From contig NZ_CP115300.1 of the NCBI RefSeq assembly GCF_027625935.1, forward strand, positions 5,952,001 through 6,016,000: a DNA stretch of 64,000 nucleotides, in the 5' to 3' direction. The stretch is from Streptomyces camelliae (GTDB taxonomy: Bacteria; Actinomycetota; Actinomycetes; Streptomycetales; Streptomycetaceae). Positions within the stretch are counted from its first letter, which is position 1; each line of letters opens with the position of its first letter. Of the stretch, positions 1 through 64,000 are shown piece by piece. Made by a program: the position numbers and the translations under genes. Under the pieces are notes generated by a model. That model was not told the origin of the DNA. It saw nothing but the letters and a program-made list of their open reading frames with translations, and ran no database searches.

Positions 1-1176
1 CCGTACCCCTCGTACCAGCGTGCCCGCCGTGAAGGTCGCGCCGTGCACGAAGCGCATCGCCGGGCCGAAGCCCGCGGCCGTGATCAGACCGGCCAGGAAC
101 AGGCCGGGGTACGACGACTCGAACTCCGGCCCCACCTCCGGCGCCGCGTCGGCGCCCGTCGCCAGCAGCTCGCGCAGTTCGGGGGAGAGCAGCCGCAGCC
201 GGCTCCGGGTGGCCCTGAAGCCGGTCGCCGCGATCACGTGCCCGGTGCGCAGGGAGTGCACCCCGCCGTGCAGGCCGGCCGTCTCCAGCCGCAGCCCGTC
301 CGGGACGTGACGGGCCGCCACGATCTCCCGGCCGAGCAGCACCTCCACCCGGGGCTCCACCCGCTCGCGCACCCACCAGGCGCCCGCCGGGCCGAGCGCG
401 CCGGCCGCGATGCGGGTGCGGGTGTGTTCCGGCAGCCGTCGGTACAGGCCCGGCCGCTCGGCGTAGAACCAGTTCCGCCAGCCGGGGCCCAGACCGCTGT
501 GCGGGGAGCGGGCCGAGCGCCACCAGGGGCGTACCCAGGGCGGTGGCACGTCATTCCAGCTCAGCCGGTCCGCGCGGGCCAGGATCCGCACCCGGGTGCC
601 CTGTTCGGCGAGGAGCGCGGCCGTCTCCAGGGCCGCCTGGCCGCCGCCGACGACGGTCACGTCCTGGTCGCGGAAGCGGTCGAGGTCGGCGTGGTGGCTG
701 CTGTGCGAGACCAGGGAGGGGGGCAGATGACGCAGGGGCTTCGGGATCTCGGTGAACGGCAGGACGCCCACGGCGAGTGCGACCGTGCGGGCGCTGAGCG
801 TCTCGCCGTCCTCGGTGACGGCCTCGAAGCCGCCCGTGCGGGGCGCCACCCGGGTCACGATCCGCTCGTCGACCGCGGGTACGGCGTTGCGCGCGAACCA
901 CAGTCCGTACTCCGCGAACACCTTCAGCGGGAGCGGTTCGGCGTGCCGGGCCGTGAGGCCGCGGAAGGCGCAGAAGACGTCGAGCCGCCAACGCCCCTCC
1001 GGGTCGGAGAGGTTGGAGGCCCAGGGCTCGGACTTGAGGAACATGCCGCGCGGCATGTGGTCGAGCCAGGACGCCATGGGCCGGCCGAGGACGCGGACGT
1101 TCAGGCCGGCCGCCGCGGCGTGCGACGCGATGGACAGCCCGTACGGGCCGGCGCCCACCACCAGCAGGTCGTACAT
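1..1176 (-). CDS. FAD/NAD(P)-binding flavoprotein monooxygenase (3' end outside window)
   Basis: The reading frame is open from an ATG at 1176 down to base 1 with no stop, so 392 residues are visible and the C-terminus is missing. A dinucleotide-binding motif (GAGPYGLS) sits at the extreme N-terminus. A second (GGGQAALE) lies near residue 175, and an ATGFR motif comes later. This two-Rossmann layout fits class B flavin monooxygenases and N-hydroxylase-like oxidoreductases that use FAD and NADPH. The ATG overlaps the stop of the upstream ATP-grasp gene by one base (TGATG), so the two are translationally coupled and the enzyme probably decorates a product of the polysaccharide locus. The substrate cannot be inferred. 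The family is clear; the exact function is not. Confidence 0.85.
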   Translation of the reverse strand, partial: MYDLLVVGAGPYGLSIASHAAAAGLNVRVLGRPMASWLDHMPRGMFLKSEPWASNLSDPEGRWRLDVFCAFRGLTARHAEPLPLKVFAEYGLWFARNAVPAVDERIVTRVAPRTGGFEAVTEDGETLSARTVALAVGVLPFTEIPKPLRHLPPSLVSHSSHHADLDRFRDQDVTVVGGGQAALETAALLAEQGTRVRILARADRLSWNDVPPPWVRPWWRSARSPHSGLGPGWRNWFYAERPGLYRRLPEHTRTRIAAGALGPAGAWWVRERVEPRVEVLLGREIVAARHVPDGLRLETAGLHGGVHSLRTGHVIAATGFRATRSRLRLLSPELRELLATGADAAPEVGPEFESSYPGLFLAGLITAAGFGPAMRFVHGATFTAGTLVRGVR

Positions 1177-2543
1177 CAGCAGCTGCTCGCTTTCTCGTCG
1201 TCGCGGAAGTCGTCGGTGAGGTGAGTGAAGTGGGCGAGGTGCGTGAGTCGGGTCAGGTCGGTGGTGGCTTCGGGAGGGCTGAGGGGGCGGCCCCGGAGGC
1301 CCGCCTGGTGCACCAGGCGCCGGGCCGGTTCCGGTGCGGGGGAGGCGCGGTGCCGCCGGCCGACGACGCGGCTCGCGAGGCGCTGGGTGAGGCGGCCCGC
1401 CGCGTGCCGGCACCACAGGGCCCACATCGCCAGGCCCGGCGCCCGGTCGTCCGCCGCCCACCAGGCCAGCTCCCGGCCCCCGGGCGCGGGCCGCAGCGCG
1501 GTCAGCGGCGCGTAGTTCTCCACCACGAACTCCCGCCCGGCCAGCGGTACCCCGTCCGGCAGCGGCCGGTGCGTCATGTCCAGGTGCAGGGCGCGTACGA
1601 CGTCCAGGCCGGTGCTGTCGGCGAACAGCCGGAACTGGGCGCCGGGGCGCGGGTTGAAGTCCAGCAGGTGGTAGCGGCCGGTGCTGCCGCAGCGGCGGAA
1701 GTCCAGATCGAAGATGCCCCGGTAGCCCAGCTCGCCGGTGATGCGCGCGGCCAGCGCCGACAGCTGCGGGTTGGGCGTCCACTGGCCGACCGCGGTCAGG
1801 CCGGCCCCGCGCGGCCAGGCCAGGTGCTTGCGGCCGGGGCCGCCGGCCCGGAGGGTGCCGGTGCGGTCGGCGTAGCCGTGGAAGAACCAGTCGCGGTCCG
1901 GGCCGGGCGGCAGGAACGCCTGGAGCAGCAGTGTGCTGCCCGCCTCGGCGGTGCGCAGGAACAGCTCCCGTGCCTCGCGCGCCGAGCGCACCAGCGTGGT
2001 CGAGCGCAGCCCGCTGCCGGCCGGCACGAGCCAGGGCCGGCTCCACTTGGCCACCAGCGGCAGCCCCAGCCGCCAGGCGGCGGCCGCCGCCTCGTCGGCG
2101 CTGTCCGGGACCAGGGTCACCGGGTGCGGGACGCCGGCGGCAGCGCACACCTCGGCCAGTTCCGCCTTGTCGGCGACGCGTTCGGGCAGGGTGCCGGGCT
2201 GTTCGGGCAGCAGATAGGCGGGGGCCAGCTCCTCGCGCAGCCGGCCGGCCGCGATGGCGCTCGCGTCGTCGAGCGGGATCAGCACCGCCGGACGCGCGAG
2301 GCGGGCCGCGACGTGGCGCAGCACGGCGGCGATGTCGTCGGGGGACGCGCCGGGCGGCGGCGGGGGATGCAGTTGGCGTACAAAACGCGACCTGCGGACG
2401 GGACTTCCCGTGGAATCGGCGACGACGTGCACCTCCACTCCCGCTCTGCCGAGCGAACGCACGGCACCCAGGGTGCCGTGATGAAAGGGATTCCGGTCGA
2501 TCCGCAGCAATACTGCGGGAATCCGGATGTCCAGGAGCGACAC
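1176..2543 (-). CDS. ATP-grasp domain carboxylate-amine/thiol ligase
   Basis: The protein has 455 residues from a GTG at 2543, chosen because AAGGAA lies 9 bases upstream; a TTG at 2585 also reads in frame. The N-terminal part (IRIPAVLLRIDRNPFHHG) resembles the pre-ATP-grasp domain. Next come a lysine-containing segment (VAKWSRPW) and the metal and ATP site near the end of the grasp domain (LLDFNPRPGAQFRLF). The family ligates a carboxylate to an amine or thiol with ATP hydrolysis. Members are frequent in actinobacterial cell-surface loci, where they may add an amino acid or peptide to sugar or lipid intermediates. It is the first gene of the leftward pair with the flavoprotein and is divergent from the GH26 gene. 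Confidence 0.8.
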   Translation of the reverse strand: MSLLDIRIPAVLLRIDRNPFHHGTLGAVRSLGRAGVEVHVVADSTGSPVRRSRFVRQLHPPPPPGASPDDIAAVLRHVAARLARPAVLIPLDDASAIAAGRLREELAPAYLLPEQPGTLPERVADKAELAEVCAAAGVPHPVTLVPDSADEAAAAAWRLGLPLVAKWSRPWLVPAGSGLRSTTLVRSAREARELFLRTAEAGSTLLLQAFLPPGPDRDWFFHGYADRTGTLRAGGPGRKHLAWPRGAGLTAVGQWTPNPQLSALAARITGELGYRGIFDLDFRRCGSTGRYHLLDFNPRPGAQFRLFADSTGLDVVRALHLDMTHRPLPDGVPLAGREFVVENYAPLTALRPAPGGRELAWWAADDRAPGLAMWALWCRHAAGRLTQRLASRVVGRRHRASPAPEPARRLVHQAGLRGRPLSPPEATTDLTRLTHLAHFTHLTDDFRDDEKASSC

Positions 2544-2601
2544 GGGTATGTTTTCCTTCTCGTTCGGTTCACCGGTAAGCAGCAATCGAGCTGGCGAAAT
2601 T

Positions 2602-2613
2602 CATATCGATATG
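2602..2613. promoter_or_regulatory. 12-bp palindrome in divergent promoter region
   Basis: CATATCGATATG is a perfect palindrome. It lies in an AT-rich patch that stands out from the surrounding GC-rich DNA, in the 132-base space between the ATP-grasp gene (minus) and the GH26 gene (plus). A dimeric regulator controlling both directions is plausible. This is inferred from symmetry and position only. Confidence 0.35.
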
Positions 2614-2675
2614 ACTGTGTGTCAATAACTGGGAAAGCAAGGTGTGTACGAATCCCAGTGGAGAGAGGAGCAGGC

Positions 2676-3977
2676 ATGGCTCCACAGCAGCGACGGGACC
2701 GCTCCCGGCGGCTGATCGTGACGGCGGCGGCGGTCGTCGCGTCGGTCACCCTGGCGGCCGGTCCCGGATTCGCGGTGGGGAAGGGCCCGGTCGCGCCGGC
2801 TCCGCCCGCCCCGGCCCCGGCGATCCCGATGCCCCCGGCGATGCCGCCGATGCCGCCGATCCCGATGGCCCCGGCACCGGTGGCGTCGCCCCAGGTCACC
2901 CCGGCGCCGGTCACCTCACCCCGTCCGCCCGCCAAGGCCGCCGTACCGCCGTTCGGGGTGTTTCTCGACTCCGGGCCGCTCGGGGTCGCGCGGATGGCCG
3001 AGCTGAGCGCCTGGCTGGGCGGATCGGAGCTCAAGGTGGCCCACACCTATCTGCCCGGTGACCGCTGGCGGGACATCGAGGGCCCGCCCGGCTTCCTGGA
3101 CGTCTGGGCGCACTGGCGGCGCGACAAGCCCGACCGGACGCTCGTCCTCAACGTGCCGATGCAGGAGCGCAATGAGGAAGGCGTGTCCGACGCCGAGGTG
3201 CGCCGGCTGCTGTGGCAGGGCGCGGCCGGCGCGTTCGACCAGCACTTCAGGGCTCTGGCCGAGCGGCTGGTGGCGCTGAAGGTGCCGGACACGGTGATCG
3301 TGCTCGGCTGGGAGATGAACGGCACCACCTACACCCATCGCTGCGGACCGGATCCGGAGAGCTGGAAGAAGTACTGGAACAGGATCGTCACCACCATGCG
3401 TGCGGTGCCGGGACAGAAATTCCGGTTCGACTTCGCGCCGAGCCGCGGCCGGGACGCCGTGCCCTGGACGGAGTGCTATCCGGGTGACAGCACCGTCGAC
3501 ATCATCGGCATGGATTCCTACGACCAGCCGGCCGGGGAGTCCTTCGACGAGCAGGTGAAAGAGCCCTACGGCCTGCAACAGCACGTGGATTTCGCGAAAG
3601 CCCACCGCAAGCCCATTTCCTACCCGGAATGGGGGCTCTTCCGCAACGGTGACAACGCCGAGTACATGAAACGCATGCTCGCCTGGTTCGACGAGCACAA
3701 GCCGCTGTACAACACGCTCACCGACTACTGCCCGCACGGCGTGTGGCAGTGCGGGACCAACCCCGTGGCGGCGCGGATCTACCGTGCCGCCCTGTCCGGC
3801 ATCCACGAGCAGCCGACCGTGCCGGTACCCACGACACCCAAGCCGACTCCGACCCCGAACCCGACTCCGTACAAGCCTCCGGCCAACTGCTCGCCGCTGG
3901 ACCTCGGCGACTGGGTGGAGTACTGGCTCGGCGGAAAGCTGTGCATCCGCTTCGACTGGTGGTCCAGGACGCGTTAG
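2676..3977 (+). CDS. Secreted GH26-family glycoside hydrolase (beta-mannanase-like)
   Basis: The protein has 433 residues from an ATG behind GAGAGAGGAG. It starts with a basic n-region and hydrophobic stretch (LIVTAAAVVASVTLAAGPGFA), a signal peptide. A proline-rich linker of about 50 residues follows (repeated P-M-P and A-P). The catalytic domain starts with GVFLDSGPLG. The acid/base glutamate is in LGWEMNG (near residue 215) and the nucleophile is probably the glutamate in SYPEWG (near residue 312), matching GH26 architecture. A second proline/threonine linker precedes a short cysteine-containing tail. GH26 enzymes cleave beta-mannan and related beta-glucans. Placed opposite an exopolysaccharide locus, it may trim the exported polymer. 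Substrate is inferred. Confidence 0.85.
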   Translation: MAPQQRRDRSRRLIVTAAAVVASVTLAAGPGFAVGKGPVAPAPPAPAPAIPMPPAMPPMPPIPMAPAPVASPQVTPAPVTSPRPPAKAAVPPFGVFLDSGPLGVARMAELSAWLGGSELKVAHTYLPGDRWRDIEGPPGFLDVWAHWRRDKPDRTLVLNVPMQERNEEGVSDAEVRRLLWQGAAGAFDQHFRALAERLVALKVPDTVIVLGWEMNGTTYTHRCGPDPESWKKYWNRIVTTMRAVPGQKFRFDFAPSRGRDAVPWTECYPGDSTVDIIGMDSYDQPAGESFDEQVKEPYGLQQHVDFAKAHRKPISYPEWGLFRNGDNAEYMKRMLAWFDEHKPLYNTLTDYCPHGVWQCGTNPVAARIYRAALSGIHEQPTVPVPTTPKPTPTPNPTPYKPPANCSPLDLGDWVEYWLGGKLCIRFDWWSRTR

Positions 3978-5095
3978 CCCTGGTGGCGTTGTCTCCACCA
4001 GTGCAGCACCTCCTTGCCCCGCTGCCGGGCGGCCGCGTCGTACAGGGCGGTCGTCAGCAGCGGGGCGGTGCGGCGCCGGGCCATCAACAGGCGCCGGTTG
4101 GCCACCGGTTCGGGCTTCCAGTGGTGCTTGTACGGCTCGTCGCCGCGCAGCAGGCTCAGCGCGCCGCGTCCGCTCACCTGACCGGTGCATGCGTCCAGCA
4201 GCATCACCGCCACGTCCGCCTTGCGTTCCCTGAGGCCCGGGTGGGCGCCGTAGAGGTAGCCGCCGGCCAGGCTGCGGGACAGCAGGGTCAGGTCCACGGC
4301 CACGACCTCGCCGTCGATCCGGAACTCGGTGACCGCGGCGTCACCCGAGCGGACCATCGGGCCGACCGCGCGCACCAGATGGGCACGGAAGCGGGGCTGG
4401 AGGTGCTCGGTCGTCACCTTCCGGCCCCGCCACTGCAGCCGGTGCAGCTCCAGCAGCCGGTCGAGCGCCGCGTCCACCTCCTCCGGTGCGACCGTCCGCC
4501 GCTCGACCCCCAGGGAGTCCAGCTTGCGCAGCTTGGCCCGCACCCGCTGCTGGGCCTTGTTCGACGGCAGTCGGGCCACCAGCCCGTCCATGGGTACGGC
4601 CGGCAGCTCCAGGCACAGGGAGTCCCGCACCATGCGGCGCGGGCCGCGCCAGCGGTCGTAGATCCGCTCCACCGCGGCGCCCGGACGGACCTCGCGGAAG
4701 TCGACCAGCGCGGTGCGGGCCGCGTCCGCCAGGGCGGTGGTGAGCGCGAGGGCGGCGCGTCCGTCGTCGGTGTCGTCCAGCAGGACGTCCGCGTAGTCGG
4801 AGATCGCCCCGCCGAGCGGCACCAGCGCGGGCAGCGGCCGGCGGACGAGCATCAGCGGTGCGGCGGCCAGCAGGTCGCGGCCGGCGCGCACCAGCAGCAG
4901 CCGGAGCCGGCCGGGGGTGCCGTACGACAGCCACCACGAGTGCAGCCAGGCGTGGTTCTGGAACGGGGTCGCGGCGGCGCACCGCCCGTGCAGCCGCTCC
5001 CAGGCCGGTGCCAGGGCGGCGAAGGCCTGCTCGTCGGTGACGAGGTCGACGGTGTGGGCGGGGTGTGCGGTGCGCGCCGTGTCGGTCGCGGTCAC
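3974..5095 (-). CDS. GNAT-fold acyltransferase, BioF2/CelD-like
   Basis: The protein has 373 residues from a GTG that overlaps the preceding stop (GTGA at 5095-5092). The opening (ATPFQNHAWLHSWW) and the C-terminal half (AVDLTLLSRSLAGGYLYGAHPGLRE, then LLRGDEPYKHHWKP) are typical of the double-GNAT domain found in CelD/BcsL and FemAB-like proteins of polysaccharide loci. These transfer acyl or aminoacyl groups from a CoA or tRNA donor. No membrane segment is visible, so it should act in the cytoplasm on the repeat unit. Its last bases overlap the convergent GH26 stop by four bases. The family assignment is firm; donor and acceptor are unknown. Confidence 0.82.
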   Translation of the reverse strand: MTATDTARTAHPAHTVDLVTDEQAFAALAPAWERLHGRCAAATPFQNHAWLHSWWLSYGTPGRLRLLLVRAGRDLLAAAPLMLVRRPLPALVPLGGAISDYADVLLDDTDDGRAALALTTALADAARTALVDFREVRPGAAVERIYDRWRGPRRMVRDSLCLELPAVPMDGLVARLPSNKAQQRVRAKLRKLDSLGVERRTVAPEEVDAALDRLLELHRLQWRGRKVTTEHLQPRFRAHLVRAVGPMVRSGDAAVTEFRIDGEVVAVDLTLLSRSLAGGYLYGAHPGLRERKADVAVMLLDACTGQVSGRGALSLLRGDEPYKHHWKPEPVANRRLLMARRRTAPLLTTALYDAAARQRGKEVLHWWRQRHQG

Positions 5096-5739
5096 CGGGC
5101 GCTGTGCGCGTCCGCGGCGGCGGCCGGGGCGGGCACCGGGGCCGGGCGCACGGGCTCCTCTTCCTCCGGCCGGCGGCGCGGCCGTACGAGCAGCGCGAGG
5201 GCGCCGACCAGCCCGCCCGCGCTCGCCCCGACCAGTGCGGTCACCTTCACGGAGGCCGAGCTCGGCGCGGTCGGCTTCACCGCGCGGGAGAACTGCAGGA
5301 GTTCGACGTGCGTCTCGTCCTTGGCCTCGTCGGCGTGCCGGGTGAGCGCGCGGGCCACCGCGTTGGCCATGTCGGCGGCCAGGGCGGGCCGGTCGGCGGT
5401 GGCGGAGACGGCGACCATCGGGGCGTCCGGCGAGGTCTCGCTGCGCACGCTGTCGCGCAGGGTGTTCACCGGCACCCCGGCCCACACCTGGGCGTCGGCG
5501 AGCACCGCGAGCTGGGTGGCGACCCGGCCGTAGGCCTGTGCGAAGCCGAGGGCGGAGGCGGTGTCCGCCTTGCTGGTGGGGACGGCGATGACATAGCTGG
5601 TCGCCGTGTACGCCGGAGGCTTCACGACGCCGTACTCGACGCCGAGCAGCCCGCCCGCGACGACCCCGGCCGCCACCAGCGACCAGGCCGGGAGCGCGCG
5701 GAGACGGAAGGGACGGGAGGTGCGGTGGTTGTCGGTCAT
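5092..5739 (-). CDS. Wzz/chain-length-determinant-like membrane protein
   Basis: The protein has 215 residues starting MTDNHRTS, with the ATG overlapping the upstream glycosyltransferase stop (ATGA). One hydrophobic segment near residues 18-40 is followed by an extracytoplasmic region with the P-P-A-Y-T-A-T-S-Y motif, where Wzz-family proteins carry their conserved proline-rich beta strand. A second membrane segment (VTALVGASAGGLVGALALLV) lies near residue 175 before a short basic and acidic tail. There is no tyrosine-kinase domain, so this is the co-polymerase or regulator part only. It probably sets chain length of the polymer made by the Wzy-like protein at 10084. Confidence 0.8.
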   Translation of the reverse strand: MTDNHRTSRPFRLRALPAWSLVAAGVVAGGLLGVEYGVVKPPAYTATSYVIAVPTSKADTASALGFAQAYGRVATQLAVLADAQVWAGVPVNTLRDSVRSETSPDAPMVAVSATADRPALAADMANAVARALTRHADEAKDETHVELLQFSRAVKPTAPSSASVKVTALVGASAGGLVGALALLVRPRRRPEEEEPVRPAPVPAPAAAADAHSAR

Positions 5740-6989
5740 GAGGACTTCGCTCTCTGCTGGACAGGGACGTGGATGAGGGCCGGTACGGGGGCCTGAGCGG
5801 GGCCCTGTGCGGGGACCTCGACGGGGGCGTGTACGGGGACCTCGACGGTGGGGGCGGGGTGAGAGGCCGTGAGCGCCGCGGCGTAGACGTCCATGAGCCG
5901 GGCGGCGCTGCGGGTGATGCAGTAGTGGCGGGCGGCCTCGGGCGCGGTGCGCGGGCCGGGACCGGCGGCGCGGACCCCGGCGAGGGCACGGGCGTAGGCA
6001 CCGGCGTCGCACGGGACACGCACCGCGCCCGGGGCGGCCTCGGGCGGCAGGTCCTCCAGCGCCGGGCAGGAGGTGTACCGCACCGGCAGTCCGGCCGCGA
6101 GCCCCTCCACGACCGCGAGCCCGAACGCCTCCTCGGCCGACGGCGCGGCGAGTACGTCCATCGCGGAGGCCAGGGCGGGCAGGTCCGGTCCGCCGGGTGC
6201 GCCGGGCGACCCGTCGGCGATGTACGGCCGCTCGCCCGCGAGAACCACCCGGTCGGACACCCCCACCGCCCGTGCCGTCCGCCGCAGTGCGGGCTCCTCC
6301 GGGCCGGCGCCCACCAGCAACAGTCGGCAGTCCTCCGGGAGTCGGGCCAGGCAGTGGAGGAGGACGTCGAAGCGTTTGCCGGGGGTGAGGCGGCCGATGG
6401 CGCCGATGACGAAGGCGTCGGCGGGCAGGCCGAGGGCCTCGCGGGCGCGTAGCCCGGCCGCCGGGTCGTAGGCGAACCGGGCCAGGTCGATGCCGTTGGG
6501 CACGACCGTGACGCGTGGCGCGGGCACGCCCCAGCGGGTGAGACGGGCGGCGACCGTGGGGGAGACGGCGACCGTGGACCGGCCGAGCCGCTCGCCCAGC
6601 AGATACAGCCCGCGCACCCCCGCCGTGAGCGGCCGGCCCTCCATCTGGGTGTCGCCGAGGGAGTGTTCGGTGGCGACGACCGCGCGGACCCCGGCCAGCC
6701 GGGCGGCGATCCGGCCGTACAGGCAGGCCCGGTAGAGGTGGGTGTGCACGAGGTCGTAGCGGCCGCGCCGGATCAGGCGGGTCAGGCGGGGCAGCGCGGC
6801 CAGGTCGCGGTTGCCGGTCATGCCGAGATGGGTCACCCGGACCCCGTCGGCAGCGAGCCCGTCCGCCACCGGGCCGGGGTCGGTCAGCGTCACCACGTCG
6901 CAGTCGATGGGCAAGTGCCGTAGCAGCAGCCGGAGTTGCTGCTCGGCTCCGCCGACACCGAGGCCCGTGATGATGTGCAGCGCCTTCAT
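5736..6989 (-). CDS. GT4-family glycosyltransferase
   Basis: The protein has 417 residues. The N-terminus has the GT-B nucleotide-sugar fold signature (HIITGLGVGGAEQQL). The middle reads VVPNGIDLARF and IGRLTPGKRFDVLL. The C-terminal donor site carries the E-x7-E type motif (PSAEEAFGLAVVEGLAAG). These place it in family GT4, retaining transferases that use activated sugars. The tail beyond about residue 385 is a proline/valine/alanine repeat (VEVPVHAPVEVPAQ) that is not part of the fold. Start and stop overlap its neighbours by four bases on both sides, so it is part of one operon. Confidence 0.88.
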   Translation of the reverse strand: MKALHIITGLGVGGAEQQLRLLLRHLPIDCDVVTLTDPGPVADGLAADGVRVTHLGMTGNRDLAALPRLTRLIRRGRYDLVHTHLYRACLYGRIAARLAGVRAVVATEHSLGDTQMEGRPLTAGVRGLYLLGERLGRSTVAVSPTVAARLTRWGVPAPRVTVVPNGIDLARFAYDPAAGLRAREALGLPADAFVIGAIGRLTPGKRFDVLLHCLARLPEDCRLLLVGAGPEEPALRRTARAVGVSDRVVLAGERPYIADGSPGAPGGPDLPALASAMDVLAAPSAEEAFGLAVVEGLAAGLPVRYTSCPALEDLPPEAAPGAVRVPCDAGAYARALAGVRAAGPGPRTAPEAARHYCITRSAARLMDVYAAALTASHPAPTVEVPVHAPVEVPAQGPAQAPVPALIHVPVQQRAKSS

Positions 6990-7747
6990 CGCAGCCCCTC
7001 GACGGGACGCCGGCGCAGCCGGTGCAGGCGGTGCTTCAGGAACAGCCGTACGGCGTTGTCGTTCTGCCCGATGTACACGCGCGGCAGGACGTGCGGGCCG
7101 TTCAGCTCGCCGGGGTCGACGGCGCAGCCGTAGCCGTACCCGGCCGCCCGTACGGCGTCCATGGCGCGCCGGTCGACGGTGCCGTACGGGTAGCAGAAGC
7201 CGGTGACCTCGGTACCGGTCAACTCTTCCAGAACGGCGCGGCTCTCGGCGGTCTCGGCGGCCAGCAGGCTGTCGTCCGCGCGCGTCAGATCGACGTGGGT
7301 GAGGCCGTGCGAGCCGATCTCCACGCCCGCGGCGGCGGCCCGCCGGATCCCGTCGGCGGTCAGCAGGGGCTTGCGCGGGCCGAGCAGGTCCCAGTCGTTG
7401 CGGCCGCCGAGCCGGCCGGGCAGCACGAAGAGAGTGGCCGTACATCCCCAACGGGTGAGGACGGGAAGGGCGTTGGTGAGGAAGTCGGCGTATCCGTCGT
7501 CGAAGGTGAGGCCGACCAGGTTGCGGCCCTCGCCCCGCGCGCGGGCGGCGAGCAGCTCGGCCATGGACACACCCCGCAGCCCCCGCCGGCGCAGCCAGCG
7601 CAGCTGCCGGTCCAGCCGGTCGGGGGTGACGGTGACGAGGTACGGGTCGTCGGAGCAGTCGCCGACCGAGTGGTACATGGCGATCCAGGGGGCCGGGCCG
7701 GATCTGGAGAGCCGGGGCGGGGCGGGGGTCTCAGCGATGGAGGACAT
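6986..7747 (-). CDS. NodB-type polysaccharide deacetylase
   Basis: The protein has 253 residues. It contains NodB motif 1 (LTFDDGYADFL), with the metal-binding aspartate pair, and motif 2 (SHGLTHVDL), with the two metal-binding histidines. FCYPYG follows as motif 3. The family removes N- or O-acetyl groups from sugars with a metal-activated water. There is no signal peptide at the chosen start, so it may act on lipid-linked intermediates in the cytoplasm, or be exported by a route not visible here. The start overlaps the flippase gene by 17 bases, and the end overlaps the glycosyltransferase start by four. Confidence 0.88.
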   Translation of the reverse strand: MSSIAETPAPPRLSRSGPAPWIAMYHSVGDCSDDPYLVTVTPDRLDRQLRWLRRRGLRGVSMAELLAARARGEGRNLVGLTFDDGYADFLTNALPVLTRWGCTATLFVLPGRLGGRNDWDLLGPRKPLLTADGIRRAAAAGVEIGSHGLTHVDLTRADDSLLAAETAESRAVLEELTGTEVTGFCYPYGTVDRRAMDAVRAAGYGYGCAVDPGELNGPHVLPRVYIGQNDNAVRLFLKHRLHRLRRRPVEGLR

Positions 7748-9764
7748 GGGCGAGCTTTCGGGTCAGGGTCGGTACGGTACGGAGGGCGGCGGCGCAGCCC
7801 CGGTCGCCCAGGGCCCGGCCGAGCACGACGAACATGACGATCACGGTGGTGCCGCCGGCGAGCAGACCGGCGAGCGGTGACGCGAACGACTCGGCGACGT
7901 AGGCACCGCCGAGGGCGGCGACCGTGGCCGCCCGCAGCGGCCGGCTCAGCTCGCGCAGCACGCCCGGGGTCCGGATCGGCACACTGCGGGCTCCCATGCC
8001 GGCGAGCAGCAGAACGGCGGTGACGGTGATGCCGGTGGCGTTGGCGGCGGCGATCCCGGTGACGCCCCAGGAACCGACCGTCCAGGCACCCATCCAGGAC
8101 GTCGCGACGATCCCGGCGGCCATCGCGCCGACCGGGTACCAGGTGGCGCGGCCCGCCGAGAAGTAGGAGCGGACCAGGGCGCCGGTGAGCGTCTGGCCGA
8201 GCAGCCCGAGCGCGTAGACCCGCATCACTCCGGCGGTCGCGGCGGTGTCCTGGGCGGTGAACGCGCCGCGCTGGAACAGGAGTTGGACCAGCTGCGGGGC
8301 GCAGGCCGTGACGGCGGCGGTGCCGAGCAGCACCAGCGTGGCGGCCACCGCCAGATCCCGCTCCACCCGGGCCCGGGCCCGCTCGGTGTCGCCCTCGGCG
8401 AGCGCCCGCGCGACCACCGGGAAGGTGACCGTGCACAGCATCAGCGACAGGGACATCGGGATCTGCGCGACCTTCTGGGCGTAGTTCAGGTGCGAGATCG
8501 CCCCGGCGGGCAGGCCGGAGGCGAGGAACCGCTCGATCAGCACCTGGGACTGCCGGCACAGCGCGAACAGCAGGACGGTCGCCAGCAGGGTCACGTCCAT
8601 CGCGCGGGGTTCGGCTGCCGCCCCGGTCCCGGTCCCGGGCGCGGTGCCGGCCGCGCGGTGATGCGGGCGCAACTCTCTTACAAGCGCTGGAAGTTGTACG
8701 GCGACCATGAGGAGCCCGCCCGCGGCGACCCCGAACGCGGCGGCGCGTACGCCCCAGTGGGTGCCGAGCGTGTACATCGCCGTGATGATGCCGAGGTTGT
8801 AGGCGATGTAGATGGCGGCCGGGGCGAGGAAGCGGCGGTGGGCGCGCAGGGCGGCACTGCAGTAGCCGGCGAGGCCGAAGCTGAGCACACAGGTCGCGGT
8901 GAGCCGGGTGCAGTCCACGGCGAGCCCGGGGTCGGACAGGCCCGGCGCGAGCGCCGCCACGAACTGCGGGGCGCCCAGCGCGAGCAGACCGCCCACGGCT
9001 GCGAACGCCAGCGTCAGCCGGGGCAGCGTACCGGCGACCAGCGCCCGCACCGGGTCCCCGACAGCCCCCTGCGCCCGCCGGGCCAACGCCCCGCTGAACG
9101 CCGGGACCAGCGCGAACGCCAGCCCGTCCTCGATCAGCAGCGTGGCCGCGAACTCCGGCACGGTCCAGGCGATGAGAAACGCATCGGTGTCCCGCCCGGC
9201 CCCGAACAACCGCGCCAGCGACTGATCCCGCACCAGCCCGAGCACGGCGGCCATGACCGAGAGCGAGGCGGTGACCAGCGCGGCCCGGGCGAGGAAACGG
9301 CGGGTGGGCGGGGGGTGGCGGTCGGAGGATCGGCCGGGGGGTTCGCCAGGGGGCCGGCGGGGGGTGGTCAGGTCCGGCGCGTGGGCGGCAGCTCGGGCGC
9401 CGGTGGGTGCGAGGGTGACCGGCTCGGTGCCGGTGGGTGCGAGGGTGACCGGCTCGGTGCCGGTGGGGGCGCCGGCCCTGGTGCGGTGGGCGTAGTCGGT
9501 GGACCGGGCATCGGCGAGCGCCGCGGTCGGCTCGTCAGCGGAGGGCGCCACCGGACGGGGCTCCGCGGGCGTGACGGATCCGGGCCCGATACCTGCGACG
9601 GACCCGAACTCGGCAGATGCGGCGCATCCGGGCTCGGCAGCGGCGGAGTGTGTGCGTGGCTCGGGCTCGACGGGCACGGACGCGCGGGCCACCGGCACCG
9701 AGGTATCGCCGACTCCCGTTCCCTCTTCCTGACCCGGCACCGCACCGGTCCTCGGGCTCGTCAT
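7731..9764 (-). CDS. MurJ/MviN-like lipid-linked oligosaccharide flippase
   Basis: The protein has 677 residues from the ATG at 9764. The membrane part starts at about residue 165 (FLARAALVTASLSVMAAVLGLVRD), continues through GAGRDTDAFLIAWTVP, and has some 13-14 hydrophobic segments, as in MurJ and MOP-superfamily flippases. The N-terminal extension of roughly 160 residues is low complexity and includes two copies of a ten-residue unit. It should move polyprenyl-linked repeat units across the membrane for the polymerase next door. The start is uncertain: the frame stays open to a TTG at 10058 through another repeat region. The ATG was chosen for its GGGGCGGG upstream. A housekeeping murJ would lie elsewhere, so no symbol is assigned. 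Confidence 0.8.
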   Translation of the reverse strand: MTSPRTGAVPGQEEGTGVGDTSVPVARASVPVEPEPRTHSAAAEPGCAASAEFGSVAGIGPGSVTPAEPRPVAPSADEPTAALADARSTDYAHRTRAGAPTGTEPVTLAPTGTEPVTLAPTGARAAAHAPDLTTPRRPPGEPPGRSSDRHPPPTRRFLARAALVTASLSVMAAVLGLVRDQSLARLFGAGRDTDAFLIAWTVPEFAATLLIEDGLAFALVPAFSGALARRAQGAVGDPVRALVAGTLPRLTLAFAAVGGLLALGAPQFVAALAPGLSDPGLAVDCTRLTATCVLSFGLAGYCSAALRAHRRFLAPAAIYIAYNLGIITAMYTLGTHWGVRAAAFGVAAGGLLMVAVQLPALVRELRPHHRAAGTAPGTGTGAAAEPRAMDVTLLATVLLFALCRQSQVLIERFLASGLPAGAISHLNYAQKVAQIPMSLSLMLCTVTFPVVARALAEGDTERARARVERDLAVAATLVLLGTAAVTACAPQLVQLLFQRGAFTAQDTAATAGVMRVYALGLLGQTLTGALVRSYFSAGRATWYPVGAMAAGIVATSWMGAWTVGSWGVTGIAAANATGITVTAVLLLAGMGARSVPIRTPGVLRELSRPLRAATVAALGGAYVAESFASPLAGLLAGGTTVIVMFVVLGRALGDRGCAAALRTVPTLTRKLAHVLHR
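9401..9475. repeat. 30-bp tandem direct repeat inside the flippase gene
   Basis: Two exact 30-base units (9401-9430 and 9431-9460) are followed by a third, partial unit. In the minus-strand flippase frame they encode P-T-G-T-E-P-V-T-L-A twice. Copy number could vary by slippage without breaking the frame. Confidence 0.9.
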
Positions 9765-9815
9765 CCGACCCGCCCCGGCCGCAGACGCCGTACCCGCACC
9801 CGGGTTCGCGACCCG

Positions 9816-10015
9816 CAGGGCACGGCGCGCCGTGCCCGCACCCGGCCGCGCTGCCCGCAGGGCTCCGGACGCCGCACCCGCATCCGGCCCCGAGGCCCAC
9901 AGGGCACCCGCATGGTCGGCCCGTAGGGCACAGCGCGCCGTACCCCCACCTGGCCCCGCTGCCCGCAGGGCTCCGGACGCCGCACTCGCATCCGGGCCCG
10001 TGGCCCGAAGGGCAC
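9816..10015. repeat. 108-bp imperfect tandem repeat between flippase and polymerase genes
   Basis: Two long copies have a period of 108 bases. For example, CTGCCCGCAGGGCTCCGGAC occurs at 9851 and again at 9959, with only scattered differences over the unit. A period divisible by three keeps all frames open on the minus strand, so it could be an N-terminal extension of the flippase or a non-coding satellite. Confidence 0.75.
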
Positions 10016-10083
10016 CAGGCGCAGTGCCCGTACCCCCGCCCGCCCACGCCCCCGGCAAGGCGCCAGCATTCTCGACGTCGGCC

Positions 10084-11448
10084 TCATCGCAGTGCCGCCT
10101 TCTCCGTGACCGCCCCCCGCGCCGCCGGTGCGCACGACGCGGCCGGTGTGTCGGAGGTGTCGGTGGTGGGGAGGGACCACCAGGCGATCAGGCCGAAGCA
10201 GACCGCCGTCAGTACGGTCGAGGGGCCGCCGATGTCGGCGTAGGCGAAGTCGACGAGTTGCCAGATCAGCAGGCCGCAGGCGGTCAGGGCGCAGTCCAGG
10301 CCACGGGCGCCGGGGGCCCGGGAACGCCACAGGCCGCGCAGGGCGCACACCAGCAGGGCCAGCCAGGCGCCGGCGAGACAGAGCAGGCCGGTCAGGCCCT
10401 GTTCGGCGAGGACCAGCAGGTACATGTTGTGCGGGGAGAGCAGGGGCTGGCGGCGGTACGCGGCGCCCGCGCCCTCCGTGTCGCTGCCGGAGGACAGGGC
10501 CAGGGAGGCGTGTCCGTCCCGGTACTCGGGGAAGCCCTTCAGACCGACGCCGGTCAGCGGCTGCCCGCGCCACATGTCGACCGCCGCCGCCCACATCGTG
10601 TACCGGTCGGTGACCGACTGGTCGGGCGCGTCGGTGACCTGGGTGATGCTGTCGATCCGCTCCTGGAGCATCGCCGTACCCGCCCCGAAACCACCCACCA
10701 GCACCACGCACACGGCCACCACCACCGCGCCTGTCTTGAGCGCCCGGCGCACACCCGCCAGCACCAGTTGCGCCGTGAGCGTCACGACGGTGGCGATCCA
10801 GGCGCCCCGGCTGAAGGAGACCGCCAGCGGGAGCAGCAGGGCGAGAGCGCAGGCGGTCGCCGTCAGGCGGGTGCGTGCCTGGCCCCGGCCCAGTGCCAGG
10901 CCCACCGCGCAGACCAGCCCGAAGGACACCACCGTCGCCATGCCCATCACGTCCGACGGCCCGAAGGTGCCGACCGCGCGGATGTCCTCGCCCTGGTACG
11001 AGGCGCCGGTGCCGGTGACGTACTGGTGCACGCCGACCGCGCCCTGCCACCCCGCGAGTGCCACGAACGCCCAGGCCAGCAGGCGGAAGTCGCGGCGGTC
11101 GCGGATGAGCAGGAGCACGGCGGCCGGGACCAGGACGAAGATCTGGAGATAGCGGCCGAGGCCGGCGATCCCGGCGCCCGGCGAGACCGCGTGCAGTGCG
11201 GCCAGCGCCAGACCGGGCACGGGCAGGGCGAGGATCAGCGCCGCTCGCCGGGTCAGCGGCCGGCTTCGCGTGCGCAGGAGGCGTACGGCGCAGTAGGCGA
11301 CCACCAGCGCGGACAGCGCGTCGGCGGGGCCCGCGCCGCCCTCGCCGCCGGGGGCGACCGGCAGGGCGAGCAGCGCGATCACGGCCGCCACCGGCAGCAC
11401 CGGGGAGAAGCGTACGGGGCGGTGGCGCAGGGGCAGGGTGAGGGCCAT
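10084..11448 (-). CDS. O-antigen ligase/polymerase-like (Wzy_C family) membrane protein
   Basis: The protein has 454 residues with about ten or more hydrophobic segments. The signature region of the Wzy_C/WaaL family is visible: a large external loop with GASYQGEDIRAVGTFG and FSRGAWIATVV in the middle, then SPHNMYLLVLAEQGLTGLL near residue 335. These enzymes join undecaprenyl-linked oligosaccharides on the outer face of the membrane. The gene starts three bases after the stop of the sugar transferase. Whether it polymerises or ligates cannot be told from sequence; in a Gram-positive a polymerase role is more likely. Confidence 0.85.
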   Translation of the reverse strand: MALTLPLRHRPVRFSPVLPVAAVIALLALPVAPGGEGGAGPADALSALVVAYCAVRLLRTRSRPLTRRAALILALPVPGLALAALHAVSPGAGIAGLGRYLQIFVLVPAAVLLLIRDRRDFRLLAWAFVALAGWQGAVGVHQYVTGTGASYQGEDIRAVGTFGPSDVMGMATVVSFGLVCAVGLALGRGQARTRLTATACALALLLPLAVSFSRGAWIATVVTLTAQLVLAGVRRALKTGAVVVAVCVVLVGGFGAGTAMLQERIDSITQVTDAPDQSVTDRYTMWAAAVDMWRGQPLTGVGLKGFPEYRDGHASLALSSGSDTEGAGAAYRRQPLLSPHNMYLLVLAEQGLTGLLCLAGAWLALLVCALRGLWRSRAPGARGLDCALTACGLLIWQLVDFAYADIGGPSTVLTAVCFGLIAWWSLPTTDTSDTPAASCAPAARGAVTEKAALR

Positions 11449-11451
11449 CGG

Positions 11452-12885
11452 TCAGCTCCCTGTAGAGCGCACGAGCGCGGCGGCGGTGCGCAGCAGCACG
11501 CAGATGTCCTGCCACAGCGACCAGTTGTCGATGTAGGCGTTGTCGAAACGGGCCCGGTCCTCGATGGAGGTGTCGCCGCGCAGCCCGTGGACCTGGGCGA
11601 GCCCGGTGATGCCGGTCCGCATCCGGTGGCGGGCCGCGTAGCCCGGGTAGGCCTGGCTGAACTGCGAGACGAAGTACGGCCGTTCCGGGCGCGGGCCCAC
11701 CAGGCTCATGTCACCCCGCAGCACGTTCCACAGCTGGAGGAGTTCATCGAGCGAGGCCTTGCGCAGGAACCGGCAGAAGGGGCTCATGCGCAGCTCGCCG
11801 GCCACGCTCCACCGCGTGGCCGCCTCGTGCGCGTCGACCGGGCGGTGGGTGCGGAACTTCAGCAGGGTGAAGGGGCGGCCGTCCATGCCGATGCGTTCCT
11901 GCCGGAACACCACCCCGGGTCCGTCGGTGTGCCGCAGCACCGCCGCGCACACCAGCAGCACCGGGCTGACCAGCACCAGCAGTGTTCCGGAGACCAGCAC
12001 GTCCAGCAGCCGCTTGGCGGTGCCGCCGCGCCGCCGCGAGCCGAGGTCGAGCCGCCGTACGGCGAACCCGGCGAGCTGGTCGCGCATCTCGTACGACGGT
12101 GAGTCCGCGTCCAGCTCCCACACCGTGCAGCCCGACTCGGCGAGCGCCCGCAGCAGCGGGCCCTTCGCGGTGCGTACGGCGGGATCGACGGTGAGCACGG
12201 CCCGCACCCCGTTCTGGATCAGCGCCCGCTCGACCTCCTCGCCGCTGGTGAGCACGGGCAGGCCGGCACCGTGGCCGCCGTCGGGGTGGTCGGCCACCAC
12301 GCCCACGGGCCGCACTCCGCAGCGCGGGTGGCGCAGCAGCGCGGCGGACACCCGCTGCGCGGTCGCGGCGGGCCCGATCACCAGGGCGGTGCGCGGCCGG
12401 CGCAGAGTCGCGACCCGGCGCCGCCAGTGCACCGCGCCGCGGCCCGCGCAGGCCGCGGCCGCGTGCAGCGCCCAGCCGAGCAGCAGGGTGCGGGCGGTCA
12501 GGGCGCGTTCGGGGTCGTAGGCGGCGAGCAGCGCGGCGAGGGCCAGCCAGGCCACCGCGATCCGCCCGCACACCGTGGGCAGTTCGTCGAGCACACCGGG
12601 CACGAGCCGCGCCGTGTGCGGGCGCAGCAGCAGCGCGGCGCAGACCAGCGCGGCGACCAGCACCGGCCGGCGCGCGGGCTCCTCCAGCGCGAGCGCGCCG
12701 GCCAGCGCCGCGAGCAGGTCGGCGGTGAGCAGGGGCAGCGGCGAGGCAGGCCGGCCGGGCGGGCGGCGCAGCGGGAACCGGAAGCCGCCGGCCGTGCGGG
12801 CCGGCAGGACCGAGACGGACCCGGTCGGGAATCCGGGGTCCCAGGGCTGTGCGCCGGGGGAGGGGACGGTGCTTTCCGCGGTCAC
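11452..12885 (-). CDS. Polyprenyl-phosphate sugar-1-phosphate transferase (WcaJ/ExoY family)
   Basis: The protein has 477 residues from a GTG that overlaps the upstream glycosyltransferase stop (GTGA). The N-terminal half has about four membrane segments and a CoA-binding-like region (ALVIGPAATAQRVSAAL). The C-terminal catalytic domain shows KRLLDVLVSGTLLVLVSPVL, FRQERIGMDGRPFTLLKFRT, LDELLQLWNVLRGDMSLVGPRPE and GLAQVHG, the hallmark blocks of the bacterial sugar transferase family. It should start repeat-unit synthesis by moving a sugar phosphate from a nucleotide sugar to undecaprenyl phosphate at the inner membrane face. This is the priming enzyme of the locus. Confidence 0.92.
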   Translation of the reverse strand: MTAESTVPSPGAQPWDPGFPTGSVSVLPARTAGGFRFPLRRPPGRPASPLPLLTADLLAALAGALALEEPARRPVLVAALVCAALLLRPHTARLVPGVLDELPTVCGRIAVAWLALAALLAAYDPERALTARTLLLGWALHAAAACAGRGAVHWRRRVATLRRPRTALVIGPAATAQRVSAALLRHPRCGVRPVGVVADHPDGGHGAGLPVLTSGEEVERALIQNGVRAVLTVDPAVRTAKGPLLRALAESGCTVWELDADSPSYEMRDQLAGFAVRRLDLGSRRRGGTAKRLLDVLVSGTLLVLVSPVLLVCAAVLRHTDGPGVVFRQERIGMDGRPFTLLKFRTHRPVDAHEAATRWSVAGELRMSPFCRFLRKASLDELLQLWNVLRGDMSLVGPRPERPYFVSQFSQAYPGYAARHRMRTGITGLAQVHGLRGDTSIEDRARFDNAYIDNWSLWQDICVLLRTAAALVRSTGS

Positions 12886-14033
12886 GGGTGGATGGACTCC
12901 CTGCACTCGGAGGGCACGCACGGTGCTGTTTCGCCGGCGGCGCCGAGCAGTTCGCGGTAGAGGGCCGCGATGTGCTCGGCGGTGTGCCGCACGTCGTGCG
13001 TGGACAGGACGTGCCGGCGCCCCCGGTCGCCGAGCGCGGCACGCAGGGGCGGGTCGGACAGCAGCCCGGCGACCGCCCCGGCCAGCGCCGCGGGGTCCTC
13101 CGGGGGGACCAGACAGCGGTCGGCCAGGGTGGGCGGCAGGCTCTCGCGGGCGCCGTCGACGTCGGTGACCACGACCGGCCGGCCGCAGCCCAGCGCCTCC
13201 AGCGGGGCGAGCGCCATGCCCTCCCAGCGGGAGGGGAGCACGACCAGGTCGGCGGCCCGGTACCAGGGCACGACGTCGGCGACCGCGCCGGTGAACTGGA
13301 CGGAGGGGTGGGCGCGTTGCCGTAGGACCTCGCGGTCCGGACCGTCACCGACGAGGACGAGCCGCGCCCGCGGTACGGCGGCGAGCACCTGCTCCCAGGC
13401 CCGCAGCAGGACGTCCTGGCCCTTCTGACGGCACAGGCGGCCGACGCACACGACGAGAGGGCCGGGTACGAGGGGGGTGGCGGGCCCTGGTGAGAAGCGG
13501 GTCGTGTCGATGCCGTTCGGGACCACGGCGTACGCGGCGCGTACCCCGGCGCGCAGGCCCGTTTCGCGCTCCGCCTCGCTGACGCACACCACCCGGTCGG
13601 CCCAGCGCGCCCCCCAGCGCTCCCAGCGGAGCGCGAGTGCCGCGGTGGGGCCGCCGACCGCCTCGAAGGACCAGGCGTGCGGCTGGAACACGGTCGGGAT
13701 CCGGCCGCGGACGGCGAGCCGGGCGGCCAGACCCGCCTTCGCGCTGTGCGCGTGCACCAGTTCGGGCCGTACCTCGTCGATCAGCCGTACGAGCCGCCGC
13801 ACCTCGCCCGGCAGCCCCGGCCCGGGGGAGCGGCCGGCCTGCCAGTGGTGCACCTCGGCGCCCACCGCCCGCAGCCCGGCGGCCAGTTCACCGCCCGGAC
13901 AGGCCGCCACCACGTGCAGACGCGCCGCGAGCTGGGCGCGGGCCAGGTCCAGGACGACCCGGGCGACCCCGCCGTCGACGGGCTGCGCGAGGTGCAGGAT
14001 CCGTGGCCGGGGGGCGGGTGCTGACTGGTGCAT
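12882..14033 (-). CDS. GT4-family glycosyltransferase
   Basis: The protein has 383 residues. Family features are the N-terminal glycine-containing loop (HLAQPVDGGVARVV), VHAHSAKAG, VVPNGIDTTRFSP, CVGRLCRQKGQDVLL and the donor motif PSRWEGMALAPLEALGCG. This is a second retaining GT-B enzyme, probably acting after the priming transferase whose start it overlaps. It is the first gene of the leftward series; the next gene upstream is separated by 52 bases and encodes a secreted protein. Confidence 0.88.
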   Translation of the reverse strand: MHQSAPAPRPRILHLAQPVDGGVARVVLDLARAQLAARLHVVAACPGGELAAGLRAVGAEVHHWQAGRSPGPGLPGEVRRLVRLIDEVRPELVHAHSAKAGLAARLAVRGRIPTVFQPHAWSFEAVGGPTAALALRWERWGARWADRVVCVSEAERETGLRAGVRAAYAVVPNGIDTTRFSPGPATPLVPGPLVVCVGRLCRQKGQDVLLRAWEQVLAAVPRARLVLVGDGPDREVLRQRAHPSVQFTGAVADVVPWYRAADLVVLPSRWEGMALAPLEALGCGRPVVVTDVDGARESLPPTLADRCLVPPEDPAALAGAVAGLLSDPPLRAALGDRGRRHVLSTHDVRHTAEHIAALYRELLGAAGETAPCVPSECRESIHP

Positions 14034-14085
14034 CGACGGATACCTCGCTCACAGGGGCGCTCGGGACAGCGGTCGGGAACGCGCC

Positions 14086-15156
14086 TCACACCTGTGCGTC
14101 CACGGCGGCGAAGAGCACGCCGGCCCACGCCGCGTCCTGCTGGGAAACGAGCCGGAAGCCCGGCTGGTCACCACCGCCCCGCAGAGCCGGGCCGAGATCG
14201 AACACGTCGGAGTCGTAACCGAGGGTGTTGGCGTAGGCAGGGATCCGCCGGGCGGGTGCGGCACCCGGCTCGCTGATCGTGGAGTTCAGTACGTCGTCCG
14301 GCGGATTGACGGAATCGCCCAGAGCGACGGGCGCACGCCGGGGCCCGGGGGAGAGTGTGAGCCGGTCGCCCACGCTGCCCCGGTCGCCGTCGTACGCCAC
14401 GATGCCGACTGTGCCGCCCCCGCCGGTCGGCACCCGCACGCCGTTCAGCCGGACCTCGACCGGCGAGTCCAGGGCGTCGAAGCCGTCCCACAGGGACAGG
14501 TCCCGCAGCGGCTGCGCCGGGTTCTCGTACGCCACCACCAGCGTCCAGCCGCCCCATGCCCCGGCCGCCGACCGGCCCTTGGCGATGTCGATCTGCGCCA
14601 CGGTGTACAGCCCCGAACCGCTCGCCCGGACCAGGCCGGTGACGTCGGCCGAGGCCTGGTAGGCGTCCGCGCCGTGCGCCACCTGATGGCCCACGACCGT
14701 GTCGGCGAGGACTTCCTTGTACGCCCCGCCCGGCTCGGCGACCAGCACCCGCCCGTCGTCGCGCGCCGGTTTCTGTTCCCCGGCGAGCAGATTGCCGCCC
14801 CAGTACAGCCGGGCGTACGTCACCCGGCCGCCCCTGGGGACGCGGACCTCGGCGCGGGAGGAGTTGTAGGTGTTGGGGTCCTTGTCGACGTCGACGTAGG
14901 ACATGTCGAAGCTCTCGTTGGTCCCGGCGCGCCCCTGCCGTGCCGCGTCGCAGGAGGGTGTCTTGGGACCGCGGCAGCCGATACCGGCGTTGGCGGCGCG
15001 GACGAACCCACCGTGCAGCACGGCGTGATAGCGCTCGGCGAACGCCAGGCGCGGGGTCTCGGGGGAGGGTGGTGCGGTCGGCCGGGCGAGGGCCGGGGAG
15101 GCGAGGGCGAGGGCACCCGCCGTGGTGCACAGCAGGGGACCCAGGAGCTTGCGCAT
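14086..15156 (-). CDS. Secreted protein of unknown function, beta-rich
   Basis: The protein has 356 residues from the ATG at 15156. A signal peptide is clear (KLLGPLLCTTAGALALASPALARP). The mature part contains THE motif TYARLYWGGNL and WGGWTLVVAYENP, with many short hydrophobic strands, suggesting a beta-sandwich. Two cysteines (GIGCRG and PSCD) may pair. I do not recognise a catalytic motif. It is divergently transcribed from the chaplin gene and shares a 217-base intergenic region with it. Similar secreted proteins occur in other Streptomyces genomes from memory, but no function can be stated. Confidence 0.75.
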   Translation of the reverse strand: MRKLLGPLLCTTAGALALASPALARPTAPPSPETPRLAFAERYHAVLHGGFVRAANAGIGCRGPKTPSCDAARQGRAGTNESFDMSYVDVDKDPNTYNSSRAEVRVPRGGRVTYARLYWGGNLLAGEQKPARDDGRVLVAEPGGAYKEVLADTVVGHQVAHGADAYQASADVTGLVRASGSGLYTVAQIDIAKGRSAAGAWGGWTLVVAYENPAQPLRDLSLWDGFDALDSPVEVRLNGVRVPTGGGGTVGIVAYDGDRGSVGDRLTLSPGPRRAPVALGDSVNPPDDVLNSTISEPGAAPARRIPAYANTLGYDSDVFDLGPALRGGGDQPGFRLVSQQDAAWAGVLFAAVDAQV

Positions 15157-15373
15157 GAGCGGCGGTGCCCTTTCGCACGGAATGCAGAGGCCCGCAACTC
15201 TAGTGGGCATGCGGATTAATCCGGAGAAACCGGATAAGTGTGTCCGAAGTGTGAAGGGGAGACCTTCGAGCACATCACCCCATTGGCGGCACAACTCCCG
15301 GCGCCGGGGCGCGTTGACACAGCGCCGGGCATCCGCCCGGATGTTTGTCTCGAATCCCAAGGAGTACCTCTCC

Positions 15374-15613
15374 ATGTCGCGTATCGCGAAGGGTCTGGTC
15401 CTGACCTCCGCCGCCGTCGCGGTCGTCGCCGGCGGTGCCGGTGCGGCCTCCGCCGACTCCGACGCCAGCGGCGTCGCCGCCCACTCGCCGGGTGTGATCT
15501 CGGGCAACGTCCTCCAGATCCCGATCCACGTGCCGATCAACGTCTGCGGCAACTCCGTGAACTTCATCGGTCTGCTCAACCCGGCGTTCGGCAACACCTG
15601 CGTCAACGGCTGA
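15374..15613 (+). CDS. chpF: Short chaplin (probable ChpF)
   Basis: This is a 79-residue preprotein with AAGGAG 9 bases before the ATG. The signal peptide is followed by the chaplin domain: GVAAHSPGVISGN, then P-I-N-V-C-G-N-S-V-N and LLNPAFGNTCVNG, with two cysteines that form an intramolecular disulphide in the family. There is no sortase signal, so it is a short secreted chaplin. Such proteins assemble into amyloid-like surface films that make aerial hyphae hydrophobic. The letter F is inferred from position upstream of melC and is less certain than the family. Confidence 0.85.
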   Translation: MSRIAKGLVLTSAAVAVVAGGAGAASADSDASGVAAHSPGVISGNVLQIPIHVPINVCGNSVNFIGLLNPAFGNTCVNG

Positions 15614-15785
15614 CGGCGGGGGCGCAACCCTTCGGCCGGCCGGCCGCCCCGCGCCCCCGTCGGGGGGCGGACGGCTGGTTTTGGGCTCCGGACGGATCAC
15701 AAAGAGTGTTCGAGCGGTTGCGGAGCGCGATCGGTCAACAGACGGTGGGCATCAGGTCCCGATGTACACCGAAAGGAACACCCTT

Positions 15786-16823
15786 ATGCGTGGTCTGCCC
15801 GCGCGGCGCCTTGCGTCCACCACTCTCTGCGCCGCCGTCCTGGTCGGTATCACCGGCCCGGCAGCCGTCGCCGCCGATTCGGCCGGAGAGCGAGCCCACA
15901 GCTCCTCCCAGCCCGCCGTGCCGGGCGCGGAGAAGCTGCTCGCCCAGGTCAGAGCCCTGGACAACTCCGGTTCCGTTCTCCAGCCGGTCGTCGACCTGCT
16001 CAAAGTGTCCCTGCAGAAGGGCAAGCTGCCGGCCGCCGAGGCCAGGAAGCTCGGCGATGCTGCCCACCAGGCCATCGCCGAGGCGGCGAAGTCCGACCCG
16101 GCCTCGCTGACGAAGCCCACGACGCCCGCCACCCCCACGACAGCCGCGAAACCCACCGCCCCGGCCAAGCCGTCGACTTCGACAGTGCCGGTGGCGGCCA
16201 AGCCGTCGACTTCCACCGTGCCTGCCGCGGCCAAGCCGTCGGCGTCCGCCGTACCCTCAGCCGCCAAGCCGACCGCATCGGCCGCGTCCAAGCCGGCCGT
16301 CCCCACGGCGACCGCGGCTCCCACGGCTCCCGCCGTCCCGAGCGCCGTGCCGTCGGTCGCCGCGAAGCCGTCGAAGCCTGCGAAGCCCACTGCTACGGCG
16401 GTCCCCTCGACCCCCGCCGTCCCGTCCACGTCCGCCGTACCGTCCACCCTTCCCTCGACGTCCGCCGTCCCCTCGACGTCCGCCGGGACGTCGGCGCTCC
16501 CCTCCGCCGCCACCTCCAAGCTCCCCGCGGCGGCCCCGGCCGTTCCGGTGGCCGCGAGGTACCTCGACGACGGGAAGCCGCCCTCGTCCCGTGACCTCAC
16601 CTCCGACGCGCTGGCCAATCTGGAGAAGGCCGTCGACAGCCTGGTGAAGGCAGTCACCTCCGACCTGTCCGCGGTGCTCTCGTCCGCCACCGGCGTGGTG
16701 TCCGGCCTGGTCAACCTGCTGACGACCACGCTCCTCGGCAGCGGCCTGCCCTCTCCGAGCCTGACCTCCCTGGCCTCGCTGCCGTCCGCGCCGTCGCTGG
16801 CGGCTCTGCCCGCGACCAGCTGA
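15786..16823 (+). CDS. Secreted low-complexity protein with Lys-Pro/Thr-Val-Pro repeats
   Basis: The protein has 345 residues starting MRGLPARRLAS, with a signal peptide ending near AAVAADS. A short helical region (residues 35-105) precedes about 140 residues of alanine/proline/serine/threonine/lysine repeats (AAKPSTSTVP, AVPSTSAVPST). A C-terminal part contains a hydrophobic helix (LTSDLSAVLSSATGVVSGLVNLLTTTLLGSG). The repeat region looks like an extended cell-wall-spanning or spacer segment. No sortase motif is seen. It follows the chaplin gene by 172 bases and is followed by a terminator. Function unknown. Confidence 0.78.
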   Translation: MRGLPARRLASTTLCAAVLVGITGPAAVAADSAGERAHSSSQPAVPGAEKLLAQVRALDNSGSVLQPVVDLLKVSLQKGKLPAAEARKLGDAAHQAIAEAAKSDPASLTKPTTPATPTTAAKPTAPAKPSTSTVPVAAKPSTSTVPAAAKPSASAVPSAAKPTASAASKPAVPTATAAPTAPAVPSAVPSVAAKPSKPAKPTATAVPSTPAVPSTSAVPSTLPSTSAVPSTSAGTSALPSAATSKLPAAAPAVPVAARYLDDGKPPSSRDLTSDALANLEKAVDSLVKAVTSDLSAVLSSATGVVSGLVNLLTTTLLGSGLPSPSLTSLASLPSAPSLAALPATS

Positions 16824-16842
16824 CCCCGGCCGTCACCACCGT

Positions 16843-16886
16843 CTCAGCCGCCGTGCCCCGTGCGGGCGCGGCGGCTGAGCGCTTTT
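16843..16886 (+). terminator. Rho-independent terminator after the repeat-rich secreted protein
   Basis: CTCAGCCGCCG (16843-16853) pairs perfectly with CGGCGGCTGAG (16869-16879) and is followed by CGCTTTT. Confidence 0.85.
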
Positions 16887-16993
16887 CCCGCTCATATGTC
16901 TTCTCGGCGCGGGGTTTCCGGCCCGGCCGGGTCTCGTTAGGCACGGCGTCAGAACTCCCTGGGGTGACGTGAGTTGCCGAAGAAAGGAACACG

Positions 16994-17284
16994 ATGAAGT
17001 CCCTGAAGGCTGCCGCTGTCGTTGCCGGTTCCGTGGCCCTCGCGGGCGTCGCCGCGCCCGCGTTCGCCTACAACGCCGCCGACGTGACGCCCACCAGCCT
17101 CAACGGCGCCGTCAACCAGCTCACCAAGGCTCCGCTCACCCTCGACGACGCGATGCCGCTGCAGCACCAGTCGGACGCGCTCAACACCGAGAACAAGCAC
17201 TCCGTGCTCAACACGGTCAAGCGCGTGACCGGCGCGGTGAACCAGCACAACCCGCTGCTCGGCGGACTGCCCCTGCAGAGCTGA
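16994..17284 (+). CDS. Small secreted protein, unknown function
   Basis: This 96-residue protein has a signal peptide (LKAAAVVAGSVALAGVAAPAFA) and a mature part of about 73 residues that is hydrophilic and rich in asparagine, leucine and threonine (TSLNGAVNQLTKAPLTLDD). It has no cysteine. The ATG lies 6 bases after a GAAAGGAA ribosome-binding site. Position within a group of secreted surface proteins, followed by its own terminator, suggests an independent highly expressed transcript. It is not a rodlin or chaplin by sequence. No function is proposed. Confidence 0.75.
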   Translation: MKSLKAAAVVAGSVALAGVAAPAFAYNAADVTPTSLNGAVNQLTKAPLTLDDAMPLQHQSDALNTENKHSVLNTVKRVTGAVNQHNPLLGGLPLQS

Positions 17285-17312
17285 CACCCCGTTCGCCCCC
17301 GCGCGCGACGTT

Positions 17313-17350
17313 CCGGCCCCGCTTCCCTCGTTCGTGTGGAGCGGGGCCGG
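17313..17350 (+). terminator. Terminator hairpin
   Basis: CCGGCCCCGCT (17313-17323) pairs perfectly with AGCGGGGCCGG (17340-17350). There is no T-run, as is common in Streptomyces. Confidence 0.75.
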
Positions 17351-17413
17351 GCACTGGTCCGGAAGGGTGAGAAGCCGCCCGGTGGCGCGCGGACGCGTCG
17401 ATAAGGTCGCGCG

Positions 17414-17905
17414 GTGACCTCAACCTCAAGCGACCTCCGCCCGGCCGACCTCGGCACGCTCGTCCTCCTGGCCTGGAGCGGCGAGGCCCCCGACGGCGCC
17501 GACATGCCCTACCTGCTGGCCTACTCCCTCGGTGACGCCGAGGGCGGCCCGCAGACCACCGCGGCCGCCGTCGAGAAGCTGCTGACCAGCAACGGGCTGC
17601 CGGTCGGCGGCGACCTGGTCGACGGCAACGGCCGGCCCAGCCTCCCCGTCAGCCTGCTGGTCGAGGCCGGCCAGGCCGTCGTACGGATGCCGCAGCTGGT
17701 CGCCCAGGCCGACGCGCCCGAGGAGTGGCTCGCCGCCATCGCCGAGCGCGGCTACGCCTACCTCGTGTTCACGACCCGCGCCTGGCCCGAGGGCGAGCCC
17801 GGCAAGACCGTCGAGCCGGCCGACCTGGCCGCCTTCGCCGGTGCCGACGAGACCCTGAAGGCCGCCGCGCACGTCGTCCTGCCGGCTGGCAGCGTGCGCC
17901 GCTGA
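17414..17905 (+). CDS. DUF5949-like conserved Streptomyces protein
   Basis: This 163-residue soluble protein starts at a GTG. The sequence is well formed (GTLVLLAWSGEAPDGADMPY; LPVSLLVEAGQAVVRMPQLV; YAYLVFTTRAWPEG) and resembles, from memory, a small Streptomyces family annotated as DUF5949. It has no signal peptide and no catalytic motif that I recognise. Its stop overlaps the VKOR start by one base (TGATG), so the two are translated together, but a functional link is not known. Confidence 0.7.
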   Translation: MTSTSSDLRPADLGTLVLLAWSGEAPDGADMPYLLAYSLGDAEGGPQTTAAAVEKLLTSNGLPVGGDLVDGNGRPSLPVSLLVEAGQAVVRMPQLVAQADAPEEWLAAIAERGYAYLVFTTRAWPEGEPGKTVEPADLAAFAGADETLKAAAHVVLPAGSVRR

Positions 17906-18489
17906 TGGTCAGGGCCCTGGCCGGCGGCCGGGGGTTCGGGCTGCTGCTGGTGCTCACCGGGGCGGCCGGCCTGCTCGCCTCCTGGGTCATCACCCTCGAC
18001 GAGTTCAAGCTGCTGAAGAACCCGAACTTCGTCCCCGGGTGCAGCCTGAACCCGGTGGTGTCCTGCGGCAGCGTGATGAAGAGCGCCCAGGCCTCGGTGT
18101 TCGGGTTCCCCAATCCGATGCTGGGTCTGGTGACCTACGGCGTCGTCGTGTGCGTCGGCATGAGCCTGCTGGCCGGGGCCCGCTTCCCCGGCTGGTACTG
18201 GCTGCTGTTCGAGGCCGGCTGCCTGTTCGGCGTCGGGTTCGTCTCCTGGCTGCAGTTCGAGTCCCTGTACCGGATCAACGCGCTGTGCCTGTGGTGCTGT
18301 CTCGCATGGGTCGCCACGATCCTGATGTTCTGGTACGCCACCTCGCTGATCGTCAGAACCGGTTACGTGCCCGCGCCCGGCTGGCTGAAGCGCTTCTTCG
18401 CCGAGTTCACCTGGGTGCTCCCGGTGGTGCACATCGGCGTGATCGGCATGCTCGTCCTGACCCGCTGGTGGGACTTCTGGACCAGCTGA
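17905..18489 (+). CDS. Vitamin K epoxide reductase (VKOR) family membrane protein
   Basis: The protein has 194 residues with four to five hydrophobic segments. The loop cysteines are in VPGCSLNPVVSCGSVM and the redox CXXC is in NALCLWCCLAW, the arrangement of bacterial VKOR. In bacteria without DsbB these proteins reoxidise a DsbA-like thiol oxidase using quinone, which drives disulphide formation in exported proteins. That fits neighbours that need disulphides, such as chaplins. No DsbA-like partner is fused or adjacent here. Confidence 0.9.
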   Translation: MVRALAGGRGFGLLLVLTGAAGLLASWVITLDEFKLLKNPNFVPGCSLNPVVSCGSVMKSAQASVFGFPNPMLGLVTYGVVVCVGMSLLAGARFPGWYWLLFEAGCLFGVGFVSWLQFESLYRINALCLWCCLAWVATILMFWYATSLIVRTGYVPAPGWLKRFFAEFTWVLPVVHIGVIGMLVLTRWWDFWTS

Positions 18490-18519
18490 AGAGACCAGCT
18501 GAAGAGACCAGCTGAAGAG
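18481..18519 (+). repeat. Three perfect 13-bp tandem copies at the end of the VKOR gene
   Basis: ACCAGCTGAAGAG occurs three times with no spacer. The first copy contains the VKOR stop codon, and each copy contains TGA in the same position, so expansion would not extend the protein. Confidence 0.95.
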
Positions 18520-18631
18520 TGACGAGCCGACAATTACGGCAGCCGGGGGAATTGTGCAGTGAAGCGGTTTTCCGGCTCGTTACGCGGTACGGACGTCGAA
18601 CTCCCGCATCCTGAAAGGGACCGTACCTGAC

Positions 18632-19147
18632 ATGAAGTCGACCACCCGAGGAACCCTTGCCGCCGTCATCACGGGCGTCGCGGCCGCCGTGGGGGCAGCG
18701 GCCACCCCCGCCGCCGCGGTCGGCGCGGTCCCCATTCCCGTGCCGCTGGAGGGCGTCTCCGAGTCCCTCGGCATGGAGGTGCCGAAGGCCGGTCTGGAGC
18801 TGCCCCTGCTGACGCCGGGCACCCCCGACGGGCCCCGCTACGCCACCGGCCGCCTGCTGCCCGACCGCACCCTGCCCCAGCTGCCGGTGACGGGTGCCCT
18901 TCCCGGTGCCGACCTGCGTGCCCCGCTCCCGCGGCTCCTGGGCGACCAGTTCGACCACGTGGGCGTCGACGCCCCGGCCTCCGACCTGCGCACCCTGGGC
19001 CCCGGCCTGAACGTGGACGCCCCCCTGACCCAGCCCGACCCCGACAACTTCGGCCTCCCGGACCTGAAGCTCCCCGAGGCGGGCGTCCTGGCCCCGGTGC
19101 TCCAGACGGCGGCGGGCGGGGACCTGTCCAGCGGGCCCGGTCTGTAG
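18632..19147 (+). CDS. Small secreted proline/leucine-rich protein, unknown function
   Basis: The protein has 171 residues with a signal peptide (TLAAVITGVAAAVGAAATPAAA). The mature part has regularly spaced proline-leucine motifs (PIPVPLEG, LELPLLTPG, LPVTGALPG, APLPRLLG) and no cysteine, so it is likely extended rather than globular. It lies between VKOR and the melC operon, with a 142-base leader after the 13-bp repeats. It belongs with the secreted proteins of this surface region; no function is recognised. Confidence 0.72.
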   Translation: MKSTTRGTLAAVITGVAAAVGAAATPAAAVGAVPIPVPLEGVSESLGMEVPKAGLELPLLTPGTPDGPRYATGRLLPDRTLPQLPVTGALPGADLRAPLPRLLGDQFDHVGVDAPASDLRTLGPGLNVDAPLTQPDPDNFGLPDLKLPEAGVLAPVLQTAAGGDLSSGPGL

Positions 19148-19266
19148 AACCGCATCTCACCTTTCCCCACCGGATGGCTCTGCCGCGGTGACCCTCGGCG
19201 GGTTCTTCCGGTTAGCCGGTACGGGCGCCCGGTCGTGGGCGTCCGGACCGGTGGGAGGAGTGCGCG

Positions 19267-19767
19267 ATGGTCGTCGGTGTCGACGCGGTGGCGGCGGGTG
19301 CGAGGCGGCAGGGGAGAGCGGGGGCGGCGGGGGCGTCACGGAGAGAGGCGGGGCGGGGGCTGCTGGCCTCCGTCGCCGCGCTGGCGCTGGCCCCGGTCGC
19401 CGCCGCCTCACGGTCCGACCCGCCGGCACAGGCCCAGGGCGGCGGCTCCTTCGACGAGACCCACCGGGGCCGCCGCATCCAGGGTGCGCTGGTGCCCGTC
19501 GCGGGGCGCGGGGCGGCCGAGGGCGACTGGCGGATCACCGTCGACGGACGTCCGCTGCACCTGATGCGGCGGGCCGACGGCACCTGGCTGAGCATGGTCG
19601 ACCACTACACGTCGTACCGCACACCGCTGGAGGCGACCCGGGCCGCCGTGGACGAGATGGGGCCCGGGCAGAGGCTGCGTGAGCCGGCGTCGGCGCCGAT
19701 GGCCGGGGCGCACCAGGGGCATCGGACGGGGTGTCGGATGGGGGGTTCCGATGGCGTACGTGCGTAA
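19267..19767 (+). CDS. melC1: Tyrosinase cofactor/caddie protein MelC1
   Basis: The protein has 166 residues with GGGAGGAG 6 bases upstream of the ATG. The N-terminus carries a twin-arginine-type signal (SRREAGRGLLASVAALAL), as expected for the Tat-exported MelC1-MelC2 complex. The mature domain shows SFDETHRGRRIQG, then VDGRPLHLMRRADGTWLSMV and DHYTSYRTPLEATRAAVDE, the conserved MelC1 core containing the histidines and the tyrosine that insert into the tyrosinase pocket. MelC1 binds apo-tyrosinase, delivers copper and carries it through Tat. The last 17 bases overlap melC2. The C-terminal tail after about residue 140 is longer than usual in my recollection. Confidence 0.93.
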   Translation: MVVGVDAVAAGARRQGRAGAAGASRREAGRGLLASVAALALAPVAAASRSDPPAQAQGGGSFDETHRGRRIQGALVPVAGRGAAEGDWRITVDGRPLHLMRRADGTWLSMVDHYTSYRTPLEATRAAVDEMGPGQRLREPASAPMAGAHQGHRTGCRMGGSDGVRA

Positions 19768-20617
19768 GGACGTCAGCACGCTGACCGCGAGCGAGCGGCG
19801 CCGGTTCGTGAACGCGCTGCTGGAGCTCAAACGGCGTGGCGAGTACGACGAGTTCGTCCGCATGCACCTCGACTACTACACCCCCGACGGCGAGACCGGC
19901 CTGCGCACCGCGCACATGGCACCGTCGTTCCTGCCCTGGCACCGCCGCTTCGTGCTGGAGCTGGAGGGGGCCCTGCGCCGGGTCGACTCCTCGGTGACGG
20001 TGCCGTACTGGGACTGGACCCGGGACCGTACGACGACCTCCGTGCCCTGGACGCAGGATCTCCTCGGCGGCAACGGGCGGCGCTCCGACCGGCAGGTGAT
20101 GACGGGGCCGTTCGCCTACGCGGCGGGCCACTGGCCCCTCAAGGAGGGCATCACCGACGGCGCGTTCCTCACCCGGGACCTCGGCCGCGCCGCCGCCCCC
20201 ATCCAGCTGCCGACCAGGAGCGACCTGCAGTGGGCGCTGGACGATCCGGTCTACGACGTCCGGCCCTGGGACTCCACGGCCACCCGAGGCTTCCGCAACA
20301 AGCTGGAGGGCTGGGGGAACGGTAGCGGCAGCGCCTCCTGGCGCAACCACAACCGGGTGCACCGCTGGGTCGGCGGGGCGATGCTCGGCGGGGCGTCGGT
20401 CAACGACCCCGTCTTCTGGCTGCATCACGCCTTTCTCGACCTGCAGTGGCAGCGCTGGCAGTGGGCGCACCGCGAGCACCGCTATCTGCCGGCCGAGCAG
20501 CCCGGCGCCGACGACGACCAGCACGACCGGGTCGTCGCCCGCTACGAGAAGCTCCCGCCGTGGGACGAGACCCCGGACCAGCTGGAGGACCTGAGCCGGA
20601 TCTACCGGTACGCCTGA
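19751..20617 (+). CDS. melC2: Tyrosinase MelC2 (melanin synthesis)
   Basis: The protein has 288 residues starting MAYVRKDVSTLT. The type-3 copper centre is complete: CuA histidines in RMHLDYY, TAHMAPSF and PWHRRFVLELE; CuB histidines in HNRVHRWVGG and DPVFWLHHAFLD. It oxidises monophenols and diphenols to quinones, the first step to melanin, and is exported with MelC1. It has no signal peptide of its own. A strong terminator lies 37 bases after the stop. The gene appears intact, so the strain could make melanin. Confidence 0.96.
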   Translation: MAYVRKDVSTLTASERRRFVNALLELKRRGEYDEFVRMHLDYYTPDGETGLRTAHMAPSFLPWHRRFVLELEGALRRVDSSVTVPYWDWTRDRTTTSVPWTQDLLGGNGRRSDRQVMTGPFAYAAGHWPLKEGITDGAFLTRDLGRAAAPIQLPTRSDLQWALDDPVYDVRPWDSTATRGFRNKLEGWGNGSGSASWRNHNRVHRWVGGAMLGGASVNDPVFWLHHAFLDLQWQRWQWAHREHRYLPAEQPGADDDQHDRVVARYEKLPPWDETPDQLEDLSRIYRYA

Positions 20618-20653
20618 CCACCCCGGACATGTGACCACCCCGGACATGGGGAA

Positions 20654-20682
20654 GAGCCCCGGCGCTCGGAGTGCCGGGGCTC
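20654..20682. terminator. Bidirectional terminator between melC2 and the chaplin gene
   Basis: GAGCCCCGGC (20654-20663) pairs perfectly with GCCGGGGCTC (20673-20682), loop of nine. It sits between convergent genes and probably serves both. Confidence 0.85.
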
Positions 20683-20700
20683 TCGCCTGTCACGGTCGGC

Positions 20701-21039
20701 TCAGTGGCCGTAGCCGCCCTCGCCGTGGTCGCCCTCGCCGTGGTCGCCGTAGCCGCCGGGGCCAGGGTTGCCGGGCTTGCCGGGCTTCTCCTCCTCGCCG
20801 CCCTTGTTGACGCAGGTGTTGCCGAAGGCCGGGTTCAGCAGGGCGATGACGTCGACCGTGTTCCCGCACACGTTGACCGGGATGTTCACCGGGACCTGGA
20901 CGGTGTTGCCGGACACGACACCCGGCGAGCCGACGGCCGCACCCTGGGCGCCCGCGTCGGCCAGGGCCAGTCCGGCCCCGCTGACCACCACGGCACCGGT
21001 GCCGAGGGCGACAGCGGCTGCCTTCGCGATGCGAGACAT
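20701..21039 (-). CDS. chpG: Chaplin with an unusual charged C-terminal extension (probable ChpG)
   Basis: The preprotein has 112 residues with AAGGAG just before the ATG. The signal peptide is followed by one chaplin domain (GAAVGSPGVVSGN, PVNVCGNTVDVIALLNPAFG, NTCVN) with both cysteines. Unlike a normal short chaplin, which ends soon after the second cysteine, about 34 more residues follow: a lysine/glutamate/proline-glycine stretch, then GYGDHGEGDHGEGGYGH. There is no LAXTG sortase signal. The extension may change assembly or bind metal through its histidines. The G assignment rests on position next to melC. Confidence 0.85.
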   Translation of the reverse strand: MSRIAKAAAVALGTGAVVVSGAGLALADAGAQGAAVGSPGVVSGNTVQVPVNIPVNVCGNTVDVIALLNPAFGNTCVNKGGEEEKPGKPGNPGPGGYGDHGEGDHGEGGYGH

Positions 21040-21169
21040 CACGTTCTCCTTTTGTTGCTCGGTAAGGGCGGCGGCAGGGAGCCACCGCACTTCCCGTTCA
21101 ACGGCGCCGCGCGGAGCTGGTCACGGTGATCGCCGGGGGATCACCCTTTTCACCCTCCCCGCGACGTCT

Positions 21170-22129
21170 CTAGGGCAGCCGGCGTACCGGCGCACCGGCC
21201 AGGAAGGCCTGGATGTTCTCCACCGCCTGGCCGTAGTACGTCGTGTAGTTGGACCGTGAGACATAGCCGAGGTGGGGCGTGGCGAGCAGGCGGGGCGCGG
21301 TGCGCATCGGGTGGCCGGCGGGCAGCGGCTCGATGTCGAAGACGTCGACGCCGGCGCCCGCGATCCGGCCCTCGTGCAGCGCGGCCAGCAGCGCATCCTG
21401 GTCGACCACCGATGCCCGGGAGGTGTTGACCAGATAGGCGGTCGGCTTCATGAGGGCCAGTTCGGCGGCACCGATGAGGCCGCGCGTGGCGTCCCCGCCG
21501 GGCACCTGCACGGAGACGAAGTCGCTGCCGGCGAGCAACTCCTCTTTGGAGTTGGCCAGTTCGACCCCTTGCCCGGCGGCGCGCTCCTTGGTCAGGCGGG
21601 GGCTCCAGGCGCTGACCCGCATGCCGAAGGCGAGGCCGACCTGGGCCACCCGGCCGCCGATCCGGCCGAGGCCGAGGATGCCGAGCCGGGCGCCGTGCAG
21701 ATCGGCGCCGACGGTGGACTGCCAGGGGCCGCCGGTGCGCAGCGCGGTGTTCTCCTGGACGATCCCGCGGGCCAGCCCGAGGATGAGCGCCCAGGTCAGC
21801 TCGGCGGGCGGGATGCCCGAGCTCTGTGTGCCGCACACGGTGACGCCGTGGCGCTCGGCGGCGGCGTAGTCGATGACGCTGTTGCGCATGCCGGAGGCGA
21901 TGAGCAGCCTGAGCCGGGGCAGGCGGGCGAGCAGGGTGCCGGGGAAGGGGACCCGTTCGCGCAGGGTGACGACGATGTCGTAGCCGCCGAGGGCCTCGGC
22001 GAGGGCGTCCTCGTCGGCGAGGTGCTCGCGCAGCGCGACGACCTCGACCTCGTCCTCGATCACCGACCAGTCCGCCAGTTCGGTGGCCACGCCCTGGAAG
22101 TCGTCCAGTACCGCACAGCGAAGTCGCAC
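21170..22129 (-). CDS. D-2-hydroxyacid dehydrogenase family protein
   Basis: The protein has 319 residues from a GTG with GGGAGA upstream. It has the NAD-binding loop LGILGLGRIGGRVAQ near residue 145 and the three catalytic residues of the family: arginine in NTSRASVVDQ, glutamate in VDVFDIEPLP and histidine in TPHLGYVS. The family reduces 2-ketoacids to D-2-hydroxyacids or the reverse; SerA, PdxB and D-lactate dehydrogenases are relatives. No ACT domain is present. It is a single gene, and the substrate is not predictable. Confidence 0.88.
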   Translation of the reverse strand: MRLRCAVLDDFQGVATELADWSVIEDEVEVVALREHLADEDALAEALGGYDIVVTLRERVPFPGTLLARLPRLRLLIASGMRNSVIDYAAAERHGVTVCGTQSSGIPPAELTWALILGLARGIVQENTALRTGGPWQSTVGADLHGARLGILGLGRIGGRVAQVGLAFGMRVSAWSPRLTKERAAGQGVELANSKEELLAGSDFVSVQVPGGDATRGLIGAAELALMKPTAYLVNTSRASVVDQDALLAALHEGRIAGAGVDVFDIEPLPAGHPMRTAPRLLATPHLGYVSRSNYTTYYGQAVENIQAFLAGAPVRRLP

Positions 22130-22379
22130 GTCGATTCTCCCTTCCCCGTTCGGGGACTCTAACCCGCGGGGCAGGGGCAATGCGGAGGGCGGGTGGGTTC
22201 GTGGGGATGCGGAACGTGCATCCCCATTTCGTTCGTGAGGCGGATCACAAGGCGATATCAAGACGAACTGTGCGGCGCTACCTTAGGGGGTTGCCGCCTC
22301 CGGCCCAGCGATGCGCGGGAATGCGGCGCCATGAAGAAAAATGCCCCGTCTGGGGTGGGGCATCGAGACAGGGGGACCC

Positions 22380-23084
22380 GTGCCTTATCCGGCTGCAGCG
22401 CAGTTTCTGCGCACAGCGATTCCCGACATCGTCCGCTCCTATCAGAGCGCGCTGCGGGCGGTCCGCAGTCCGCTGGCGACGCGCAAGGAGGCGTGGCCGA
22501 AGTGCCGCGACCAGGCGCAGGCGATCGTCGAGGACTGTGTCACGGCGCTGATGGGCGAGCAGCCGTCGCCGCCCGCCGAGGCCCGCAGGTACTCGCATCT
22601 GGTGGGCGTCGACCGGGCCACGCAGGGGATCGCGGTGGCCGAGTCGGTGCGTGCCGTGGACATCCTGTGGAGCGCGATGCAGCCGGCCGTGCGCAGTGCC
22701 GTGAGCTGCGAGGCGGCGGCCCGGCGCACCGCCGCGCTGCTGGTGATCAGCACGGCGTTCCGGGCCAGTTCGGGCAGCCGGCTCTACGCCGGAGCCGTCG
22801 GGTACGACGCCGCGCCGCCCCCGCTGCCCGAGGAGCCGGCGGAGGAGGAGGCCCGCTCCGACGCCTCCGGCGAGACCCCGGTGCAGTCGGCCGCCTGCGC
22901 GGGGCTGTCGCAGCGTGAGAGACAGGTGCTGGAGAGGGTGGCGAGAGCCATGACCAACAGCCAGATCGCCCGTGACCTCGGCATCGAGACGGCGACCGTG
23001 AAGCGGCACCTCAACAACATCTACGCCAAGCTCCAGGCCGAATCCCGGATCGACGCCATCAACAAGGCTTACGGGCGGCGCTGA
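22380..23084 (+). CDS. LuxR-type helix-turn-helix transcriptional regulator
   Basis: The protein has 234 residues from a GTG preceded by GGGGGA; an in-frame ATG lies 39 bases upstream. The C-terminal 60 residues are a GerE/LuxR domain (LSQRERQVLERVARAMTNSQ, then IARDLGIETATVKRHLNN). The N-terminal part is helical (FLRTAIPDIVRSYQSALRAV) and matches no receiver, PAS or AAA domain I can see. A proline/glutamate-rich linker joins the two. It is the nearest regulator to the biosynthetic cluster that starts 267 bases downstream, so it is a candidate activator, but nothing in the sequence proves that. Confidence 0.85.
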   Translation: MPYPAAAQFLRTAIPDIVRSYQSALRAVRSPLATRKEAWPKCRDQAQAIVEDCVTALMGEQPSPPAEARRYSHLVGVDRATQGIAVAESVRAVDILWSAMQPAVRSAVSCEAAARRTAALLVISTAFRASSGSRLYAGAVGYDAAPPPLPEEPAEEEARSDASGETPVQSAACAGLSQRERQVLERVARAMTNSQIARDLGIETATVKRHLNNIYAKLQAESRIDAINKAYGRR

Positions 23085-23137
23085 GACGCTCCGCTCCGAG
23101 GTGTCGTCGGGGTGGCCGGCGGCACCGAGTTCCGGCC

Positions 23138-23206
23138 CGGCTGGGCCCGGGTGCCGTGGTGCGGGTGGGCGCGGCGCCGGGTCCGAGTCGGCTGGGCCCG
23201 GGTGCC
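23138..23206. repeat. 18-bp direct repeats in the 267-base convergent intergenic region
   Basis: CGGCTGGGCCCGGGTGCC occurs at 23138-23155 and 23189-23206, with further GC-rich near-copies around. I see no gene in 23085-23351; it separates the LuxR gene from the convergent UbiA gene. Confidence 0.7.
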
Positions 23207-23351
23207 CGTGGCCGACGGTGGCACCGGGTTCCGAAACGGCCGGGCCCCGGCCGGGCGCGGGGTCATGTCCCTCGCTCCGGCCGGGGCTCCGGCGTGTCCG
23301 GCCCGGCTGACGTCCGTGCCGTCGGTGTGTGCCCGGCTTCGGGTCCGTGGC

Positions 23352-24302
23352 TCACCGCATCGTCGTCGTCGCGTGCAGCACCAGGGCCGCGACCATGACG
23401 AGGTTCGCCGTGTACTGGGTGCGCATGAAGGCGCGGTAGGCGCTGCGGCGCGTGTGCTTGTCCGCGCCCTCGATCCGGGCGGTGCGCACGATCTGCACCA
23501 CCACACAGACGGCTCCGACGGCCACCGGGACCATCGCCGCGAGCGTCAACGGCGCCCAGCGCAGCGCCGCCAGGACCCCGCCCGTACCGACGGCCAGCGC
23601 GCCCGCCGCACCGAGCGCCCGCGCCAGCCAGGCGCCATGGCGTACCGCCACGGTACGGCGCCCGCCGGTGGCGTCCCCGTCGACGTCACTGAGGTCCTTG
23701 ACCACCGATCCCACCAGGGCCATCCAGGCGCTCATGACGGTGGCGAAGACGAGTCCGGCCGTGTCCAGCCCGCCGCCGGCGGTGGCAGCACCGCCCGCGA
23801 ACGAGGTCCAGCCGAGACCGAACACCACGACCGCGCACGCACTGCTCCAGCGCTTCGCGGGAAAAGGCGGCGCCGAATAGATCCAGCCCAGCAAGAGGAA
23901 TGCCGCAGTCCAGATCGTGAGTCCGGGAACGAATTGCGAAAGGAGAAGGGAACCCGCGGTGGCGCCCGCGGTCAGGAAAGCGGCCGTCCTTTCCGGCAGA
24001 TCCCCCCGTGCGATCGGCCGGACGGACCCATTGGCGCGGTCCTCCTTGACGTCCATGACGCCATTGATGAGGTAGGCGGCGACCACGGCCAGCCACCAGG
24101 CGAGAGCGCCGACGACCAACTGCTCCGGGTTCGGCCCGTGTTGACGCGAGGTGAATGCGGTGCCCAATGCGTACCGCAGAAGGAAGACGATCTGAACGGT
24201 CGGGCGCGCCTCCACCAGAGAAAGACGTGCGTAACGAAAGACGAGGCTGGGTCGCGCCTTGGAGATGAGTATTCCGTCGGTTATCTCGGCCACGACGATC
24301 AC
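23352..24302 (-). CDS. UbiA-family prenyltransferase
   Basis: The protein has 316 residues from a GTG at 24302. Both aspartate-rich, magnesium/diphosphate-binding motifs are present: NGVMDVKEDR near residue 80 and KDLSDVDGD near residue 205, with about eight hydrophobic segments. Members transfer a prenyl chain to an aromatic or other acceptor in the membrane (UbiA, MenA, chlorophyll synthase and meroterpenoid enzymes). Transcribed away from the flavoprotein gene with a 16-bp palindrome 34 bases upstream of its start, it is probably co-regulated with the cluster. Its acceptor may be the cluster product. Confidence 0.88.
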   Translation of the reverse strand: MIVVAEITDGILISKARPSLVFRYARLSLVEARPTVQIVFLLRYALGTAFTSRQHGPNPEQLVVGALAWWLAVVAAYLINGVMDVKEDRANGSVRPIARGDLPERTAAFLTAGATAGSLLLSQFVPGLTIWTAAFLLLGWIYSAPPFPAKRWSSACAVVVFGLGWTSFAGGAATAGGGLDTAGLVFATVMSAWMALVGSVVKDLSDVDGDATGGRRTVAVRHGAWLARALGAAGALAVGTGGVLAALRWAPLTLAAMVPVAVGAVCVVVQIVRTARIEGADKHTRRSAYRAFMRTQYTANLVMVAALVLHATTTMR

Positions 24303-24335
24303 GTTACGAGGCTCTCCGGCGCCGGGTGAGGCATC

Positions 24336-24351
24336 TGCACCCTAGGGTGCA
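24336..24351. promoter_or_regulatory. Perfect 16-bp palindrome, operator candidate (copy 1)
   Basis: TGCACCCTAGGGTGCA lies between divergent genes for UbiA and the FAD monooxygenase. The identical 16 bases recur at 26974-26989 between another divergent pair. The perfect symmetry and shared position strongly suggest the binding site of one dimeric regulator. Confidence 0.75.
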
Positions 24352-24496
24352 TCCCCCCGAATTTCCCGCATGGTTCCTTGGTTGCAGTCGCCCCCGTTCC
24401 GGCCGTGCACCGGCCCGGGAAGCCGTCACGATGACCGTCCGAGGCAGGCACCGAAGCCTTGCGCCATTGGACCGACGAAGGTTTGGGAGGTGGGCC

Positions 24497-25942
24497 ATGA
24501 CGGACGTGGTCATCGCGGGCGGCGGCCCGGTGGGACTGATGCTGGCGTGCGAGCTGCGGCTGGCCGGCGTGGACGTGCTGGTGCTGGAACGGCTCACCGA
24601 GCGGGTACCGCACTCGAAGGCGCTCGGCATGCACGCGCGGACCCTGGAGGTGCTCGACCAACGGGGCCTCGCCGAGCGCTTCCTGGAGGGTCACAAGCGG
24701 GCGCCCACCACGCACTTCGCCGGGCTGCGGCCGCTGGAGTTCGACGCCTCCGCCACGCGGCACCCGTACATGCTGCTCATCCCGCAGGCGCACACCGAAC
24801 GACTGCTCGCCGAGCGCGCCGCCGAACTGGGCGTGGAGATCCGGTACGGCACCGAGGTCACCGGTCTCGCCCAGGACGCCGACGGCGTCGACATCGAGGT
24901 GGCCGGCGGCGCGCCGCTGCGGGCCCGGTACCTGGTCGGCTGCGACGGCAGCCGCAGCACCGTGCGCCGGCTGCTCGGCGTGGACTTCCCCGGCACCCCG
25001 GCCACGCTCACCGCGATGATCGCCGACGTCACCCTCGACGACCCCCCGGCCACACCGGCGCTGCTGGCCCGGCACCCGGGCGGGCAGGCCGGGGTGCTGG
25101 AGTACGAGTCCGGGATGTACCGGGCGATGACCATCGAGTACGACACGGTGGCCGACCCGGACGTCCCGGTGACCTTCGACGAGTTCAAGGCCACCTTCCG
25201 GCGGATCGCCGGCACCGACCACGGCATGCGGGACGCGATCTGGGTGTCCCGGTTCGGCGACGCCGCCCGGCAGGCCGACCGGTACCGGGTGGGCCGCGTG
25301 TTCCTCTCCGGGGACGCCGCGCACATCCACAACCCGTCCGGCGGACAGGGCCTGAACCTCGGTGTGCAGGACGCGGTGAACCTCGGCTGGAAGCTGGCCG
25401 CCGCCGTCCACGGACACGCCGGCGAGGACCTGCTGGACAGCTACCACACCGAGCGCCACCCGGTCGGCGCGCGCGTGCTGCAGAACACCCACGCCCAGGT
25501 CGCGCTGAGCCGCCCCGGACACGCGGTGGACGCCCTGCGCGAGCTGTTCGCGGAGCTGATCCGGGCCGAGGAGGTCAACCGCCGGCTCACCGGCCTGGTC
25601 AGCGCGCTCGACGTGCGCTACCCGGTCGACGGCGCCCACCCGCTGACGGGCGCGCGCATGCCGGACGCCGACCTCAAGACCGCCGACGGCGACACCCGTA
25701 TGTCCCGGCTGCTGCACTCCGGCCGGGGCGTCCTGCTCGACCTGACCGAGGACCCCGCGCTGCGCTCCGCCGCGGCCGGGTGGGCCGGCCGTGTCGACCT
25801 CGTACCGGCCCGGCACACGGACGCGCGCCTGGACGGCGTGGACGCGGTGCTGGTGCGCCCCGACGGCTATGTGGCCTGGGCGGCCCCGACCGATGTGACC
25901 CTGCCTCACGCCCTGACCACCTGGTTCGGCCCGGCGCGCTGA
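24497..25942 (+). CDS. FAD-dependent aromatic-type monooxygenase (group A, PgaE/RdmE-like)
   Basis: The protein has 481 residues, with the ATG placed after GGGAGG. The FAD-binding N-terminus is VVIAGGGPVGLMLACEL, the conserved DG motif is LVGCDGSRSTVR near residue 155, and the GD motif is GRVFLSGDAAHIHNPSGGQG near residue 275. The C-terminal thioredoxin-like region is present. This is the class used for hydroxylation or epoxidation in aromatic polyketide pathways with NADPH and O2. It shares its promoter region and palindrome with the UbiA gene, so it is probably a tailoring enzyme of the cluster. Confidence 0.9.
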   Translation: MTDVVIAGGGPVGLMLACELRLAGVDVLVLERLTERVPHSKALGMHARTLEVLDQRGLAERFLEGHKRAPTTHFAGLRPLEFDASATRHPYMLLIPQAHTERLLAERAAELGVEIRYGTEVTGLAQDADGVDIEVAGGAPLRARYLVGCDGSRSTVRRLLGVDFPGTPATLTAMIADVTLDDPPATPALLARHPGGQAGVLEYESGMYRAMTIEYDTVADPDVPVTFDEFKATFRRIAGTDHGMRDAIWVSRFGDAARQADRYRVGRVFLSGDAAHIHNPSGGQGLNLGVQDAVNLGWKLAAAVHGHAGEDLLDSYHTERHPVGARVLQNTHAQVALSRPGHAVDALRELFAELIRAEEVNRRLTGLVSALDVRYPVDGAHPLTGARMPDADLKTADGDTRMSRLLHSGRGVLLDLTEDPALRSAAAGWAGRVDLVPARHTDARLDGVDAVLVRPDGYVAWAAPTDVTLPHALTTWFGPAR

Positions 25943-25992
25943 CGCTCCAAGCCGAATCACTCACCCGACCAGCAACAAAACAAAGGCACTTG

Positions 25993-26388
25993 ATGAGTCT
26001 CATACCCGAAAGCCACCGCGACCTCCTGGAGCGGCCGCTCTTCGCCCACCTGGCGACGACGCGGGCCGGACAGGGCGGCCCGCAGGTGAATCCGATGTGG
26101 TGCTCCTGGGACGGCACCCATCTGCGCTTCACGAGCACCAGGACCCGCGTCAAGTACCGGAACGTGACGGCCGATCCGCGGGTCGCCGTGTCCATCAACG
26201 ATCCGGACGAGCCGTACCGCTATCTGGAGATCCGCGGTGTCGTCGAACGCGTCGACGACGACTCCTCCGGCGCGTTCTTCGTGGAACTGGCCGACCGCTA
26301 CAGCAGGGAGCTGAACGGCCGGCTGCCCCAGGACGTCAAGGACCGCGTGGTGTACGTGGTCCGGCCGACGGCCGTCAGCTACCAGTGA
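25993..26388 (+). CDS. PPOX-class (pyridoxamine oxidase-fold) F420/FMN-binding protein
   Basis: This 131-residue split-barrel protein shows LFAHLATTRAGQGGPQVNPMW and RFTSTRTRVKYRNVTADPRV, the pattern of PPOX-class F420-dependent enzymes common in actinobacteria. It probably reduces or oxidises a small organic substrate with a deazaflavin. It lies 50 bases after the monooxygenase in the same direction and converges with the isochorismatase-like gene, with a 14-base overlap of 3' ends. Its role in the cluster is possible but not shown. Confidence 0.82.
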   Translation: MSLIPESHRDLLERPLFAHLATTRAGQGGPQVNPMWCSWDGTHLRFTSTRTRVKYRNVTADPRVAVSINDPDEPYRYLEIRGVVERVDDDSSGAFFVELADRYSRELNGRLPQDVKDRVVYVVRPTAVSYQ

Positions 26389-26908
26389 CGAGCCGTCCGG
26401 ACAGGATCTCCTCGGTCGTGCGGACCGCGGCACCCGCCGCGGCCAACTGACCGAGGACCCGGTCCTGTTCGGCGGCCGAGACCGTGGTGGTGGCATCGGA
26501 GACCAGGGTGACCCGGTAGCCCGATGCCAGCGCCGTCCGGGCCGTGGCGGCCACTGCGTGCGCCGTCGACAGGCCGGCGATCACCACGTCGGTGATCCCC
26601 CGCGCGGCCAGCCGCGCCCCCAGATCCGTCCCCTCGAACGCGTCGAGGCCGTGCTTGACGACCACCAGGTCGCCCGGTCCCGGTGCGACACGCTCGTGCA
26701 GCCGGCCCGCAGGGGCCTCGGGCCCGCCGTCGGAGCCGTCGGCATGCAGGTGACGGACCAGCACCACCTCCGTGAAGCCCTCGCGCAGCCGGGCGCAGGC
26801 ATCGACGAGCGCCGCCGCGGGCGTCGGCTCCCACGGGTGCATTCCCAGGATCCAGTGCTGCAGGTCGACGAGTATCAGCGCGGCACGGGTCTCGGTCATG
26901 TTCTGCAT
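26375..26908 (-). CDS. Isochorismatase-fold hydrolase lacking the catalytic cysteine
   Basis: This 177-residue protein has the fold of the isochorismatase/nicotinamidase superfamily: aspartate in LILVDLQHW, lysine in VVVKHGLDAF and the third block VIAGLSTAHAVAATARTA. In cysteine hydrolases this block reads T-x-x-C-V; here alanine occupies the cysteine position. True isochorismatases also lack that cysteine, so a vinyl-ether hydrolase is as possible as an inactive protein. Its start is divergent from the beta-lactamase-fold gene, and the second palindrome lies between them. Confidence 0.8.
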   Translation of the reverse strand: MQNMTETRAALILVDLQHWILGMHPWEPTPAAALVDACARLREGFTEVVLVRHLHADGSDGGPEAPAGRLHERVAPGPGDLVVVKHGLDAFEGTDLGARLAARGITDVVIAGLSTAHAVAATARTALASGYRVTLVSDATTTVSAAEQDRVLGQLAAAGAAVRTTEEILSGRLVTGS

Positions 26909-26972
26909 GTTCTCCCCCAGAGCAGTTGAGTTCGGGCCGGAAGGCTAGCAGAAATGATCAACGAGATTTCCA

Positions 26973-26990
26973 CTGCACCCTAGGGTGCAG
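26973..26990. promoter_or_regulatory. Perfect 18-bp palindrome, operator candidate (copy 2)
   Basis: CTGCACCCTAGGGTGCAG contains the same 16-bp core as 24336-24351. It lies 64 bases upstream of the isochorismatase-like start and 88 bases upstream of the first gene of the long plus-strand biosynthetic operon, suiting control of both. Confidence 0.78.
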
Positions 26991-27078
26991 TTCCGAACCA
27001 GGGGGCCCGAACCCCTCGTAATGTAGAGCTCGCGGTCGAGAACACAATTCCCGGTCCTCGGAAAGGAAATGAAAAGAC

Positions 27079-28287
27079 ATGGAGCTCAGGGCGGATCGTC
27101 TGGACGGTCTGGGGAAGTACTTCGGCCGGCTGACCGCCGAGGGAAAGATCCCCGGATATTCGGCCATGGTGTCGCAGCACGGGGAGGTGAAGTACGAATC
27201 CTCCGGCGGAATGGCGAACATAGCCGAGGGAATTCCCATGACGGCGGACAGCATCTTCCGCACCTGGTCGCTGAGCAAGCCGATGACCTCGGTGGCCTTC
27301 ATGAAGCTGGTCGAGGACGGCCTGGTGGGTCTGAACGACCCGCTGGCCGACTATCTGCCGGCCTTCCGTGACCAGCGCGTCTACCGCACCGGACTGCCCG
27401 CGGCCCCCGTCACCGAGGGCCTGCTGGAGCCGATCCGGATGTGGCACCTGCTGACCCACACCGCGGGCCTCGGCTACGGCGCCCACCAGTCGCACGCCGT
27501 GGACACCCTGTACGTGGGCCAGGGCTACACGGTGGAACCGCCGGCCGGCACCAGCCTCGCCGAGGCCGTCGACGCCTGGGCCTCCTTCCCGCTGCGCTTC
27601 CAGCCGGGCACGGGCTGGAACTACGGCGTGAGCACCGACGTCCTGGGCCGGGTCATCGAGGTGGTCTCCGGCAAGCGCCTCGACGTCTTCATGCGCGAGT
27701 CGTTCTTCGAGCCGCTGGGCCTGACGGACTCCGGCTTCCGCGTGGACCCGCGGAACAAGGACCGGTACGCCGAGATCTACAGCCCCACCGCCGACGGCGG
27801 CATCGAGCACAACCCGCAGGCGAGCGTCTACCCCACCGAGGAGCCGGTCTTCCTGTCGGGCGGCGGCGGCATCTACACCACGGTCGCCGACTACATGAAG
27901 TTCCTCGGCATGCTGGCGGCGGGCGGCAGGATCGCCGGCGGCTCCGACTTCTATCTGTCGCCGCTGACCGTCGAGTCGATCCGCGGCAACCATCTGCCGG
28001 GAAACATCACGCTGGGCGCCGGATTCGGCAACTGGGCCGTGCCCGCCGTCAACGAACTGATGCCCGGCGCCGGCTTCGGACTGGGCTTCATGACGGTCGA
28101 GTCACCGCGCGAGACCCATCTGCTGACGCGTCAGGGCGAGTACTTCTGGCTCTCGATGAGCAGCGCCAACTTCTTCATCGACCCCGCGTCGGGCGTCGCC
28201 GCCCTGGTCTCACCGCAGCTGTTCCCGTCCCGCACCCTGCCGGTCACCAATCGCCTGCGGCAGTTCGTCTACCAGGCCTGCCGATGA
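27079..28287 (+). CDS. Serine beta-lactamase-fold hydrolase/transferase (class C/EstB type)
   Basis: The protein has 402 residues. The catalytic S-x-x-K is SLSK at residues 64-67 and the second motif is WNYGVS near residue 183. A C-terminal glycine-rich strand is present. No signal peptide is visible, so it is cytoplasmic. That is unlike resistance enzymes and like EstB, LovD and other esterases or acyltransferases of this fold. LovD-type members move acyl groups from an ACP to a small-molecule acceptor. First in the operon and coupled to a thioesterase by ATGA, it may act on the finished acyl chain. That role is inference. Confidence 0.85.
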   Translation: MELRADRLDGLGKYFGRLTAEGKIPGYSAMVSQHGEVKYESSGGMANIAEGIPMTADSIFRTWSLSKPMTSVAFMKLVEDGLVGLNDPLADYLPAFRDQRVYRTGLPAAPVTEGLLEPIRMWHLLTHTAGLGYGAHQSHAVDTLYVGQGYTVEPPAGTSLAEAVDAWASFPLRFQPGTGWNYGVSTDVLGRVIEVVSGKRLDVFMRESFFEPLGLTDSGFRVDPRNKDRYAEIYSPTADGGIEHNPQASVYPTEEPVFLSGGGGIYTTVADYMKFLGMLAAGGRIAGGSDFYLSPLTVESIRGNHLPGNITLGAGFGNWAVPAVNELMPGAGFGLGFMTVESPRETHLLTRQGEYFWLSMSSANFFIDPASGVAALVSPQLFPSRTLPVTNRLRQFVYQACR

Positions 28288-28691
28288 ACACGAGATCACT
28301 GCCCGTGGAAATCCCGCTCAGATGGGGCGACATGGATTCCTACGGTCACGTCAACAACTGTGAAGTCGTCCGGATCATCGAAGAAGCCCGTATGAGATGG
28401 CTCATGACGAGCGGGGTCTTCGACGGGGAGACCGCGGTCGTCGCGGCCCATGAGATCGGATATCTGCGTCCGCTCCAGTACTCGCTCGACCCGGTCAACG
28501 TCGAGGTGTGGACCTCGAATGTCCGGCGGTCCAGCTTCGAATTCAATTTCCGGGTTCTGAACAACGCCCGGCAGGTGAGCGTCAAGGCCGTCAGCCGGAT
28601 GGTGATGTTCGACCTCGTCAAGCAGGAGGCGTACGCCATGAGTCCGCGGCTGCGCGAACATCTCGCCGCCGCCAGCGGAGAACGCCTGTAG
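28284..28691 (+). CDS. 4HBT-family acyl-CoA/ACP thioesterase
   Basis: This 135-residue single-hotdog protein has RWGDMDSYGHVNNCEVVRIIEEARMR. The DMDSYGHVNN block, with its active aspartate, matches 4-hydroxybenzoyl-CoA-type thioesterases. It overlaps the preceding gene by four bases. It probably releases or edits acyl chains made by the downstream synthase. A paralogue with the same motif (DMDAYGHVNN) is at 61682 in the housekeeping part of the window, giving a direct comparison. Confidence 0.87.
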   Translation: MNTRSLPVEIPLRWGDMDSYGHVNNCEVVRIIEEARMRWLMTSGVFDGETAVVAAHEIGYLRPLQYSLDPVNVEVWTSNVRRSSFEFNFRVLNNARQVSVKAVSRMVMFDLVKQEAYAMSPRLREHLAAASGERL

Positions 28692-28721
28692 CTCCCGTCC
28701 CCCCAAGAAAGGGAATCCTCC

Positions 28722-30149
28722 ATGTCGACCGTGGTGTCGAAAGCCCCCCCACGCCCAGCACAATCGACCATGGGCACGCTGGGCCTGACCATCGTCCTGG
28801 TCGCCGCGGCCCTGACGATGATCGACGCGTCGATCGTCAACGTCGCCCTGCCGTCGATCCAGTCGACCCTGCACACCGACGCCTCGGTGTCGCAGTTCGT
28901 GGTCAGCGGCTATGTCATCGCCTACGCCATCCTCCTGGTGCTGGGCGGCAAACTCGGTGACCGCTACGGCCGCCGGCGCCTGTTGCAGATCGGCGTCCTG
29001 GCGTTCACCCTGACCTCGCTGGCCTGCGGGCTGGCACCGAACATCGACTCCCTGATCGTCGCCCGGGTCCTGCAGGGCGGATCGGCCGCCTTCCTGCTCC
29101 CGCAGGCGCTCTCCACGATCCAGACCTCCCTGGCCGACTCGGCCAAGACCCGCGCCATCGGCCTGTACGGTGCGATCGGCGGCCTGTCGGCCGCGGCCGG
29201 CCAGCTGCTCGGCGGCGTCCTCGTCTGGGCGAACATCGCGGGCCTGGAATGGCGGCCCATCTTCCTGGTGAACGTCCCGCTGGGCATCCTGGCCCTGATC
29301 GGCGCGAAGGCCCAGGTGCCCGACACCAAGGCCGCCGCCAACCAGCCCATGGACCTCGGCGGCACGGTCCTCCTCGGCGTCGGCGTGCTCGCGCTGCTGA
29401 TCCCGCTCAGCGTCGGCCGGCAGGTGCACTGGGCCGTGTGGTGCTGGGCGCTGATCGCGCTCGCGGTCGTCGCCGGCGTCGTACTGTGGCGCTACGAGCG
29501 GAAGTTGGAACAGCAGGGGCGCACCCCGCTGATCCCGCCGTCGCTGGTCCGGCTGCGTCCGGTCAACCGAGGTCTGCTCGTCCTCGGCTCCGGCTTCCTG
29601 GTCTTCAGCGGCTTCTCCTTCGCGGTCCCGCTCGCCCTCCAGGACGGCAACGGCATGAGCGCGGTGGAGTCGGGCCTGTCGGTGGCACCGCTGGCCGTGG
29701 GCGCCTTCCTCGGCTCGCTGCGGGCACCGAAGGTCATGGGCACGTTCGGCATGCGCACCGTGAACGTCGGCGGCGGCTTCCTCGTCGCCGGTCTGGCCCT
29801 GCTGATCGTCGCCGCCAAGGCGTGGTGGCCGCACCTGCACTTCTACGAGCTCATCCTCGCGATGTTCCTCATCGGTGTCGGCAACGGCCTGTTCATCCCG
29901 CCGGTGTTCCGCACGATCCTCACCGCCCTGCCGCCGGACCAGGCGGGCGCGGGCAGCGGGATCATGTCGACCACCCAGCAGACCTCGGTCGCCGTCGGCA
30001 CGGCGGTCCTGGGCCAGGTGTTCATCAGCTTCGCCGCCGGCGGCGACATGAACCTCGGGTTCGTCACCGTGACCGCGGCCTACCTCGTGGTCGGCGCCCT
30101 GCTCCTGCTCTTCGGCGGCGCGGCCCTCACGCAGAAGACCGGGGACTGA
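28722..30149 (+). CDS. MFS drug/product exporter, DHA2-type
   Basis: The protein has 475 residues with about 14 hydrophobic segments. It has the DHA2 start (TMIDASIVNVALPSIQ), motif A after TM2 (GGKLGDRYGRRRLLQ) and motif C-like glycine-rich TM5 (AIGGLSAAAGQLLGGVLVW). Such proton-driven exporters often sit inside antibiotic clusters and give self-protection or efflux of the product. The gene begins 30 bases after the thioesterase, behind AAGAAAGGGAA, and ends 1 base before the KASIII-like gene. Confidence 0.9.
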   Translation: MSTVVSKAPPRPAQSTMGTLGLTIVLVAAALTMIDASIVNVALPSIQSTLHTDASVSQFVVSGYVIAYAILLVLGGKLGDRYGRRRLLQIGVLAFTLTSLACGLAPNIDSLIVARVLQGGSAAFLLPQALSTIQTSLADSAKTRAIGLYGAIGGLSAAAGQLLGGVLVWANIAGLEWRPIFLVNVPLGILALIGAKAQVPDTKAAANQPMDLGGTVLLGVGVLALLIPLSVGRQVHWAVWCWALIALAVVAGVVLWRYERKLEQQGRTPLIPPSLVRLRPVNRGLLVLGSGFLVFSGFSFAVPLALQDGNGMSAVESGLSVAPLAVGAFLGSLRAPKVMGTFGMRTVNVGGGFLVAGLALLIVAAKAWWPHLHFYELILAMFLIGVGNGLFIPPVFRTILTALPPDQAGAGSGIMSTTQQTSVAVGTAVLGQVFISFAAGGDMNLGFVTVTAAYLVVGALLLLFGGAALTQKTGD

Positions 30150-30150
30150 C

Positions 30151-31188
30151 ATGTTCATCGGCGACCTGTACCTCAACGGCTGCGCGGTGTCCTATCCCGC
30201 CACGCGTGTCCCGGTGGCCGAGGCGCTGGCGCAGGGGCTGGTCCGCGACTTCGACGAGACCATCGGCAACCCGGACGTACCCGTCTTCGACGAGAACGCA
30301 CCGGCCGCCGACATGGCCGTGGAGGCCCTGCGCCAGTCGCTCAAGTCGACCGGCACGGACGCCTCGGACGTGGACCTGCTGATCCACTGCGGATGGTGGC
30401 ACCAGGGCTTCGACATCTGGAGCGCGGCGCACTACGTCGCCCACCGGACCGGTGCCCTGGGCGCCGTACCGATGAATCTCTCGCAGGGGTGCAACGCCCC
30501 GATGGCGGCGCTCGAACTCACCGTCCGGGCGATGCGGGCCGACGACACCATCCGGACCGGCGCCGTCACGGCGGCCGACGCCATGCAGTTCCCGCAGGTC
30601 GACCGCTGGAACCTCAACTACGGCTGTGTGCACGGCGACGCGGGCACCGCGATGCTGGTCTCGCGAGAGCCGGCCGCGCGGGGCGCCTTCCGTATCGTCT
30701 CGATCGCCAGCAAGGCGGCCCCCGAGCTCGAAGAGATGAACCGGTCCGGATACACCGCGACCCCCGGCCCCGCCCTGCGGGACGGCGGCCGGGTGGATCT
30801 GAAGGCGGCCAAGAAGGCGTACCTCACGCAGTACGGCATGGACGGGTTCATGGGCCGCTCCCGTGAGGCCCTCACGGGGTGCGTGCGCCAGGCCCTGCAG
30901 GACGCCGGACTCGACGGCGGCGAGAGCCGTATCCGCGTCGTCTCGGTGCCCCGGCTCAGCGGAAAGATCTTCGAGACCGTCTACCGGGCCCAGCTCGCCC
31001 CGCTCTTCGGCGCCGAGAAGCTGGTCTGGTGGGGCGACCGCACGGCCCACCTGGGCGTCGCCGACGTCGGCGCCAACATCGAGGACACCCACGACGAACA
31101 CGCCCTGGAACCCGGCGACATCACCGTCGTGGTGAACGCGGGCGGCGGCTACACCTGGTCCTGCCTGGTGCTGGAGTCCGTCGCCTGA
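30151..31188 (+). CDS. KASIII-like (FabH-superfamily) ketosynthase/acyltransferase with altered triad
   Basis: The protein has 345 residues. The active cysteine is retained in LSQGCNAPMAAL (Cys114). The block that normally reads V-P-H-Q-A-N reads VPRLSGK, so the catalytic histidine appears replaced by arginine. The segment aligned with the Asn loop reads TAHLGVADVGAN, bringing in a histidine. The C-terminal GGGYTWS glycine motif is normal. FabH proper starts fatty-acid chains from acyl-CoA; altered members (DpsC, CerJ types) select starters or transfer acyl groups without decarboxylation. It precedes the ACP and probably handles starter or chain transfer. My alignment was made by eye. Confidence 0.83.
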   Translation: MFIGDLYLNGCAVSYPATRVPVAEALAQGLVRDFDETIGNPDVPVFDENAPAADMAVEALRQSLKSTGTDASDVDLLIHCGWWHQGFDIWSAAHYVAHRTGALGAVPMNLSQGCNAPMAALELTVRAMRADDTIRTGAVTAADAMQFPQVDRWNLNYGCVHGDAGTAMLVSREPAARGAFRIVSIASKAAPELEEMNRSGYTATPGPALRDGGRVDLKAAKKAYLTQYGMDGFMGRSREALTGCVRQALQDAGLDGGESRIRVVSVPRLSGKIFETVYRAQLAPLFGAEKLVWWGDRTAHLGVADVGANIEDTHDEHALEPGDITVVVNAGGGYTWSCLVLESVA

Positions 31189-31238
31189 CCCACCCACCCC
31201 TCCACGAAGAAGACACACCCACCGAAGGAAGAAGAAAA

Positions 31239-31520
31239 ATGACCACTGCTTTCGTTTCCGACGAGACCATCCGCGAGACCACCCTCGACATCATCGTCGA
31301 CGAGCTGGAGCTGGACGCCGAGCCCGACGAGGTCGACGGCGCCGCCGACCTGATCGAGTTCTACGGCGCCGATTCCCTCGGCCTCATCCAGGTCCTGGCC
31401 CGCGTCAACAAGCAGCTGGGCATCCGCGTGCCCCGCGAGCAGGCCGTCGACCTGCGCACCGTCGAGCTCCTCGTGCAGCGCATCATCGACATCCGCGACG
31501 GCAAGGGCGGCGACCAGTGA
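31239..31520 (+). CDS. Acyl carrier protein
   Basis: The protein has 93 residues. The phosphopantetheine serine is in EFYGADSLGLIQVL (near residue 47), and the fold is a four-helix acidic ACP. The preceding residue pair A-D instead of L-D is a small variation. The leader is AAGGAAGAAG. It is followed by the ketosynthase with a GTGA overlap, giving fixed stoichiometric translation. It should be the carrier for the chain made by the synthase pair and is likely activated by the transferase at 42155. Confidence 0.93.
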   Translation: MTTAFVSDETIRETTLDIIVDELELDAEPDEVDGAADLIEFYGADSLGLIQVLARVNKQLGIRVPREQAVDLRTVELLVQRIIDIRDGKGGDQ

Positions 31521-32773
31521 CGCGCCCGGCACGCCGGGTCGTCGTCACCGGCATGGGATGTGTGAGCAGCATCGGCACCGGCGTCGAGGAGTTCACCGAG
31601 GGCATCAAGGCCGGTCTGAGCGGAGTCTCCGAGATCGCGTCCTTCGACGCCGGTGACTTCCCGGTCCGGCTGGCCGGCGAGGTGCAGGGCTTCGACCCCG
31701 CCGCGATCGTCCGCACCATCGACCTCGACGACTGGGGACGTACGGCCCACTTCGCGGCTGCCGCGGCCCGGCTCGCGATGGACGATTCCGGGCTCGAACT
31801 CGACGAGGAGACCCGGGCGACGGCGGGCGCGATCATCGGCACCACCAACGGTGAGGCACCCTCCGTCGACACCCTGACCCACCAGTGGCTGGACGGCGGC
31901 CCGAGCACCCTCTCCGCCGACGTGGCCCACCGGATCTCGGCCGGCAACATCGCCGCCGCCGCGGCCACCGAACTGGGCCTGTACGGCGAGACCGTCGTCA
32001 TCCCGACGGCGTGCTCGGCCGCCAACTACGCCATCGGCAGCGCCGCTGACAAGATCATCGCCGGTGAGGCCGACGTGATGGTGGCCGGCGGCGCGGACAG
32101 TGTGAACCGCTTCACCCACGCCGGCTTCCTCAGCCTCGGCGCGGTCGCCGACGGGGTGCCCCGGCCCTTCGACCAGGACCGTTCGGGCATCGTCACCGCC
32201 GAGGGCGGCGCGGTGCTGGTCCTGGAGGAACTGGAGCACGCCAAGCGGCGCGGCGCCCACATCTACGCCGAACTGCTCGGCTACGGGCTCAGCTGCGACG
32301 CCCACCACATCGTCCACCCGGACGCGGAGTCCATCGCCACCTGCATCCGGCGGGCGCACGCCAACTCGGGCATCGTCGCCGAGGACGTCGACTACATCTG
32401 CGCCCACGGCACCGGCACGCCGACCAACGACATCACCGAGGTCACGGCGACCCGGCTGGTGTTCGGCGACGAGCACCCGCCGATGAGCTCCATCAAGTCG
32501 ATGCTGGGCCACACGATGGGCGCGGCCAGCGGATTCGGCGCGATCGCCTGCTGCAAGGCGATCGAGGACGCCTTCCTGCCGCCCACCATCAACCTGCGCA
32601 CCGTCGACCCGGCGTTCGGCGAGGGCATCGACTTCGTCGGCAACGGCGCCAAGGGAGCCGCGGTACGCGTCGCGCAGAACCACGGCTTCGCCTTCGGCGG
32701 CAACAACGCCATCACCATTTTCGGCGCCTATGCCGACGGCGAGCCCGTCGGCGCGGGGGAGGGACCGCGATGA
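31517..32773 (+). CDS. Beta-ketoacyl-ACP synthase II / KS-alpha, catalytically complete
   Basis: The protein has 418 residues. All three active residues are present: cysteine in VIPTACSAANYAIG (Cys166), histidine in CAHGTGTPTND (near 306) and histidine in SMLGHTMGAASG (near 341). It extends ACP-bound chains by decarboxylative condensation with malonyl-ACP. It overlaps the ACP upstream and the cysteine-less partner downstream by four bases each, the usual gene order KS then partner in type II polyketide systems, although here the ACP comes first. Confidence 0.94.
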   Translation: MTRPARRVVVTGMGCVSSIGTGVEEFTEGIKAGLSGVSEIASFDAGDFPVRLAGEVQGFDPAAIVRTIDLDDWGRTAHFAAAAARLAMDDSGLELDEETRATAGAIIGTTNGEAPSVDTLTHQWLDGGPSTLSADVAHRISAGNIAAAAATELGLYGETVVIPTACSAANYAIGSAADKIIAGEADVMVAGGADSVNRFTHAGFLSLGAVADGVPRPFDQDRSGIVTAEGGAVLVLEELEHAKRRGAHIYAELLGYGLSCDAHHIVHPDAESIATCIRRAHANSGIVAEDVDYICAHGTGTPTNDITEVTATRLVFGDEHPPMSSIKSMLGHTMGAASGFGAIACCKAIEDAFLPPTINLRTVDPAFGEGIDFVGNGAKGAAVRVAQNHGFAFGGNNAITIFGAYADGEPVGAGEGPR

Positions 32774-33858
32774 GCGCGGCAGCAGAACTCCAGATCTCCG
32801 ATGTGTCGGTGCTGTCCGCGGCCGGTGTCGGCCTGGACGCCCTGCGCGCCCGGCTCCGTGAGCCGGGCGCGGCCCCCGGCGGCGCGCCCGCCGAGGACAT
32901 CACCCAGTACGAGGGCCTGCCCGGCCAGGTCGCGGCCGTACCGGACTTCACGATCACCGACTATGTGCCGCGCAAGGGCACGAAGAACCTCGACCGCACC
33001 ACGAAGCTCGGCCTCGCCGCCGCCACCCTGCTCAAGCGGTCGCTGGACGAGCGGGCCGAGATCGGCGAGGCGTCCTGGGCGTCCACCGGGATCGCCATGG
33101 GCACGGTCGTCGGCAGCCTGCGCAGCAGCGTCGACCTGGACATCGACATCATCGAGGGCAAGGGCACCGACCTCGTCAACCCGGCGGTCTTCCCCAACAC
33201 CACGATGAACTGCTGCGCCAGCCAGATAGCGATCTGGCACAGCTTCCGCGGCCCCAACTCCACCCTCGCCAACGGCACCGTCAGCGCCCTGTCCGCGCTG
33301 GCTTACGCGGCCCGGCTGATCCGCTGCGGTCACGCCGAGCGGATGCTCGTCGGCGGCGTCGAGGAGCTGTCGCCCCACACCGCGTGGGGGATCCGGCTGA
33401 AGAAGGAGGTCCAGGAGTCCGTCTTCATCGGCGAAGGCGCGGCCCTGGTCGCCCTCGAACCCGCCGGAGCGGACGCCTCGCCGGCCGTGGCCACGGTGAC
33501 CGCCTGCGAGGTGATGTTCGCCCCCGAGCGCACCCAGGCCGGCCGCACCGCCGCCCTGCGCCGCGCGGTCGACCGGGCGCGGGCGGCGGCCGAAGCCGCC
33601 GGCACCGGCATCGACCTGGTCCTGCCCGGCAACGTCGGAACGGCTCTGCAGACCGCCGAGGAGTCGGCCCTCGACCACGTCGACGCCGAACGCGTGGACG
33701 TGCGGGCCGCGGTCGGCGAGTGCGGCGGCGCCCTGGGCGCCATGCAGCTCGCCGCCGCGGTCGCCCTCGGCCGGCCCGGCACCGGCGTGCTGATCACAGG
33801 GGTCGACGAGTCCGGGGCGGTGGCCGCGGCCGTGCTCACCATCGAGGAGCACGCATGA
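32770..33858 (+). CDS. Ketosynthase-like partner without active site (KS-beta / chain-length-factor-like)
   Basis: The protein has 362 residues, shorter than a normal KS. The region equivalent to the active-site elbow reads GPNSTLANGTVSALSAL, with glycine (near 169) in place of cysteine. No HGTGTP or GHTxGA histidine motif is found; the matching C-terminal part reads LVLPGNVGTALQTAEE. Classical chain length factors carry glutamine there instead. It probably pairs with the ketosynthase at 31517 to form a heterodimer that sets chain length. Divergence is high, so the fold assignment rests on the middle of the protein. Confidence 0.82.
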   Translation: MSAAAELQISDVSVLSAAGVGLDALRARLREPGAAPGGAPAEDITQYEGLPGQVAAVPDFTITDYVPRKGTKNLDRTTKLGLAAATLLKRSLDERAEIGEASWASTGIAMGTVVGSLRSSVDLDIDIIEGKGTDLVNPAVFPNTTMNCCASQIAIWHSFRGPNSTLANGTVSALSALAYAARLIRCGHAERMLVGGVEELSPHTAWGIRLKKEVQESVFIGEGAALVALEPAGADASPAVATVTACEVMFAPERTQAGRTAALRRAVDRARAAAEAAGTGIDLVLPGNVGTALQTAEESALDHVDAERVDVRAAVGECGGALGAMQLAAAVALGRPGTGVLITGVDESGAVAAAVLTIEEHA

Positions 33859-34814
33859 GCCCCACCCCCGTGGCGACGGCGCCCGGCACCCGCGTCCGCC
33901 GGGAGCTGGTCCACCGCGCCAACGAACAGGAGATCCTGGTCTCCCCGCCCTGGCGGGCCGAGGACGGCGGCTACGGCGGTACGACGGTCACCACGGACCT
34001 CAGCCCCTACTACCGCGACCACCCGGGAACCCACTGGCTGGACGCCCTGCTGCTGATCGAGGCCTGCCGCCAGGCGGCGCTCAGCGCGGCACACGAGTTC
34101 GAGGACCTCTCGTCCGACATCGCGTTCTTCTTCAACTCGATCGACATGGAGATCACCGAGCCCGCACAACTGGCAGGCCTCGAAGGAGAGTTGACGATCC
34201 TGTCGGAGTTCGAGGAACTCCGGTTGCGCGGCGACGGCTCGCCGAAGCAGATCACGTACCACCAGCGCGGCACGGACGGCTCCGGCCGGACCGTGGTCCG
34301 TACGTCCATGGCGGTGCAGGGCCTGCCCAAGGGCCGCTACCCGGAGCTGCGGGCCTACCAGCGGGGCGGCTCGCCCGCCCCGACCACGGCGGCCCTGCGC
34401 TCCGCCGCCGGCCCCCGGACCGCCCTCAGCACACCGGCCAGCGTGGCCCGTACCGAGGCCGCCGACGTGGCGATCGCCGGCGTACGGCGTGAGGCGGGCA
34501 CCCTGGTCGCGGACCTGGCCCCGGACTTCGGCAACGGCAGCCTCTTCGACCACGACTACGACCACTATCCGGCGATGGTGCTCATCGAGGCCGGCCGGCA
34601 GCTGGCGCTGTCCGGCACGCCGGACCCCGCCGGGCACCTGGTCACCGCGGTGCGCGCCGGCTTCGACAACTTCGCCGAACTCGACGCGCCGATCCGGCTC
34701 GTGGCCCGGCCCGGCGAGCAGCGGGTCGACGTGAACTGCGTGCAGGGCGACCTGGTCGTCACCCGGATGTCGTTCGCACTGGCCCCCGTCCCCGGCGGAA
34801 AGAGGCAGGCGTGA
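33855..34814 (+). CDS. AfsA-family protein with two hotdog domains
   Basis: The protein has 319 residues. The two repeats of the A-factor biosynthesis family are visible: LVHRANEQEILVSPPW with LLLIEACRQAAL in the first half, and SLFDHDYDHYPAMVLIEAGRQLALS in the second. In Streptomyces griseus, AfsA condenses a beta-ketoacyl-ACP with dihydroxyacetone phosphate, the first step of gamma-butyrolactone signals. In this cluster it would draw its acyl chain from the adjoining synthase. It is coupled by four-base overlaps to KS-beta before and HAD hydrolase after. Some family members may have other roles, such as dehydration. Confidence 0.87.
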   Translation: MSPTPVATAPGTRVRRELVHRANEQEILVSPPWRAEDGGYGGTTVTTDLSPYYRDHPGTHWLDALLLIEACRQAALSAAHEFEDLSSDIAFFFNSIDMEITEPAQLAGLEGELTILSEFEELRLRGDGSPKQITYHQRGTDGSGRTVVRTSMAVQGLPKGRYPELRAYQRGGSPAPTTAALRSAAGPRTALSTPASVARTEAADVAIAGVRREAGTLVADLAPDFGNGSLFDHDYDHYPAMVLIEAGRQLALSGTPDPAGHLVTAVRAGFDNFAELDAPIRLVARPGEQRVDVNCVQGDLVVTRMSFALAPVPGGKRQA

Positions 34815-35551
34815 TGAGGACGGCGAGGGGGACCGCGACGAAGACGGCGACGAGGACCGCGACGGGGACGGCGATCTGGACCGACTTCCGCGGGGTGATG
34901 ACCCCGCCGCTGCGGGAGGGACTGCGCGCCTACTGCGAGGGCAAGCCGTTCACTCCCGAACAGCTCGGGCAGTGCCTGCGCGTCATCGCCGACCGCCACG
35001 GCTGCCCGGACGGGATGGCCGTACTGGACTCCGGGATCCTCTCGGAGCGCCAGTGGGCGGCGGAGATCGAGCAGGAGCTGTCCGCCCGGTTCGGCGTGCG
35101 CGCCGACCTGTCCGGGCTCGGCCCCGAGTGGTGGAGCGACCGCCGGATCGACCCCGAGTGGCTCGCCGCCCTGCGCTCATGGCGGCAGGCGGGCGCCTTC
35201 GTGGGCGTGATCTCCAACCTCCCCGTCGACTGGAAGGACCACTTCACGGACTTCCTGGACTGGGACGAGCTGTTCGACGAGGTCCTGCTCTCCTGCGACC
35301 TCCAGGCCCGCAAACCCGACGCCGGGATGTTCCGCCACGCCGAGTCACGCTCCGGCCTGCCCCCCGAGTCCAACGTCCTCGTCGACGACCTGGACGACAA
35401 CGTCGCCGGTGCGCGGCGCGCGGGCTGGGTCGGCGTGCTCGGCGGCGGAGGGTCCACGCGTGCCGCCATCGAGCGGATCGACGCGATTGTGCGCTCCGGC
35501 GCACCCCACCACCTCGTGCGCGCAGGCGCACCACACCAAGGAGCAGCATGA
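34811..35551 (+). CDS. HAD-superfamily hydrolase (phosphatase-like)
   Basis: The protein has 246 residues from a GTG in GTGATG. After a 20-residue T-A-rich leader (a run of ACG/GCG codons) comes motif I, WTDFRGVMTP, where the second aspartate position is arginine. Motif II (GVISNLP), the lysine in QARKPDAGMF and motif IV (LVDDLDDNVAGA) are normal. The nucleophile aspartate is present. HAD enzymes of this kind dephosphorylate small metabolites. Tight coupling to the AfsA-family gene suggests it removes the phosphate from the DHAP-derived intermediate, a step not assigned in the classical A-factor scheme. That is inference. Confidence 0.85.
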   Translation: MMRTARGTATKTATRTATGTAIWTDFRGVMTPPLREGLRAYCEGKPFTPEQLGQCLRVIADRHGCPDGMAVLDSGILSERQWAAEIEQELSARFGVRADLSGLGPEWWSDRRIDPEWLAALRSWRQAGAFVGVISNLPVDWKDHFTDFLDWDELFDEVLLSCDLQARKPDAGMFRHAESRSGLPPESNVLVDDLDDNVAGARRAGWVGVLGGGGSTRAAIERIDAIVRSGAPHHLVRAGAPHQGAA

Positions 35552-36261
35552 TGACCAGTCGATCGGTGTTCGTCACGGGAGCCAGCCGGGGTATCGGCGC
35601 GGCGATCGCGAGCGACCTGAACAAGCAGGGCTACCGCGTGGTCGGCACCGCCCGCACCACCCGGCCCGAACTCGAAGGCGTCTCCTTCGTCCAGTGCGAC
35701 GTGCGCGACCCGGAGTCGGTGCGCACGGCGGTGGAGCAGGCCCGTGAGATCGTCGGCGAGATCGACATCGTCGTCAACTGCGCCGGCATCATGAACGACG
35801 GCCTGCTGCTCACCCAGACCCAGGAGGGCGTCCAGGAGGTCCTCGACACCAACCTCACCGGCTCCATCAACGTGGCCCGCGAGACCGTGTCGGACATGCT
35901 GGCCAACAAGTGGGGCCGCTTCGTCTTCGTGTCCTCCATCGTCGCGCTGTGGGGATCGCCCGGCCAGGTCAACTACTCGGCCTCCAAGAGCGGCCTGATC
36001 GGTGTCGCCCGCTCCCTCGCCTGGGAGCTCGGCCGGGCCGGGATCACCTCCAACGTCGTACTGCCGGGCCTGATCGAGACCGACATGATCGCCGACCTGT
36101 CGGACCGGCGACGCAAGGAGATCGTCTCCCAGACGGCGCTGCGCCGCACCGGCCGGCCCGAGGAGGTGGCCGCACTGGTCTCCTTCCTCGTCTCCGAGGA
36201 CGCCGGCTTCATCACCGGCGCCTCGATCCCGATCGGCGGCGGCGTCGGCATGGGCGTCTGA
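35548..36261 (+). CDS. Short-chain dehydrogenase, beta-ketoacyl-ACP reductase type
   Basis: The protein has 237 residues with AAGGAG upstream. It has the Rossmann motif VTGASRGIGAAIA, the NAG motif (VNCAGIMNDG), serine in FVFVSSIVAL, and the catalytic Y-x-x-x-K in VNYSASKSGLIG. The C-terminus ends ITGASIPIGGG, as in FabG. It should reduce the beta-keto group after each condensation with NADPH; reduction of a butenolide is another option. It overlaps the HAD stop by four bases and the dehydratase start by one. Confidence 0.93.
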   Translation: MMTSRSVFVTGASRGIGAAIASDLNKQGYRVVGTARTTRPELEGVSFVQCDVRDPESVRTAVEQAREIVGEIDIVVNCAGIMNDGLLLTQTQEGVQEVLDTNLTGSINVARETVSDMLANKWGRFVFVSSIVALWGSPGQVNYSASKSGLIGVARSLAWELGRAGITSNVVLPGLIETDMIADLSDRRRKEIVSQTALRRTGRPEEVAALVSFLVSEDAGFITGASIPIGGGVGMGV

Positions 36262-36665
36262 TGGGCGCGGCGACGATTCCCGTACGGCCCGACGCGCGCC
36301 GGATGCCGCTGGTGGCCGTGGACAGCGTCGAAGCGGTCGACGGAGGCTTCATCGGCCGCAAGACGATCACCACCGACGACCCCTATCTCGCCGGGCACTT
36401 CCCGTCTCTGACGGTGTATCCGGGTGTGTTCCTCATCGAGAGCCTCCAGCAGATGCTCGAACTGCACCTCGACGGCGCCCTGGGCGGTATCGAGCTGGTG
36501 GAGCTCGCTTCGGCCCGGTTCAGCCGCCCGGCGCTGGCCGGCGACGAGGTGACGTTCGAGGTCGCGGTCAGCGGCGACCGTACGAGCCTGGTCACCAAGG
36601 CCACGTGCAGCAGCGGCGGCCGGCGCATCGCCCGCATCACCGCGACGTGGAGGAGCCGGACATGA
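36261..36665 (+). CDS. FabZ-like hotdog dehydratase, canonical histidine present
   Basis: The protein has 134 residues. The FabZ active-site segment reads AGHFPSLTVYPGVFLIESLQQML, with the catalytic histidine (H-F-P) and the glutamate in F-L-I-E-S. It would remove water from 3-hydroxyacyl-ACP to give a trans-2-enoyl chain. A second hotdog protein lacking the histidine follows with a four-base overlap, so the active enzyme may be a heterodimer. No enoyl reductase is found in the cluster, which favours retention of double bonds. Confidence 0.87.
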   Translation: MGAATIPVRPDARRMPLVAVDSVEAVDGGFIGRKTITTDDPYLAGHFPSLTVYPGVFLIESLQQMLELHLDGALGGIELVELASARFSRPALAGDEVTFEVAVSGDRTSLVTKATCSSGGRRIARITATWRSRT

Positions 36666-37162
36666 CCACCCCGACGCAGACCCAGGCCCAGGCCCTTTCC
36701 GACGGGCTGCCCGACCCCGGCGACCTGCTGCCCTACGGCTACCCGGCGCTCCAGGTCGACCGGATCGTCCGGCACACGCCGGGCGCCCTTGAGGCCACCA
36801 AGGCCGTGACCTACCACGAGCTGGACGCCCACCTGGGCGGCTCCCGGCCGGGCCGGTTCCCCGCCAGCCTCACCCTGGAGTCGTTCCTCCAGGCCTGCGG
36901 GCTGCTCCTGATGCGGGAGACCGACCCGGACGACCGTCAGCTGCTGATCTTCGGATCGGCGCGCGGCGTGCGGGTGCCCGACGCGGCGCGCGCCGGTGAA
37001 CTGCTCGTACACACCGTGGAGTTGGTCGACCGGGACGAGGAGACGGCCACGTTCGCCGGGGTCTCCCGGGCCGGGGACGGCCGTACCGTCCTCGAAGTCG
37101 AACGCGCCATCACCCTGCTGCGCCCCGCCGACTCGTTCGAGGGCTACGTCAGCGGCAGCTGA
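36662..37162 (+). CDS. FabZ-like hotdog protein without the catalytic histidine
   Basis: The protein has 166 residues. A FabA/FabZ-type start (LLPYGYPALQVDRIVRHTPG) leads to GGSRPGRFPASLTLESFLQACG. The position of the H-F-P histidine is arginine, while the glutamate that follows (L-E-S) is kept. It therefore has half of the usual dyad. Together with the histidine-bearing neighbour it may form a two-subunit dehydratase; such heterodimers are known in reducing type II polyketide systems. A role as isomerase cannot be excluded. Confidence 0.82.
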   Translation: MTTPTQTQAQALSDGLPDPGDLLPYGYPALQVDRIVRHTPGALEATKAVTYHELDAHLGGSRPGRFPASLTLESFLQACGLLLMRETDPDDRQLLIFGSARGVRVPDAARAGELLVHTVELVDRDEETATFAGVSRAGDGRTVLEVERAITLLRPADSFEGYVSGS

Positions 37163-37163
37163 G

Positions 37164-37241
37164 ATGTCCCACGATTCTCAAGATTCCCAACATTCTCAAG
37201 ATTCCCGAAGATTTCCGAAGATTTCCGAAACGGAGGATCCG
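37164..37241 (+). repeat. AT-rich repeat spacer between dehydratase and acyltransferase genes
   Basis: A motif of about 15 bases, ATTCTCAAGATTCCC, occurs twice and GAAGATTTCC twice, making a patch of unusually low GC inside the operon. It reads in frame from an ATG at 37164 into the acyltransferase as S-H-D-S-Q-D-S-Q-H-S-Q-D-S, so it could be an N-terminal tail. The ribosome-binding site at 37232 suggests it is untranslated leader or spacer. Confidence 0.7.
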
Positions 37242-38240
37242 GTGGTGTACCACTATGTCGTGACCGCCCCGGGACAGGGAGTCCAGCGGCCCGGGATGCT
37301 CGATCCCTGGCTGGACGCCGTCCCCGGGGCACCCGCCCTCGTCGCCGACTGGTCGCGGGCCGCGGGCTTCGACCTGGTCGAGGCCGGCCGTGACGAGGCC
37401 CTGCTGGCCGACACGGCCTACGCCCAGCCCCTGATCGTCGCCGCGTCCCTGCTGGCCCACCAACTGCTGCGCGACAGGCTGCCGTCGGCCGCCGATGAGG
37501 TGCTGTTCGCGGGCCACTCGGTCGGCGAGCTGGCCGCGGCGGCGGGCGCGGGCTACCTCAGCCCCCGGGACGCGGTCGCCCTCGCCCGGGTGCGCGGCGC
37601 GGCGATGTCGGCGGCGTGCGCGGTGGCGCCGACCGGCATGGCCGCGGTGATGCCGGCCAGGCGGAACCCCGCCTCGGACGAGGAGATCGTCGCCGCCGTC
37701 GGTACGGCAGGCCTTACGGTGGCCAACTTCAACGGCAGCCACCAGTTCGTGGCGGCGGGACCGGCCGACCGGGTCGAGGCCCTCGCCGACGCGCCGCCGC
37801 CGGGCATCCGGGTCTCGCCGCTCGCCGTCGCCGGCGCCTTCCACACCGAGGCCATGGCACCCGCGGTGGCACAGTTCGCCCGCGCCATCCAGGACGTACG
37901 GCTCGCGGAGCCCGCCTCGGCGCTGCTGGGCAACGGAGAGGGCGAGCCGGTCGCCGGCCCGGAGGACCTGCGGCGCCGGCTGATCACCCAGATCACCTCG
38001 CCGGTCCGCTGGGACCTGTGCGCGCAGGCGATAGCCCGCCGGGCCCCCGGCGCCCTGCACATCGAGCTGGCACCGGCGGGACCGCTCACCCGCCTGCTCC
38101 AGCGGGCCCGCCCCGAGGCGCGCGCCGTCGCGCTGGGCGTCCCGGAAGACCTCGACCGCGTACTGGCCGAGGCCGCCGGGAGCGGCCTGCCCGCGGTGGC
38201 GGGCATGCCGGAGGAGCGCGAGCTGGTGGGCGCGCGATGA
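37242..38240 (+). CDS. Malonyl-CoA:ACP acyltransferase
   Basis: The catalytic domain starts HYVVTAPGQGVQRPGM. The active serine is in FAGHSVGELAAA and the histidine in VAGAFHTEAM, the FabD dyad. ITSPVRWDLCAQAI near residue 265 supports the assignment. It loads malonyl units from CoA onto the cluster ACP. The start at GTG 37242 (332 residues) was chosen because CGGAGGATCCG immediately before it is identical to the 11 bases before the carboxylase ATG at 38277. An ATG at 37164 would add 26 residues from the repeat spacer. Confidence 0.9.
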   Translation: MVYHYVVTAPGQGVQRPGMLDPWLDAVPGAPALVADWSRAAGFDLVEAGRDEALLADTAYAQPLIVAASLLAHQLLRDRLPSAADEVLFAGHSVGELAAAAGAGYLSPRDAVALARVRGAAMSAACAVAPTGMAAVMPARRNPASDEEIVAAVGTAGLTVANFNGSHQFVAAGPADRVEALADAPPPGIRVSPLAVAGAFHTEAMAPAVAQFARAIQDVRLAEPASALLGNGEGEPVAGPEDLRRRLITQITSPVRWDLCAQAIARRAPGALHIELAPAGPLTRLLQRARPEARAVALGVPEDLDRVLAEAAGSGLPAVAGMPEERELVGAR

Positions 38241-38276
38241 CGACGACGGCCTGTGCGGACGACAACGGAGGATCCG

Positions 38277-39821
38277 ATGCGTAGTGGTGTCGAGGAGCTG
38301 GCGAGTCTCCGGCGCGAGATCGCCGAGGGCCCGGACCCGGCCGCCACCCAACGACAGCGTGACAAAGGCAAGTTGACGGCCCGGGAGCGGATCGAGCTGC
38401 TCCTGGACCCGGGGTCCTTCCAGGAGGTCGAGCAGCTGCGCCGGCACCGGGCGACCGGGTTCGGCCTGGAGGCCAAGAAGCCGCACACGGACGGTGTGAT
38501 CACCGGCTGGGGCACGGTGGAAGGCCGTACGGTCTTCGTCTACGCCCACGACTTCCGCATCTTCGGCGGCGCGCTCGGCGAGGCCCACGCCGAGAAGATC
38601 CACAAGATCATGGACATGGCCATCGCGGCCGGCGCGCCCCTGGTCTCCCTGAACGACGGTGCCGGCGCCCGCATCCAGGAAGGCGTCACCGCCCTCGCCG
38701 GCTACGGCGGCATCTTCCAGCGCAACACCAAGGCGTCCGGCGTGATCCCGCAGATCAGCGTGATGCTGGGCCCGTGCGCGGGCGGCGCGGCGTACAGCCC
38801 GGCCCTCACGGACTTCGTGTTCATGGTCCGCGAGACCTCGCAGATGTTCATCACCGGCCCGGACGTGGTCAAGGCCGTGACCGGCGAGGAGATCAGCCAG
38901 AACGGCCTGGGCGGCGCCGACGTGCACGCCGAGACGTCCGGCGTGTGCCACTTCGCGTACGACGACGAGGAGACCTGCCTCGCCGAGGTCCGCTACCTCC
39001 TCTCGCTGCTCCCGCAGAACAACCGCGAGAGGCCCCCGGCGACGGCGCCCGACGACCCGGCCGACCGGCGCTGCGAGGAACTCCTCGACCTGGTCCCCGC
39101 CGACGGCAACCGCCCCTACGACATGCGCGCGGTGATCGAGTCGCTCGTCGACGACGGCGACTTTCTGGAGATCCACGAGCGCTGGGCCGGCAACGTCATC
39201 GTCGCCCTGGCCCGCCTCGACGGCCAGACCGTCGGCATCGTGGCCAACCAGCCCCAGTCGCTGGCCGGCGTCCTCGACATCAACGCGTCCGAGAAGGCCG
39301 CCCGCTTCGTCCAGATGTGCGACGCCTTCAACATCCCGCTCGTGACACTCCTCGACGTCCCCGGCTTCCTGCCCGGCGTCGACCAGGAACACGGCGGCAT
39401 CATCCGGCACGGCGCCAAGCTGCTGTACGCGTACTGCAACGCCACCGTCCCCCGCATCCAGCTCATCCTGCGCAAGGCGTACGGCGGTGCCTACATCGTC
39501 ATGGACTCCCGTTCCGTGGGCGCCGACCTGTCGTACGCCTGGCCTACCAACGAGATCGCGGTGATGGGCGCCGAGGGCGCCGCGAACGTCATCTTCCGGC
39601 GCCAGATCGCCGGCGCCGACGACCCCGAGGCGATGCGGGCCCGCATGGTCAAGGAGTACAAGGCCGAGCTGATGCACCCGTACTACGCGGCCGAGCGGGG
39701 CCTGGTGGACGACGTGATCGACCCCGCCGAGACCCGCGAGGTGCTGATCCGCTCCCTGCAGATGCTGCGGACCAAGCACGCCGAGCTGCCCTCGCGCAAG
39801 CACGGCAACCCGCCCCAGTGA
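38277..39821 (+). CDS. Acyl-CoA carboxylase carboxyltransferase (beta) subunit
   Basis: The protein has 514 residues. The two crotonase-like halves are visible: the first has LTARERIELLLDPGSF, DGAGARIQEG and LGPCAGGAAYSPAL; the second has VDDGDFLEIHERWAGN, DVPGFLPGVDQEHGGIIRHG and LRKAYGGAYIVM. This is the AccB/PccB type used by actinobacteria to make malonyl- or methylmalonyl-CoA with a biotinylated alpha chain and an epsilon subunit. Both partners follow. Dedicated to the cluster, it should provide extender units; the acyl-CoA preference is not predictable by eye. Confidence 0.94.
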   Translation: MRSGVEELASLRREIAEGPDPAATQRQRDKGKLTARERIELLLDPGSFQEVEQLRRHRATGFGLEAKKPHTDGVITGWGTVEGRTVFVYAHDFRIFGGALGEAHAEKIHKIMDMAIAAGAPLVSLNDGAGARIQEGVTALAGYGGIFQRNTKASGVIPQISVMLGPCAGGAAYSPALTDFVFMVRETSQMFITGPDVVKAVTGEEISQNGLGGADVHAETSGVCHFAYDDEETCLAEVRYLLSLLPQNNRERPPATAPDDPADRRCEELLDLVPADGNRPYDMRAVIESLVDDGDFLEIHERWAGNVIVALARLDGQTVGIVANQPQSLAGVLDINASEKAARFVQMCDAFNIPLVTLLDVPGFLPGVDQEHGGIIRHGAKLLYAYCNATVPRIQLILRKAYGGAYIVMDSRSVGADLSYAWPTNEIAVMGAEGAANVIFRRQIAGADDPEAMRARMVKEYKAELMHPYYAAERGLVDDVIDPAETREVLIRSLQMLRTKHAELPSRKHGNPPQ

Positions 39822-39864
39822 CCCCACCAGTCCTGCCCGCCCCACCCGAACGGAGCTGATCCAG

Positions 39865-40074
39865 GTGACCACAGCCATCGAGCGCACCGCCCCGGCCCCC
39901 CTGGTCCGCGTGGAACGCGGCCTGCCCTCCGACGACGAACTCGCCGCCCTGACCGTGGCGTTGCTCTCCAGGGCCATGATCGCCGGCCCGGGCACCCCCG
40001 CCGCCCCGCCCGTCCCCCTGTGGGACCGCCCGGAGCGCCACGCTTCGTACCGCCCCATCGGCTGGCGGCGCTAG
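39865..40074 (+). CDS. Acyl-CoA carboxylase epsilon subunit
   Basis: This 69-residue protein starts at GTG. It has the pattern [21 protein letters not shown] at the N-terminus, a proline/alanine linker and a C-terminal W-x-R-P-like end ([18 protein letters not shown]), as in the small AccE/PccE subunits that stabilise the actinobacterial carboxylase. It lies 43 bases after the beta subunit. Confidence 0.9.
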
Positions 40075-40083
40075 CGCGGGGGA

Positions 40084-40112
40084 GACGAGTACATCCCGGA
40101 CGAGTACATCCC
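40084..40112 (+). repeat. Tandem 14-bp repeat upstream of the carboxylase alpha gene
   Basis: GACGAGTACATCCC occurs at 40084-40097 and 40099-40112, just before the ribosome-binding site of the small reading frame at 40124. Confidence 0.9.
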
Positions 40113-40123
40113 AAGGGAGCGTC

Positions 40124-40291
40124 ATGGAGGGGGAGTTGGAGGAGATGGACATGGCCGGAACACACCGTGGCGACGCGACGCGCGGCGGAACGCGGAACCA
40201 GCCCACGGAGCGGCCCTCGCCGCCGCGTGCGCTGCTGGCAGGAGAGGAGGACGGTGGCGATGAGCCGCACATCCAGCGCGGGATCGACTGA
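40124..40291 (+). CDS. Possible 55-residue small protein, unknown
   Basis: An ATG preceded by AGGGAG opens a frame of 55 codons ([12 protein letters not shown]...), acidic at the start and rich in arginine, glycine and proline. It ends inside the carboxylase alpha gene, overlapping its start by 32 bases in another frame. It may be a real small protein or only a leader that couples translation of the alpha subunit. Nothing in the sequence is recognised, and the composition is not strongly protein-like. Confidence 0.3.
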
Positions 40292-42158
40292 GACCGCTGA
40301 AGCCACTCTCATCGGCAGCGGAGGCGCGGTGCGCAAAGTACTGATCGCCAATCGCGGCGAGATCGCGGTCCGGGTCGCGCGGGCCTGCCGGGACGCCGGG
40401 ATCGCGAGCGTGGCCGTATACGCCGACCCGGACCGGGACGCGCTGCACGTCCGCGCGGCCGACGAGGCGTTCGCCCTGGGCGGTGACACACCGGCGACCA
40501 GCTACCTGGACATCGAGAAGGTCCTGAACGCTGCGCGTGAGTCCGGTGCGGACGCGATCCACCCCGGCTACGGCTTCCTGTCGGAGAATGCCGACTTCGC
40601 GCAGGCGGTGCTGGACGCGGGTCTGGTCTGGATCGGTCCGCCGCCGCAGGCGATCCGTGACCTGGGTGACAAGGTCGCCGCCCGGCACATCGCCCAGCGT
40701 GCCGGCGCCCCGCTGGTGGCCGGTACCCCGGACCCCGTCTCGGGTGCCGAGGAGGTCGTGGCGTTCGCCGAGCAGCACGGCCTGCCGATCGCGATCAAGG
40801 CGGCCTTCGGTGGTGGCGGGCGGGGCCTGAAGGTCGCCCGCACCCTGGAGGAGGTCCCGGAGCTGTACGAGTCGGCGGTCCGCGAGGCCGTGGCGGCCTT
40901 CGGCCGGGGCGAGTGCTTCGTGGAGCGCTACCTGGACCGTCCCCGGCACGTGGAGACCCAGTGCCTGGCGGACAAGCACGGCAACGTGGTCGTCGTATCG
41001 ACGCGTGACTGCTCGCTGCAGCGCCGCCACCAGAAGCTGGTCGAGGAGGCCCCGGCGCCGTTCCTGTCCGAGGAGCAGGTCGCCGAGCTGTACCGCGCCT
41101 CGAAGGCCATCCTGCGGGAGGCCGGCTACGAGGGTGCGGGCACCTGTGAGTTCCTGGTCGGGCAGGACGGCACGATCTCCTTCCTGGAGGTCAACACCCG
41201 CCTGCAGGTGGAGCACCCGGTGACCGAGGAGGTCGCGGGCATCGACCTGGTCCGCGAGATGTTCCGCATCGCCGACGGCGAGGAACTGGGCTACGACGAC
41301 CCGCCCTTGCGCGGCCACTCCTTCGAGTTCCGCATCAACGGCGAGGACCCGGGCCGCAACTTCCTCCCCGCCCCCGGCACGGTGACGAGGTTCGACGCCC
41401 CCTCGGGCCCCGGTGTCCGCCTGGACGCGGGCGTGGAGTCCGGCAGCGTGATCGGCCCGGCGTGGGACTCCCTGCTGGCCAAGCTGATCGTGACCGGCCG
41501 TACCCGCGAGGAGGCCCTTCAGCGGGCCGCCCGCGCCCTGGACGAGTTCCAGGTCGAGGGCATGGCCACCGCCATCCCCTTCCACCGCGCGGTCGTGAAG
41601 GACCCGGCGTTCGCCCCCGAACTCACCGGCTCGGACGGCCCCTTCACGGTCCACACCCGCTGGATCGAGACCGAGTTCGTCAACGAGATCAAGCCCTTCG
41701 TCCCCGCGGCGGAGGGCGGGGAGGAAGGGCCGGACGGCCGCGAGACCCTGGCGGTCGAGGTCGGCGGCAGGCGGATCGAGGTCCGGGTCCCCGCCTCGCT
41801 GGGTGTGCCGCGGGCGCGTACGGCACCGGGCATGCCGTGGGGGCGCACGGCGCCGGGCGTGGCAGGGGCGCGTACGGCGCTCGGTGGCGCGCGTCAGGCC
41901 AGGCGCCGCCCCGGCGGCCGCGGTACTGGCTCCGCCGTCTCGGGCGACACGCTCACCTCGCCGATGCAGGGCACGATCGTCAAGGTCGCCGTGGAGGAGG
42001 GCGCGACGGTCGCCGCCGGTGACCTCGTCGTCGTCCTGGAGGCGATGAAGATGGAGCAGCCCATCACCGCCCACAAGGCAGGCACGGTCGCCGACCTCCT
42101 GGTCCGGCCCGGCGCGGCACTCACCGCCGACGCCGCGATCTGCGCGATCAGGGCGTGA
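40260..42158 (+). CDS. Acyl-CoA carboxylase biotinylated alpha subunit (biotin carboxylase + BCCP)
   Basis: The protein has 632 residues from an ATG nine bases after GGAGG. Biotin carboxylase motifs are [34 protein letters not shown], the ATP-grasp glycine loop [13 protein letters not shown], and [18 protein letters not shown] linker of about 45 residues with repeated R-T-A-P-G follows. The biotinyl domain ends with [14 protein letters not shown], the lysine being the biotin site. It carboxylates its own biotin using ATP and bicarbonate and passes the carboxyl to the beta subunit. The repeated linker appears expanded compared with the compact linker I expect. Confidence 0.95.
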
Positions 42159-42949
42159 CGGCGATGACGACGTACCAGACGTATCAACAGACTGCTGTAC
42201 TGCTGCGCCCGTCGCCGACCGGACCTCAACTCCCCGATGATGGCGCGGGATTGATGGCCTCACTGCTCCCGCCCCGGGTGGCGGCGGCGGAGGTGTTCGG
42301 ACACGGGGACGAGGAGTGGTGGGGAGCGCTGCTGCCCGCCGAGGCGCGGCTCATGGCGGGCGCGGGGGCCAAACGGCGGCGGGACTTCGCCGGGGTGCGG
42401 GTGTGCGCCCGGCGCGCGCTGCGGGTGCTCGGCTTCGGGCCGGTGCCCGTGCTGCCGGGTCCGCGGGGAGAACCGCGCTGGCCTGCGGGTGTCGTGGGCT
42501 CGATGACGCACTGCGCGGGCTACCGGGCGGCGGTGGTGGCCCGCCCCGAGACGGGCCTGGCCGGACTCGGCATCGACGCCGAGCCGCACGCCCCGCTCTC
42601 CCCGGATGTGCTGGACATGGTCGCGAGCCCCGCCGAGCGCGCGCATGTGGCGATGCTGGCCGACGGCTGGCCGCGGGTGCACTGGGGACGCGTGCTGTTC
42701 TGTGTGAAGGAGGCGGTCTTCAAGGCGTGGTACCCGCTGGCCCACACCGAACTCGGCTTCCTGGAGGCGGAGGTGGCGTTCCAGGTGAACGGCGACGGCT
42801 CCTCCGGTGGTGTCACGGCCGAGGTGCGGCGGCCGGGCCCGTTCACCGTGGTCTCGGGCCACTGGCGGGTCGCCGATGGCGTGATCGCGACCGCGGTGGT
42901 GGCGGAGGCGGCCGCGGCCTGGAAATCTGCCCAGCCACCGGCGGCCTGA
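42155..42949 (+). CDS. Sfp-type 4'-phosphopantetheinyl transferase
   Basis: The protein has 264 residues from a GTG overlapping the carboxylase stop; an ATG three codons later is an alternative. Family blocks are [25 protein letters not shown] with the magnesium-binding aspartate and glutamate, and [13 protein letters not shown] with the catalytic W/F-x-x-K-E-x-x-x-K. It transfers the phosphopantetheine arm from CoA to the serine of carrier proteins. Being cluster-encoded, it probably activates the ACP at 31239. Confidence 0.93.
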
Positions 42950-43012
42950 TCCGCAGCGCCCTGTGCCCATCCTGTCTCTTTTTCAACCAACGACGTCCAG
43001 GAGGAAGAAACG

Positions 43013-43534
43013 ATGCGTCTCGCCGATGCCCGTGTGGAGTGCGTGACCGAGATCGCGGCCGCGCCGCAGCGGGTGTGGGAGCTGGTCTCGGACATCTCCA
43101 CCTCGGCCCGGCACAGCCCGGAACTGCAGGAGGTGGAGTGGCTCGACGGGGCCGAGGGCCCCGCGGTCGGCGCCTGCTTCTCCGGCCGCAACCGCAACAG
43201 CGGGCTGGGGGAGTGGCGCACGGTCAGCCGGGTCGCGCGGATGGCGGAGCAGCGCGTCTTCGAGTGGGAGGTCGTCCACTACAACGACCGCCGCCACGGC
43301 GAACCGCTGGCCGTCTGGACGTACACCCTGGAACCGCTCACCGACGGCTCCGGCACCCGCCTGCGACACGGCATGCGCTTCGGCTCGGCCCACGGCCCCA
43401 TGCACGAGGTCGTCGAGCGGTACCCGGACCGCGAGGAACAGATCATCGACGGCCGCCTCGCCCTGCTGCGCACGGGCATCGAGCGGACCCTGGCCGGGGT
43501 GAAGGCGGAGGCGGAGGGAGTTCCGCTGCCCTGA
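43013..43534 (+). CDS. SRPBCC-fold cyclase/aromatase-like protein
   Basis: The protein has 173 residues with CCAGGAGGAAG before the ATG. The Bet v1-like start VECVTEIAAAPQRVWELVSDIST, followed by RHSPELQEVEWLDG and GMRFGSAHGPMHEVVERYP, is that of polyketide cyclase/dehydrase family proteins. Such proteins fold or dehydrate nascent polyketides, or bind hydrophobic ligands. It is the last gene before a strong terminator, so it closes the operon. Whether an aromatic ring is formed cannot be decided. Confidence 0.85.
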   Translation: MRLADARVECVTEIAAAPQRVWELVSDISTSARHSPELQEVEWLDGAEGPAVGACFSGRNRNSGLGEWRTVSRVARMAEQRVFEWEVVHYNDRRHGEPLAVWTYTLEPLTDGSGTRLRHGMRFGSAHGPMHEVVERYPDREEQIIDGRLALLRTGIERTLAGVKAEAEGVPLP

Positions 43535-43545
43535 GGGGTGGATGG

Positions 43546-43581
43546 GGAAGTCCCCGGCCGGTGTCCGGTCCGGGGACTTCC
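43546..43581. terminator. Strong terminator hairpin at the end of the biosynthetic operon
   Basis: GGAAGTCCCCGG (43546-43557) pairs perfectly with CCGGGGACTTCC (43570-43581), followed by TTCC. It lies between convergent genes and may act in both directions. Confidence 0.9.
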
Positions 43582-43603
43582 TTCCGTGCGTCGGGTGGTG
43601 CTG

Positions 43604-44386
43604 TCACCACCACCCGTCGTCGTCGCAGATCACCCGGAAGCTGCCCACGACGCCGTGGTGACCGAATTTGCCGTCGCCGTCGCCGTCACGGTCGGAGCCG
43701 AATTCGCCGTCGTGGCCATGGGGCTTCACGCCGAAGGTCGCGCTGCGGGGTCCCACGATGGCGACCGGAGCGCCCCCGTCGCAGTTGAAGCCCCGGAAGA
43801 CCTCGACGGTCCTCCTGCTTTCATTGAGCACATTGAAGCTCTTCGCGCCCAGTCCGCTGGCCACGGTGATGCACCCCTCGATGGAGCCGGGGAACGAACG
43901 TTCGTTGATGAAGATCCTTCCGAATCTTCTGTGGCCGTGACCGCGTCCACCGCCGCCGTGACGTCCACCGCCGTCGCGCCAACCACCGCCGTCGCGTCCA
44001 CCCTCACCGTCGCGTCCACCGCCGCCGTCGCGTCCACCGCCGCCGTCGCGCCCACCGCCGTCACGGCCCCCTTCGTCGCGGCCCCGGTTTCCGCCCCCGC
44101 CTCCGCCCCCGTTCTTGGCGCCCGAAGGAGCTGCGGCAGAAGCGGCAGAAGCGGCAGAAGCGGCAGAAGCTGCTGATGCGGCGTGCTGCGCAGGCTGGGC
44201 GGCGTGGGGGGCCGGTTGGGCCGGGTGGTGGGCCGGTTGGGCGGGGTGGTGGAGCGGTTGGGCTGCCCGGTGGACAGAGGGGGAGGCCGGGGTGGACTCG
44301 ACGGTCGAGGCGTAGGTGATGCCGGCGGCTGCAAGGACGGTCGCGCCTACTCCGGCGCCGACCACAGCGAAAGCACGCGAGGGCAT
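43604..44386 (-). CDS. Secreted glycine/arginine/aspartate-repeat protein, unknown function
   Basis: The protein has 260 residues from the ATG at 44386; a second ATG lies seven codons upstream. A signal peptide (FAVVGAGVGATVLAAAGITYAS) precedes a histidine/alanine/proline region (AQPLHHPAQPAHHPAQP), an A-S-A-A run, and about 60 residues of G-G-R-D-G-G-G repeats. The C-terminal 100 residues look folded: FINERSFPGSIEGCITVASG and SRRTVEVFRGFNCDGGAPVAIVG, with two cysteines that could pair and a terminal acidic tail. It may be a surface or matrix protein. No function is recognised. Confidence 0.75.
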   Translation of the reverse strand: MPSRAFAVVGAGVGATVLAAAGITYASTVESTPASPSVHRAAQPLHHPAQPAHHPAQPAPHAAQPAQHAASAASAASAASAASAAAPSGAKNGGGGGGGNRGRDEGGRDGGGRDGGGGRDGGGGRDGEGGRDGGGWRDGGGRHGGGGRGHGHRRFGRIFINERSFPGSIEGCITVASGLGAKSFNVLNESRRTVEVFRGFNCDGGAPVAIVGPRSATFGVKPHGHDGEFGSDRDGDGDGKFGHHGVVGSFRVICDDDGWW

Positions 44387-44407
44387 GGGCACTTCTCTCT
44401 TTCTCAT

Positions 44408-44734
44408 GTGCGTCGGCCGGACGGACGACCGACCTGCGATGAACGTACCGATAGCTCAGATAACCGGCATTCCGGGCCTGTCCAAGGTGTGACGCTGTGA
44501 GGCCAACCGGGTGTCAGGGCTTCAGGGCGCTACACGACTGCAGCCGTAGGGCATCGGCAAAGACCCCGGCAGGGTTCGACCCGCGGCACCCGCATCGGGA
44601 GTCGTGGATGTCAGCCGGCCCCTCGACACCTGAGGTCGCCCGCCCTGCTCGTTCGGGTGCGTATCTCGCGCAGGTTCCGGCCCGGGTGCCCAGGCTTGAA
44701 CTCGCGATGTGTCCCCTGGTGGAGGTGGAAGATC
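44408..44734. other. Intergenic stretch with a possible attachment-site remnant
   Basis: No gene is seen. It holds a degenerate tRNA-like segment at 44563-44588 (separate entry) and the ribosome-binding site GGAGGTGG of the GYD gene at its end. Confidence 0.5.
44563..44588 (-). other. Degenerate copy of the tRNA-Arg 3' half (possible old att site)
   Basis: Read on the minus strand, GCCGCGGGTCGAACCCTGCC aligns with GCCGCAGGTTCGAGTCCTGC of the tRNA at 46914-46986, with about four differences and one gap, in the same orientation. Integrative elements that use tRNA genes leave such partial copies. The integrase pseudogene lies between the two. Confidence 0.45.
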
Positions 44735-45031
44735 ATGCCGACGTACGTCGCGTTGCTGAGCTGGACTGATCAAGGGATCCGGAACTACAAGGACACCGCG
44801 AAGCGCGCCGAGAGCTTCGCCTCAGCGGTACAAAAACTCGGTGCGAAGCTCGTGAGCATCTACTGGACCGTCGGTCCGTACGACCTCGTGGCCATTGTTG
44901 AGGCGCCCGACGACGAAACAGGGGCGGCGGCACTTCTGCAGCTCGACGGGGTGGGCAACGTCCGTTCCACGACTCTGCGGGCCTTCGGCACAGAGGAGAT
45001 GGAGCACATCATCGCCAAGGCGGCCGGCTGA
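44735..45031 (+). CDS. GYD-domain protein
   Basis: This 98-residue protein follows GGAGGTGG. The domain is clear: TYVALLSWTDQGIRNYKDTAKR, then VSIYWTVGPYDLVAIVEAPDD (the G-P-Y-D version of the G-Y-D motif) and a C-terminal VRSTTLRAFGTEEM. GYD proteins are small ferredoxin-like-fold proteins of unknown biochemical role. It sits alone, inside the region bounded by the tRNA and its degenerate copy. Confidence 0.85.
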   Translation: MPTYVALLSWTDQGIRNYKDTAKRAESFASAVQKLGAKLVSIYWTVGPYDLVAIVEAPDDETGAAALLQLDGVGNVRSTTLRAFGTEEMEHIIAKAAG

Positions 45032-45280
45032 CGACCACCACGCGCATATCTGGACGTTCAGCGCACACCGAAGGGCAAGGCGACCTGCGGCGGGGAGCTG
45101 ACGAGTGCAGGCGCACGCTTTCCAGGTCTGTTGGTGGCTTGCGGCGCGACGTGCAGGGACGTTCACCTGCGTCCATGGTCGGCTGGCCGCCGACGCGGGG
45201 ACGGCTCGGGGTCTCGTCCGAGCGGCCATGAACGAGGCTGAACGAGGCTGAATGCGACGGAAACGCGGCGCTCGCTGCAA

Positions 45281-45655
45281 CTATTCGGCGGTGTACCCGT
45301 GCTGCCGATCGAGCGCTCGCCACGTCTCCGTGGCTGACAGCGTGACTGCGCCGATCCAATCCGGATCGTCAGGGTCGTCCCAGATCGCCGGGTCCTTGAG
45401 GACCTCAGGGATCTCCGCGCGGGGTATCGGCGGACCGTACGCCGCGCCTGCCTGTCCGTCCGGTGCGCGCTCAATTCGATGGACGTGCGCCCAGCCGTGG
45501 TCGACGAGGCCGAGCACAATGGACGGAAGATCGACAGCGTGGCCGTCTTCGTCCTTGCCACTCGTCGCGTAGGCAAGGATGCCCCACGCCTCGCTGGCGC
45601 TGACCATCAGATCGCGCTCCACCGAAGAGAGTGCTGCCCATGGTGAATCAGCCAT
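45281..45655 (-). CDS. Hypothetical protein, unrecognised
   Basis: This 124-residue acidic soluble protein (MADSPWAALSSVERDLM, SEAWGILAYATSG, SIVLGLVDHGWAHVHRIERA, DPAIWDDPDDPDWIGAVTL) has well-spread hydrophobic residues and codon use like its neighbours, so it is probably real. No signal peptide, no membrane segment and no family recognised. A typical immunity-type or phage-associated small protein is conceivable given its position next to the integrase remnant, but nothing shows it. Confidence 0.65.
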   Translation of the reverse strand: MADSPWAALSSVERDLMVSASEAWGILAYATSGKDEDGHAVDLPSIVLGLVDHGWAHVHRIERAPDGQAGAAYGPPIPRAEIPEVLKDPAIWDDPDDPDWIGAVTLSATETWRALDRQHGYTAE

Positions 45656-46034
45656 GTGGAGAGCATGTCACGTGGACCGGTGGGGGAGGCTGCGGCCGCT
45701 GGCGCGGGGTATCCCAGCTTGGGAAGTTGAGGCATTTTGAGTGCAGCTGGGGCGATGACCTGGGCGAAGGGTGGGTCTGCCACCTCGTATGGCCGGGCCG
45801 TTTTCCCAACTCCCCGCTGTTCCTCGCCTTATCTGGCGCACCTGTGGTGCACGGGCGTTGTCAGTGGCTGCCCGTGCGTTGCGGAGAGTTGGGGCGGTCT
45901 GCTGTCTCGGTATGGAGACCTCGCGACCAAGGGGGGTGGCTCAGAAGAGACCCCTGAGCCACGTCGGTTCGCGGATGCCGCCTGGAAGTGCAACCGGCGG
46001 ATCCTGGACTCGACGGCCGCCACGAAGACCACGC
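45656..46034. other. Stretch without a recognisable gene before the integrase remnant
   Basis: No convincing coding frame is seen. It may hold the unrecognisable N-terminal part of the integrase pseudogene. Confidence 0.4.
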
Positions 46035-46733
46035 TGTGGACAAGCGGTCCCTGCTGACTCCCGAGCAGGCGGCGACGATCCTCGACTGGATACGACGTTG
46101 GCCGCGCGGCGGCAAGCGGCTCTACGCCTTCTTCGCCACGCTGTACTACTGCGGCCCCGGCCCGAGGAGGCCGTAGCCATATGTATGGAGGACGTGAGAC
46201 CCTGCCCGAGCCCGACGCCGATGACCAGCGGTGCGAGCTGCTGATCCACACGGCGACTCGAAGCTTGGCAAGCAGTGGACCGACACCGGGGAGATCCACG
46301 AACAACGCGACCCGAAAGGCCGTGTGGAGGGTGAGGTGCGCACCGCGCGGGGCATCCTGCCCTGACGCTCATCCTGCGGCAGGTCATCGGGGACGAACAG
46401 CTCCAGCTGGGTGATCTGCCGTTCCAAGGTGAGCTCGGCGGCATCCTCGCCGGATCCGTCATCCGTCGGGCGTGGCGCAGCGCGCAGAAGCTCGTACGGC
46501 CCCCGCACGTCCCCGAGTCGCCCACCAGGCGGCTGACGTACGACAACCGGAACACGCGCCTGACCAAGTGGCTCAACGACGGCATCCCGCCCGCCCAGGT
46601 CCCGGAGTGGGCCGGGAACAGTGTCGCCGTGCTCCTGGCCACCTACGCCCGCTGCATCCACGGGCAGCTGCCCGACCTGAAGAAGCGGCTTGAAGCTGAC
46701 GGTGATCTCTCCGAGCAGCACCCGGCCGGCTGA
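46035..46733 (+). pseudogene. Tyrosine recombinase (integrase) pseudogene, frameshifted
   Basis: Only the catalytic half can be read, and it needs at least three frames. SLLTPEQAATILDWIRRW and YAFFATLYYCGPGP come first, then EEAVAICMEDV in another frame, then LTYDNRNTRLTKWLNDGIPP, QVPEWAGNSVAVLLATYARC and a proper stop. The box II arginine is kept, but the histidine of the W-A-G-H-S motif is asparagine. The tyrosine (T-Y-A-R) remains. The order matches Streptomyces integrases of elements that insert into tRNA genes. It lies beside tRNA-Arg and is certainly inactive. Confidence 0.85.
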
Positions 46734-46879
46734 TCCTCAGGTCCAGAACGTCGACACGCATCCGACACGGCCACCCGCGAAACGACGGTCACAGCCGGAC
46801 AACCCCGGGCTCAGCCCTTGATCACCAAGACGGCACCCGAGGCGCACCCGTGCCGACCCCCCACCCCACCCTGACCAGC

Positions 46880-46904
46880 AAAAAGCCCTCCCAGAGGGAG
46901 GGCT
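46880..46904 (-). terminator. Rho-independent terminator of the tRNA gene
   Basis: Read on the minus strand, AGCCCTCCC-TCT-GGGAGGGCT is a perfect nine-base hairpin followed by TTTT, located ten bases after the tRNA 3' end. Confidence 0.93.
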
Positions 46905-46913
46905 GTGCGCGTG

Positions 46914-46986
46914 CGCCCCCGGCAGGACTCGAACCTGCGGCCAAGCGCTTAGAAGGCGCCTGCTCTATCCACTGAGCTACGGGGGC
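46914..46986 (-). tRNA. tRNA-Arg (anticodon TCT)
   Basis: All four arms form. The acceptor stem is GCCCCCG with CGGGGGC, the D stem GCTC/GAGC, and the anticodon stem GGCGC/GCGCT with loop CTTCTAA and anticodon TCT (codon AGA). The T arm is GCAGG-TTCGAGT-CCTGC. CCA is not encoded. AGA is a rare codon in this GC-rich genome. The 3' half is the likely integration target of the decayed element to its left. Confidence 0.96.
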
Positions 46987-47259
46987 CTGGTGGCGGGACC
47001 AAGGATAAAGCTCCCTGTTCCTCGACCCTGTCGCTTCGCCTCCGTGGCTCGATGTGGAGGTTCGGTGAAGCGGTCCTGATAATCGCAGGCAGGTACGAAT
47101 CGTGCACCGCTTTTGGCGTCCGACGCACCGGGTGTTGTGCACTCGTTATGCCTGGACTGTGCCTGCGTCCCAGTAGTCCCTTCTGTCCGTTCCACTCGGT
47201 CGGCACGCAGACATGTCCATATGCTTCAGAATTCCCCTAAAATTGGGCATTCTTCGCAT

Positions 47260-48867
47260 GTGGTGACCTTGGACGTACGGCCTCAGCTGCTCGACACACT
47301 CTCCGCGCTGCGCGACCGTGTCGCCGCCGCTCGCTTTCCGCTGCCCCTGGCCGGAGCGCCACGCGCGCGTGCCAACCGCGACGAACTCCTCGCGCAACTC
47401 GACGACTACCTGGTACCCCGCCTGAGGGAACCCGAGGCGCCCTTGCTGGCCGTCGTCGGCGGTTCCACCGGCGCCGGCAAGTCGACGCTCGTCAACTCCC
47501 TGGTCGGCCGCAAGGTCAGTGAGGCCGGCGTGCTGCGGCCGACGACCCGGACGCCGGTCCTCGTCTGTCATCCGGAGGATCATCACTGGTTCAGCGGCAT
47601 GCGCGTGCTGCCCGATCTCACGCGCGTGTGGTCGGCCCAGCAGGAGGCCGCCGACGACCTCCTGCTGCCCGGCGCGCACCCCGCGCGCGTGCTGCGCGTC
47701 GAGACCGCCGAGACCCTCCCGCGCGGACTCGCCCTCCTCGACGCCCCCGACGTCGACTCCCTCATCGCCGACAACCGGGTCCTCGCCGCCCAGCTGATCT
47801 GCGCCGCCGACATCTGGATCATGGTGACGACGGCCGCCCGCTACGCCGACGCCGTCCCCTGGCACCTGCTGCGCACCGCCAAGGAGTACGACGCCGCCCT
47901 CGTGACCGTCCTGGACCGGGTCCCCCACCAGGTCGTCTCCGAGGTCTCCCGGCAGTACGGCGCCCTGCTCACCAAGGCCGGGCTCGGCGACGTACCCCGC
48001 TTCACCGTGCCCGAGCTGCCCGAGTCGGCCTGGGGCGCCGGACTGCTGCCCGCCACGGCCGTCGCGCCCCTGAAGAACTGGCTCGTCCACCACGCCCAGG
48101 AGCCCGCCGCCCGACAGCACGTCATGGCCCGTACCGCCTACGGCCTGCTCGACTCGCTCAAGTTCCGCATGCCCGAGCTGGCCGGCGCGGCTGCCGCACA
48201 GTACGCCGCCGCCCTCAGGCTCACGTCCGCCGTCGACTCCGCCTACGACAGCGAGCACGCGCGCGTGCACAGCCGACTCCAGGCCGGTGCCGTACTCGCC
48301 GGAGACGCCCTCAAGCGCTGGCGCGCCTTCCCGCTGGACTGCACCGCCGGGGAACTCCTCGACGCGCTCGTCGAGAGCCTGGCCGCCCTGCTGCTCTGCT
48401 CCGTCACCGCAGCGGACGAGCGCGTCGACGACGCCTGGCGGCGCGAGCCCGCCGGAGCCGACCCGGCCCTCACCGCCGGCGAGTCCACCGTGGAGAGCGC
48501 GGAGCACCGCATCGGTATCGCCGTACGGCGCTGGCGGCGCGAGCTGGAGGAGTACGCCGAGGAGGAGTCGCGCGACCTGGAGCGCTCCACCACCCCCGAT
48601 CCGGAGGCGGTCGCCGCCCTGGTCGCCACCGCGCTGCTGGGCGGGCGCCGGGCGCGCACCGCCGGCGAGGGGCTTGCCGAGCGGCTCGGCGCCCATGGCG
48701 CGCTGCGGCTGCGCGACCGGGCCGGCCGGCTTCTGGATGACCACGTGGACCGCGTCCTGCACGCCGAACGCGAGCGGCGCCTCGCCCCGCTCGACGCCCT
48801 CGACGTCCATCCCGAGCCCCAGGCCGAGCTCATCGCCGCGCTGTCCGTACTGCAGAAGGAGAGGTGA
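47260..48867 (+). CDS. dynA: Dynamin-like GTPase, probable DynA-type sporulation septum protein
   Basis: The protein has 535 residues from a GTG at 47260 (MVTLDVRPQ); an ATG at 47221 is also open. There is no good ribosome-binding site, but TAAAAT lies about 17 bases upstream, so a leaderless transcript is possible. The P-loop is [17 protein letters not shown], followed by the switch I block [12 protein letters not shown], the DxxG-like LLDAPDVDS and TVLDRV. The rest is long and helical. Two such tandem GTPases form the dynAB operon described for S. venezuelae, where they stabilise FtsZ rings in sporulation septa. The DynA identity rests on order and the absence of membrane segments. Confidence 0.75.
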
Positions 48868-48870
48868 CCG

Positions 48871-51432
48871 GTGACCGCCGTCACTGACCAGGACCACACG
48901 GATCACACCGACCACATGGGGCGCATGGAGCGCATGGAGTACGGCATGGAGTACGACAGCAACGGCCGCGTGGAGCAGGGCGAGGGCACGGACACCGTGG
49001 GGGACCGCCGCGCCGGTGCGGACAGTACGGATACCAGGGCTGGGGCCGGGGCCGAGAACGCGGTGAGTGAGCCGTACGCGCGCGTGCGGGACGCCATGGA
49101 CACCCTGTACGACAACGACATCTACGAGCACGACATCTACGAGCACGACGGCTATGAGGAGGACGAGGGGGGCGAGGAGGACGAGGACCCGGAAACCGGC
49201 GATGGCGCCCGCCCTGACCTGTCGCGACGTCCGGACCTGGCCCCGACCTGGCTCCCGACCTCGGACCCGGCCTGGCGTCCGAGCCTGTCGAAGACCCCGG
49301 ATCAGGCCGCCGTCCCCACGCGCCCGCTCCCGCTCCCACTCCCGCCCCCGCACCCCCGTACCCCCGTCGGCCTCACCCCCCGCGAGCCCGCCACGGAGGC
49401 CGAACCCGGCCCCGGGGCGGCCGAGTCGGTCCGATCGGCCGAATCGGTCCGACCCGCCGAATCGGTTGGAGCCGTTGGAGCCGTTGGAGCGGTTGGATCA
49501 GTCGGGTTGCCTGAACGGGCCGGATCGCCGAAGTCGCTCGGATCGCCGAAGTCGGCCGGTTCGGCCGAGTCAGCCAGATTGCCGCATTCGGCGGACTCAC
49601 CGGACTCACCGGATTCACTAGACCCACGAGATTCACCAGATCCACAGGACTCACATCAGGACTCACCAGACTCACCAGACTCATCAGACTCACCGGACGC
49701 GGCGGAGTCGGCCGAGGCGTGGGACGACGGGCTCATCGCCCGACGGGTCACGGAGGCCACCGCCGCCGCCCTCGCCGCCGAACGCGCCTCCGTGCTGGAC
49801 GGAGCGGGCCGCGGCCCGGGCCACCAGACCCCCGCCCCGCTCGCGTACGACGGCCCGCTGCGCTCCCGCCTGGACGCCCTGCGCGAACTGGTCGGGCTCT
49901 CCCGCACCCGGCTGGACAGCCACACCCTCGCCGAGGCCGGCCGGGTCCTGGACGAGGCCGCCGCCCGTCGCAAGCTGTCCGGCCGCCACACCGTCGTCGC
50001 CATCGCGGGCGCGACCGGCAGCGGCAAGTCACAGCTGTTCAACGCCCTCGCCGGAGTGGCCATTTCGGAGACCGGGGTACGGCGTCCGACCACGGCCGCG
50101 CCCATCGCGTGCAGCTGGAGCGACGGCGCCGCGAGCCTCATCGACCGCCTCGGTATCCCGGGCCGGCTGCGCCGCCGTCCGCTGCAGAGCCCGGAGGCCG
50201 AGGCGCAGTTGCGCGGGCTGGTCCTGGTCGACCTGCCCGACCACGACTCCGCCGCCGTGGAGCACCGCAAGCAGGTCGACCGGATCCTGAAGCTGGTCGA
50301 CGCGATGATCTGGGTGGTCGACCCGGAGAAGTACGCCGACGCCGTGCTGCACGAGCGCTATCTGCGGCCCATGGCCGGCCACGCGGAGATCATGTTCGTC
50401 GTCCTCAACCAGGTCGACCGGCTCCCCGGCGAGGCCGCCGACCAGGTCCTCGACGATCTGCGGCGGCTGCTGGACGAGGACGGCATCGCCCTCGGCGAGC
50501 ACGGCGAACCCGGCGCCACCGTGCTGGCGCTGTCCGCGCTCACCGGCGAGGGCGTCGACGAACTGCGCGAGTCGCTCGGTCAGTTCGTGGCGGAGCGCGG
50601 CGCGGCGGCCCGCCGGGTCGCGGCCGACGTCGACGCCGCCGCGGCCGAACTACGGCCCGTCTACGTGACCGGGCACCGGGCAGGCCTGAGCGAGGACGCG
50701 CGCGAGGAGTTCGCCGCGCGGCTCGCGGACGCGGTGGGCGCCACCGCGGCGGGCGATGCCGCCGAACGCGCCTGGCTGCGCAACGCCAACCGGGCCTGCG
50801 GCACGCCCTGGCTGCGGCTGTGGCACTGGTACCGGCGCCGCGGCGAGTCCGCCACGGGCCGCCACCTGGTGCGAACCCAGACCGACGAGGAGGCCACGGC
50901 TCGCCAGCGCGTGGAACAGGCGGTCCGTACGGTGTCCGACCGGGCCTCGGCCGGGCTGCCGACGCCCTGGGCGCAGGCGGTGCGCGAGGCGGCCGTACGC
51001 GGCTCCCAGGGGCTGTCCGAGGCGCTGGACGAGCTGGCCGGGCGGGCTGGTCTGCCGCCGGGGCGCCCGCCGCGGCCGGGGTGGTGGCCGGCGGCGGTGC
51101 TGGTGCAGGCGGCGATGACGCTGTTGCAGGTCGTGGGCGGCCTGTGGCTGACGGGCCAGATCGCCGGTGTCATGGCGCCCAACCTGGGGATTCCGGTGCT
51201 GCTGATGGTGTGCGGGATCATCGGCGGGCCGCTGGTGGAGTGGGGCTGCCGGATGGCCGCGAGAGGCCCGGCCCGGCGCTACGGCCAGGACGCGGAACGG
51301 CGCCTGCGGGAGGCAGCCGCGGGCTGCGGCCGGGCCCGGGTGCTGGATCCGGTGGCGGCGGAGCTGTTGCGCTACCGGGAGGTGCGCGAGCAGTACGGGC
51401 GGGTGATGCGGACCGGGGTGGGGGTCGGGTGA
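48871..51432 (+). CDS. dynB: Membrane-associated dynamin-like GTPase, probable DynB-type
   Basis: The protein has 853 residues from a GTG three bases after the previous stop. The first 290 residues are low complexity: acidic with repeated Y-E-H-D, then proline-rich, then a long S-P-D/D-S-P-D-S serine-aspartate tract. The G domain starts near residue 370 with VVAIAGATGSGKSQLFNALAG, then GVRRPTTAAPIACSW and LVLVDLPDHDSAAVEH, and the N-x-x-D-like NQVDRLPG. Two membrane segments near residues 750-800 (AAVLVQAAMTLLQVVGG; GIPVLLMVCGIIGGPLV) suit a DynB-like membrane partner. The disordered N-terminus is far longer than the GTPase needs. Confidence 0.75.
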   Translation: MTAVTDQDHTDHTDHMGRMERMEYGMEYDSNGRVEQGEGTDTVGDRRAGADSTDTRAGAGAENAVSEPYARVRDAMDTLYDNDIYEHDIYEHDGYEEDEGGEEDEDPETGDGARPDLSRRPDLAPTWLPTSDPAWRPSLSKTPDQAAVPTRPLPLPLPPPHPRTPVGLTPREPATEAEPGPGAAESVRSAESVRPAESVGAVGAVGAVGSVGLPERAGSPKSLGSPKSAGSAESARLPHSADSPDSPDSLDPRDSPDPQDSHQDSPDSPDSSDSPDAAESAEAWDDGLIARRVTEATAAALAAERASVLDGAGRGPGHQTPAPLAYDGPLRSRLDALRELVGLSRTRLDSHTLAEAGRVLDEAAARRKLSGRHTVVAIAGATGSGKSQLFNALAGVAISETGVRRPTTAAPIACSWSDGAASLIDRLGIPGRLRRRPLQSPEAEAQLRGLVLVDLPDHDSAAVEHRKQVDRILKLVDAMIWVVDPEKYADAVLHERYLRPMAGHAEIMFVVLNQVDRLPGEAADQVLDDLRRLLDEDGIALGEHGEPGATVLALSALTGEGVDELRESLGQFVAERGAAARRVAADVDAAAAELRPVYVTGHRAGLSEDAREEFAARLADAVGATAAGDAAERAWLRNANRACGTPWLRLWHWYRRRGESATGRHLVRTQTDEEATARQRVEQAVRTVSDRASAGLPTPWAQAVREAAVRGSQGLSEALDELAGRAGLPPGRPPRPGWWPAAVLVQAAMTLLQVVGGLWLTGQIAGVMAPNLGIPVLLMVCGIIGGPLVEWGCRMAARGPARRYGQDAERRLREAAAGCGRARVLDPVAAELLRYREVREQYGRVMRTGVGVG

Positions 51433-51495
51433 GGGGGTGTCCATTGACGTGGGGTGAACGGCGTTTCCCCTGCTCCGGGGTGTGAGTGAGGGAGC

Positions 51496-51556
51496 TGTGG
51501 ACGAGGATCACTCGTCCGGGTGACGGAGTTTTCCACAGGTGGGGTGGTCGTCCACA
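51496..51556. promoter_or_regulatory. Three DnaA-box-like sequences upstream of ssbB
   Basis: TCGTCCACA occurs at 51548-51556 (plus) and at 51496-51504 (minus, read as TGTGGACGA), and TTTTCCACA at 51529-51537. Each differs by one base from the Streptomyces DnaA box TTGTCCACA. They lie 154-214 bases before the ssbB start. They may link ssbB expression to replication, or be part of a small DnaA titration site. Confidence 0.5.
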
Positions 51557-51709
51557 GAGCTCAGCGGGCCCGGCCCGGCGGCGGCAGTCTGGGGGTGGCG
51601 GCGATCGCGGTGCGGTCGCCGGACGTACCAGACACAGCCGTACGGGGCGGGCCCGTACGCGTGCCGCCCGCCGGCCGGAGCGCGCCGGGCGGGGGAGGGG
51701 AGCGAGGAC

Positions 51710-52198
51710 ATGAACGAGACCATCGTCTGCGTGGTGGGGAACGTGGCGACCCAGCCGGTGTACCGGGAGCTGGCGGCGGGCCCCTCGGTCCGGTTCCGGC
51801 TGGCGGTGACCGCCCGCTACTGGGACCGGGAGAAGAGCGCCTGGACGGACGGGCACACCAACTTCTTCACGGTGTGGGCGAACCGGCAGCTCGCGGTCAA
51901 CGTGAAGGCGTCGGTGGAGGTGGGCCAGCCCGTCGTCGTCCAGGGCCGGCTGAAGGTGCGCACGGAGGTGCGTGACGGGCAGCAGCAGTGGGCCTCCGCC
52001 GACATCGACGCCGTGGCGATCGGCCACGACCTCTCGCGCGGTACGGCGGCCTTCCAGCGCGCGGCCAGGCCGGAGACGCAGCCGACGGCACCGAGGCCGG
52101 AGCCGAACTGGGAGACACCGCGCCCGGCGGACCCCGCGGCCGAAGCCGCTGAACAGCCGCGGCCCCAACGGACGCGGGAGCCGGCGTTGGTGACGTGA
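51710..52198 (+). CDS. ssbB: Single-strand DNA-binding protein SsbB (second SSB paralogue)
   Basis: The protein has 162 residues with GGGGAGCGAGG before the ATG. The OB fold reads MNETIVCVVGNVATQPVYRE, VRFRLAVTARYWDRE and NFFTVWANRQLAVNVKASV, then PVVVQGRLKVRTE. The C-terminal tail is proline/glutamate-rich and ends EPALVT, without the acidic D-D-I-P-F tip of the replicative SsbA, so it should not recruit the usual partners. In S. coelicolor, SsbB is needed for chromosome segregation in sporulation. Its position after two septation-type GTPases supports the assignment. Confidence 0.88.
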   Translation: MNETIVCVVGNVATQPVYRELAAGPSVRFRLAVTARYWDREKSAWTDGHTNFFTVWANRQLAVNVKASVEVGQPVVVQGRLKVRTEVRDGQQQWASADIDAVAIGHDLSRGTAAFQRAARPETQPTAPRPEPNWETPRPADPAAEAAEQPRPQRTREPALVT

Positions 52199-52459
52199 TG
52201 TCGGTGGTCGGCCCCGGCAGGTGTGGGGACGCCGTCCGACCACCCAACACCCCGCCCGAACCGGTGGATTTGTCGATATGCGCAGCTCATGGACGGTCCC
52301 GGCGATAACGATTCCGGATCGGATCGGCCATCGGATCATCCGACCGGCAGGAGAGGCTCCGCGTGATCCATAAGATGCCGGGCATGCCCCTCGGGGCCGC
52401 CGATTCTGCTGGTGGGACCGTCCCCCACGTCCAACGGGTCCTGCTCGAAGGGGAATTCT

Positions 52460-53866
52460 GTGCTTCCTGCGTTCTCTGGGTTCCGCCGGTCCGCCCTCGT
52501 GGCCCGCCTGGCCGCCGCCGCGACGGTGTCCGGCATCGCGGCGGCCGGTGTGCTGTCCGGCGCCGGCACGGCCGTGGCCGAGGGGATATCGCAGGCCGAG
52601 GGCGGCGCGACGGCCACGATCAACGGCCTGAAGACCTACGGCGAGGCCGTGGTCCACGAGGCCGGCGGCGAACAGCGGGTGGCGGCGGGCCTGTTCGAGA
52701 TGTCCGTCGACGGCGGCGGAACCCTGCAGACGTACTGCGTCGACCTGCACAACCCCACCCAGCGCGACGCCCACTACCAGGAGACACCCTGGAGCGGCAC
52801 CTCGCTGGGCACCAACAAGAAGGCCGGCAAGATCCGCTGGATCCTGCAGAACTCCTACCCCCAGGTCAACGACCTCGCCGCGCTGGCCCGCAAGGCGGGC
52901 GCCGGCAACCTCACCGAGCAGGACGCGGCGGCCGGCACCCAGGTGGCGATCTGGCGCTACTCCGACGGTGCGAAGGTCGACGCCGTCGATCCGCAGGCCG
53001 AGAAACTCGCCGACTACCTGGAGAAGAGCGCCCGCGACCTCGCCGAGCCGCAGGCCTCCCTCACCCTGGACCCGCCGGCGGTCTCCGGCCGGCCGGGCGA
53101 TCTGCTGGGCCCGGTGACGGTGCACACCAACGCGTCCGGTGTCGCGGTCAGCGGGCCGGCGGACGCGGCGACCACCGGGGTGCGGATCATCGACAAGACC
53201 GGCAAGGTGATGACGACCGCGAAGAACGGCAGCCGGCTGTACTTCGACATCCCCGAGGACGCGGCGGACGGCACGGCCCAGCTGACCGTGCAAGCATCCA
53301 CCACCGTCCCGACGGGCCGTGCCTTCACCTCCGACAGCCGCAGCCAGACCCAGATCCTGGCCGGTTCCAGCGAGTCCACGGTGTCCGCGACCGCGAGTGC
53401 CAACTGGGCGGCCGAGGGCGCGATACCGGCGGTGTCGGCGCGCAAGAACTGCGCCAAGGACGGCGTGGACATCACCGCGTCCAACAGCGGGGACAAGCCC
53501 TTCACCTTCGAGCTGATGGGCGCCGAGCACACCATCCCGGCGGGCGCCACCCGCACGGTGACGGTCCCGCTCCAGGAGGACCAGGCCTACGACTTCACGA
53601 TCACCGGCCCGAACGGCTTCGCCCACCGCTTCACCGGTGTCCTCGACTGCAAGACCCAGGGCGCGATCACGACCGAGCAGGCCAGGATCCACAACGACCC
53701 CCGCCCCGCCACGATCGGCGGCACCACGGCCCCCGACACCAACCTCGCCGCGACAGGCGGCTCCGCGATCACCCCCCTGATCGCCGGCGCGGCCATCGGC
53801 TTGGTCGTCATCGGCGGCGCGGTCCTGGTGATCCTGCGCCAGCGCGAACAGCGGAACGACTCATGA
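52460..53866 (+). CDS. Sortase-anchored thioester-domain (TQXA) surface protein
   Basis: The protein has 468 residues from GTG with AAGGGG upstream. After a signal peptide comes the thioester domain, with cysteine in LQTYCVDLHNPTQ and the partner glutamine in AAGTQVAIWRYSDG. This Cys-Gln pair forms an internal thioester in adhesins of Gram-positive bacteria that can bind covalently to host or surface amines. A beta-sandwich region follows (VSGRPGDLLGPVTVHTNAS). The end has LAATGG, then a hydrophobic helix and R-Q-R-E-Q-R, the LAXTG class E sortase signal. It probably projects from the cell wall of hyphae. The role in a soil organism is unknown. Confidence 0.9.
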   Translation: MLPAFSGFRRSALVARLAAAATVSGIAAAGVLSGAGTAVAEGISQAEGGATATINGLKTYGEAVVHEAGGEQRVAAGLFEMSVDGGGTLQTYCVDLHNPTQRDAHYQETPWSGTSLGTNKKAGKIRWILQNSYPQVNDLAALARKAGAGNLTEQDAAAGTQVAIWRYSDGAKVDAVDPQAEKLADYLEKSARDLAEPQASLTLDPPAVSGRPGDLLGPVTVHTNASGVAVSGPADAATTGVRIIDKTGKVMTTAKNGSRLYFDIPEDAADGTAQLTVQASTTVPTGRAFTSDSRSQTQILAGSSESTVSATASANWAAEGAIPAVSARKNCAKDGVDITASNSGDKPFTFELMGAEHTIPAGATRTVTVPLQEDQAYDFTITGPNGFAHRFTGVLDCKTQGAITTEQARIHNDPRPATIGGTTAPDTNLAATGGSAITPLIAGAAIGLVVIGGAVLVILRQREQRNDS

Positions 53867-53903
53867 CCATCCCCGACAGCGCCGGACCAGCCACCCTCAC
53901 CAG

Positions 53904-53979
53904 CCACGAAGCCCCAGGTCAGGCGTCAGCCACCTAACGGTTTTCCGCCCAGGGGCGGCCGTACGGCAAGATGGGGTGT
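53904..53979 (+). repeat. Left copy of a 76-bp segment flanking the 6-kb island
   Basis: It aligns without gaps to 59894-59969, exactly 5,990 bases away: 17 of 18 at the start (CCACGAAGCCCCAGGTCA), about half in the middle, and all 15 at the end (GGCAAGATGGGGTGT). By eye, 54 of 76 positions match. Confidence 0.85.
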
Positions 53980-54004
53980 TACTTGCCAGGGGAGGGCATG
54001 AAAA

Positions 54005-54041
54005 GGCCCCTCACCAGCAGTTTCCTTGCCGATGAGGGGCC
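54005..54041. terminator. Inverted repeat, possible terminator after the surface-protein gene
   Basis: GGCCCCTCA (54005-54013) and TGAGGGGCC (54033-54041) form a nine-base stem with a 19-base loop. The region 53938-54207 otherwise shows no gene. Confidence 0.5.
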
Positions 54042-54207
54042 GTGTTGGGCAGCTTGGCCCGTCTGTGGGCCGTCGGCGGGGGAGGAGCGCTTCAGGAACC
54101 GATTGCGGGTGGCTCGCCGGCCGGGCTTCCGAGGCCGAGGTCGGCGCGCATCACGGCGCGCATACCTTCCCAACGCTGCCAAAGCCGAACGAAGTCTGCC
54201 CGTATTT

Positions 54208-54883
54208 CGTTGAATGAGCTTCTTCAGCGTTGCCGCTCCAGGGCGAGGACGGCTTTGGCGATTGACGTCATGCGGATTGGATCGCATCGGGATCTGCGGA
54301 AGATCCGCCATGCCTTCAGGCACGCCACGCCGCGCTCGACCGATGCCCGTGCCGCGGCCAGGGCCCGGTTGACGGTCTTCTCGGTGGGGGTGAGTTCCTG
54401 CAAGGCCCTGCGTTTGATGGCGGTACAAACTCAGGGGCCGCCGCCCTGGTAGGCGAGATCGGCCAGGATGGGGACGCCCTGGCGCTCGCAGATGCGGATG
54501 ATCCGGTGGGTGCGGGCAGCGGTCAGGTCGTGAGCTCGGCCCGGCAATGCGGGTGACAGCCACAGCAGTCGGCCGTCCGGATCGGTGACCACCTGCACGT
54601 TCACGCCGTGCCGACGGTGCTTGTGGGAGGAGTCGGCCCGGCTGTCACCGACCCGGTCGCACTCGGCGAGAGTGCCGTCCAGTAGGACGAAGTCCACATC
54701 GGCCTCGCGCAGGACCTTCAGCAGACCCGGCGCACGTTCGGCGAGCAGGTGGATGACCAACGAGGCCCCCGAGCATCGTGGTTGAGTCGTCAGACATCTC
54801 GATCAACAGCTCGGGGGCCTCGCTCGTTGCGCTTCGTGGACCGTCACCTGATCGGTGGCCAGCTCGAAGAAGCTCATTCAACG
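54208..54883 (-). mobile_element. Internally deleted insertion sequence with perfect 17-bp terminal inverted repeats
   Basis: CGTTGAATGAGCTTCTT (54208-54224) is the exact inverted complement of AAGAAGCTCATTCAACG (54867-54883). The 676 bases between them carry the C-terminal two thirds of an IS5-like transposase on the minus strand, whose stop abuts the left repeat. The N-terminal coding part is missing and replaced by a palindromic segment (CGAGGCCCCCGAGC at 54761-54774, inverse at 54809-54822). It could only move if a full-length relative supplied transposase. Confidence 0.82.
54224..54760 (-). pseudogene. IS5-family-like transposase remnant (N-terminally truncated, frameshifted)
   Basis: The readable part is VIHLLAERAPGLLKVLREAD, then FVLLDGTLAECDRVGDSRAD with a DDE aspartate, KHRRHGVNVQVVTDPDGRLL, LPGRAHDLTAARTHRI and VPILADLAYQGGGP. 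A frameshift then leads to RALAAARAPVERGVA-like sequence and TSIAKAVLALERQR before the stop at the left terminal repeat. The pattern matches short DDE transposases common in Streptomyces. The N-terminal helix-turn-helix region is absent. Confidence 0.82.
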
Positions 54884-55398
54884 TCGTTGACCGTTCAGAC
54901 GGGACCGGAGGCGGTAGCCGCCCCATAGGATCGGTCGCCCATGAACGCCCCCGTCCGAGGCCCTCAGAGCCATCACCTCAGTTGGAAAGCGTGGGCCTGC
55001 TCCTGCGGTAGTGCCGTACTCAGTGCGCGGCCGACGCAGGCAGGTCTCTCCTTGGCCATCGACGAAGCCCGACCGTTGGTTAGGTCCCGGACTGTACCCG
55101 GGCCGCCCCCAGACAGAGCCGGGGATGCAGCTGCTCTTTAGAGCTGGACACCTCGGAAGCCGGCCGCGCGTCTGAGACCTTAGCCATGCGCACTGACAAC
55201 GCGCCCCTACGAGCACAACCTCTGACACTGTGCGGCTCGCACCACGAGCGCACCAGATCGGACGGGAACAGCGGGGAATCACGGTGAACGCGGTCAAGCC
55301 CTATGAGGCCCGCCCTGACCGTTCGCCCAGGTCAGTGCCCGATCCGCCCCCGAAGGATCGCAGCTTCCCGAGCTGAGAGTCCGGCTCTACCCAGCGTC
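54884..55398. other. 515-base stretch without a recognisable gene
   Basis: Reading frames are short and not protein-like on either strand. I see no RNA gene or clear repeat. It is likely decayed accessory DNA between two insertion sequences. Confidence 0.5.
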
Positions 55399-55665
55399 TC
55401 AGGTTCGCTGTAGATGAATCCGCATCTCTTCGATCAAGGCTGTCCGGGCCTGGCGGGCAGCTCGCCAGGCCCGGACGTACTCCGAGGAGTCTGGGGCGTG
55501 TCCAGCAACCACCGTGTCATGGAAATCGAGCACGCTGAGGGTGGCGCGGCCTGCCTTATCGACGAGCGTCCGTTGCGCCACCCGTTCCAGATGTTGCTGT
55601 GCCGCGTACACGCCGTGCCCTCCGACCGAGACGTGCCCCGTGCCTGCTGTACGGCGGCGCAGCAC
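55399..55665 (-). pseudogene. Short remnant-like reading frame, unrecognised
   Basis: The segment AQQHLERVAQRTLVDKAGRA, then TLSVLDFHDTVVAGHAPDSS and YVRAWRAARQARTALIEEM, looks like part of a helical protein on the minus strand. A protein-like stretch in another frame just upstream (ARSAVALWELERRHWRLADS) suggests a frameshifted gene extending to about 55735. No start with a ribosome-binding site was found. I do not recognise a family. Confidence 0.35.
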
Positions 55666-56020
55666 GGGAGTCCGCCAACCGCCAGTGCCTGCGTTCCAGT
55701 TCCCACAGTGCCACCGCAGACCTGGCGATCACCTCTAAGAGCGTGAGTTGACACCTGAAGCATCTTTACAGACCGTCACATGTCGGGCACGCTTCGCCCA
55801 TGAAACCTGCACGGCGTTCAGCGATCGCTTCGCTGTACGTTCTTCTTGCCTGCACGCTCGCCGGTTGCAGCAGCGGCTCGCATAAGACCAGTAGTCTCCC
55901 GAACATTGCCGCCAGGGGCATAACGCCAACGCCCGCGAACGTACCCGGCACAGTCGGCTATCTCTACGCAGACGGAAGCGAAGTCGACGGGACTGCTGCA
56001 TGATCGGGTGACAGCGGGGT

Positions 56021-56911
56021 TTATGCAGCCACAGCTGCGGGTGGGGTCATGATGGTCTCGTACTCGACGGGGGTCAATCGGCCCAGGCGTCGTTGCCGTC
56101 GGCGCCGGTGGTAGGTCCGCTCGATCCAGGTGACGATCGCGATCCGCAACTCCTGGCGGGTGGCCCAGACGCGGCGGTCGAGGACGTTCTTCTGCAGCAG
56201 TGCGAAGAAGCTCTCCATTGCGGCGTTGTCGCCGGCGGCCCCGACCCGGCCCATTGAGCCGACCAGGCCGTGCCGGGTGAGGGCTGCGGCAACCTTGCGG
56301 GAGCGGAATTGCGATCCGCGGTCGGAGTGCACGATGCATTCAGCAGCGGGGCCGCGGCGGGCGACGGCGGACTCCAGCGCGGCCACCGCGAGGCGGGACT
56401 TCATCCGGGCGTCGATGGAATAGCCCACGATACGGCCGGAGTACACGTCCTTGACCGCGCACAGATACAGCTTGCCCTCGCCGGTCGCGTGCTCGGTGAT
56501 GTCCGTGAGCCACAACCGGTTCGGCCCGTCCGCGGTGAAGTTCCGCCGTACCAGGTCATCGTGGACTGGTGGCCCGGCTTTGGCGTTCTTCCCGCGGCCC
56601 CTGCGTTTGCCGAAGGCACTCCACCAGCCGTTGTCCCGGCAGATCCGCCAGGCGGTCCGCTCTGCCATCACCTCACCAGCGGCGCGGGCCTCGTCGAGAA
56701 GGAAGCGGTGCCCGAACTCGGGATCGTCGCGGTGCGCGTCGAACAGGGCGTTGGCCCGGTATGCCTCGGTCAGTTCGGCGTCGGTGGCGGGCCGGGCCAG
56801 CCACCGGTAGTAGGGCTGGCGGGCCAGCCCGAGCACCCGGCACGTCACCGCCACCGGCACCCGGTAAGGGGCATCGGCGGCGGCCAGCTCGCGGACGAGC
56901 GGGTACATCAT
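56021..56911 (-). CDS. IS3-family transposase OrfB (DDE integrase core)
   Basis: The protein has 296 residues. The N-terminal HTH_21-like part ([32 protein letters not shown]) precedes the rve domain, with catalytic residues in [11 protein letters not shown] (D), [12 protein letters not shown] (D) and [16 protein letters not shown] (E, with the D-N-A-x-M-E-S signature). It overlaps orfA by four bases at GCAAAATGATG. That sequence allows either reinitiation or a frameshift to make the OrfAB fusion used by this family. Confidence 0.95.
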
Positions 56912-57201
56912 TTTGCCGGCAGGTTCGCCTGCGACAGATACGCCGCAGCCCTTCTGAGCACCTCGTTCTCCTGCTCCAGCAACCGGATTCGCTTGCGGGC
57001 CTCGCGCAGCTCGGCCGACTCACCCGACGTCGTTGCGGGCCTGACGCCCTCATCGGTCTCGGCGCGGCGCAGCCACTTCGACAACGTGATCGGGTGGACG
57101 CCGAAGTCGGCGGCGATCTGTTCCAGCGTGACGCCGGGCTCGCGGTTGCGCGCGACCCGCACGACGTCCTTGCGGAACTCCTTCGGATACGGCTTGGGCA
57201 C
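56908..57201 (-). CDS. IS3-family transposase OrfA (helix-turn-helix)
   Basis: This 97-residue protein starts at GTG. The helix-turn-helix is YPKEFRKDVVRVARNREPGV, then TLEQIAADFGVHPITLSKWL. A leucine-zipper-like segment follows (AELREARKRIRLLEQENEVL) and ends [15 protein letters not shown]. It binds the terminal repeats and regulates transposition together with OrfB. Confidence 0.95.
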   Translation of the reverse strand: MPKPYPKEFRKDVVRVARNREPGVTLEQIAADFGVHPITLSKWLRRAETDEGVRPATTSGESAELREARKRIRLLEQENEVLRRAAAYLSQANLPAK

Positions 57202-58259
57202 TGCAACATCCTTCCAGGCCGCTTCTCAGCAAGCCAGGTCAGGTGTCACCAAACCCTGCAGCAGTCCCGACTATCTGGAGTGGCAGTCGGATGCGATGGG
57301 CACGTTTCAAGGCACTGGGTTGGATGCCACCGTCACGGGCAGCGTTCCGAACGAGCAAGTGTCCATCAGCAGAAGCAACTTCGACGGGCGGCTCAACGCC
57401 TCCACAGTCACGCTGTCATATATGGGGAACAGCGCCCACGGCGTCCTGTCCGGTGACACGCTGACCATAAACGTCGTCACCCGTGATGGCACCATCCGGC
57501 CGTTGACCTATCACCGAGCCTCCGACGGCGAGTACAACGTAGCTCTCGCCAAGCTGAAGGGCTCGGTCAGCCAGGCAAATGCCCAGGAGAACCTCGCCGA
57601 GAGCCAGGCCGGCGCAGTGCAGACGGTGGCCAAGGACTACCAGGCCGTGAGCGCCGATGAGTCCAGTCTGGGCAGCGACTTGACTAACTTGGGTAATGAC
57701 GTCACCAGCGCGGAAACCGACCTCACGAGCGAGCACACCGATGAGCAGAACGTGCTCACGGAGGCAAGAAGCGGTACGGACAACAGCAGCGTGTGCGGCG
57801 ATGCTTCAGGCGTCAGCGGAGACGCCTCTGGTGTCTCTGGCGATGCTTCAAGCTTCTCAGGGGACCTGCAGGGCATTACCACCGACCTGTCCACGCTGCA
57901 CGACGAAGCCACCAAACTCAGCAGTGATCTTCAGGCGCTGCTCAAGGTTGAACCGAGTTATGCGGGCGACGGAAGCAACCCGTCACCAAGCGATGTCCAG
58001 CGCGCTGTGTTCGGGGCCTCATCGGCAGCCTCCGAAGACGTGAAGGGGGCAAACCATGATATTGACCAAGAGAACGCGACCGTGGAAACCGCGTACGGAT
58101 ATGCGGCAGATGCCTCGAAAGCCGGGAACTGCGACGTCGCAGCCGACGGCCCCACGCCCATTGGACACATCTCGTCACCGTTCGACGGACAGAGCGGAGC
58201 CTCTGCCTGAGTAAAGAGCCGTGTCTACCGACCCTTGCACCAGCAATTGAGGAAGCCCT

Positions 58260-58427
58260 ATGAGCCCTGTCTATGTACGCATCGGGAACAACCGGTCCGC
58301 GTACCACACTGACCTTGACTGTCCCTCGCTTAACGGAAAGCAGGACACATACATGGGCCGGGAATCGATGCCCGAGGACGAGGCCAAGAAGCAGGGGCTC
58401 AGGGCCTGCCAACACTGCAAGAGGTAG
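58260..58427 (+). CDS. 55-residue cysteine/histidine protein, possible zinc ribbon
   Basis: The ATG follows TTGAGGAAG by six bases. The product, MSPVYVRIGNNRSAYHTDLD..., has a histidine in YHTDLDCPSL and a C-terminal ACQHCKR. The spacing H-x4-C plus C-x-x-C is that of small zinc-binding proteins in which a C-P-x-L motif precedes a C-x-x-C. It lies 49 bases after the split lipoprotein gene and could be its operon partner. No function is known. Confidence 0.6.
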   Translation: MSPVYVRIGNNRSAYHTDLDCPSLNGKQDTYMGRESMPEDEAKKQGLRACQHCKR

Positions 58428-59090
58428 CTGTGCAAGCGCCACGGCTGTGCAGCCACCAGGCCGCGACCAAAGCACCGACGGTCGAGACGGCAACGCTGAC
58501 GGCAACGCGCGCGGACGACGGCGGTCCCCGGGCGCTTGTCGCGGAAACGGCACGTGGCTGCCGGGCTGCGCCACTGGGGCGTGCCCGCATCTTCCAGGCG
58601 CCTGGTCGCCAGCAAGGTCAGGTTGTGCGGGCCCAGGCCGCGCCAGATCGTGCGGGTGGCCGTCGTAGACCACGCCGGCCCGCGCGATCGGCTGCGGGCG
58701 CTCCGTCCCTGGGCCGCACGAGGTCACCCGACGCCGACCGATAACGACAGAAGCCCACGGCATCTGAGCGGTCGGAGTCGTGGGCTTCCTCAGGCCCGCT
58801 GCCAGCTGAAGGGCCGGCTATGGGCCAGCGAGTCAGGCCGCACTGAGCAGGCTGTAGCCGCTGAACGCGCCGTCCCCTTCAAGAGTGATGAGGATCGCCC
58901 ACTGCCAGAAGGTAACCGCGGCTGGTTGCAACGCGGAGTACGTCTCGCAATGCACCGGTCAGTTCCTTGGCCAGCCGCCGGAGGTCCTCCGGGCCCTGGT
59001 CGTGGTCGTCGAGGGTGTCCGAGGCATGCTCCAGCAGCTCGGTCGCCCGAAGAGCCGTCCGCCTCCCGGATCGGCCTAGGATCTTCTGTC
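58428..59090. other. 663-base stretch without a recognisable gene; contains a terminator-like hairpin
   Basis: No convincing coding frame is seen. GAAGCCCACG (58750-58759) pairs perfectly with CGTGGGCTTC (58779-58788), loop 19, and may end transcription from the left. Confidence 0.5.
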
Positions 59091-59381
59091 ATGGACATCG
59101 TGGAGCTTCTCCTCATACTGGGCCTCTTCGCGGGGATCGCGAGCGTTCAGAGCCGTCTCTCCGGCATGGACAAGTGACTGGTGCGCATTGAGGGCCGACT
59201 CGCTCTGATCGCCGACCGGTTGGGGCTGGAGGAGTCGGACGAACAGCGCGCGCAGCGGGAGCGGGTCGAGGCGCTGGTGCGCGAGGGCAAGCAGGTTGCG
59301 GCGATCAAGGCGTACCGAGAGATGACCGGTGCTGACCTGAAGGAAGCCAAGGACGCGGTGGACCGGATGGGCGGCCGCTAG
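59091..59381 (+). pseudogene. Membrane-anchored L7/L12 C-terminal-domain-like protein split by TGA
   Basis: The first part (59091-59177) encodes a 28-residue membrane helix (MDIVELLLILGLFAGIASVQ...) and stops at TGA. The next codons continue in the same frame: LVRIEGRLALIADRLGLEES, then VREGKQVAAIKAYREMTGAD, LKEAKDAVDRM, ending at 59381. The last part matches the ribosomal protein L7/L12 C-terminal fold found in small Streptomyces proteins with one N-terminal membrane helix. One nonsense change therefore splits a 95-residue gene. A GTG at 59181 could still start the soluble part alone. Confidence 0.75.
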
Positions 59382-59385
59382 TCGC

Positions 59386-59477
59386 TACGGCGTCGTGGTC
59401 TGGCGATGTACGGCGTCGTGGTCTGGCGATGTACGGCGTCGTGGTCTGGCGATGTACGGCGTCGTGGTCTGGCGATG
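59386..59477 (+). repeat. Four perfect 23-bp tandem repeats
   Basis: The unit begins TACGGCGTCGTGG and ends GGCGATG. Copies start at 59386, 59409, 59432 and 59455 with no mismatch. Each unit ends in ATG, and because 23 is not a multiple of three the four ATGs fall in shifting frames; only the first and last are in the frame of the S1-like gene. Confidence 0.97.
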
Positions 59478-59806
59478 GGTGGGTACGCGTGGCCCGCGGG
59501 CCCGAGTGTGCCGGCAGCAGACGCGGTCCGGCGTAGCTGGGCGGCGACTGTCGCGGCTCTGCCGGTAGGGACCTGGGTTACCGGAGAGGTCATCGGCCGC
59601 CAGCCCTTCGGTGTCTTCATGCGAATAGACGGTGTACGTGACTAGACGGTGTATGTGACGCTGTCGCCCTGGCTGAGATCACGGCCATGCCGCACGGGAT
59701 GGAGCTGCCCGCCCTCGGGGTCTCCGTCGAGGGGGAGGTCCGCCGGCACGCCCACAGCCACCAGGTGAGAGTCCGGCTCGATGAGTGGCCGGCAGCTGGC
59801 GAGTGA
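59475..59806 (+). pseudogene. Small S1-like (OB-fold) protein broken by a 17-bp duplication
   Basis: From the ATG at 59475 the frame gives WAATVAALPVGTWVTGEVIG, RQPFGVFMRIDGVRD and then a stop. The 17 bases 59626-59642 are repeated at 59643-59659 with one difference. Removing one copy restores IDGVCDAVALAEITAMPHGM, then ELPALGVSVEGEV and QVRVRLDEWPAAGE, ending at 59806 (104 residues). The motif P-V-G-T-x-V-x-G-E-V-I-G-R-Q-P-F-G-V-F is that of S1 RNA-binding domains, so the parent gene was an S1-like protein. The lesion is recent, since the remainder is uncorrupted. Confidence 0.8.
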
Positions 59807-59893
59807 TCGCTCCCGGGCCGTCCCTGGGTCGTGCGAGGGCACCCGAGGCCACCCAATGGCGACCGACAGCGACAGACGAGCCACCGCCGCAAC

Positions 59894-59969
59894 CCACGAA
59901 ACCCCAGGTCACAGCCCCCCAACCAAACGGGTTAACACCCAAGCCTGGCGTTCAGGCAAGATGGGGTGT
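59894..59969 (+). repeat. Right copy of the 76-bp segment flanking the island; leader of the ABC-F gene
   Basis: It matches 53904-53979 without gaps and ends 41 bases before the TTG start of the ABC-F gene, so it probably contains that gene's promoter or leader. The left copy lies at the end of the surface-protein gene. Confidence 0.85.
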
Positions 59970-60010
59970 ATCTGCCCACTGCCAGATTTCAAGTTGCCGG
60001 ACGGTTTCTC

Positions 60011-61675
<1,665 letters not shown>

Positions 61676-61681
61676 TCGATC

Positions 61682-62104
61682 TTGCGCCACATCTATCGCT
61701 GCCCACTGCGCTGGTCGGACATGGATGCCTACGGCCATGTCAACAACGCGATCTTCCTCCGCTACCTGGAGGAGGCCCGCATCGACTTCCTGTCCCTGCG
61801 GGGCAAGGAGTCCAAGCAGGGGTCCGTGGTGGCGCGCCATGAGATCGACTACAAGCGCCAGCTCGTCCACCGGCCCACGCCCGTGGACATCGAGCTGTGG
61901 GTCACGCAGATCAGGGCCGCGTCCTTCACCGTCTCCTACGAGGTGAAGGACGCGGAGGTGATCTACGTCCGGGCCTCCACCGTGGTCGTGCCGTTCGACT
62001 TCGAGACGCAAGCGCCGCGCCGGATCACCGCCGGGGAGCGCGAGTTCCTCCAGCAGTACACCGACGACGCGGACGGCGCCGACGAGGAGGCCGCCGCGGC
62101 ATGA
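61682..62104 (+). CDS. 4HBT-family acyl-CoA thioesterase
   Basis: The protein has 140 residues from TTG, six bases after ettA. The motif RWSDMDAYGHVNNAIFLRYLEEARIDF contains the catalytic aspartate of the 4-hydroxybenzoyl-CoA thioesterase family, and the beta sheet part (VDIELWVTQIRAASFTVSYE) is complete. It hydrolyses acyl-CoA esters in the cytoplasm; the natural substrate is not known. It resembles the cluster-associated thioesterase at 28284 but is part of a conserved housekeeping operon. Confidence 0.9.
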   Translation: MRHIYRCPLRWSDMDAYGHVNNAIFLRYLEEARIDFLSLRGKESKQGSVVARHEIDYKRQLVHRPTPVDIELWVTQIRAASFTVSYEVKDAEVIYVRASTVVVPFDFETQAPRRITAGEREFLQQYTDDADGADEEAAAA

Positions 62105-62778
62105 CCGTGCTGCACCTCGTCGACGAGACGGAGGCGGCCGACCTCGCCGCCTTCCTCTCCCGGCTGCTCCACTACGACCGTGGAGCGGCTGTACGGCTCC
62201 AGGCGGCGGGCACCGCGCTCGCCGTCTTCGGGCGGCCGCCCTCCTTCGAGGTGCTGGCCGTGCGCGCGGTGCGGCTGGCGAAGCCGTACGAGGACGGGCT
62301 CGACGTCACCCTCGACGTGACCGTCTCCGCCGGTGAGCTGCTGGAGTCCGTGGACGAGCGCGCGGCCACCGCCGCCGTACCGGCCGCCGTCACCGGCCCG
62401 CCGTGGGCCGGGGTGCTGCCGCCGCGCGGCGGCTGGACGCCCGAGCCGGGGCTGCCCGCCCCGGACGCGCTGCGGGCGACCGTGGCCGCCGCGGTCAGCG
62501 AATTCCGGTCCCGTACCGAGGAGTTGGCGCCGGACGGTCGTACCCGCGCCGAACTCGACCGGATCGGGCGGGACATCTGGTCCCGGGAGATCGGCCGGAC
62601 CGGCCTCCCGGTACGGGCCGTGCACGCGGCCCAGTCCCTGGGCTTCCTGCGGCCGGGGACCGAGGCCGCCGACACCGGGCTGTTCTCGTCCGGCGCGTGG
62701 CTGCGGCTGCGCACCCCGTACGGCTCCGTCGTCGTCCGGCGGGCCGGACTCGGCCCGCTCGGCATCAGCGTCCGCTGA
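62101..62778 (+). CDS. Conserved hypothetical protein
   Basis: This 225-residue soluble protein is coupled to the thioesterase by ATGA. It begins TVLHLVDETEAADLAAFLSR, continues with RGAAVRLQAAGTALAVFGRP, has a proline-rich centre (VLPPRGGWTPEPGLPAPD), and ends in a compact part (WLRLRTPYGSVVVRRAGLGP). There are no membrane or signal segments. I recognise it only as a protein that usually follows this thioesterase in Streptomyces, from memory. No function is proposed. Confidence 0.8.
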   Translation: MTVLHLVDETEAADLAAFLSRLLHYDRGAAVRLQAAGTALAVFGRPPSFEVLAVRAVRLAKPYEDGLDVTLDVTVSAGELLESVDERAATAAVPAAVTGPPWAGVLPPRGGWTPEPGLPAPDALRATVAAAVSEFRSRTEELAPDGRTRAELDRIGRDIWSREIGRTGLPVRAVHAAQSLGFLRPGTEAADTGLFSSGAWLRLRTPYGSVVVRRAGLGPLGISVR

Positions 62779-62850
62779 ACCTGCGGAAACTACGGAACAG
62801 CGTCCCGCTCAACCTGCACTGCGGAGCAGCGTCCCGCTGAACCTACGGAA
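62769..62850. repeat. Three imperfect copies of a roughly 20-base motif in the 3' region
   Basis: Variants of GCGTCC(C)GCTGAACCT followed by CGGAA occur around 62769, 62801 and 62829. The first copy includes the stop codon of the preceding gene. The region lies between convergent genes. Confidence 0.7.
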
Positions 62851-62859
62851 TCCGCCGGC

Positions 62860-63264
62860 TCACTCCGGGGTGTTGATCATCGACTGGGCGGCGTACGTCA
62901 GGTAGTTCCACAGTGTCCGCTCGTGCTCCTCGGACAGCCCGAGCTCGTCGACGGCCGCCCGCATGTGCTTCAGCCACGCGTCGTGCGCCGCCCGGTCCAC
63001 CACGAACGGGGCGTGCCGCATGCGCAGCCGGGGGTGGCCGCGGTTCTCGCTGTATGTCGTGGGGCCGCCCCAGTACTGCATCAGGAACAGCGCCAGCCGC
63101 TCCTCGGCCGGGCCCAGGTCCTCCTCGGGGTACATGGGCCGCAGGAGCGGGTCCTCGGCGACCCCCTCGTAGAAACGGTGGACCAGCCGACGGAAGGTCT
63201 CCTCCCCGCCGACCTGCTCGTAGAAGGTCTGCTCCTGAAGCGTGCCGCGCCGAATCTCGGTCAC
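62860..63264 (-). CDS. glbO: Group II truncated haemoglobin (GlbO type)
   Basis: The protein has 134 residues from a GTG nine bases after GAGG. The 2/2 globin features are FYEQVGGEETFRRLVHRFYE, AEDPLLRPMYPEEDLGPAEE, the block around FLMQYWGGPTTYSENRGHPR with the distal-side tyrosine/tryptophan, and LRMRHAPFVVDRAAHDAWLK with the proximal histidine in R-H-A-P-F. These haem proteins bind oxygen or nitric oxide and are widespread in actinobacteria. Its 3' end converges on the unknown gene at 62101. Confidence 0.93.
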   Translation of the reverse strand: MTEIRRGTLQEQTFYEQVGGEETFRRLVHRFYEGVAEDPLLRPMYPEEDLGPAEERLALFLMQYWGGPTTYSENRGHPRLRMRHAPFVVDRAAHDAWLKHMRAAVDELGLSEEHERTLWNYLTYAAQSMINTPE

Positions 63265-63427
63265 GTTGGATTGCCTCACTTCTCTTGCCGGTCCACCCCG
63301 AGGCTGTTCGGCCGGGGGTCCGGGGGTTGTCCCCCGGGAATTGCAGTACCTGTCTATCGTCTCAGACCGGGTGACCCAGGACTCAAGGCTTAGGACCCCG
63401 CGGCCGTCCCGCCCCTACTGTGGAGCC

Positions 63428-64000
63428 ATGGGCGCCTACGACACCGAGACCGACGCGCTGGCCGCCGACGCGCGGGCCGGGCTGGTGCGGGAGATCGACG
63501 CCGAGGGGATCTGGGACGAGGCCCCGGTGTGGCGGGAGGCGTTCGCCGCCGTGCCCCGGCATCTGTTCGTGCCGTACTACTACGTCGCCGGGCCGCGCGG
63601 TTACGAACGCCGCTGGGGCGAGAGCCCCGATCCACGGGCCCGCGAGCGCTGGGTGCGCGGCGCCTACGCGGACGCCCCGCTGGCCACCCGGCTGCGCGAC
63701 GGCGAACTGGTCTCCTCCAGCAGCCAGCCCTCCCTGATGGCCCGCATGCTGGTCGCGCTGCGCGTCGAGGACGGGAACCGGGTCCTGGAGGTCGGCGCCG
63801 GCACCGGCTGGAACGCGGCCTTGCTGGCCCACCGGCTCGGCGCCGACGACCTCGTCACCACGATCGACCTGGAACCGGAGATCACCGAGTCCGCCCGCCG
63901 GCATCTGGAGGCGGCCGGCCACCGCCCGGTCGTCGTGGTCACCGGCGACGGCGCGCGCGGGGTGCCCGAACGCGCCCCCTTCGACCGGATCATCGCCACC
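63428..64000 (+). CDS. PCMT-like methyltransferase (3' end outside window)
   Basis: The ATG opens a frame that runs to the end of the window, giving 191 visible residues. The N-terminal part (VPRHLFVPYYYVAG, SSSSQPSLMARMLVALRVED) and the SAM-binding motif I (VLEVGAGTGWNAALLAHRLG), followed by VTTIDLEPEITESARRHL, are those of protein-L-isoaspartate O-methyltransferase-type enzymes. The S-x-x-Q-P block for the isoaspartyl substrate is present. It repairs damaged proteins or, in variants, modifies peptides. The C-terminus is missing. Confidence 0.87.
   Translation, partial: MGAYDTETDALAADARAGLVREIDAEGIWDEAPVWREAFAAVPRHLFVPYYYVAGPRGYERRWGESPDPRARERWVRGAYADAPLATRLRDGELVSSSSQPSLMARMLVALRVEDGNRVLEVGAGTGWNAALLAHRLGADDLVTTIDLEPEITESARRHLEAAGHRPVVVVTGDGARGVPERAPFDRIIAT

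What the first reader, a model, noticed from the sequence alone, without database searches (positions are those of the whole stretch)
27079..43534. A self-contained reducing type II polyketide/fatty-acid system with unusual partners
Seen: seventeen co-directional genes, most with 4-base overlaps, ending at a strong hairpin. They encode one ACP, one complete KS, one cysteine-less KS partner, KR, two hotdog dehydratase-like proteins (one without histidine), AT, a KASIII-like protein, a complete acyl-CoA carboxylase, a PPTase, an exporter and release-type enzymes. Known: such sets build polyene chains in reducing type II systems (ishigamide-type). Inferred: no enoyl reductase means an unsaturated chain. 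The added AfsA family protein, HAD hydrolase, beta-lactamase-fold protein and SRPBCC protein make a combination I do not recognise.
Basis: partly seen in the sequence, partly recalled or inferred. Interest (0 to 1): 0.8.

Follow-up and report, generated by a model that had tools for sequence, protein, structure and literature searches.

The report
Type II polyketide cluster with AfsA release
A Streptomyces gene cluster pairs small, separate polyketide-building enzymes with a relative of the hormone-making enzyme AfsA, which probably cuts the finished chain loose by joining it to a three-carbon sugar phosphate to give a butenolide; relatives in other actinomycetes suggest an undescribed family of such pathways.

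Summary
The genes described are there: 18 co-directional genes at 27079-43534, 9 of 17 junctions overlapping, then a strong hairpin. KS-alpha and KS-beta are closest among solved structures to the pair 6kxd (ishigamide type), so the chain builder looks like a reducing type II PKS. The His-less second dehydratase, AT, carboxylase and PPTase are ordinary equipment. The unusual core is the AfsA-HAD-KR cassette. AfsA keeps 26 of 33 columns invariant in eight hormone-type ScbA proteins, including the E..RQ and FDH..DH residues, but groups outside that clade, with AfsA proteins that sit beside KS genes. In two relatives ordinary ScbA/ScbR genes lie next to the same cluster, so this AfsA is unlikely to be the hormone enzyme there. 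Most likely it releases a beta-ketoacyl-ACP by condensing it with DHAP, as AfsA domains do in gladiostatin/gladiofungin (modular PKS), and the HAD protein removes phosphate. Ten open-access paper searches showed no AfsA release from a type II PKS. Close KS-beta orthologues are rare (3 of 295 sampled genus genomes, own included), but AfsA beside a type II KS recurs in other genera. The cluster probably starts upstream near 22341. Product, chain unsaturation and every chemical step are unproven.

The parts
22341..23084 (+). LuxR-type regulator, probable upstream edge of the cluster
   Evidence: PF00196; kept beside the cluster in L043/L096 (65%) and L095 (88%)
23352..24302 (-). UbiA prenyltransferase, accessory
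   Evidence: PF01040 98.6 bits; 83% in L095, partial at the edges of L039, L040 and L043; not found in L041, L042, L044, L065-L068
24326..25942 (+). FAD-dependent monooxygenase
   Evidence: PF01494+PF21274; syntenic in L039, L040; a distant relative (27.5-31.5% by tblastn; Pfam FAD_binding_3 checked for L041 only) lies inside the operon in L041-L044
26375..26908 (-). isochorismatase-like hydrolase, possible member
   Evidence: PF00857; in L039, L040/L095 and, 43%, beside AfsA in L071
27079..28287 (+). serine hydrolase of beta-lactamase fold, esterase-like
   Evidence: PF00144; best PDB 7pp3 esterase; SxxK at residue 64
28284..28691 (+). 4HBT hotdog thioesterase
   Evidence: PF13279/PF03061
28722..30149 (+). 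MFS exporter (DHA2/EmrB type)
   Evidence: PF07690; TIGR00711 185 bits, below its cut-off of 230.2
30151..31188 (+). KASIII-like protein of DpsC/ChlB3/CerJ type
   Evidence: best PDB 4xs7 (daunorubicin PKS, DpsC), also ChlB3 and CerJ; Cys kept in 6 of 6 aligned
31239..31520 (+). acyl carrier protein
   Evidence: PF00550; DSL at residue 45
31517..32773 (+). KS-alpha
   Evidence: PF00109/PF02801; best PDB 6kxd_A
32770..33858 (+). KS-beta (chain-length-factor-like, no active Cys)
   Evidence: PF00109; best PDB 6kxd_B
33855..34814 (+). AfsA double-hotdog protein, proposed phosphorylated-butenolide synthase and chain-release enzyme
   Evidence: PF03756 93.5 bits; conserved residues; tree; model pLDDT 90.8
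34811..35551 (+). HAD hydrolase, proposed butenolide-phosphate phosphatase
   Evidence: PF00702; D25, S135, K168, D192, D193 in 18 of 18 aligned
35551..36261 (+). FabG-like ketoreductase
   Evidence: PF13561/PF00106; FabG models; tree
36261..36665 (+). dehydratase subunit DH1 (His present)
   Evidence: PF07977; alignment
36662..37162 (+). dehydratase-like subunit DH2 (His absent)
   Evidence: TIGR01750 E 4.5e-10, below cut-off; PF07977 below cut-off; alignment
37164..38240 (+). acyltransferase, probably malonyl-specific
   Evidence: PF00698; mdcH and FabD models below cut-off; GHSVGE and GAFH
38277..39821 (+). acyl-CoA carboxylase beta subunit, probably acetyl-CoA type
   Evidence: best PDB 7w5u 'Acetyl-CoA carboxylase complex, beta-chain', over all 514 aa
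39865..40074 (+). acyl-CoA carboxylase epsilon subunit
   Evidence: PF13822
40260..42158 (+). biotin carboxylase/BCCP alpha subunit
   Evidence: PF02786, PF00289, PF02785, PF00364; EAMKM at 594
42155..42949 (+). 4'-phosphopantetheinyl transferase
   Evidence: PF17837, PF01648
43013..43534 (+). SRPBCC (Polyketide_cyc2) protein
   Evidence: PF10604
43535..43604 (+). terminator-like hairpin
   Evidence: folds at -40.6 kcal/mol

Best explanation
A reducing type II polyketide pathway whose chain is released by a free-standing AfsA enzyme. Acetyl-CoA carboxylase, AT, PPTase and ACP supply malonyl-ACP; KS-alpha/KS-beta extend; KR and a DH1/DH2 pair (probably a heterodimer) reduce and dehydrate; when the chain is a beta-ketoacyl-ACP, AfsA condenses it with DHAP to a phosphorylated butenolide, and the HAD protein removes the phosphate. 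An FAD monooxygenase and, in some strains, a UbiA prenyltransferase, with the hydrolases and SRPBCC protein, finish the molecule, which the MFS protein exports. Shown here: gene content, conserved residues, linkage, phylogeny. Inferred: every chemical step.
For: KS pair nearest to 6kxd A/B. Of 33 columns invariant in 8 hormone-type ScbA rows AfsA keeps 26, among them E69 R72 Q73, F231 D232 H233, D236 H237, E245 R248 Q249; 32 columns are invariant over 22 aligned relatives. It falls outside the hormone-type clade (8 rows, 100/98), among AfsA of KS clusters. KS-beta and AfsA orthologue lists share 19 contig lengths (36 and 41 rows entered of 77 and 50 hits). AfsA-HAD-KR stay together at 35-52% identity in L046, L048 and L061. 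4 of 4 class-wide AfsA matches beyond own (394 genomes, E <= 1e-25) lie beside KS-alpha-like sequence. ScbA/ScbR genes stand separately beside the cluster in L066 and L067. AfsA domains release PKS chains with DHAP in vitro (gladiostatin, PMC7756379) and are needed for gladiofungin (PMC7756420).
Against: No chemistry. AfsA loses 7 of the 33 hormone-invariant columns, one of them H to N at residue 227, scores 133.6 bits against 200 for the NCBIfam ScbA/BarX model, and the type A stem is long (1.19 changes per column), so its substrate may have changed. The HAD has no Asp at D+2: Arg in 8 and Gly in 10 of 18 rows. L069 and L070 hold AfsA and the KS pair but no HAD was found within the 20 kb fetched. 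The KR may act on the butenolide rather than the chain. The double-hotdog model is nearest to PKS dehydratases and acyl-ACP thioesterases, which does not favour condensation. NCBI also names the AfsA of L048 'ScbA/BarX family'. The odds were lowered from 0.5.
Confidence: 0.47

Rival explanations
1. Polyene pathway of ishigamide type in which the AfsA protein acts only as a further dehydratase or thioesterase, with no DHAP.
For: Its model is a double hotdog nearest to PKS dehydratases and acyl-ACP thioesterases; long stem in the tree; 7 of 33 hormone-invariant columns changed; a 4HBT thioesterase and an esterase are available for release.
Against: The E..RQ and FDH..DH residues are kept; a HAD hydrolase follows AfsA in all six type A loci examined (L039-L044); the cassette also occurs in clusters where no DH was detected (L046, L048, L061).
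Confidence: 0.18
2. AfsA condenses the beta-ketoacyl-ACP with another sugar or sugar phosphate, such as a pentulose, as proposed for methylenomycin (MmyD) and syringolide (AvrD).
For: Precedent in PMC12593393 (abstract and passages); flavin monooxygenase present as in mmy; diverged AfsA.
Against: That paper calls MmyD AvrD-like and its main text does not hold the term AfsA. MmyD and AvrD sequences were not compared here.
Confidence: 0.14
3. The AfsA makes a gamma-butyrolactone or butenolide signal, so the cluster is a hormone pathway with its own chain builder.
For: PF03756 family; ScbR-type receptor genes over the NF041196 cut-off beside the clusters of L041/L066, L042/L067 and L048.
Against: L066 and L067 hold separate hormone-clade ScbA genes next to those receptors; the window's AfsA is outside that clade; its genome has 4 ScbR-type genes over the cut-off, none within 3 Mb of the cluster on the chromosome; exporter, monooxygenase and 18 genes suggest an end product.
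Confidence: 0.12
4. Cispentacin/coronafacate-like pathway forming a five-membered carbocycle.
For: KS-alpha, ACP, DH1 and DH2 match Amc models weakly (185.4, 26.3, 25.3, 20 bits).
Against: All far below the cut-offs (325, 80, 140, 140); no Amc model is listed for KS-beta; no aminotransferase or adenylating loader was recognised among the 18 genes.
Confidence: 0.03

Closest known systems
Ishigamide-type highly reducing type II PKS (6kxd; I recall it as Iga11/Iga12)
   Same: KS-alpha/KS-beta pair, ACP, KR, dehydratase(s); best structural match for both KS proteins
   Different: Has AfsA-HAD; KR not in the group of the L063/L064 KRs; KS-alpha groups with the AfsA-linked L061 (97/95), outside a weakly supported set of 17 unlinked KSs (83/66)
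Gladiofungin/gladiostatin PKS (PMC7756420, PMC7756379)
   Same: AfsA-type (PBS) release and phosphatase candidates
   Different: There the AfsA domain is fused to a modular trans-AT PKS in Burkholderia; here AfsA is free-standing with a type II PKS
SAB/SRB/methylenomycin-furan hormone cassettes
   Same: AfsA family protein + phosphatase + ketoreductase (SabA/SabP/SabD named in PMC7756379)
   Different: Window AfsA is outside the sampled hormone-type clade; its HAD has no significant BLASTP match (best E 1.1) to the HADs beside ScbA in L049 and L059, which are 58% identical to each other; a dedicated PKS is present. SabP/MmfP sequences were not at hand
Cispentacin (Amc) type II PKS-like system
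   Same: Small KS, KS-like partner, ACP and hotdog proteins
   Different: All Amc model scores below cut-off; no AmcC/AmcH-type enzymes recognised among the 18 genes

Membership tests
Highly reducing type II PKS | KS-alpha with Cys-His-His and ACP with Ser | tested here: met
   PTACSAAN/AHGTGT/GHTMGA, DSL
Highly reducing type II PKS | Cys-less KS-beta akin to a known CLF | tested here: met
   6kxd_B best hit
Highly reducing type II PKS | dehydratase in the cluster | tested here: met
   DH1 with His in 6 of 6; DH1-DH2 relatives also together in L063 and L064
Highly reducing type II PKS | dedicated chain ketoreductase | tested here: inconclusive
   One KR, grouped with a presumed FabG and cassette KRs (91/88)
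Highly reducing type II PKS | polyene product | not testable with these tools
   needs chemistry
AfsA phosphorylated-butenolide synthases (Pfam AfsA) | two AfsA hotdog domains | tested here: met
   PF03756, 2 stretches; double-hotdog model
AfsA phosphorylated-butenolide synthases (Pfam AfsA) | residues invariant in hormone-type members | tested here: inconclusive
   26 of 33 kept, including E..RQ twice and FDH..DH; 7 changed, including H to N at 227
AfsA phosphorylated-butenolide synthases (Pfam AfsA) | condensation of DHAP with a beta-ketoacyl thioester | not testable with these tools
   needs enzyme assay
ScbA/BarX hormone synthases (NF041195) | curated score of 200 bits | tested here: not met
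   133.6 bits
ScbA/BarX hormone synthases (NF041195) | place in the hormone-type clade | tested here: not met
   8 hormone-type rows on one side of a 100/98 branch without it
Cispentacin-type (Amc) | Amc model cut-offs | tested here: not met
   KS-alpha 185.4 of 325, ACP 26.3 of 80, DH1 25.3 and DH2 20 of 140
Gladiofungin-type PKS | AfsA domain fused to a modular PKS | tested here: not met
   319-aa free-standing protein

The most novel reading that the evidence does not exclude
An undescribed family of type II PKS pathways, found in Streptomyces, Streptacidiphilus, Nocardiopsis and in four genera of one unnamed family (one of which might be Nocardiopsis), in which a free-standing AfsA enzyme, usually with a partner HAD phosphatase and KR, releases the chain as a butenolide. 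The window is the dehydratase-bearing branch (with a close relative, L061, in which no DH was found), making an unsaturated, possibly prenylated and oxidised acyl-butenolide. AfsA evolved here into a general PKS release enzyme separate from its hormone role.
Probability: 0.43. Interest if true: 0.75.

Novelty: new variant of a known kind. Interest (0 to 1): 0.6.

Why it matters
AfsA is known as the enzyme that makes Streptomyces hormones and, since 2020, as a rare release domain in modular PKSs. A free-standing AfsA that releases chains from a type II PKS would join two fields, provide a separable release enzyme that is easy to test in vitro, and point to a set of unexplored butenolide pathways. 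It would also mean that AfsA genes in genomes cannot be read automatically as hormone synthases.

Tried and rejected
Considered and set aside: cispentacin-like carbocycle (scores far below cut-offs); AfsA as hormone enzyme (separate ScbA/ScbR genes in L066/L067); the beta-lactamase-fold protein as a resistance gene (esterases are the best match; the class C model scores 37.9 of 415).

Led nowhere: neighbourhoods of two HAD relatives (L050 Nonomuraea, L051 Embleya); one search lists no Nonomuraea or Embleya record among its AfsA matches, and of each locus I scanned five proteins with Pfam. The structural search gave only a general double-hotdog match. The 10 paper searches cover open-access PMC only, and three listings were cut (20 of 31, 20 of 186, 20 of 44 shown); none of the papers shown describes an AfsA-terminated type II PKS by its listing. 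I opened six papers, as abstract and/or passages. Of the two papers that hold 'chain length factor' and 'AfsA', PMC8588249 (passages) uses scbA-afsA as overexpressed genes; PMC12839944 I saw only in the listing. No biosynthetic-cluster database could be queried, so a characterised match there is not excluded.

Rows dropped or doubtful: the L046 KS-beta row was out of frame and is not used. G295/G243 and G299/G112 give the same matches and are counted once; L045 repeats L044. Rows labelled 'no AfsA' rest (no AfsA near that KS at E <= 1e-6); L037 and L062 are on contigs of genomes G114 and G120, which hold AfsA on other contigs, one (L075) at a contig end, so they may be mislabelled. In 'hormone-type' and 'linked' are my labels; ScbA labels rest on NCBI names or on neighbouring ScbR genes, not on chemistry.
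Full report
What is there. The stretch 27079-43534 holds 18 genes on the + strand: an esterase-like serine hydrolase, a 4HBT thioesterase, an MFS exporter, a KASIII-like protein, ACP, KS-alpha, KS-beta, AfsA, HAD hydrolase, KR, DH1, DH2, AT, acyl-CoA carboxylase beta, epsilon and alpha subunits, PPTase and an SRPBCC protein. Seven of 17 junctions overlap by 4 bases and two by 1 base; the 70 nt behind the last gene fold at -40.6 kcal/mol. The genome has 9.6 Mb in 3 contigs and appears to be of the same species as Streptomyces sp. CoH27 (L039 lies in G295, which gives the same matches as G243, marked 'same species').

The chain builder. KS-alpha's best solved relative is 6kxd_A (E 4.5e-107) and KS-beta's is 6kxd_B (E 3.4e-26); I recall 6kxd as the ishigamide Iga11-Iga12 pair, and the tool names both chains only 'Ketosynthase'. 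KS-beta has no active cysteine. DH1 has the FabZ His and Glu in 6 of 6 aligned; DH2 lacks the His in 6 of 6 but keeps a Glu. Since FabZ-type sites lie between two subunits (recalled), a DH1/DH2 heterodimer is plausible; relatives of both DHs sit together in L063 and L064, two reducing type II clusters in which no AfsA was found. AT has GHSVGE and GAFH and matches mdcH/FabD models below cut-off, which suggests malonyl. The carboxylase beta subunit matches an acetyl-CoA carboxylase beta chain over all 514 residues (7w5u). So the set can probably make its own malonyl-ACP. The KASIII-like protein is of DpsC/ChlB3/CerJ type (4xs7 is named daunorubicin PKS there, DpsC is recalled) and was not found in the held stretches of L044, L046 and L061, so it is not core.

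The cassette. AfsA, HAD and KR follow one another in all six type A loci (L039-L044) and, at 35-52% identity, in L046, L048 and L061, although those three show no dehydratase in the stretches held (for L061 about 40 kb with L088). L069 and L070 have AfsA, KS-alpha, KS-beta and KR, but no HAD was found in the 20 kb fetched. In the AfsA tree (25 rows) 8 hormone-type ScbA rows form one side of a 100/98 branch; the window's AfsA lies on the other side, in a 6-row clade (100/100) next to L061 (93/89). In the KS-alpha tree (37 rows) the window's clade and L061 also group (97/95), and AfsA-linked rows are clustered: 4 changes against 11.3 in shuffles, 0 of 500 as low. Seventeen of 20 rows labelled unlinked form one group (weak, 83/66); two of the other three may be mislabelled because their genomes hold AfsA on other contigs. 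The KR groups with a presumed FabG and cassette KRs (91/88), apart from the KRs of L063/L064. My reading is that an AfsA-linked type II PKS is old and that the window's branch carries dehydratases and an AT in addition.

How common. The scan of genome contigs with AfsA gave 9 loci, five of them with AfsA at 68-98%, two (one strain) at 54%, two Nocardiopsis at 35%. KS-beta matches at E <= 1e-10 occur in 106 of 295 genus genomes, but only 3 (own, a same-species genome, G112) reach 70% identity. I gave 27 of those 106 genomes to an AfsA search: 8 matches at E <= 1e-25 in 7 genomes; of the 8 surroundings fetched, 3 hold a KS-alpha/KS-beta pair (L061, L069, L070), 3 a single more distant KS (L071, L072, L074), 2 no KS in what could be fetched (L073, L075). 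Class-wide, 5 of 394 genomes match (own plus 4, in 4 genera of one other family), and the 4 others all lie beside KS-alpha-like sequence, twice only a cut-off end of it plus KS-beta; in two of the four short loci (L091, L093) no HAD was seen.

Hormone or end product? In L066 (Streptomyces sp. NBC_01549) two hormone-clade ScbA and three ScbR-like genes, and in L067 (Streptacidiphilus melanogenes) one ScbA and two ScbR-like genes, lie just upstream of the cluster, in addition to the cluster's AfsA (three of these five receptors pass the curated cut-off, the other two score 131.8 and 118.5 of 150). So an ordinary signal probably controls the cluster there, and the cluster's AfsA does something else. 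This is not uniform: no ScbR above the cut-off lies near the cluster in the window, L040, L043 or L044, and the L043/L044 contigs are short (38 and 26-32 kb).

Mechanism. Of 33 columns invariant in the 8 hormone-type rows, the window's AfsA keeps 26, among them E69 R72 Q73, F231 D232 H233, D236 H237 and E245 R248 Q249; it changes 7, of which H to N at residue 227 may matter. Across 22 relatives, hormone-type ones among them by name, 32 columns are invariant. The AlphaFold model is a confident double hotdog (pLDDT 90.8), nearest to PKS dehydratases and acyl-ACP thioesterases, which fits but does not choose. AfsA domains release chains with DHAP in gladiostatin in vitro (PMC7756379, abstract and passages) and deletion of the domain abolishes gladiofungin (PMC7756420, abstract and passages); the gladiostatin paper also names SabA, SabP and SabD (AfsA-type synthase, phosphatase, ketoreductase) for SAB hormones. 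The HAD protein keeps D25, S135, K168, D192 and D193 in 18 of 18 rows, but D+2 is Arg in 8 and Gly in 10 of them, never Asp; some HAD phosphatases lack it too (recalled), so activity needs a test. The HADs beside ScbA in L049 and L059 are 58% identical to each other and show no significant BLASTP match to the window's (best E 1.1).

Edges. LuxR (22341), UbiA (23352-24302) and an FAD monooxygenase (24326) probably belong: LuxR and UbiA are kept beside the cluster in L095 and L043/L096, UbiA also at the edges of L039 and L040. The isochorismatase-like gene is kept in L039, L040/L095 and, at 43%, beside AfsA in L071. A relative of the monooxygenase accompanies all six type A loci, but in L041-L044 it is only 27.5-31.5% identical to the window's. 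If UbiA takes part, the product may be prenylated; UbiA was not found in the stretches held of L041, L042 and L044.

Rivals and limits. Rivals are listed with their evidence. Methylenomycin's MmyD is proposed to join a pentulose (PMC12593393, abstract and passages), so DHAP is not the only candidate. Unsaturation is not settled: cispentacin recruits FabI from fatty acid synthesis (PMC10698177, abstract and passages). In a marine bacterium an afsA gene is needed for killing competitors, and the authors leave open whether its product is an antimicrobial or a signal (PMC7426152, abstract and passages). Not in print: ten searches of open-access PMC papers (some listings cut) showed no description of AfsA release from a type II PKS; subscription papers and MIBiG were not searched.

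Noticed in passing
L071, L072, L074: AfsA-HAD-KR genes next to a single distant KS (30-35% to KS-alpha), an FAD monooxygenase relative and, in L071, an isochorismatase: a second kind of AfsA cluster.
   Followed up: partly
window 34811-35551 and relatives: The HAD proteins of 18 aligned rows share the motif W.D.(R/G)GV.TPP with no Asp at D+2 (Arg in 8, Gly in 10) and are unlike the HADs beside ScbA in L049 and L059.
   Followed up: partly
window AfsA residue 227: A His invariant in 8 hormone-type ScbA rows is Asn here and, in the alignment, in the AfsA of L040-L044, L046 and L048.
   Followed up: no
window 46362-46986: An ORF that looks by eye like the C-terminal end of a tyrosine integrase lies close to a tRNA-Arg (46913-46986); Pfam found no family for it. 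Possible remnant of an integrated element.
   Followed up: no
L044 and L045: Two contigs of Streptomyces sp. CBMA156 carry matching copies of the cluster; a real duplication or an assembly artefact.
   Followed up: no
P0035 and P0119: Diverged relatives of KS-beta (55%) and AfsA (41%) occur in Actinomyces, far from soil streptomycetes.
   Followed up: no
G000:C2:42019-44000 and 62689-69805: The host's second contig carries a KS pair and ScbA/ScbR-type genes about 20 kb apart, perhaps another signal-controlled cluster.
   Followed up: no
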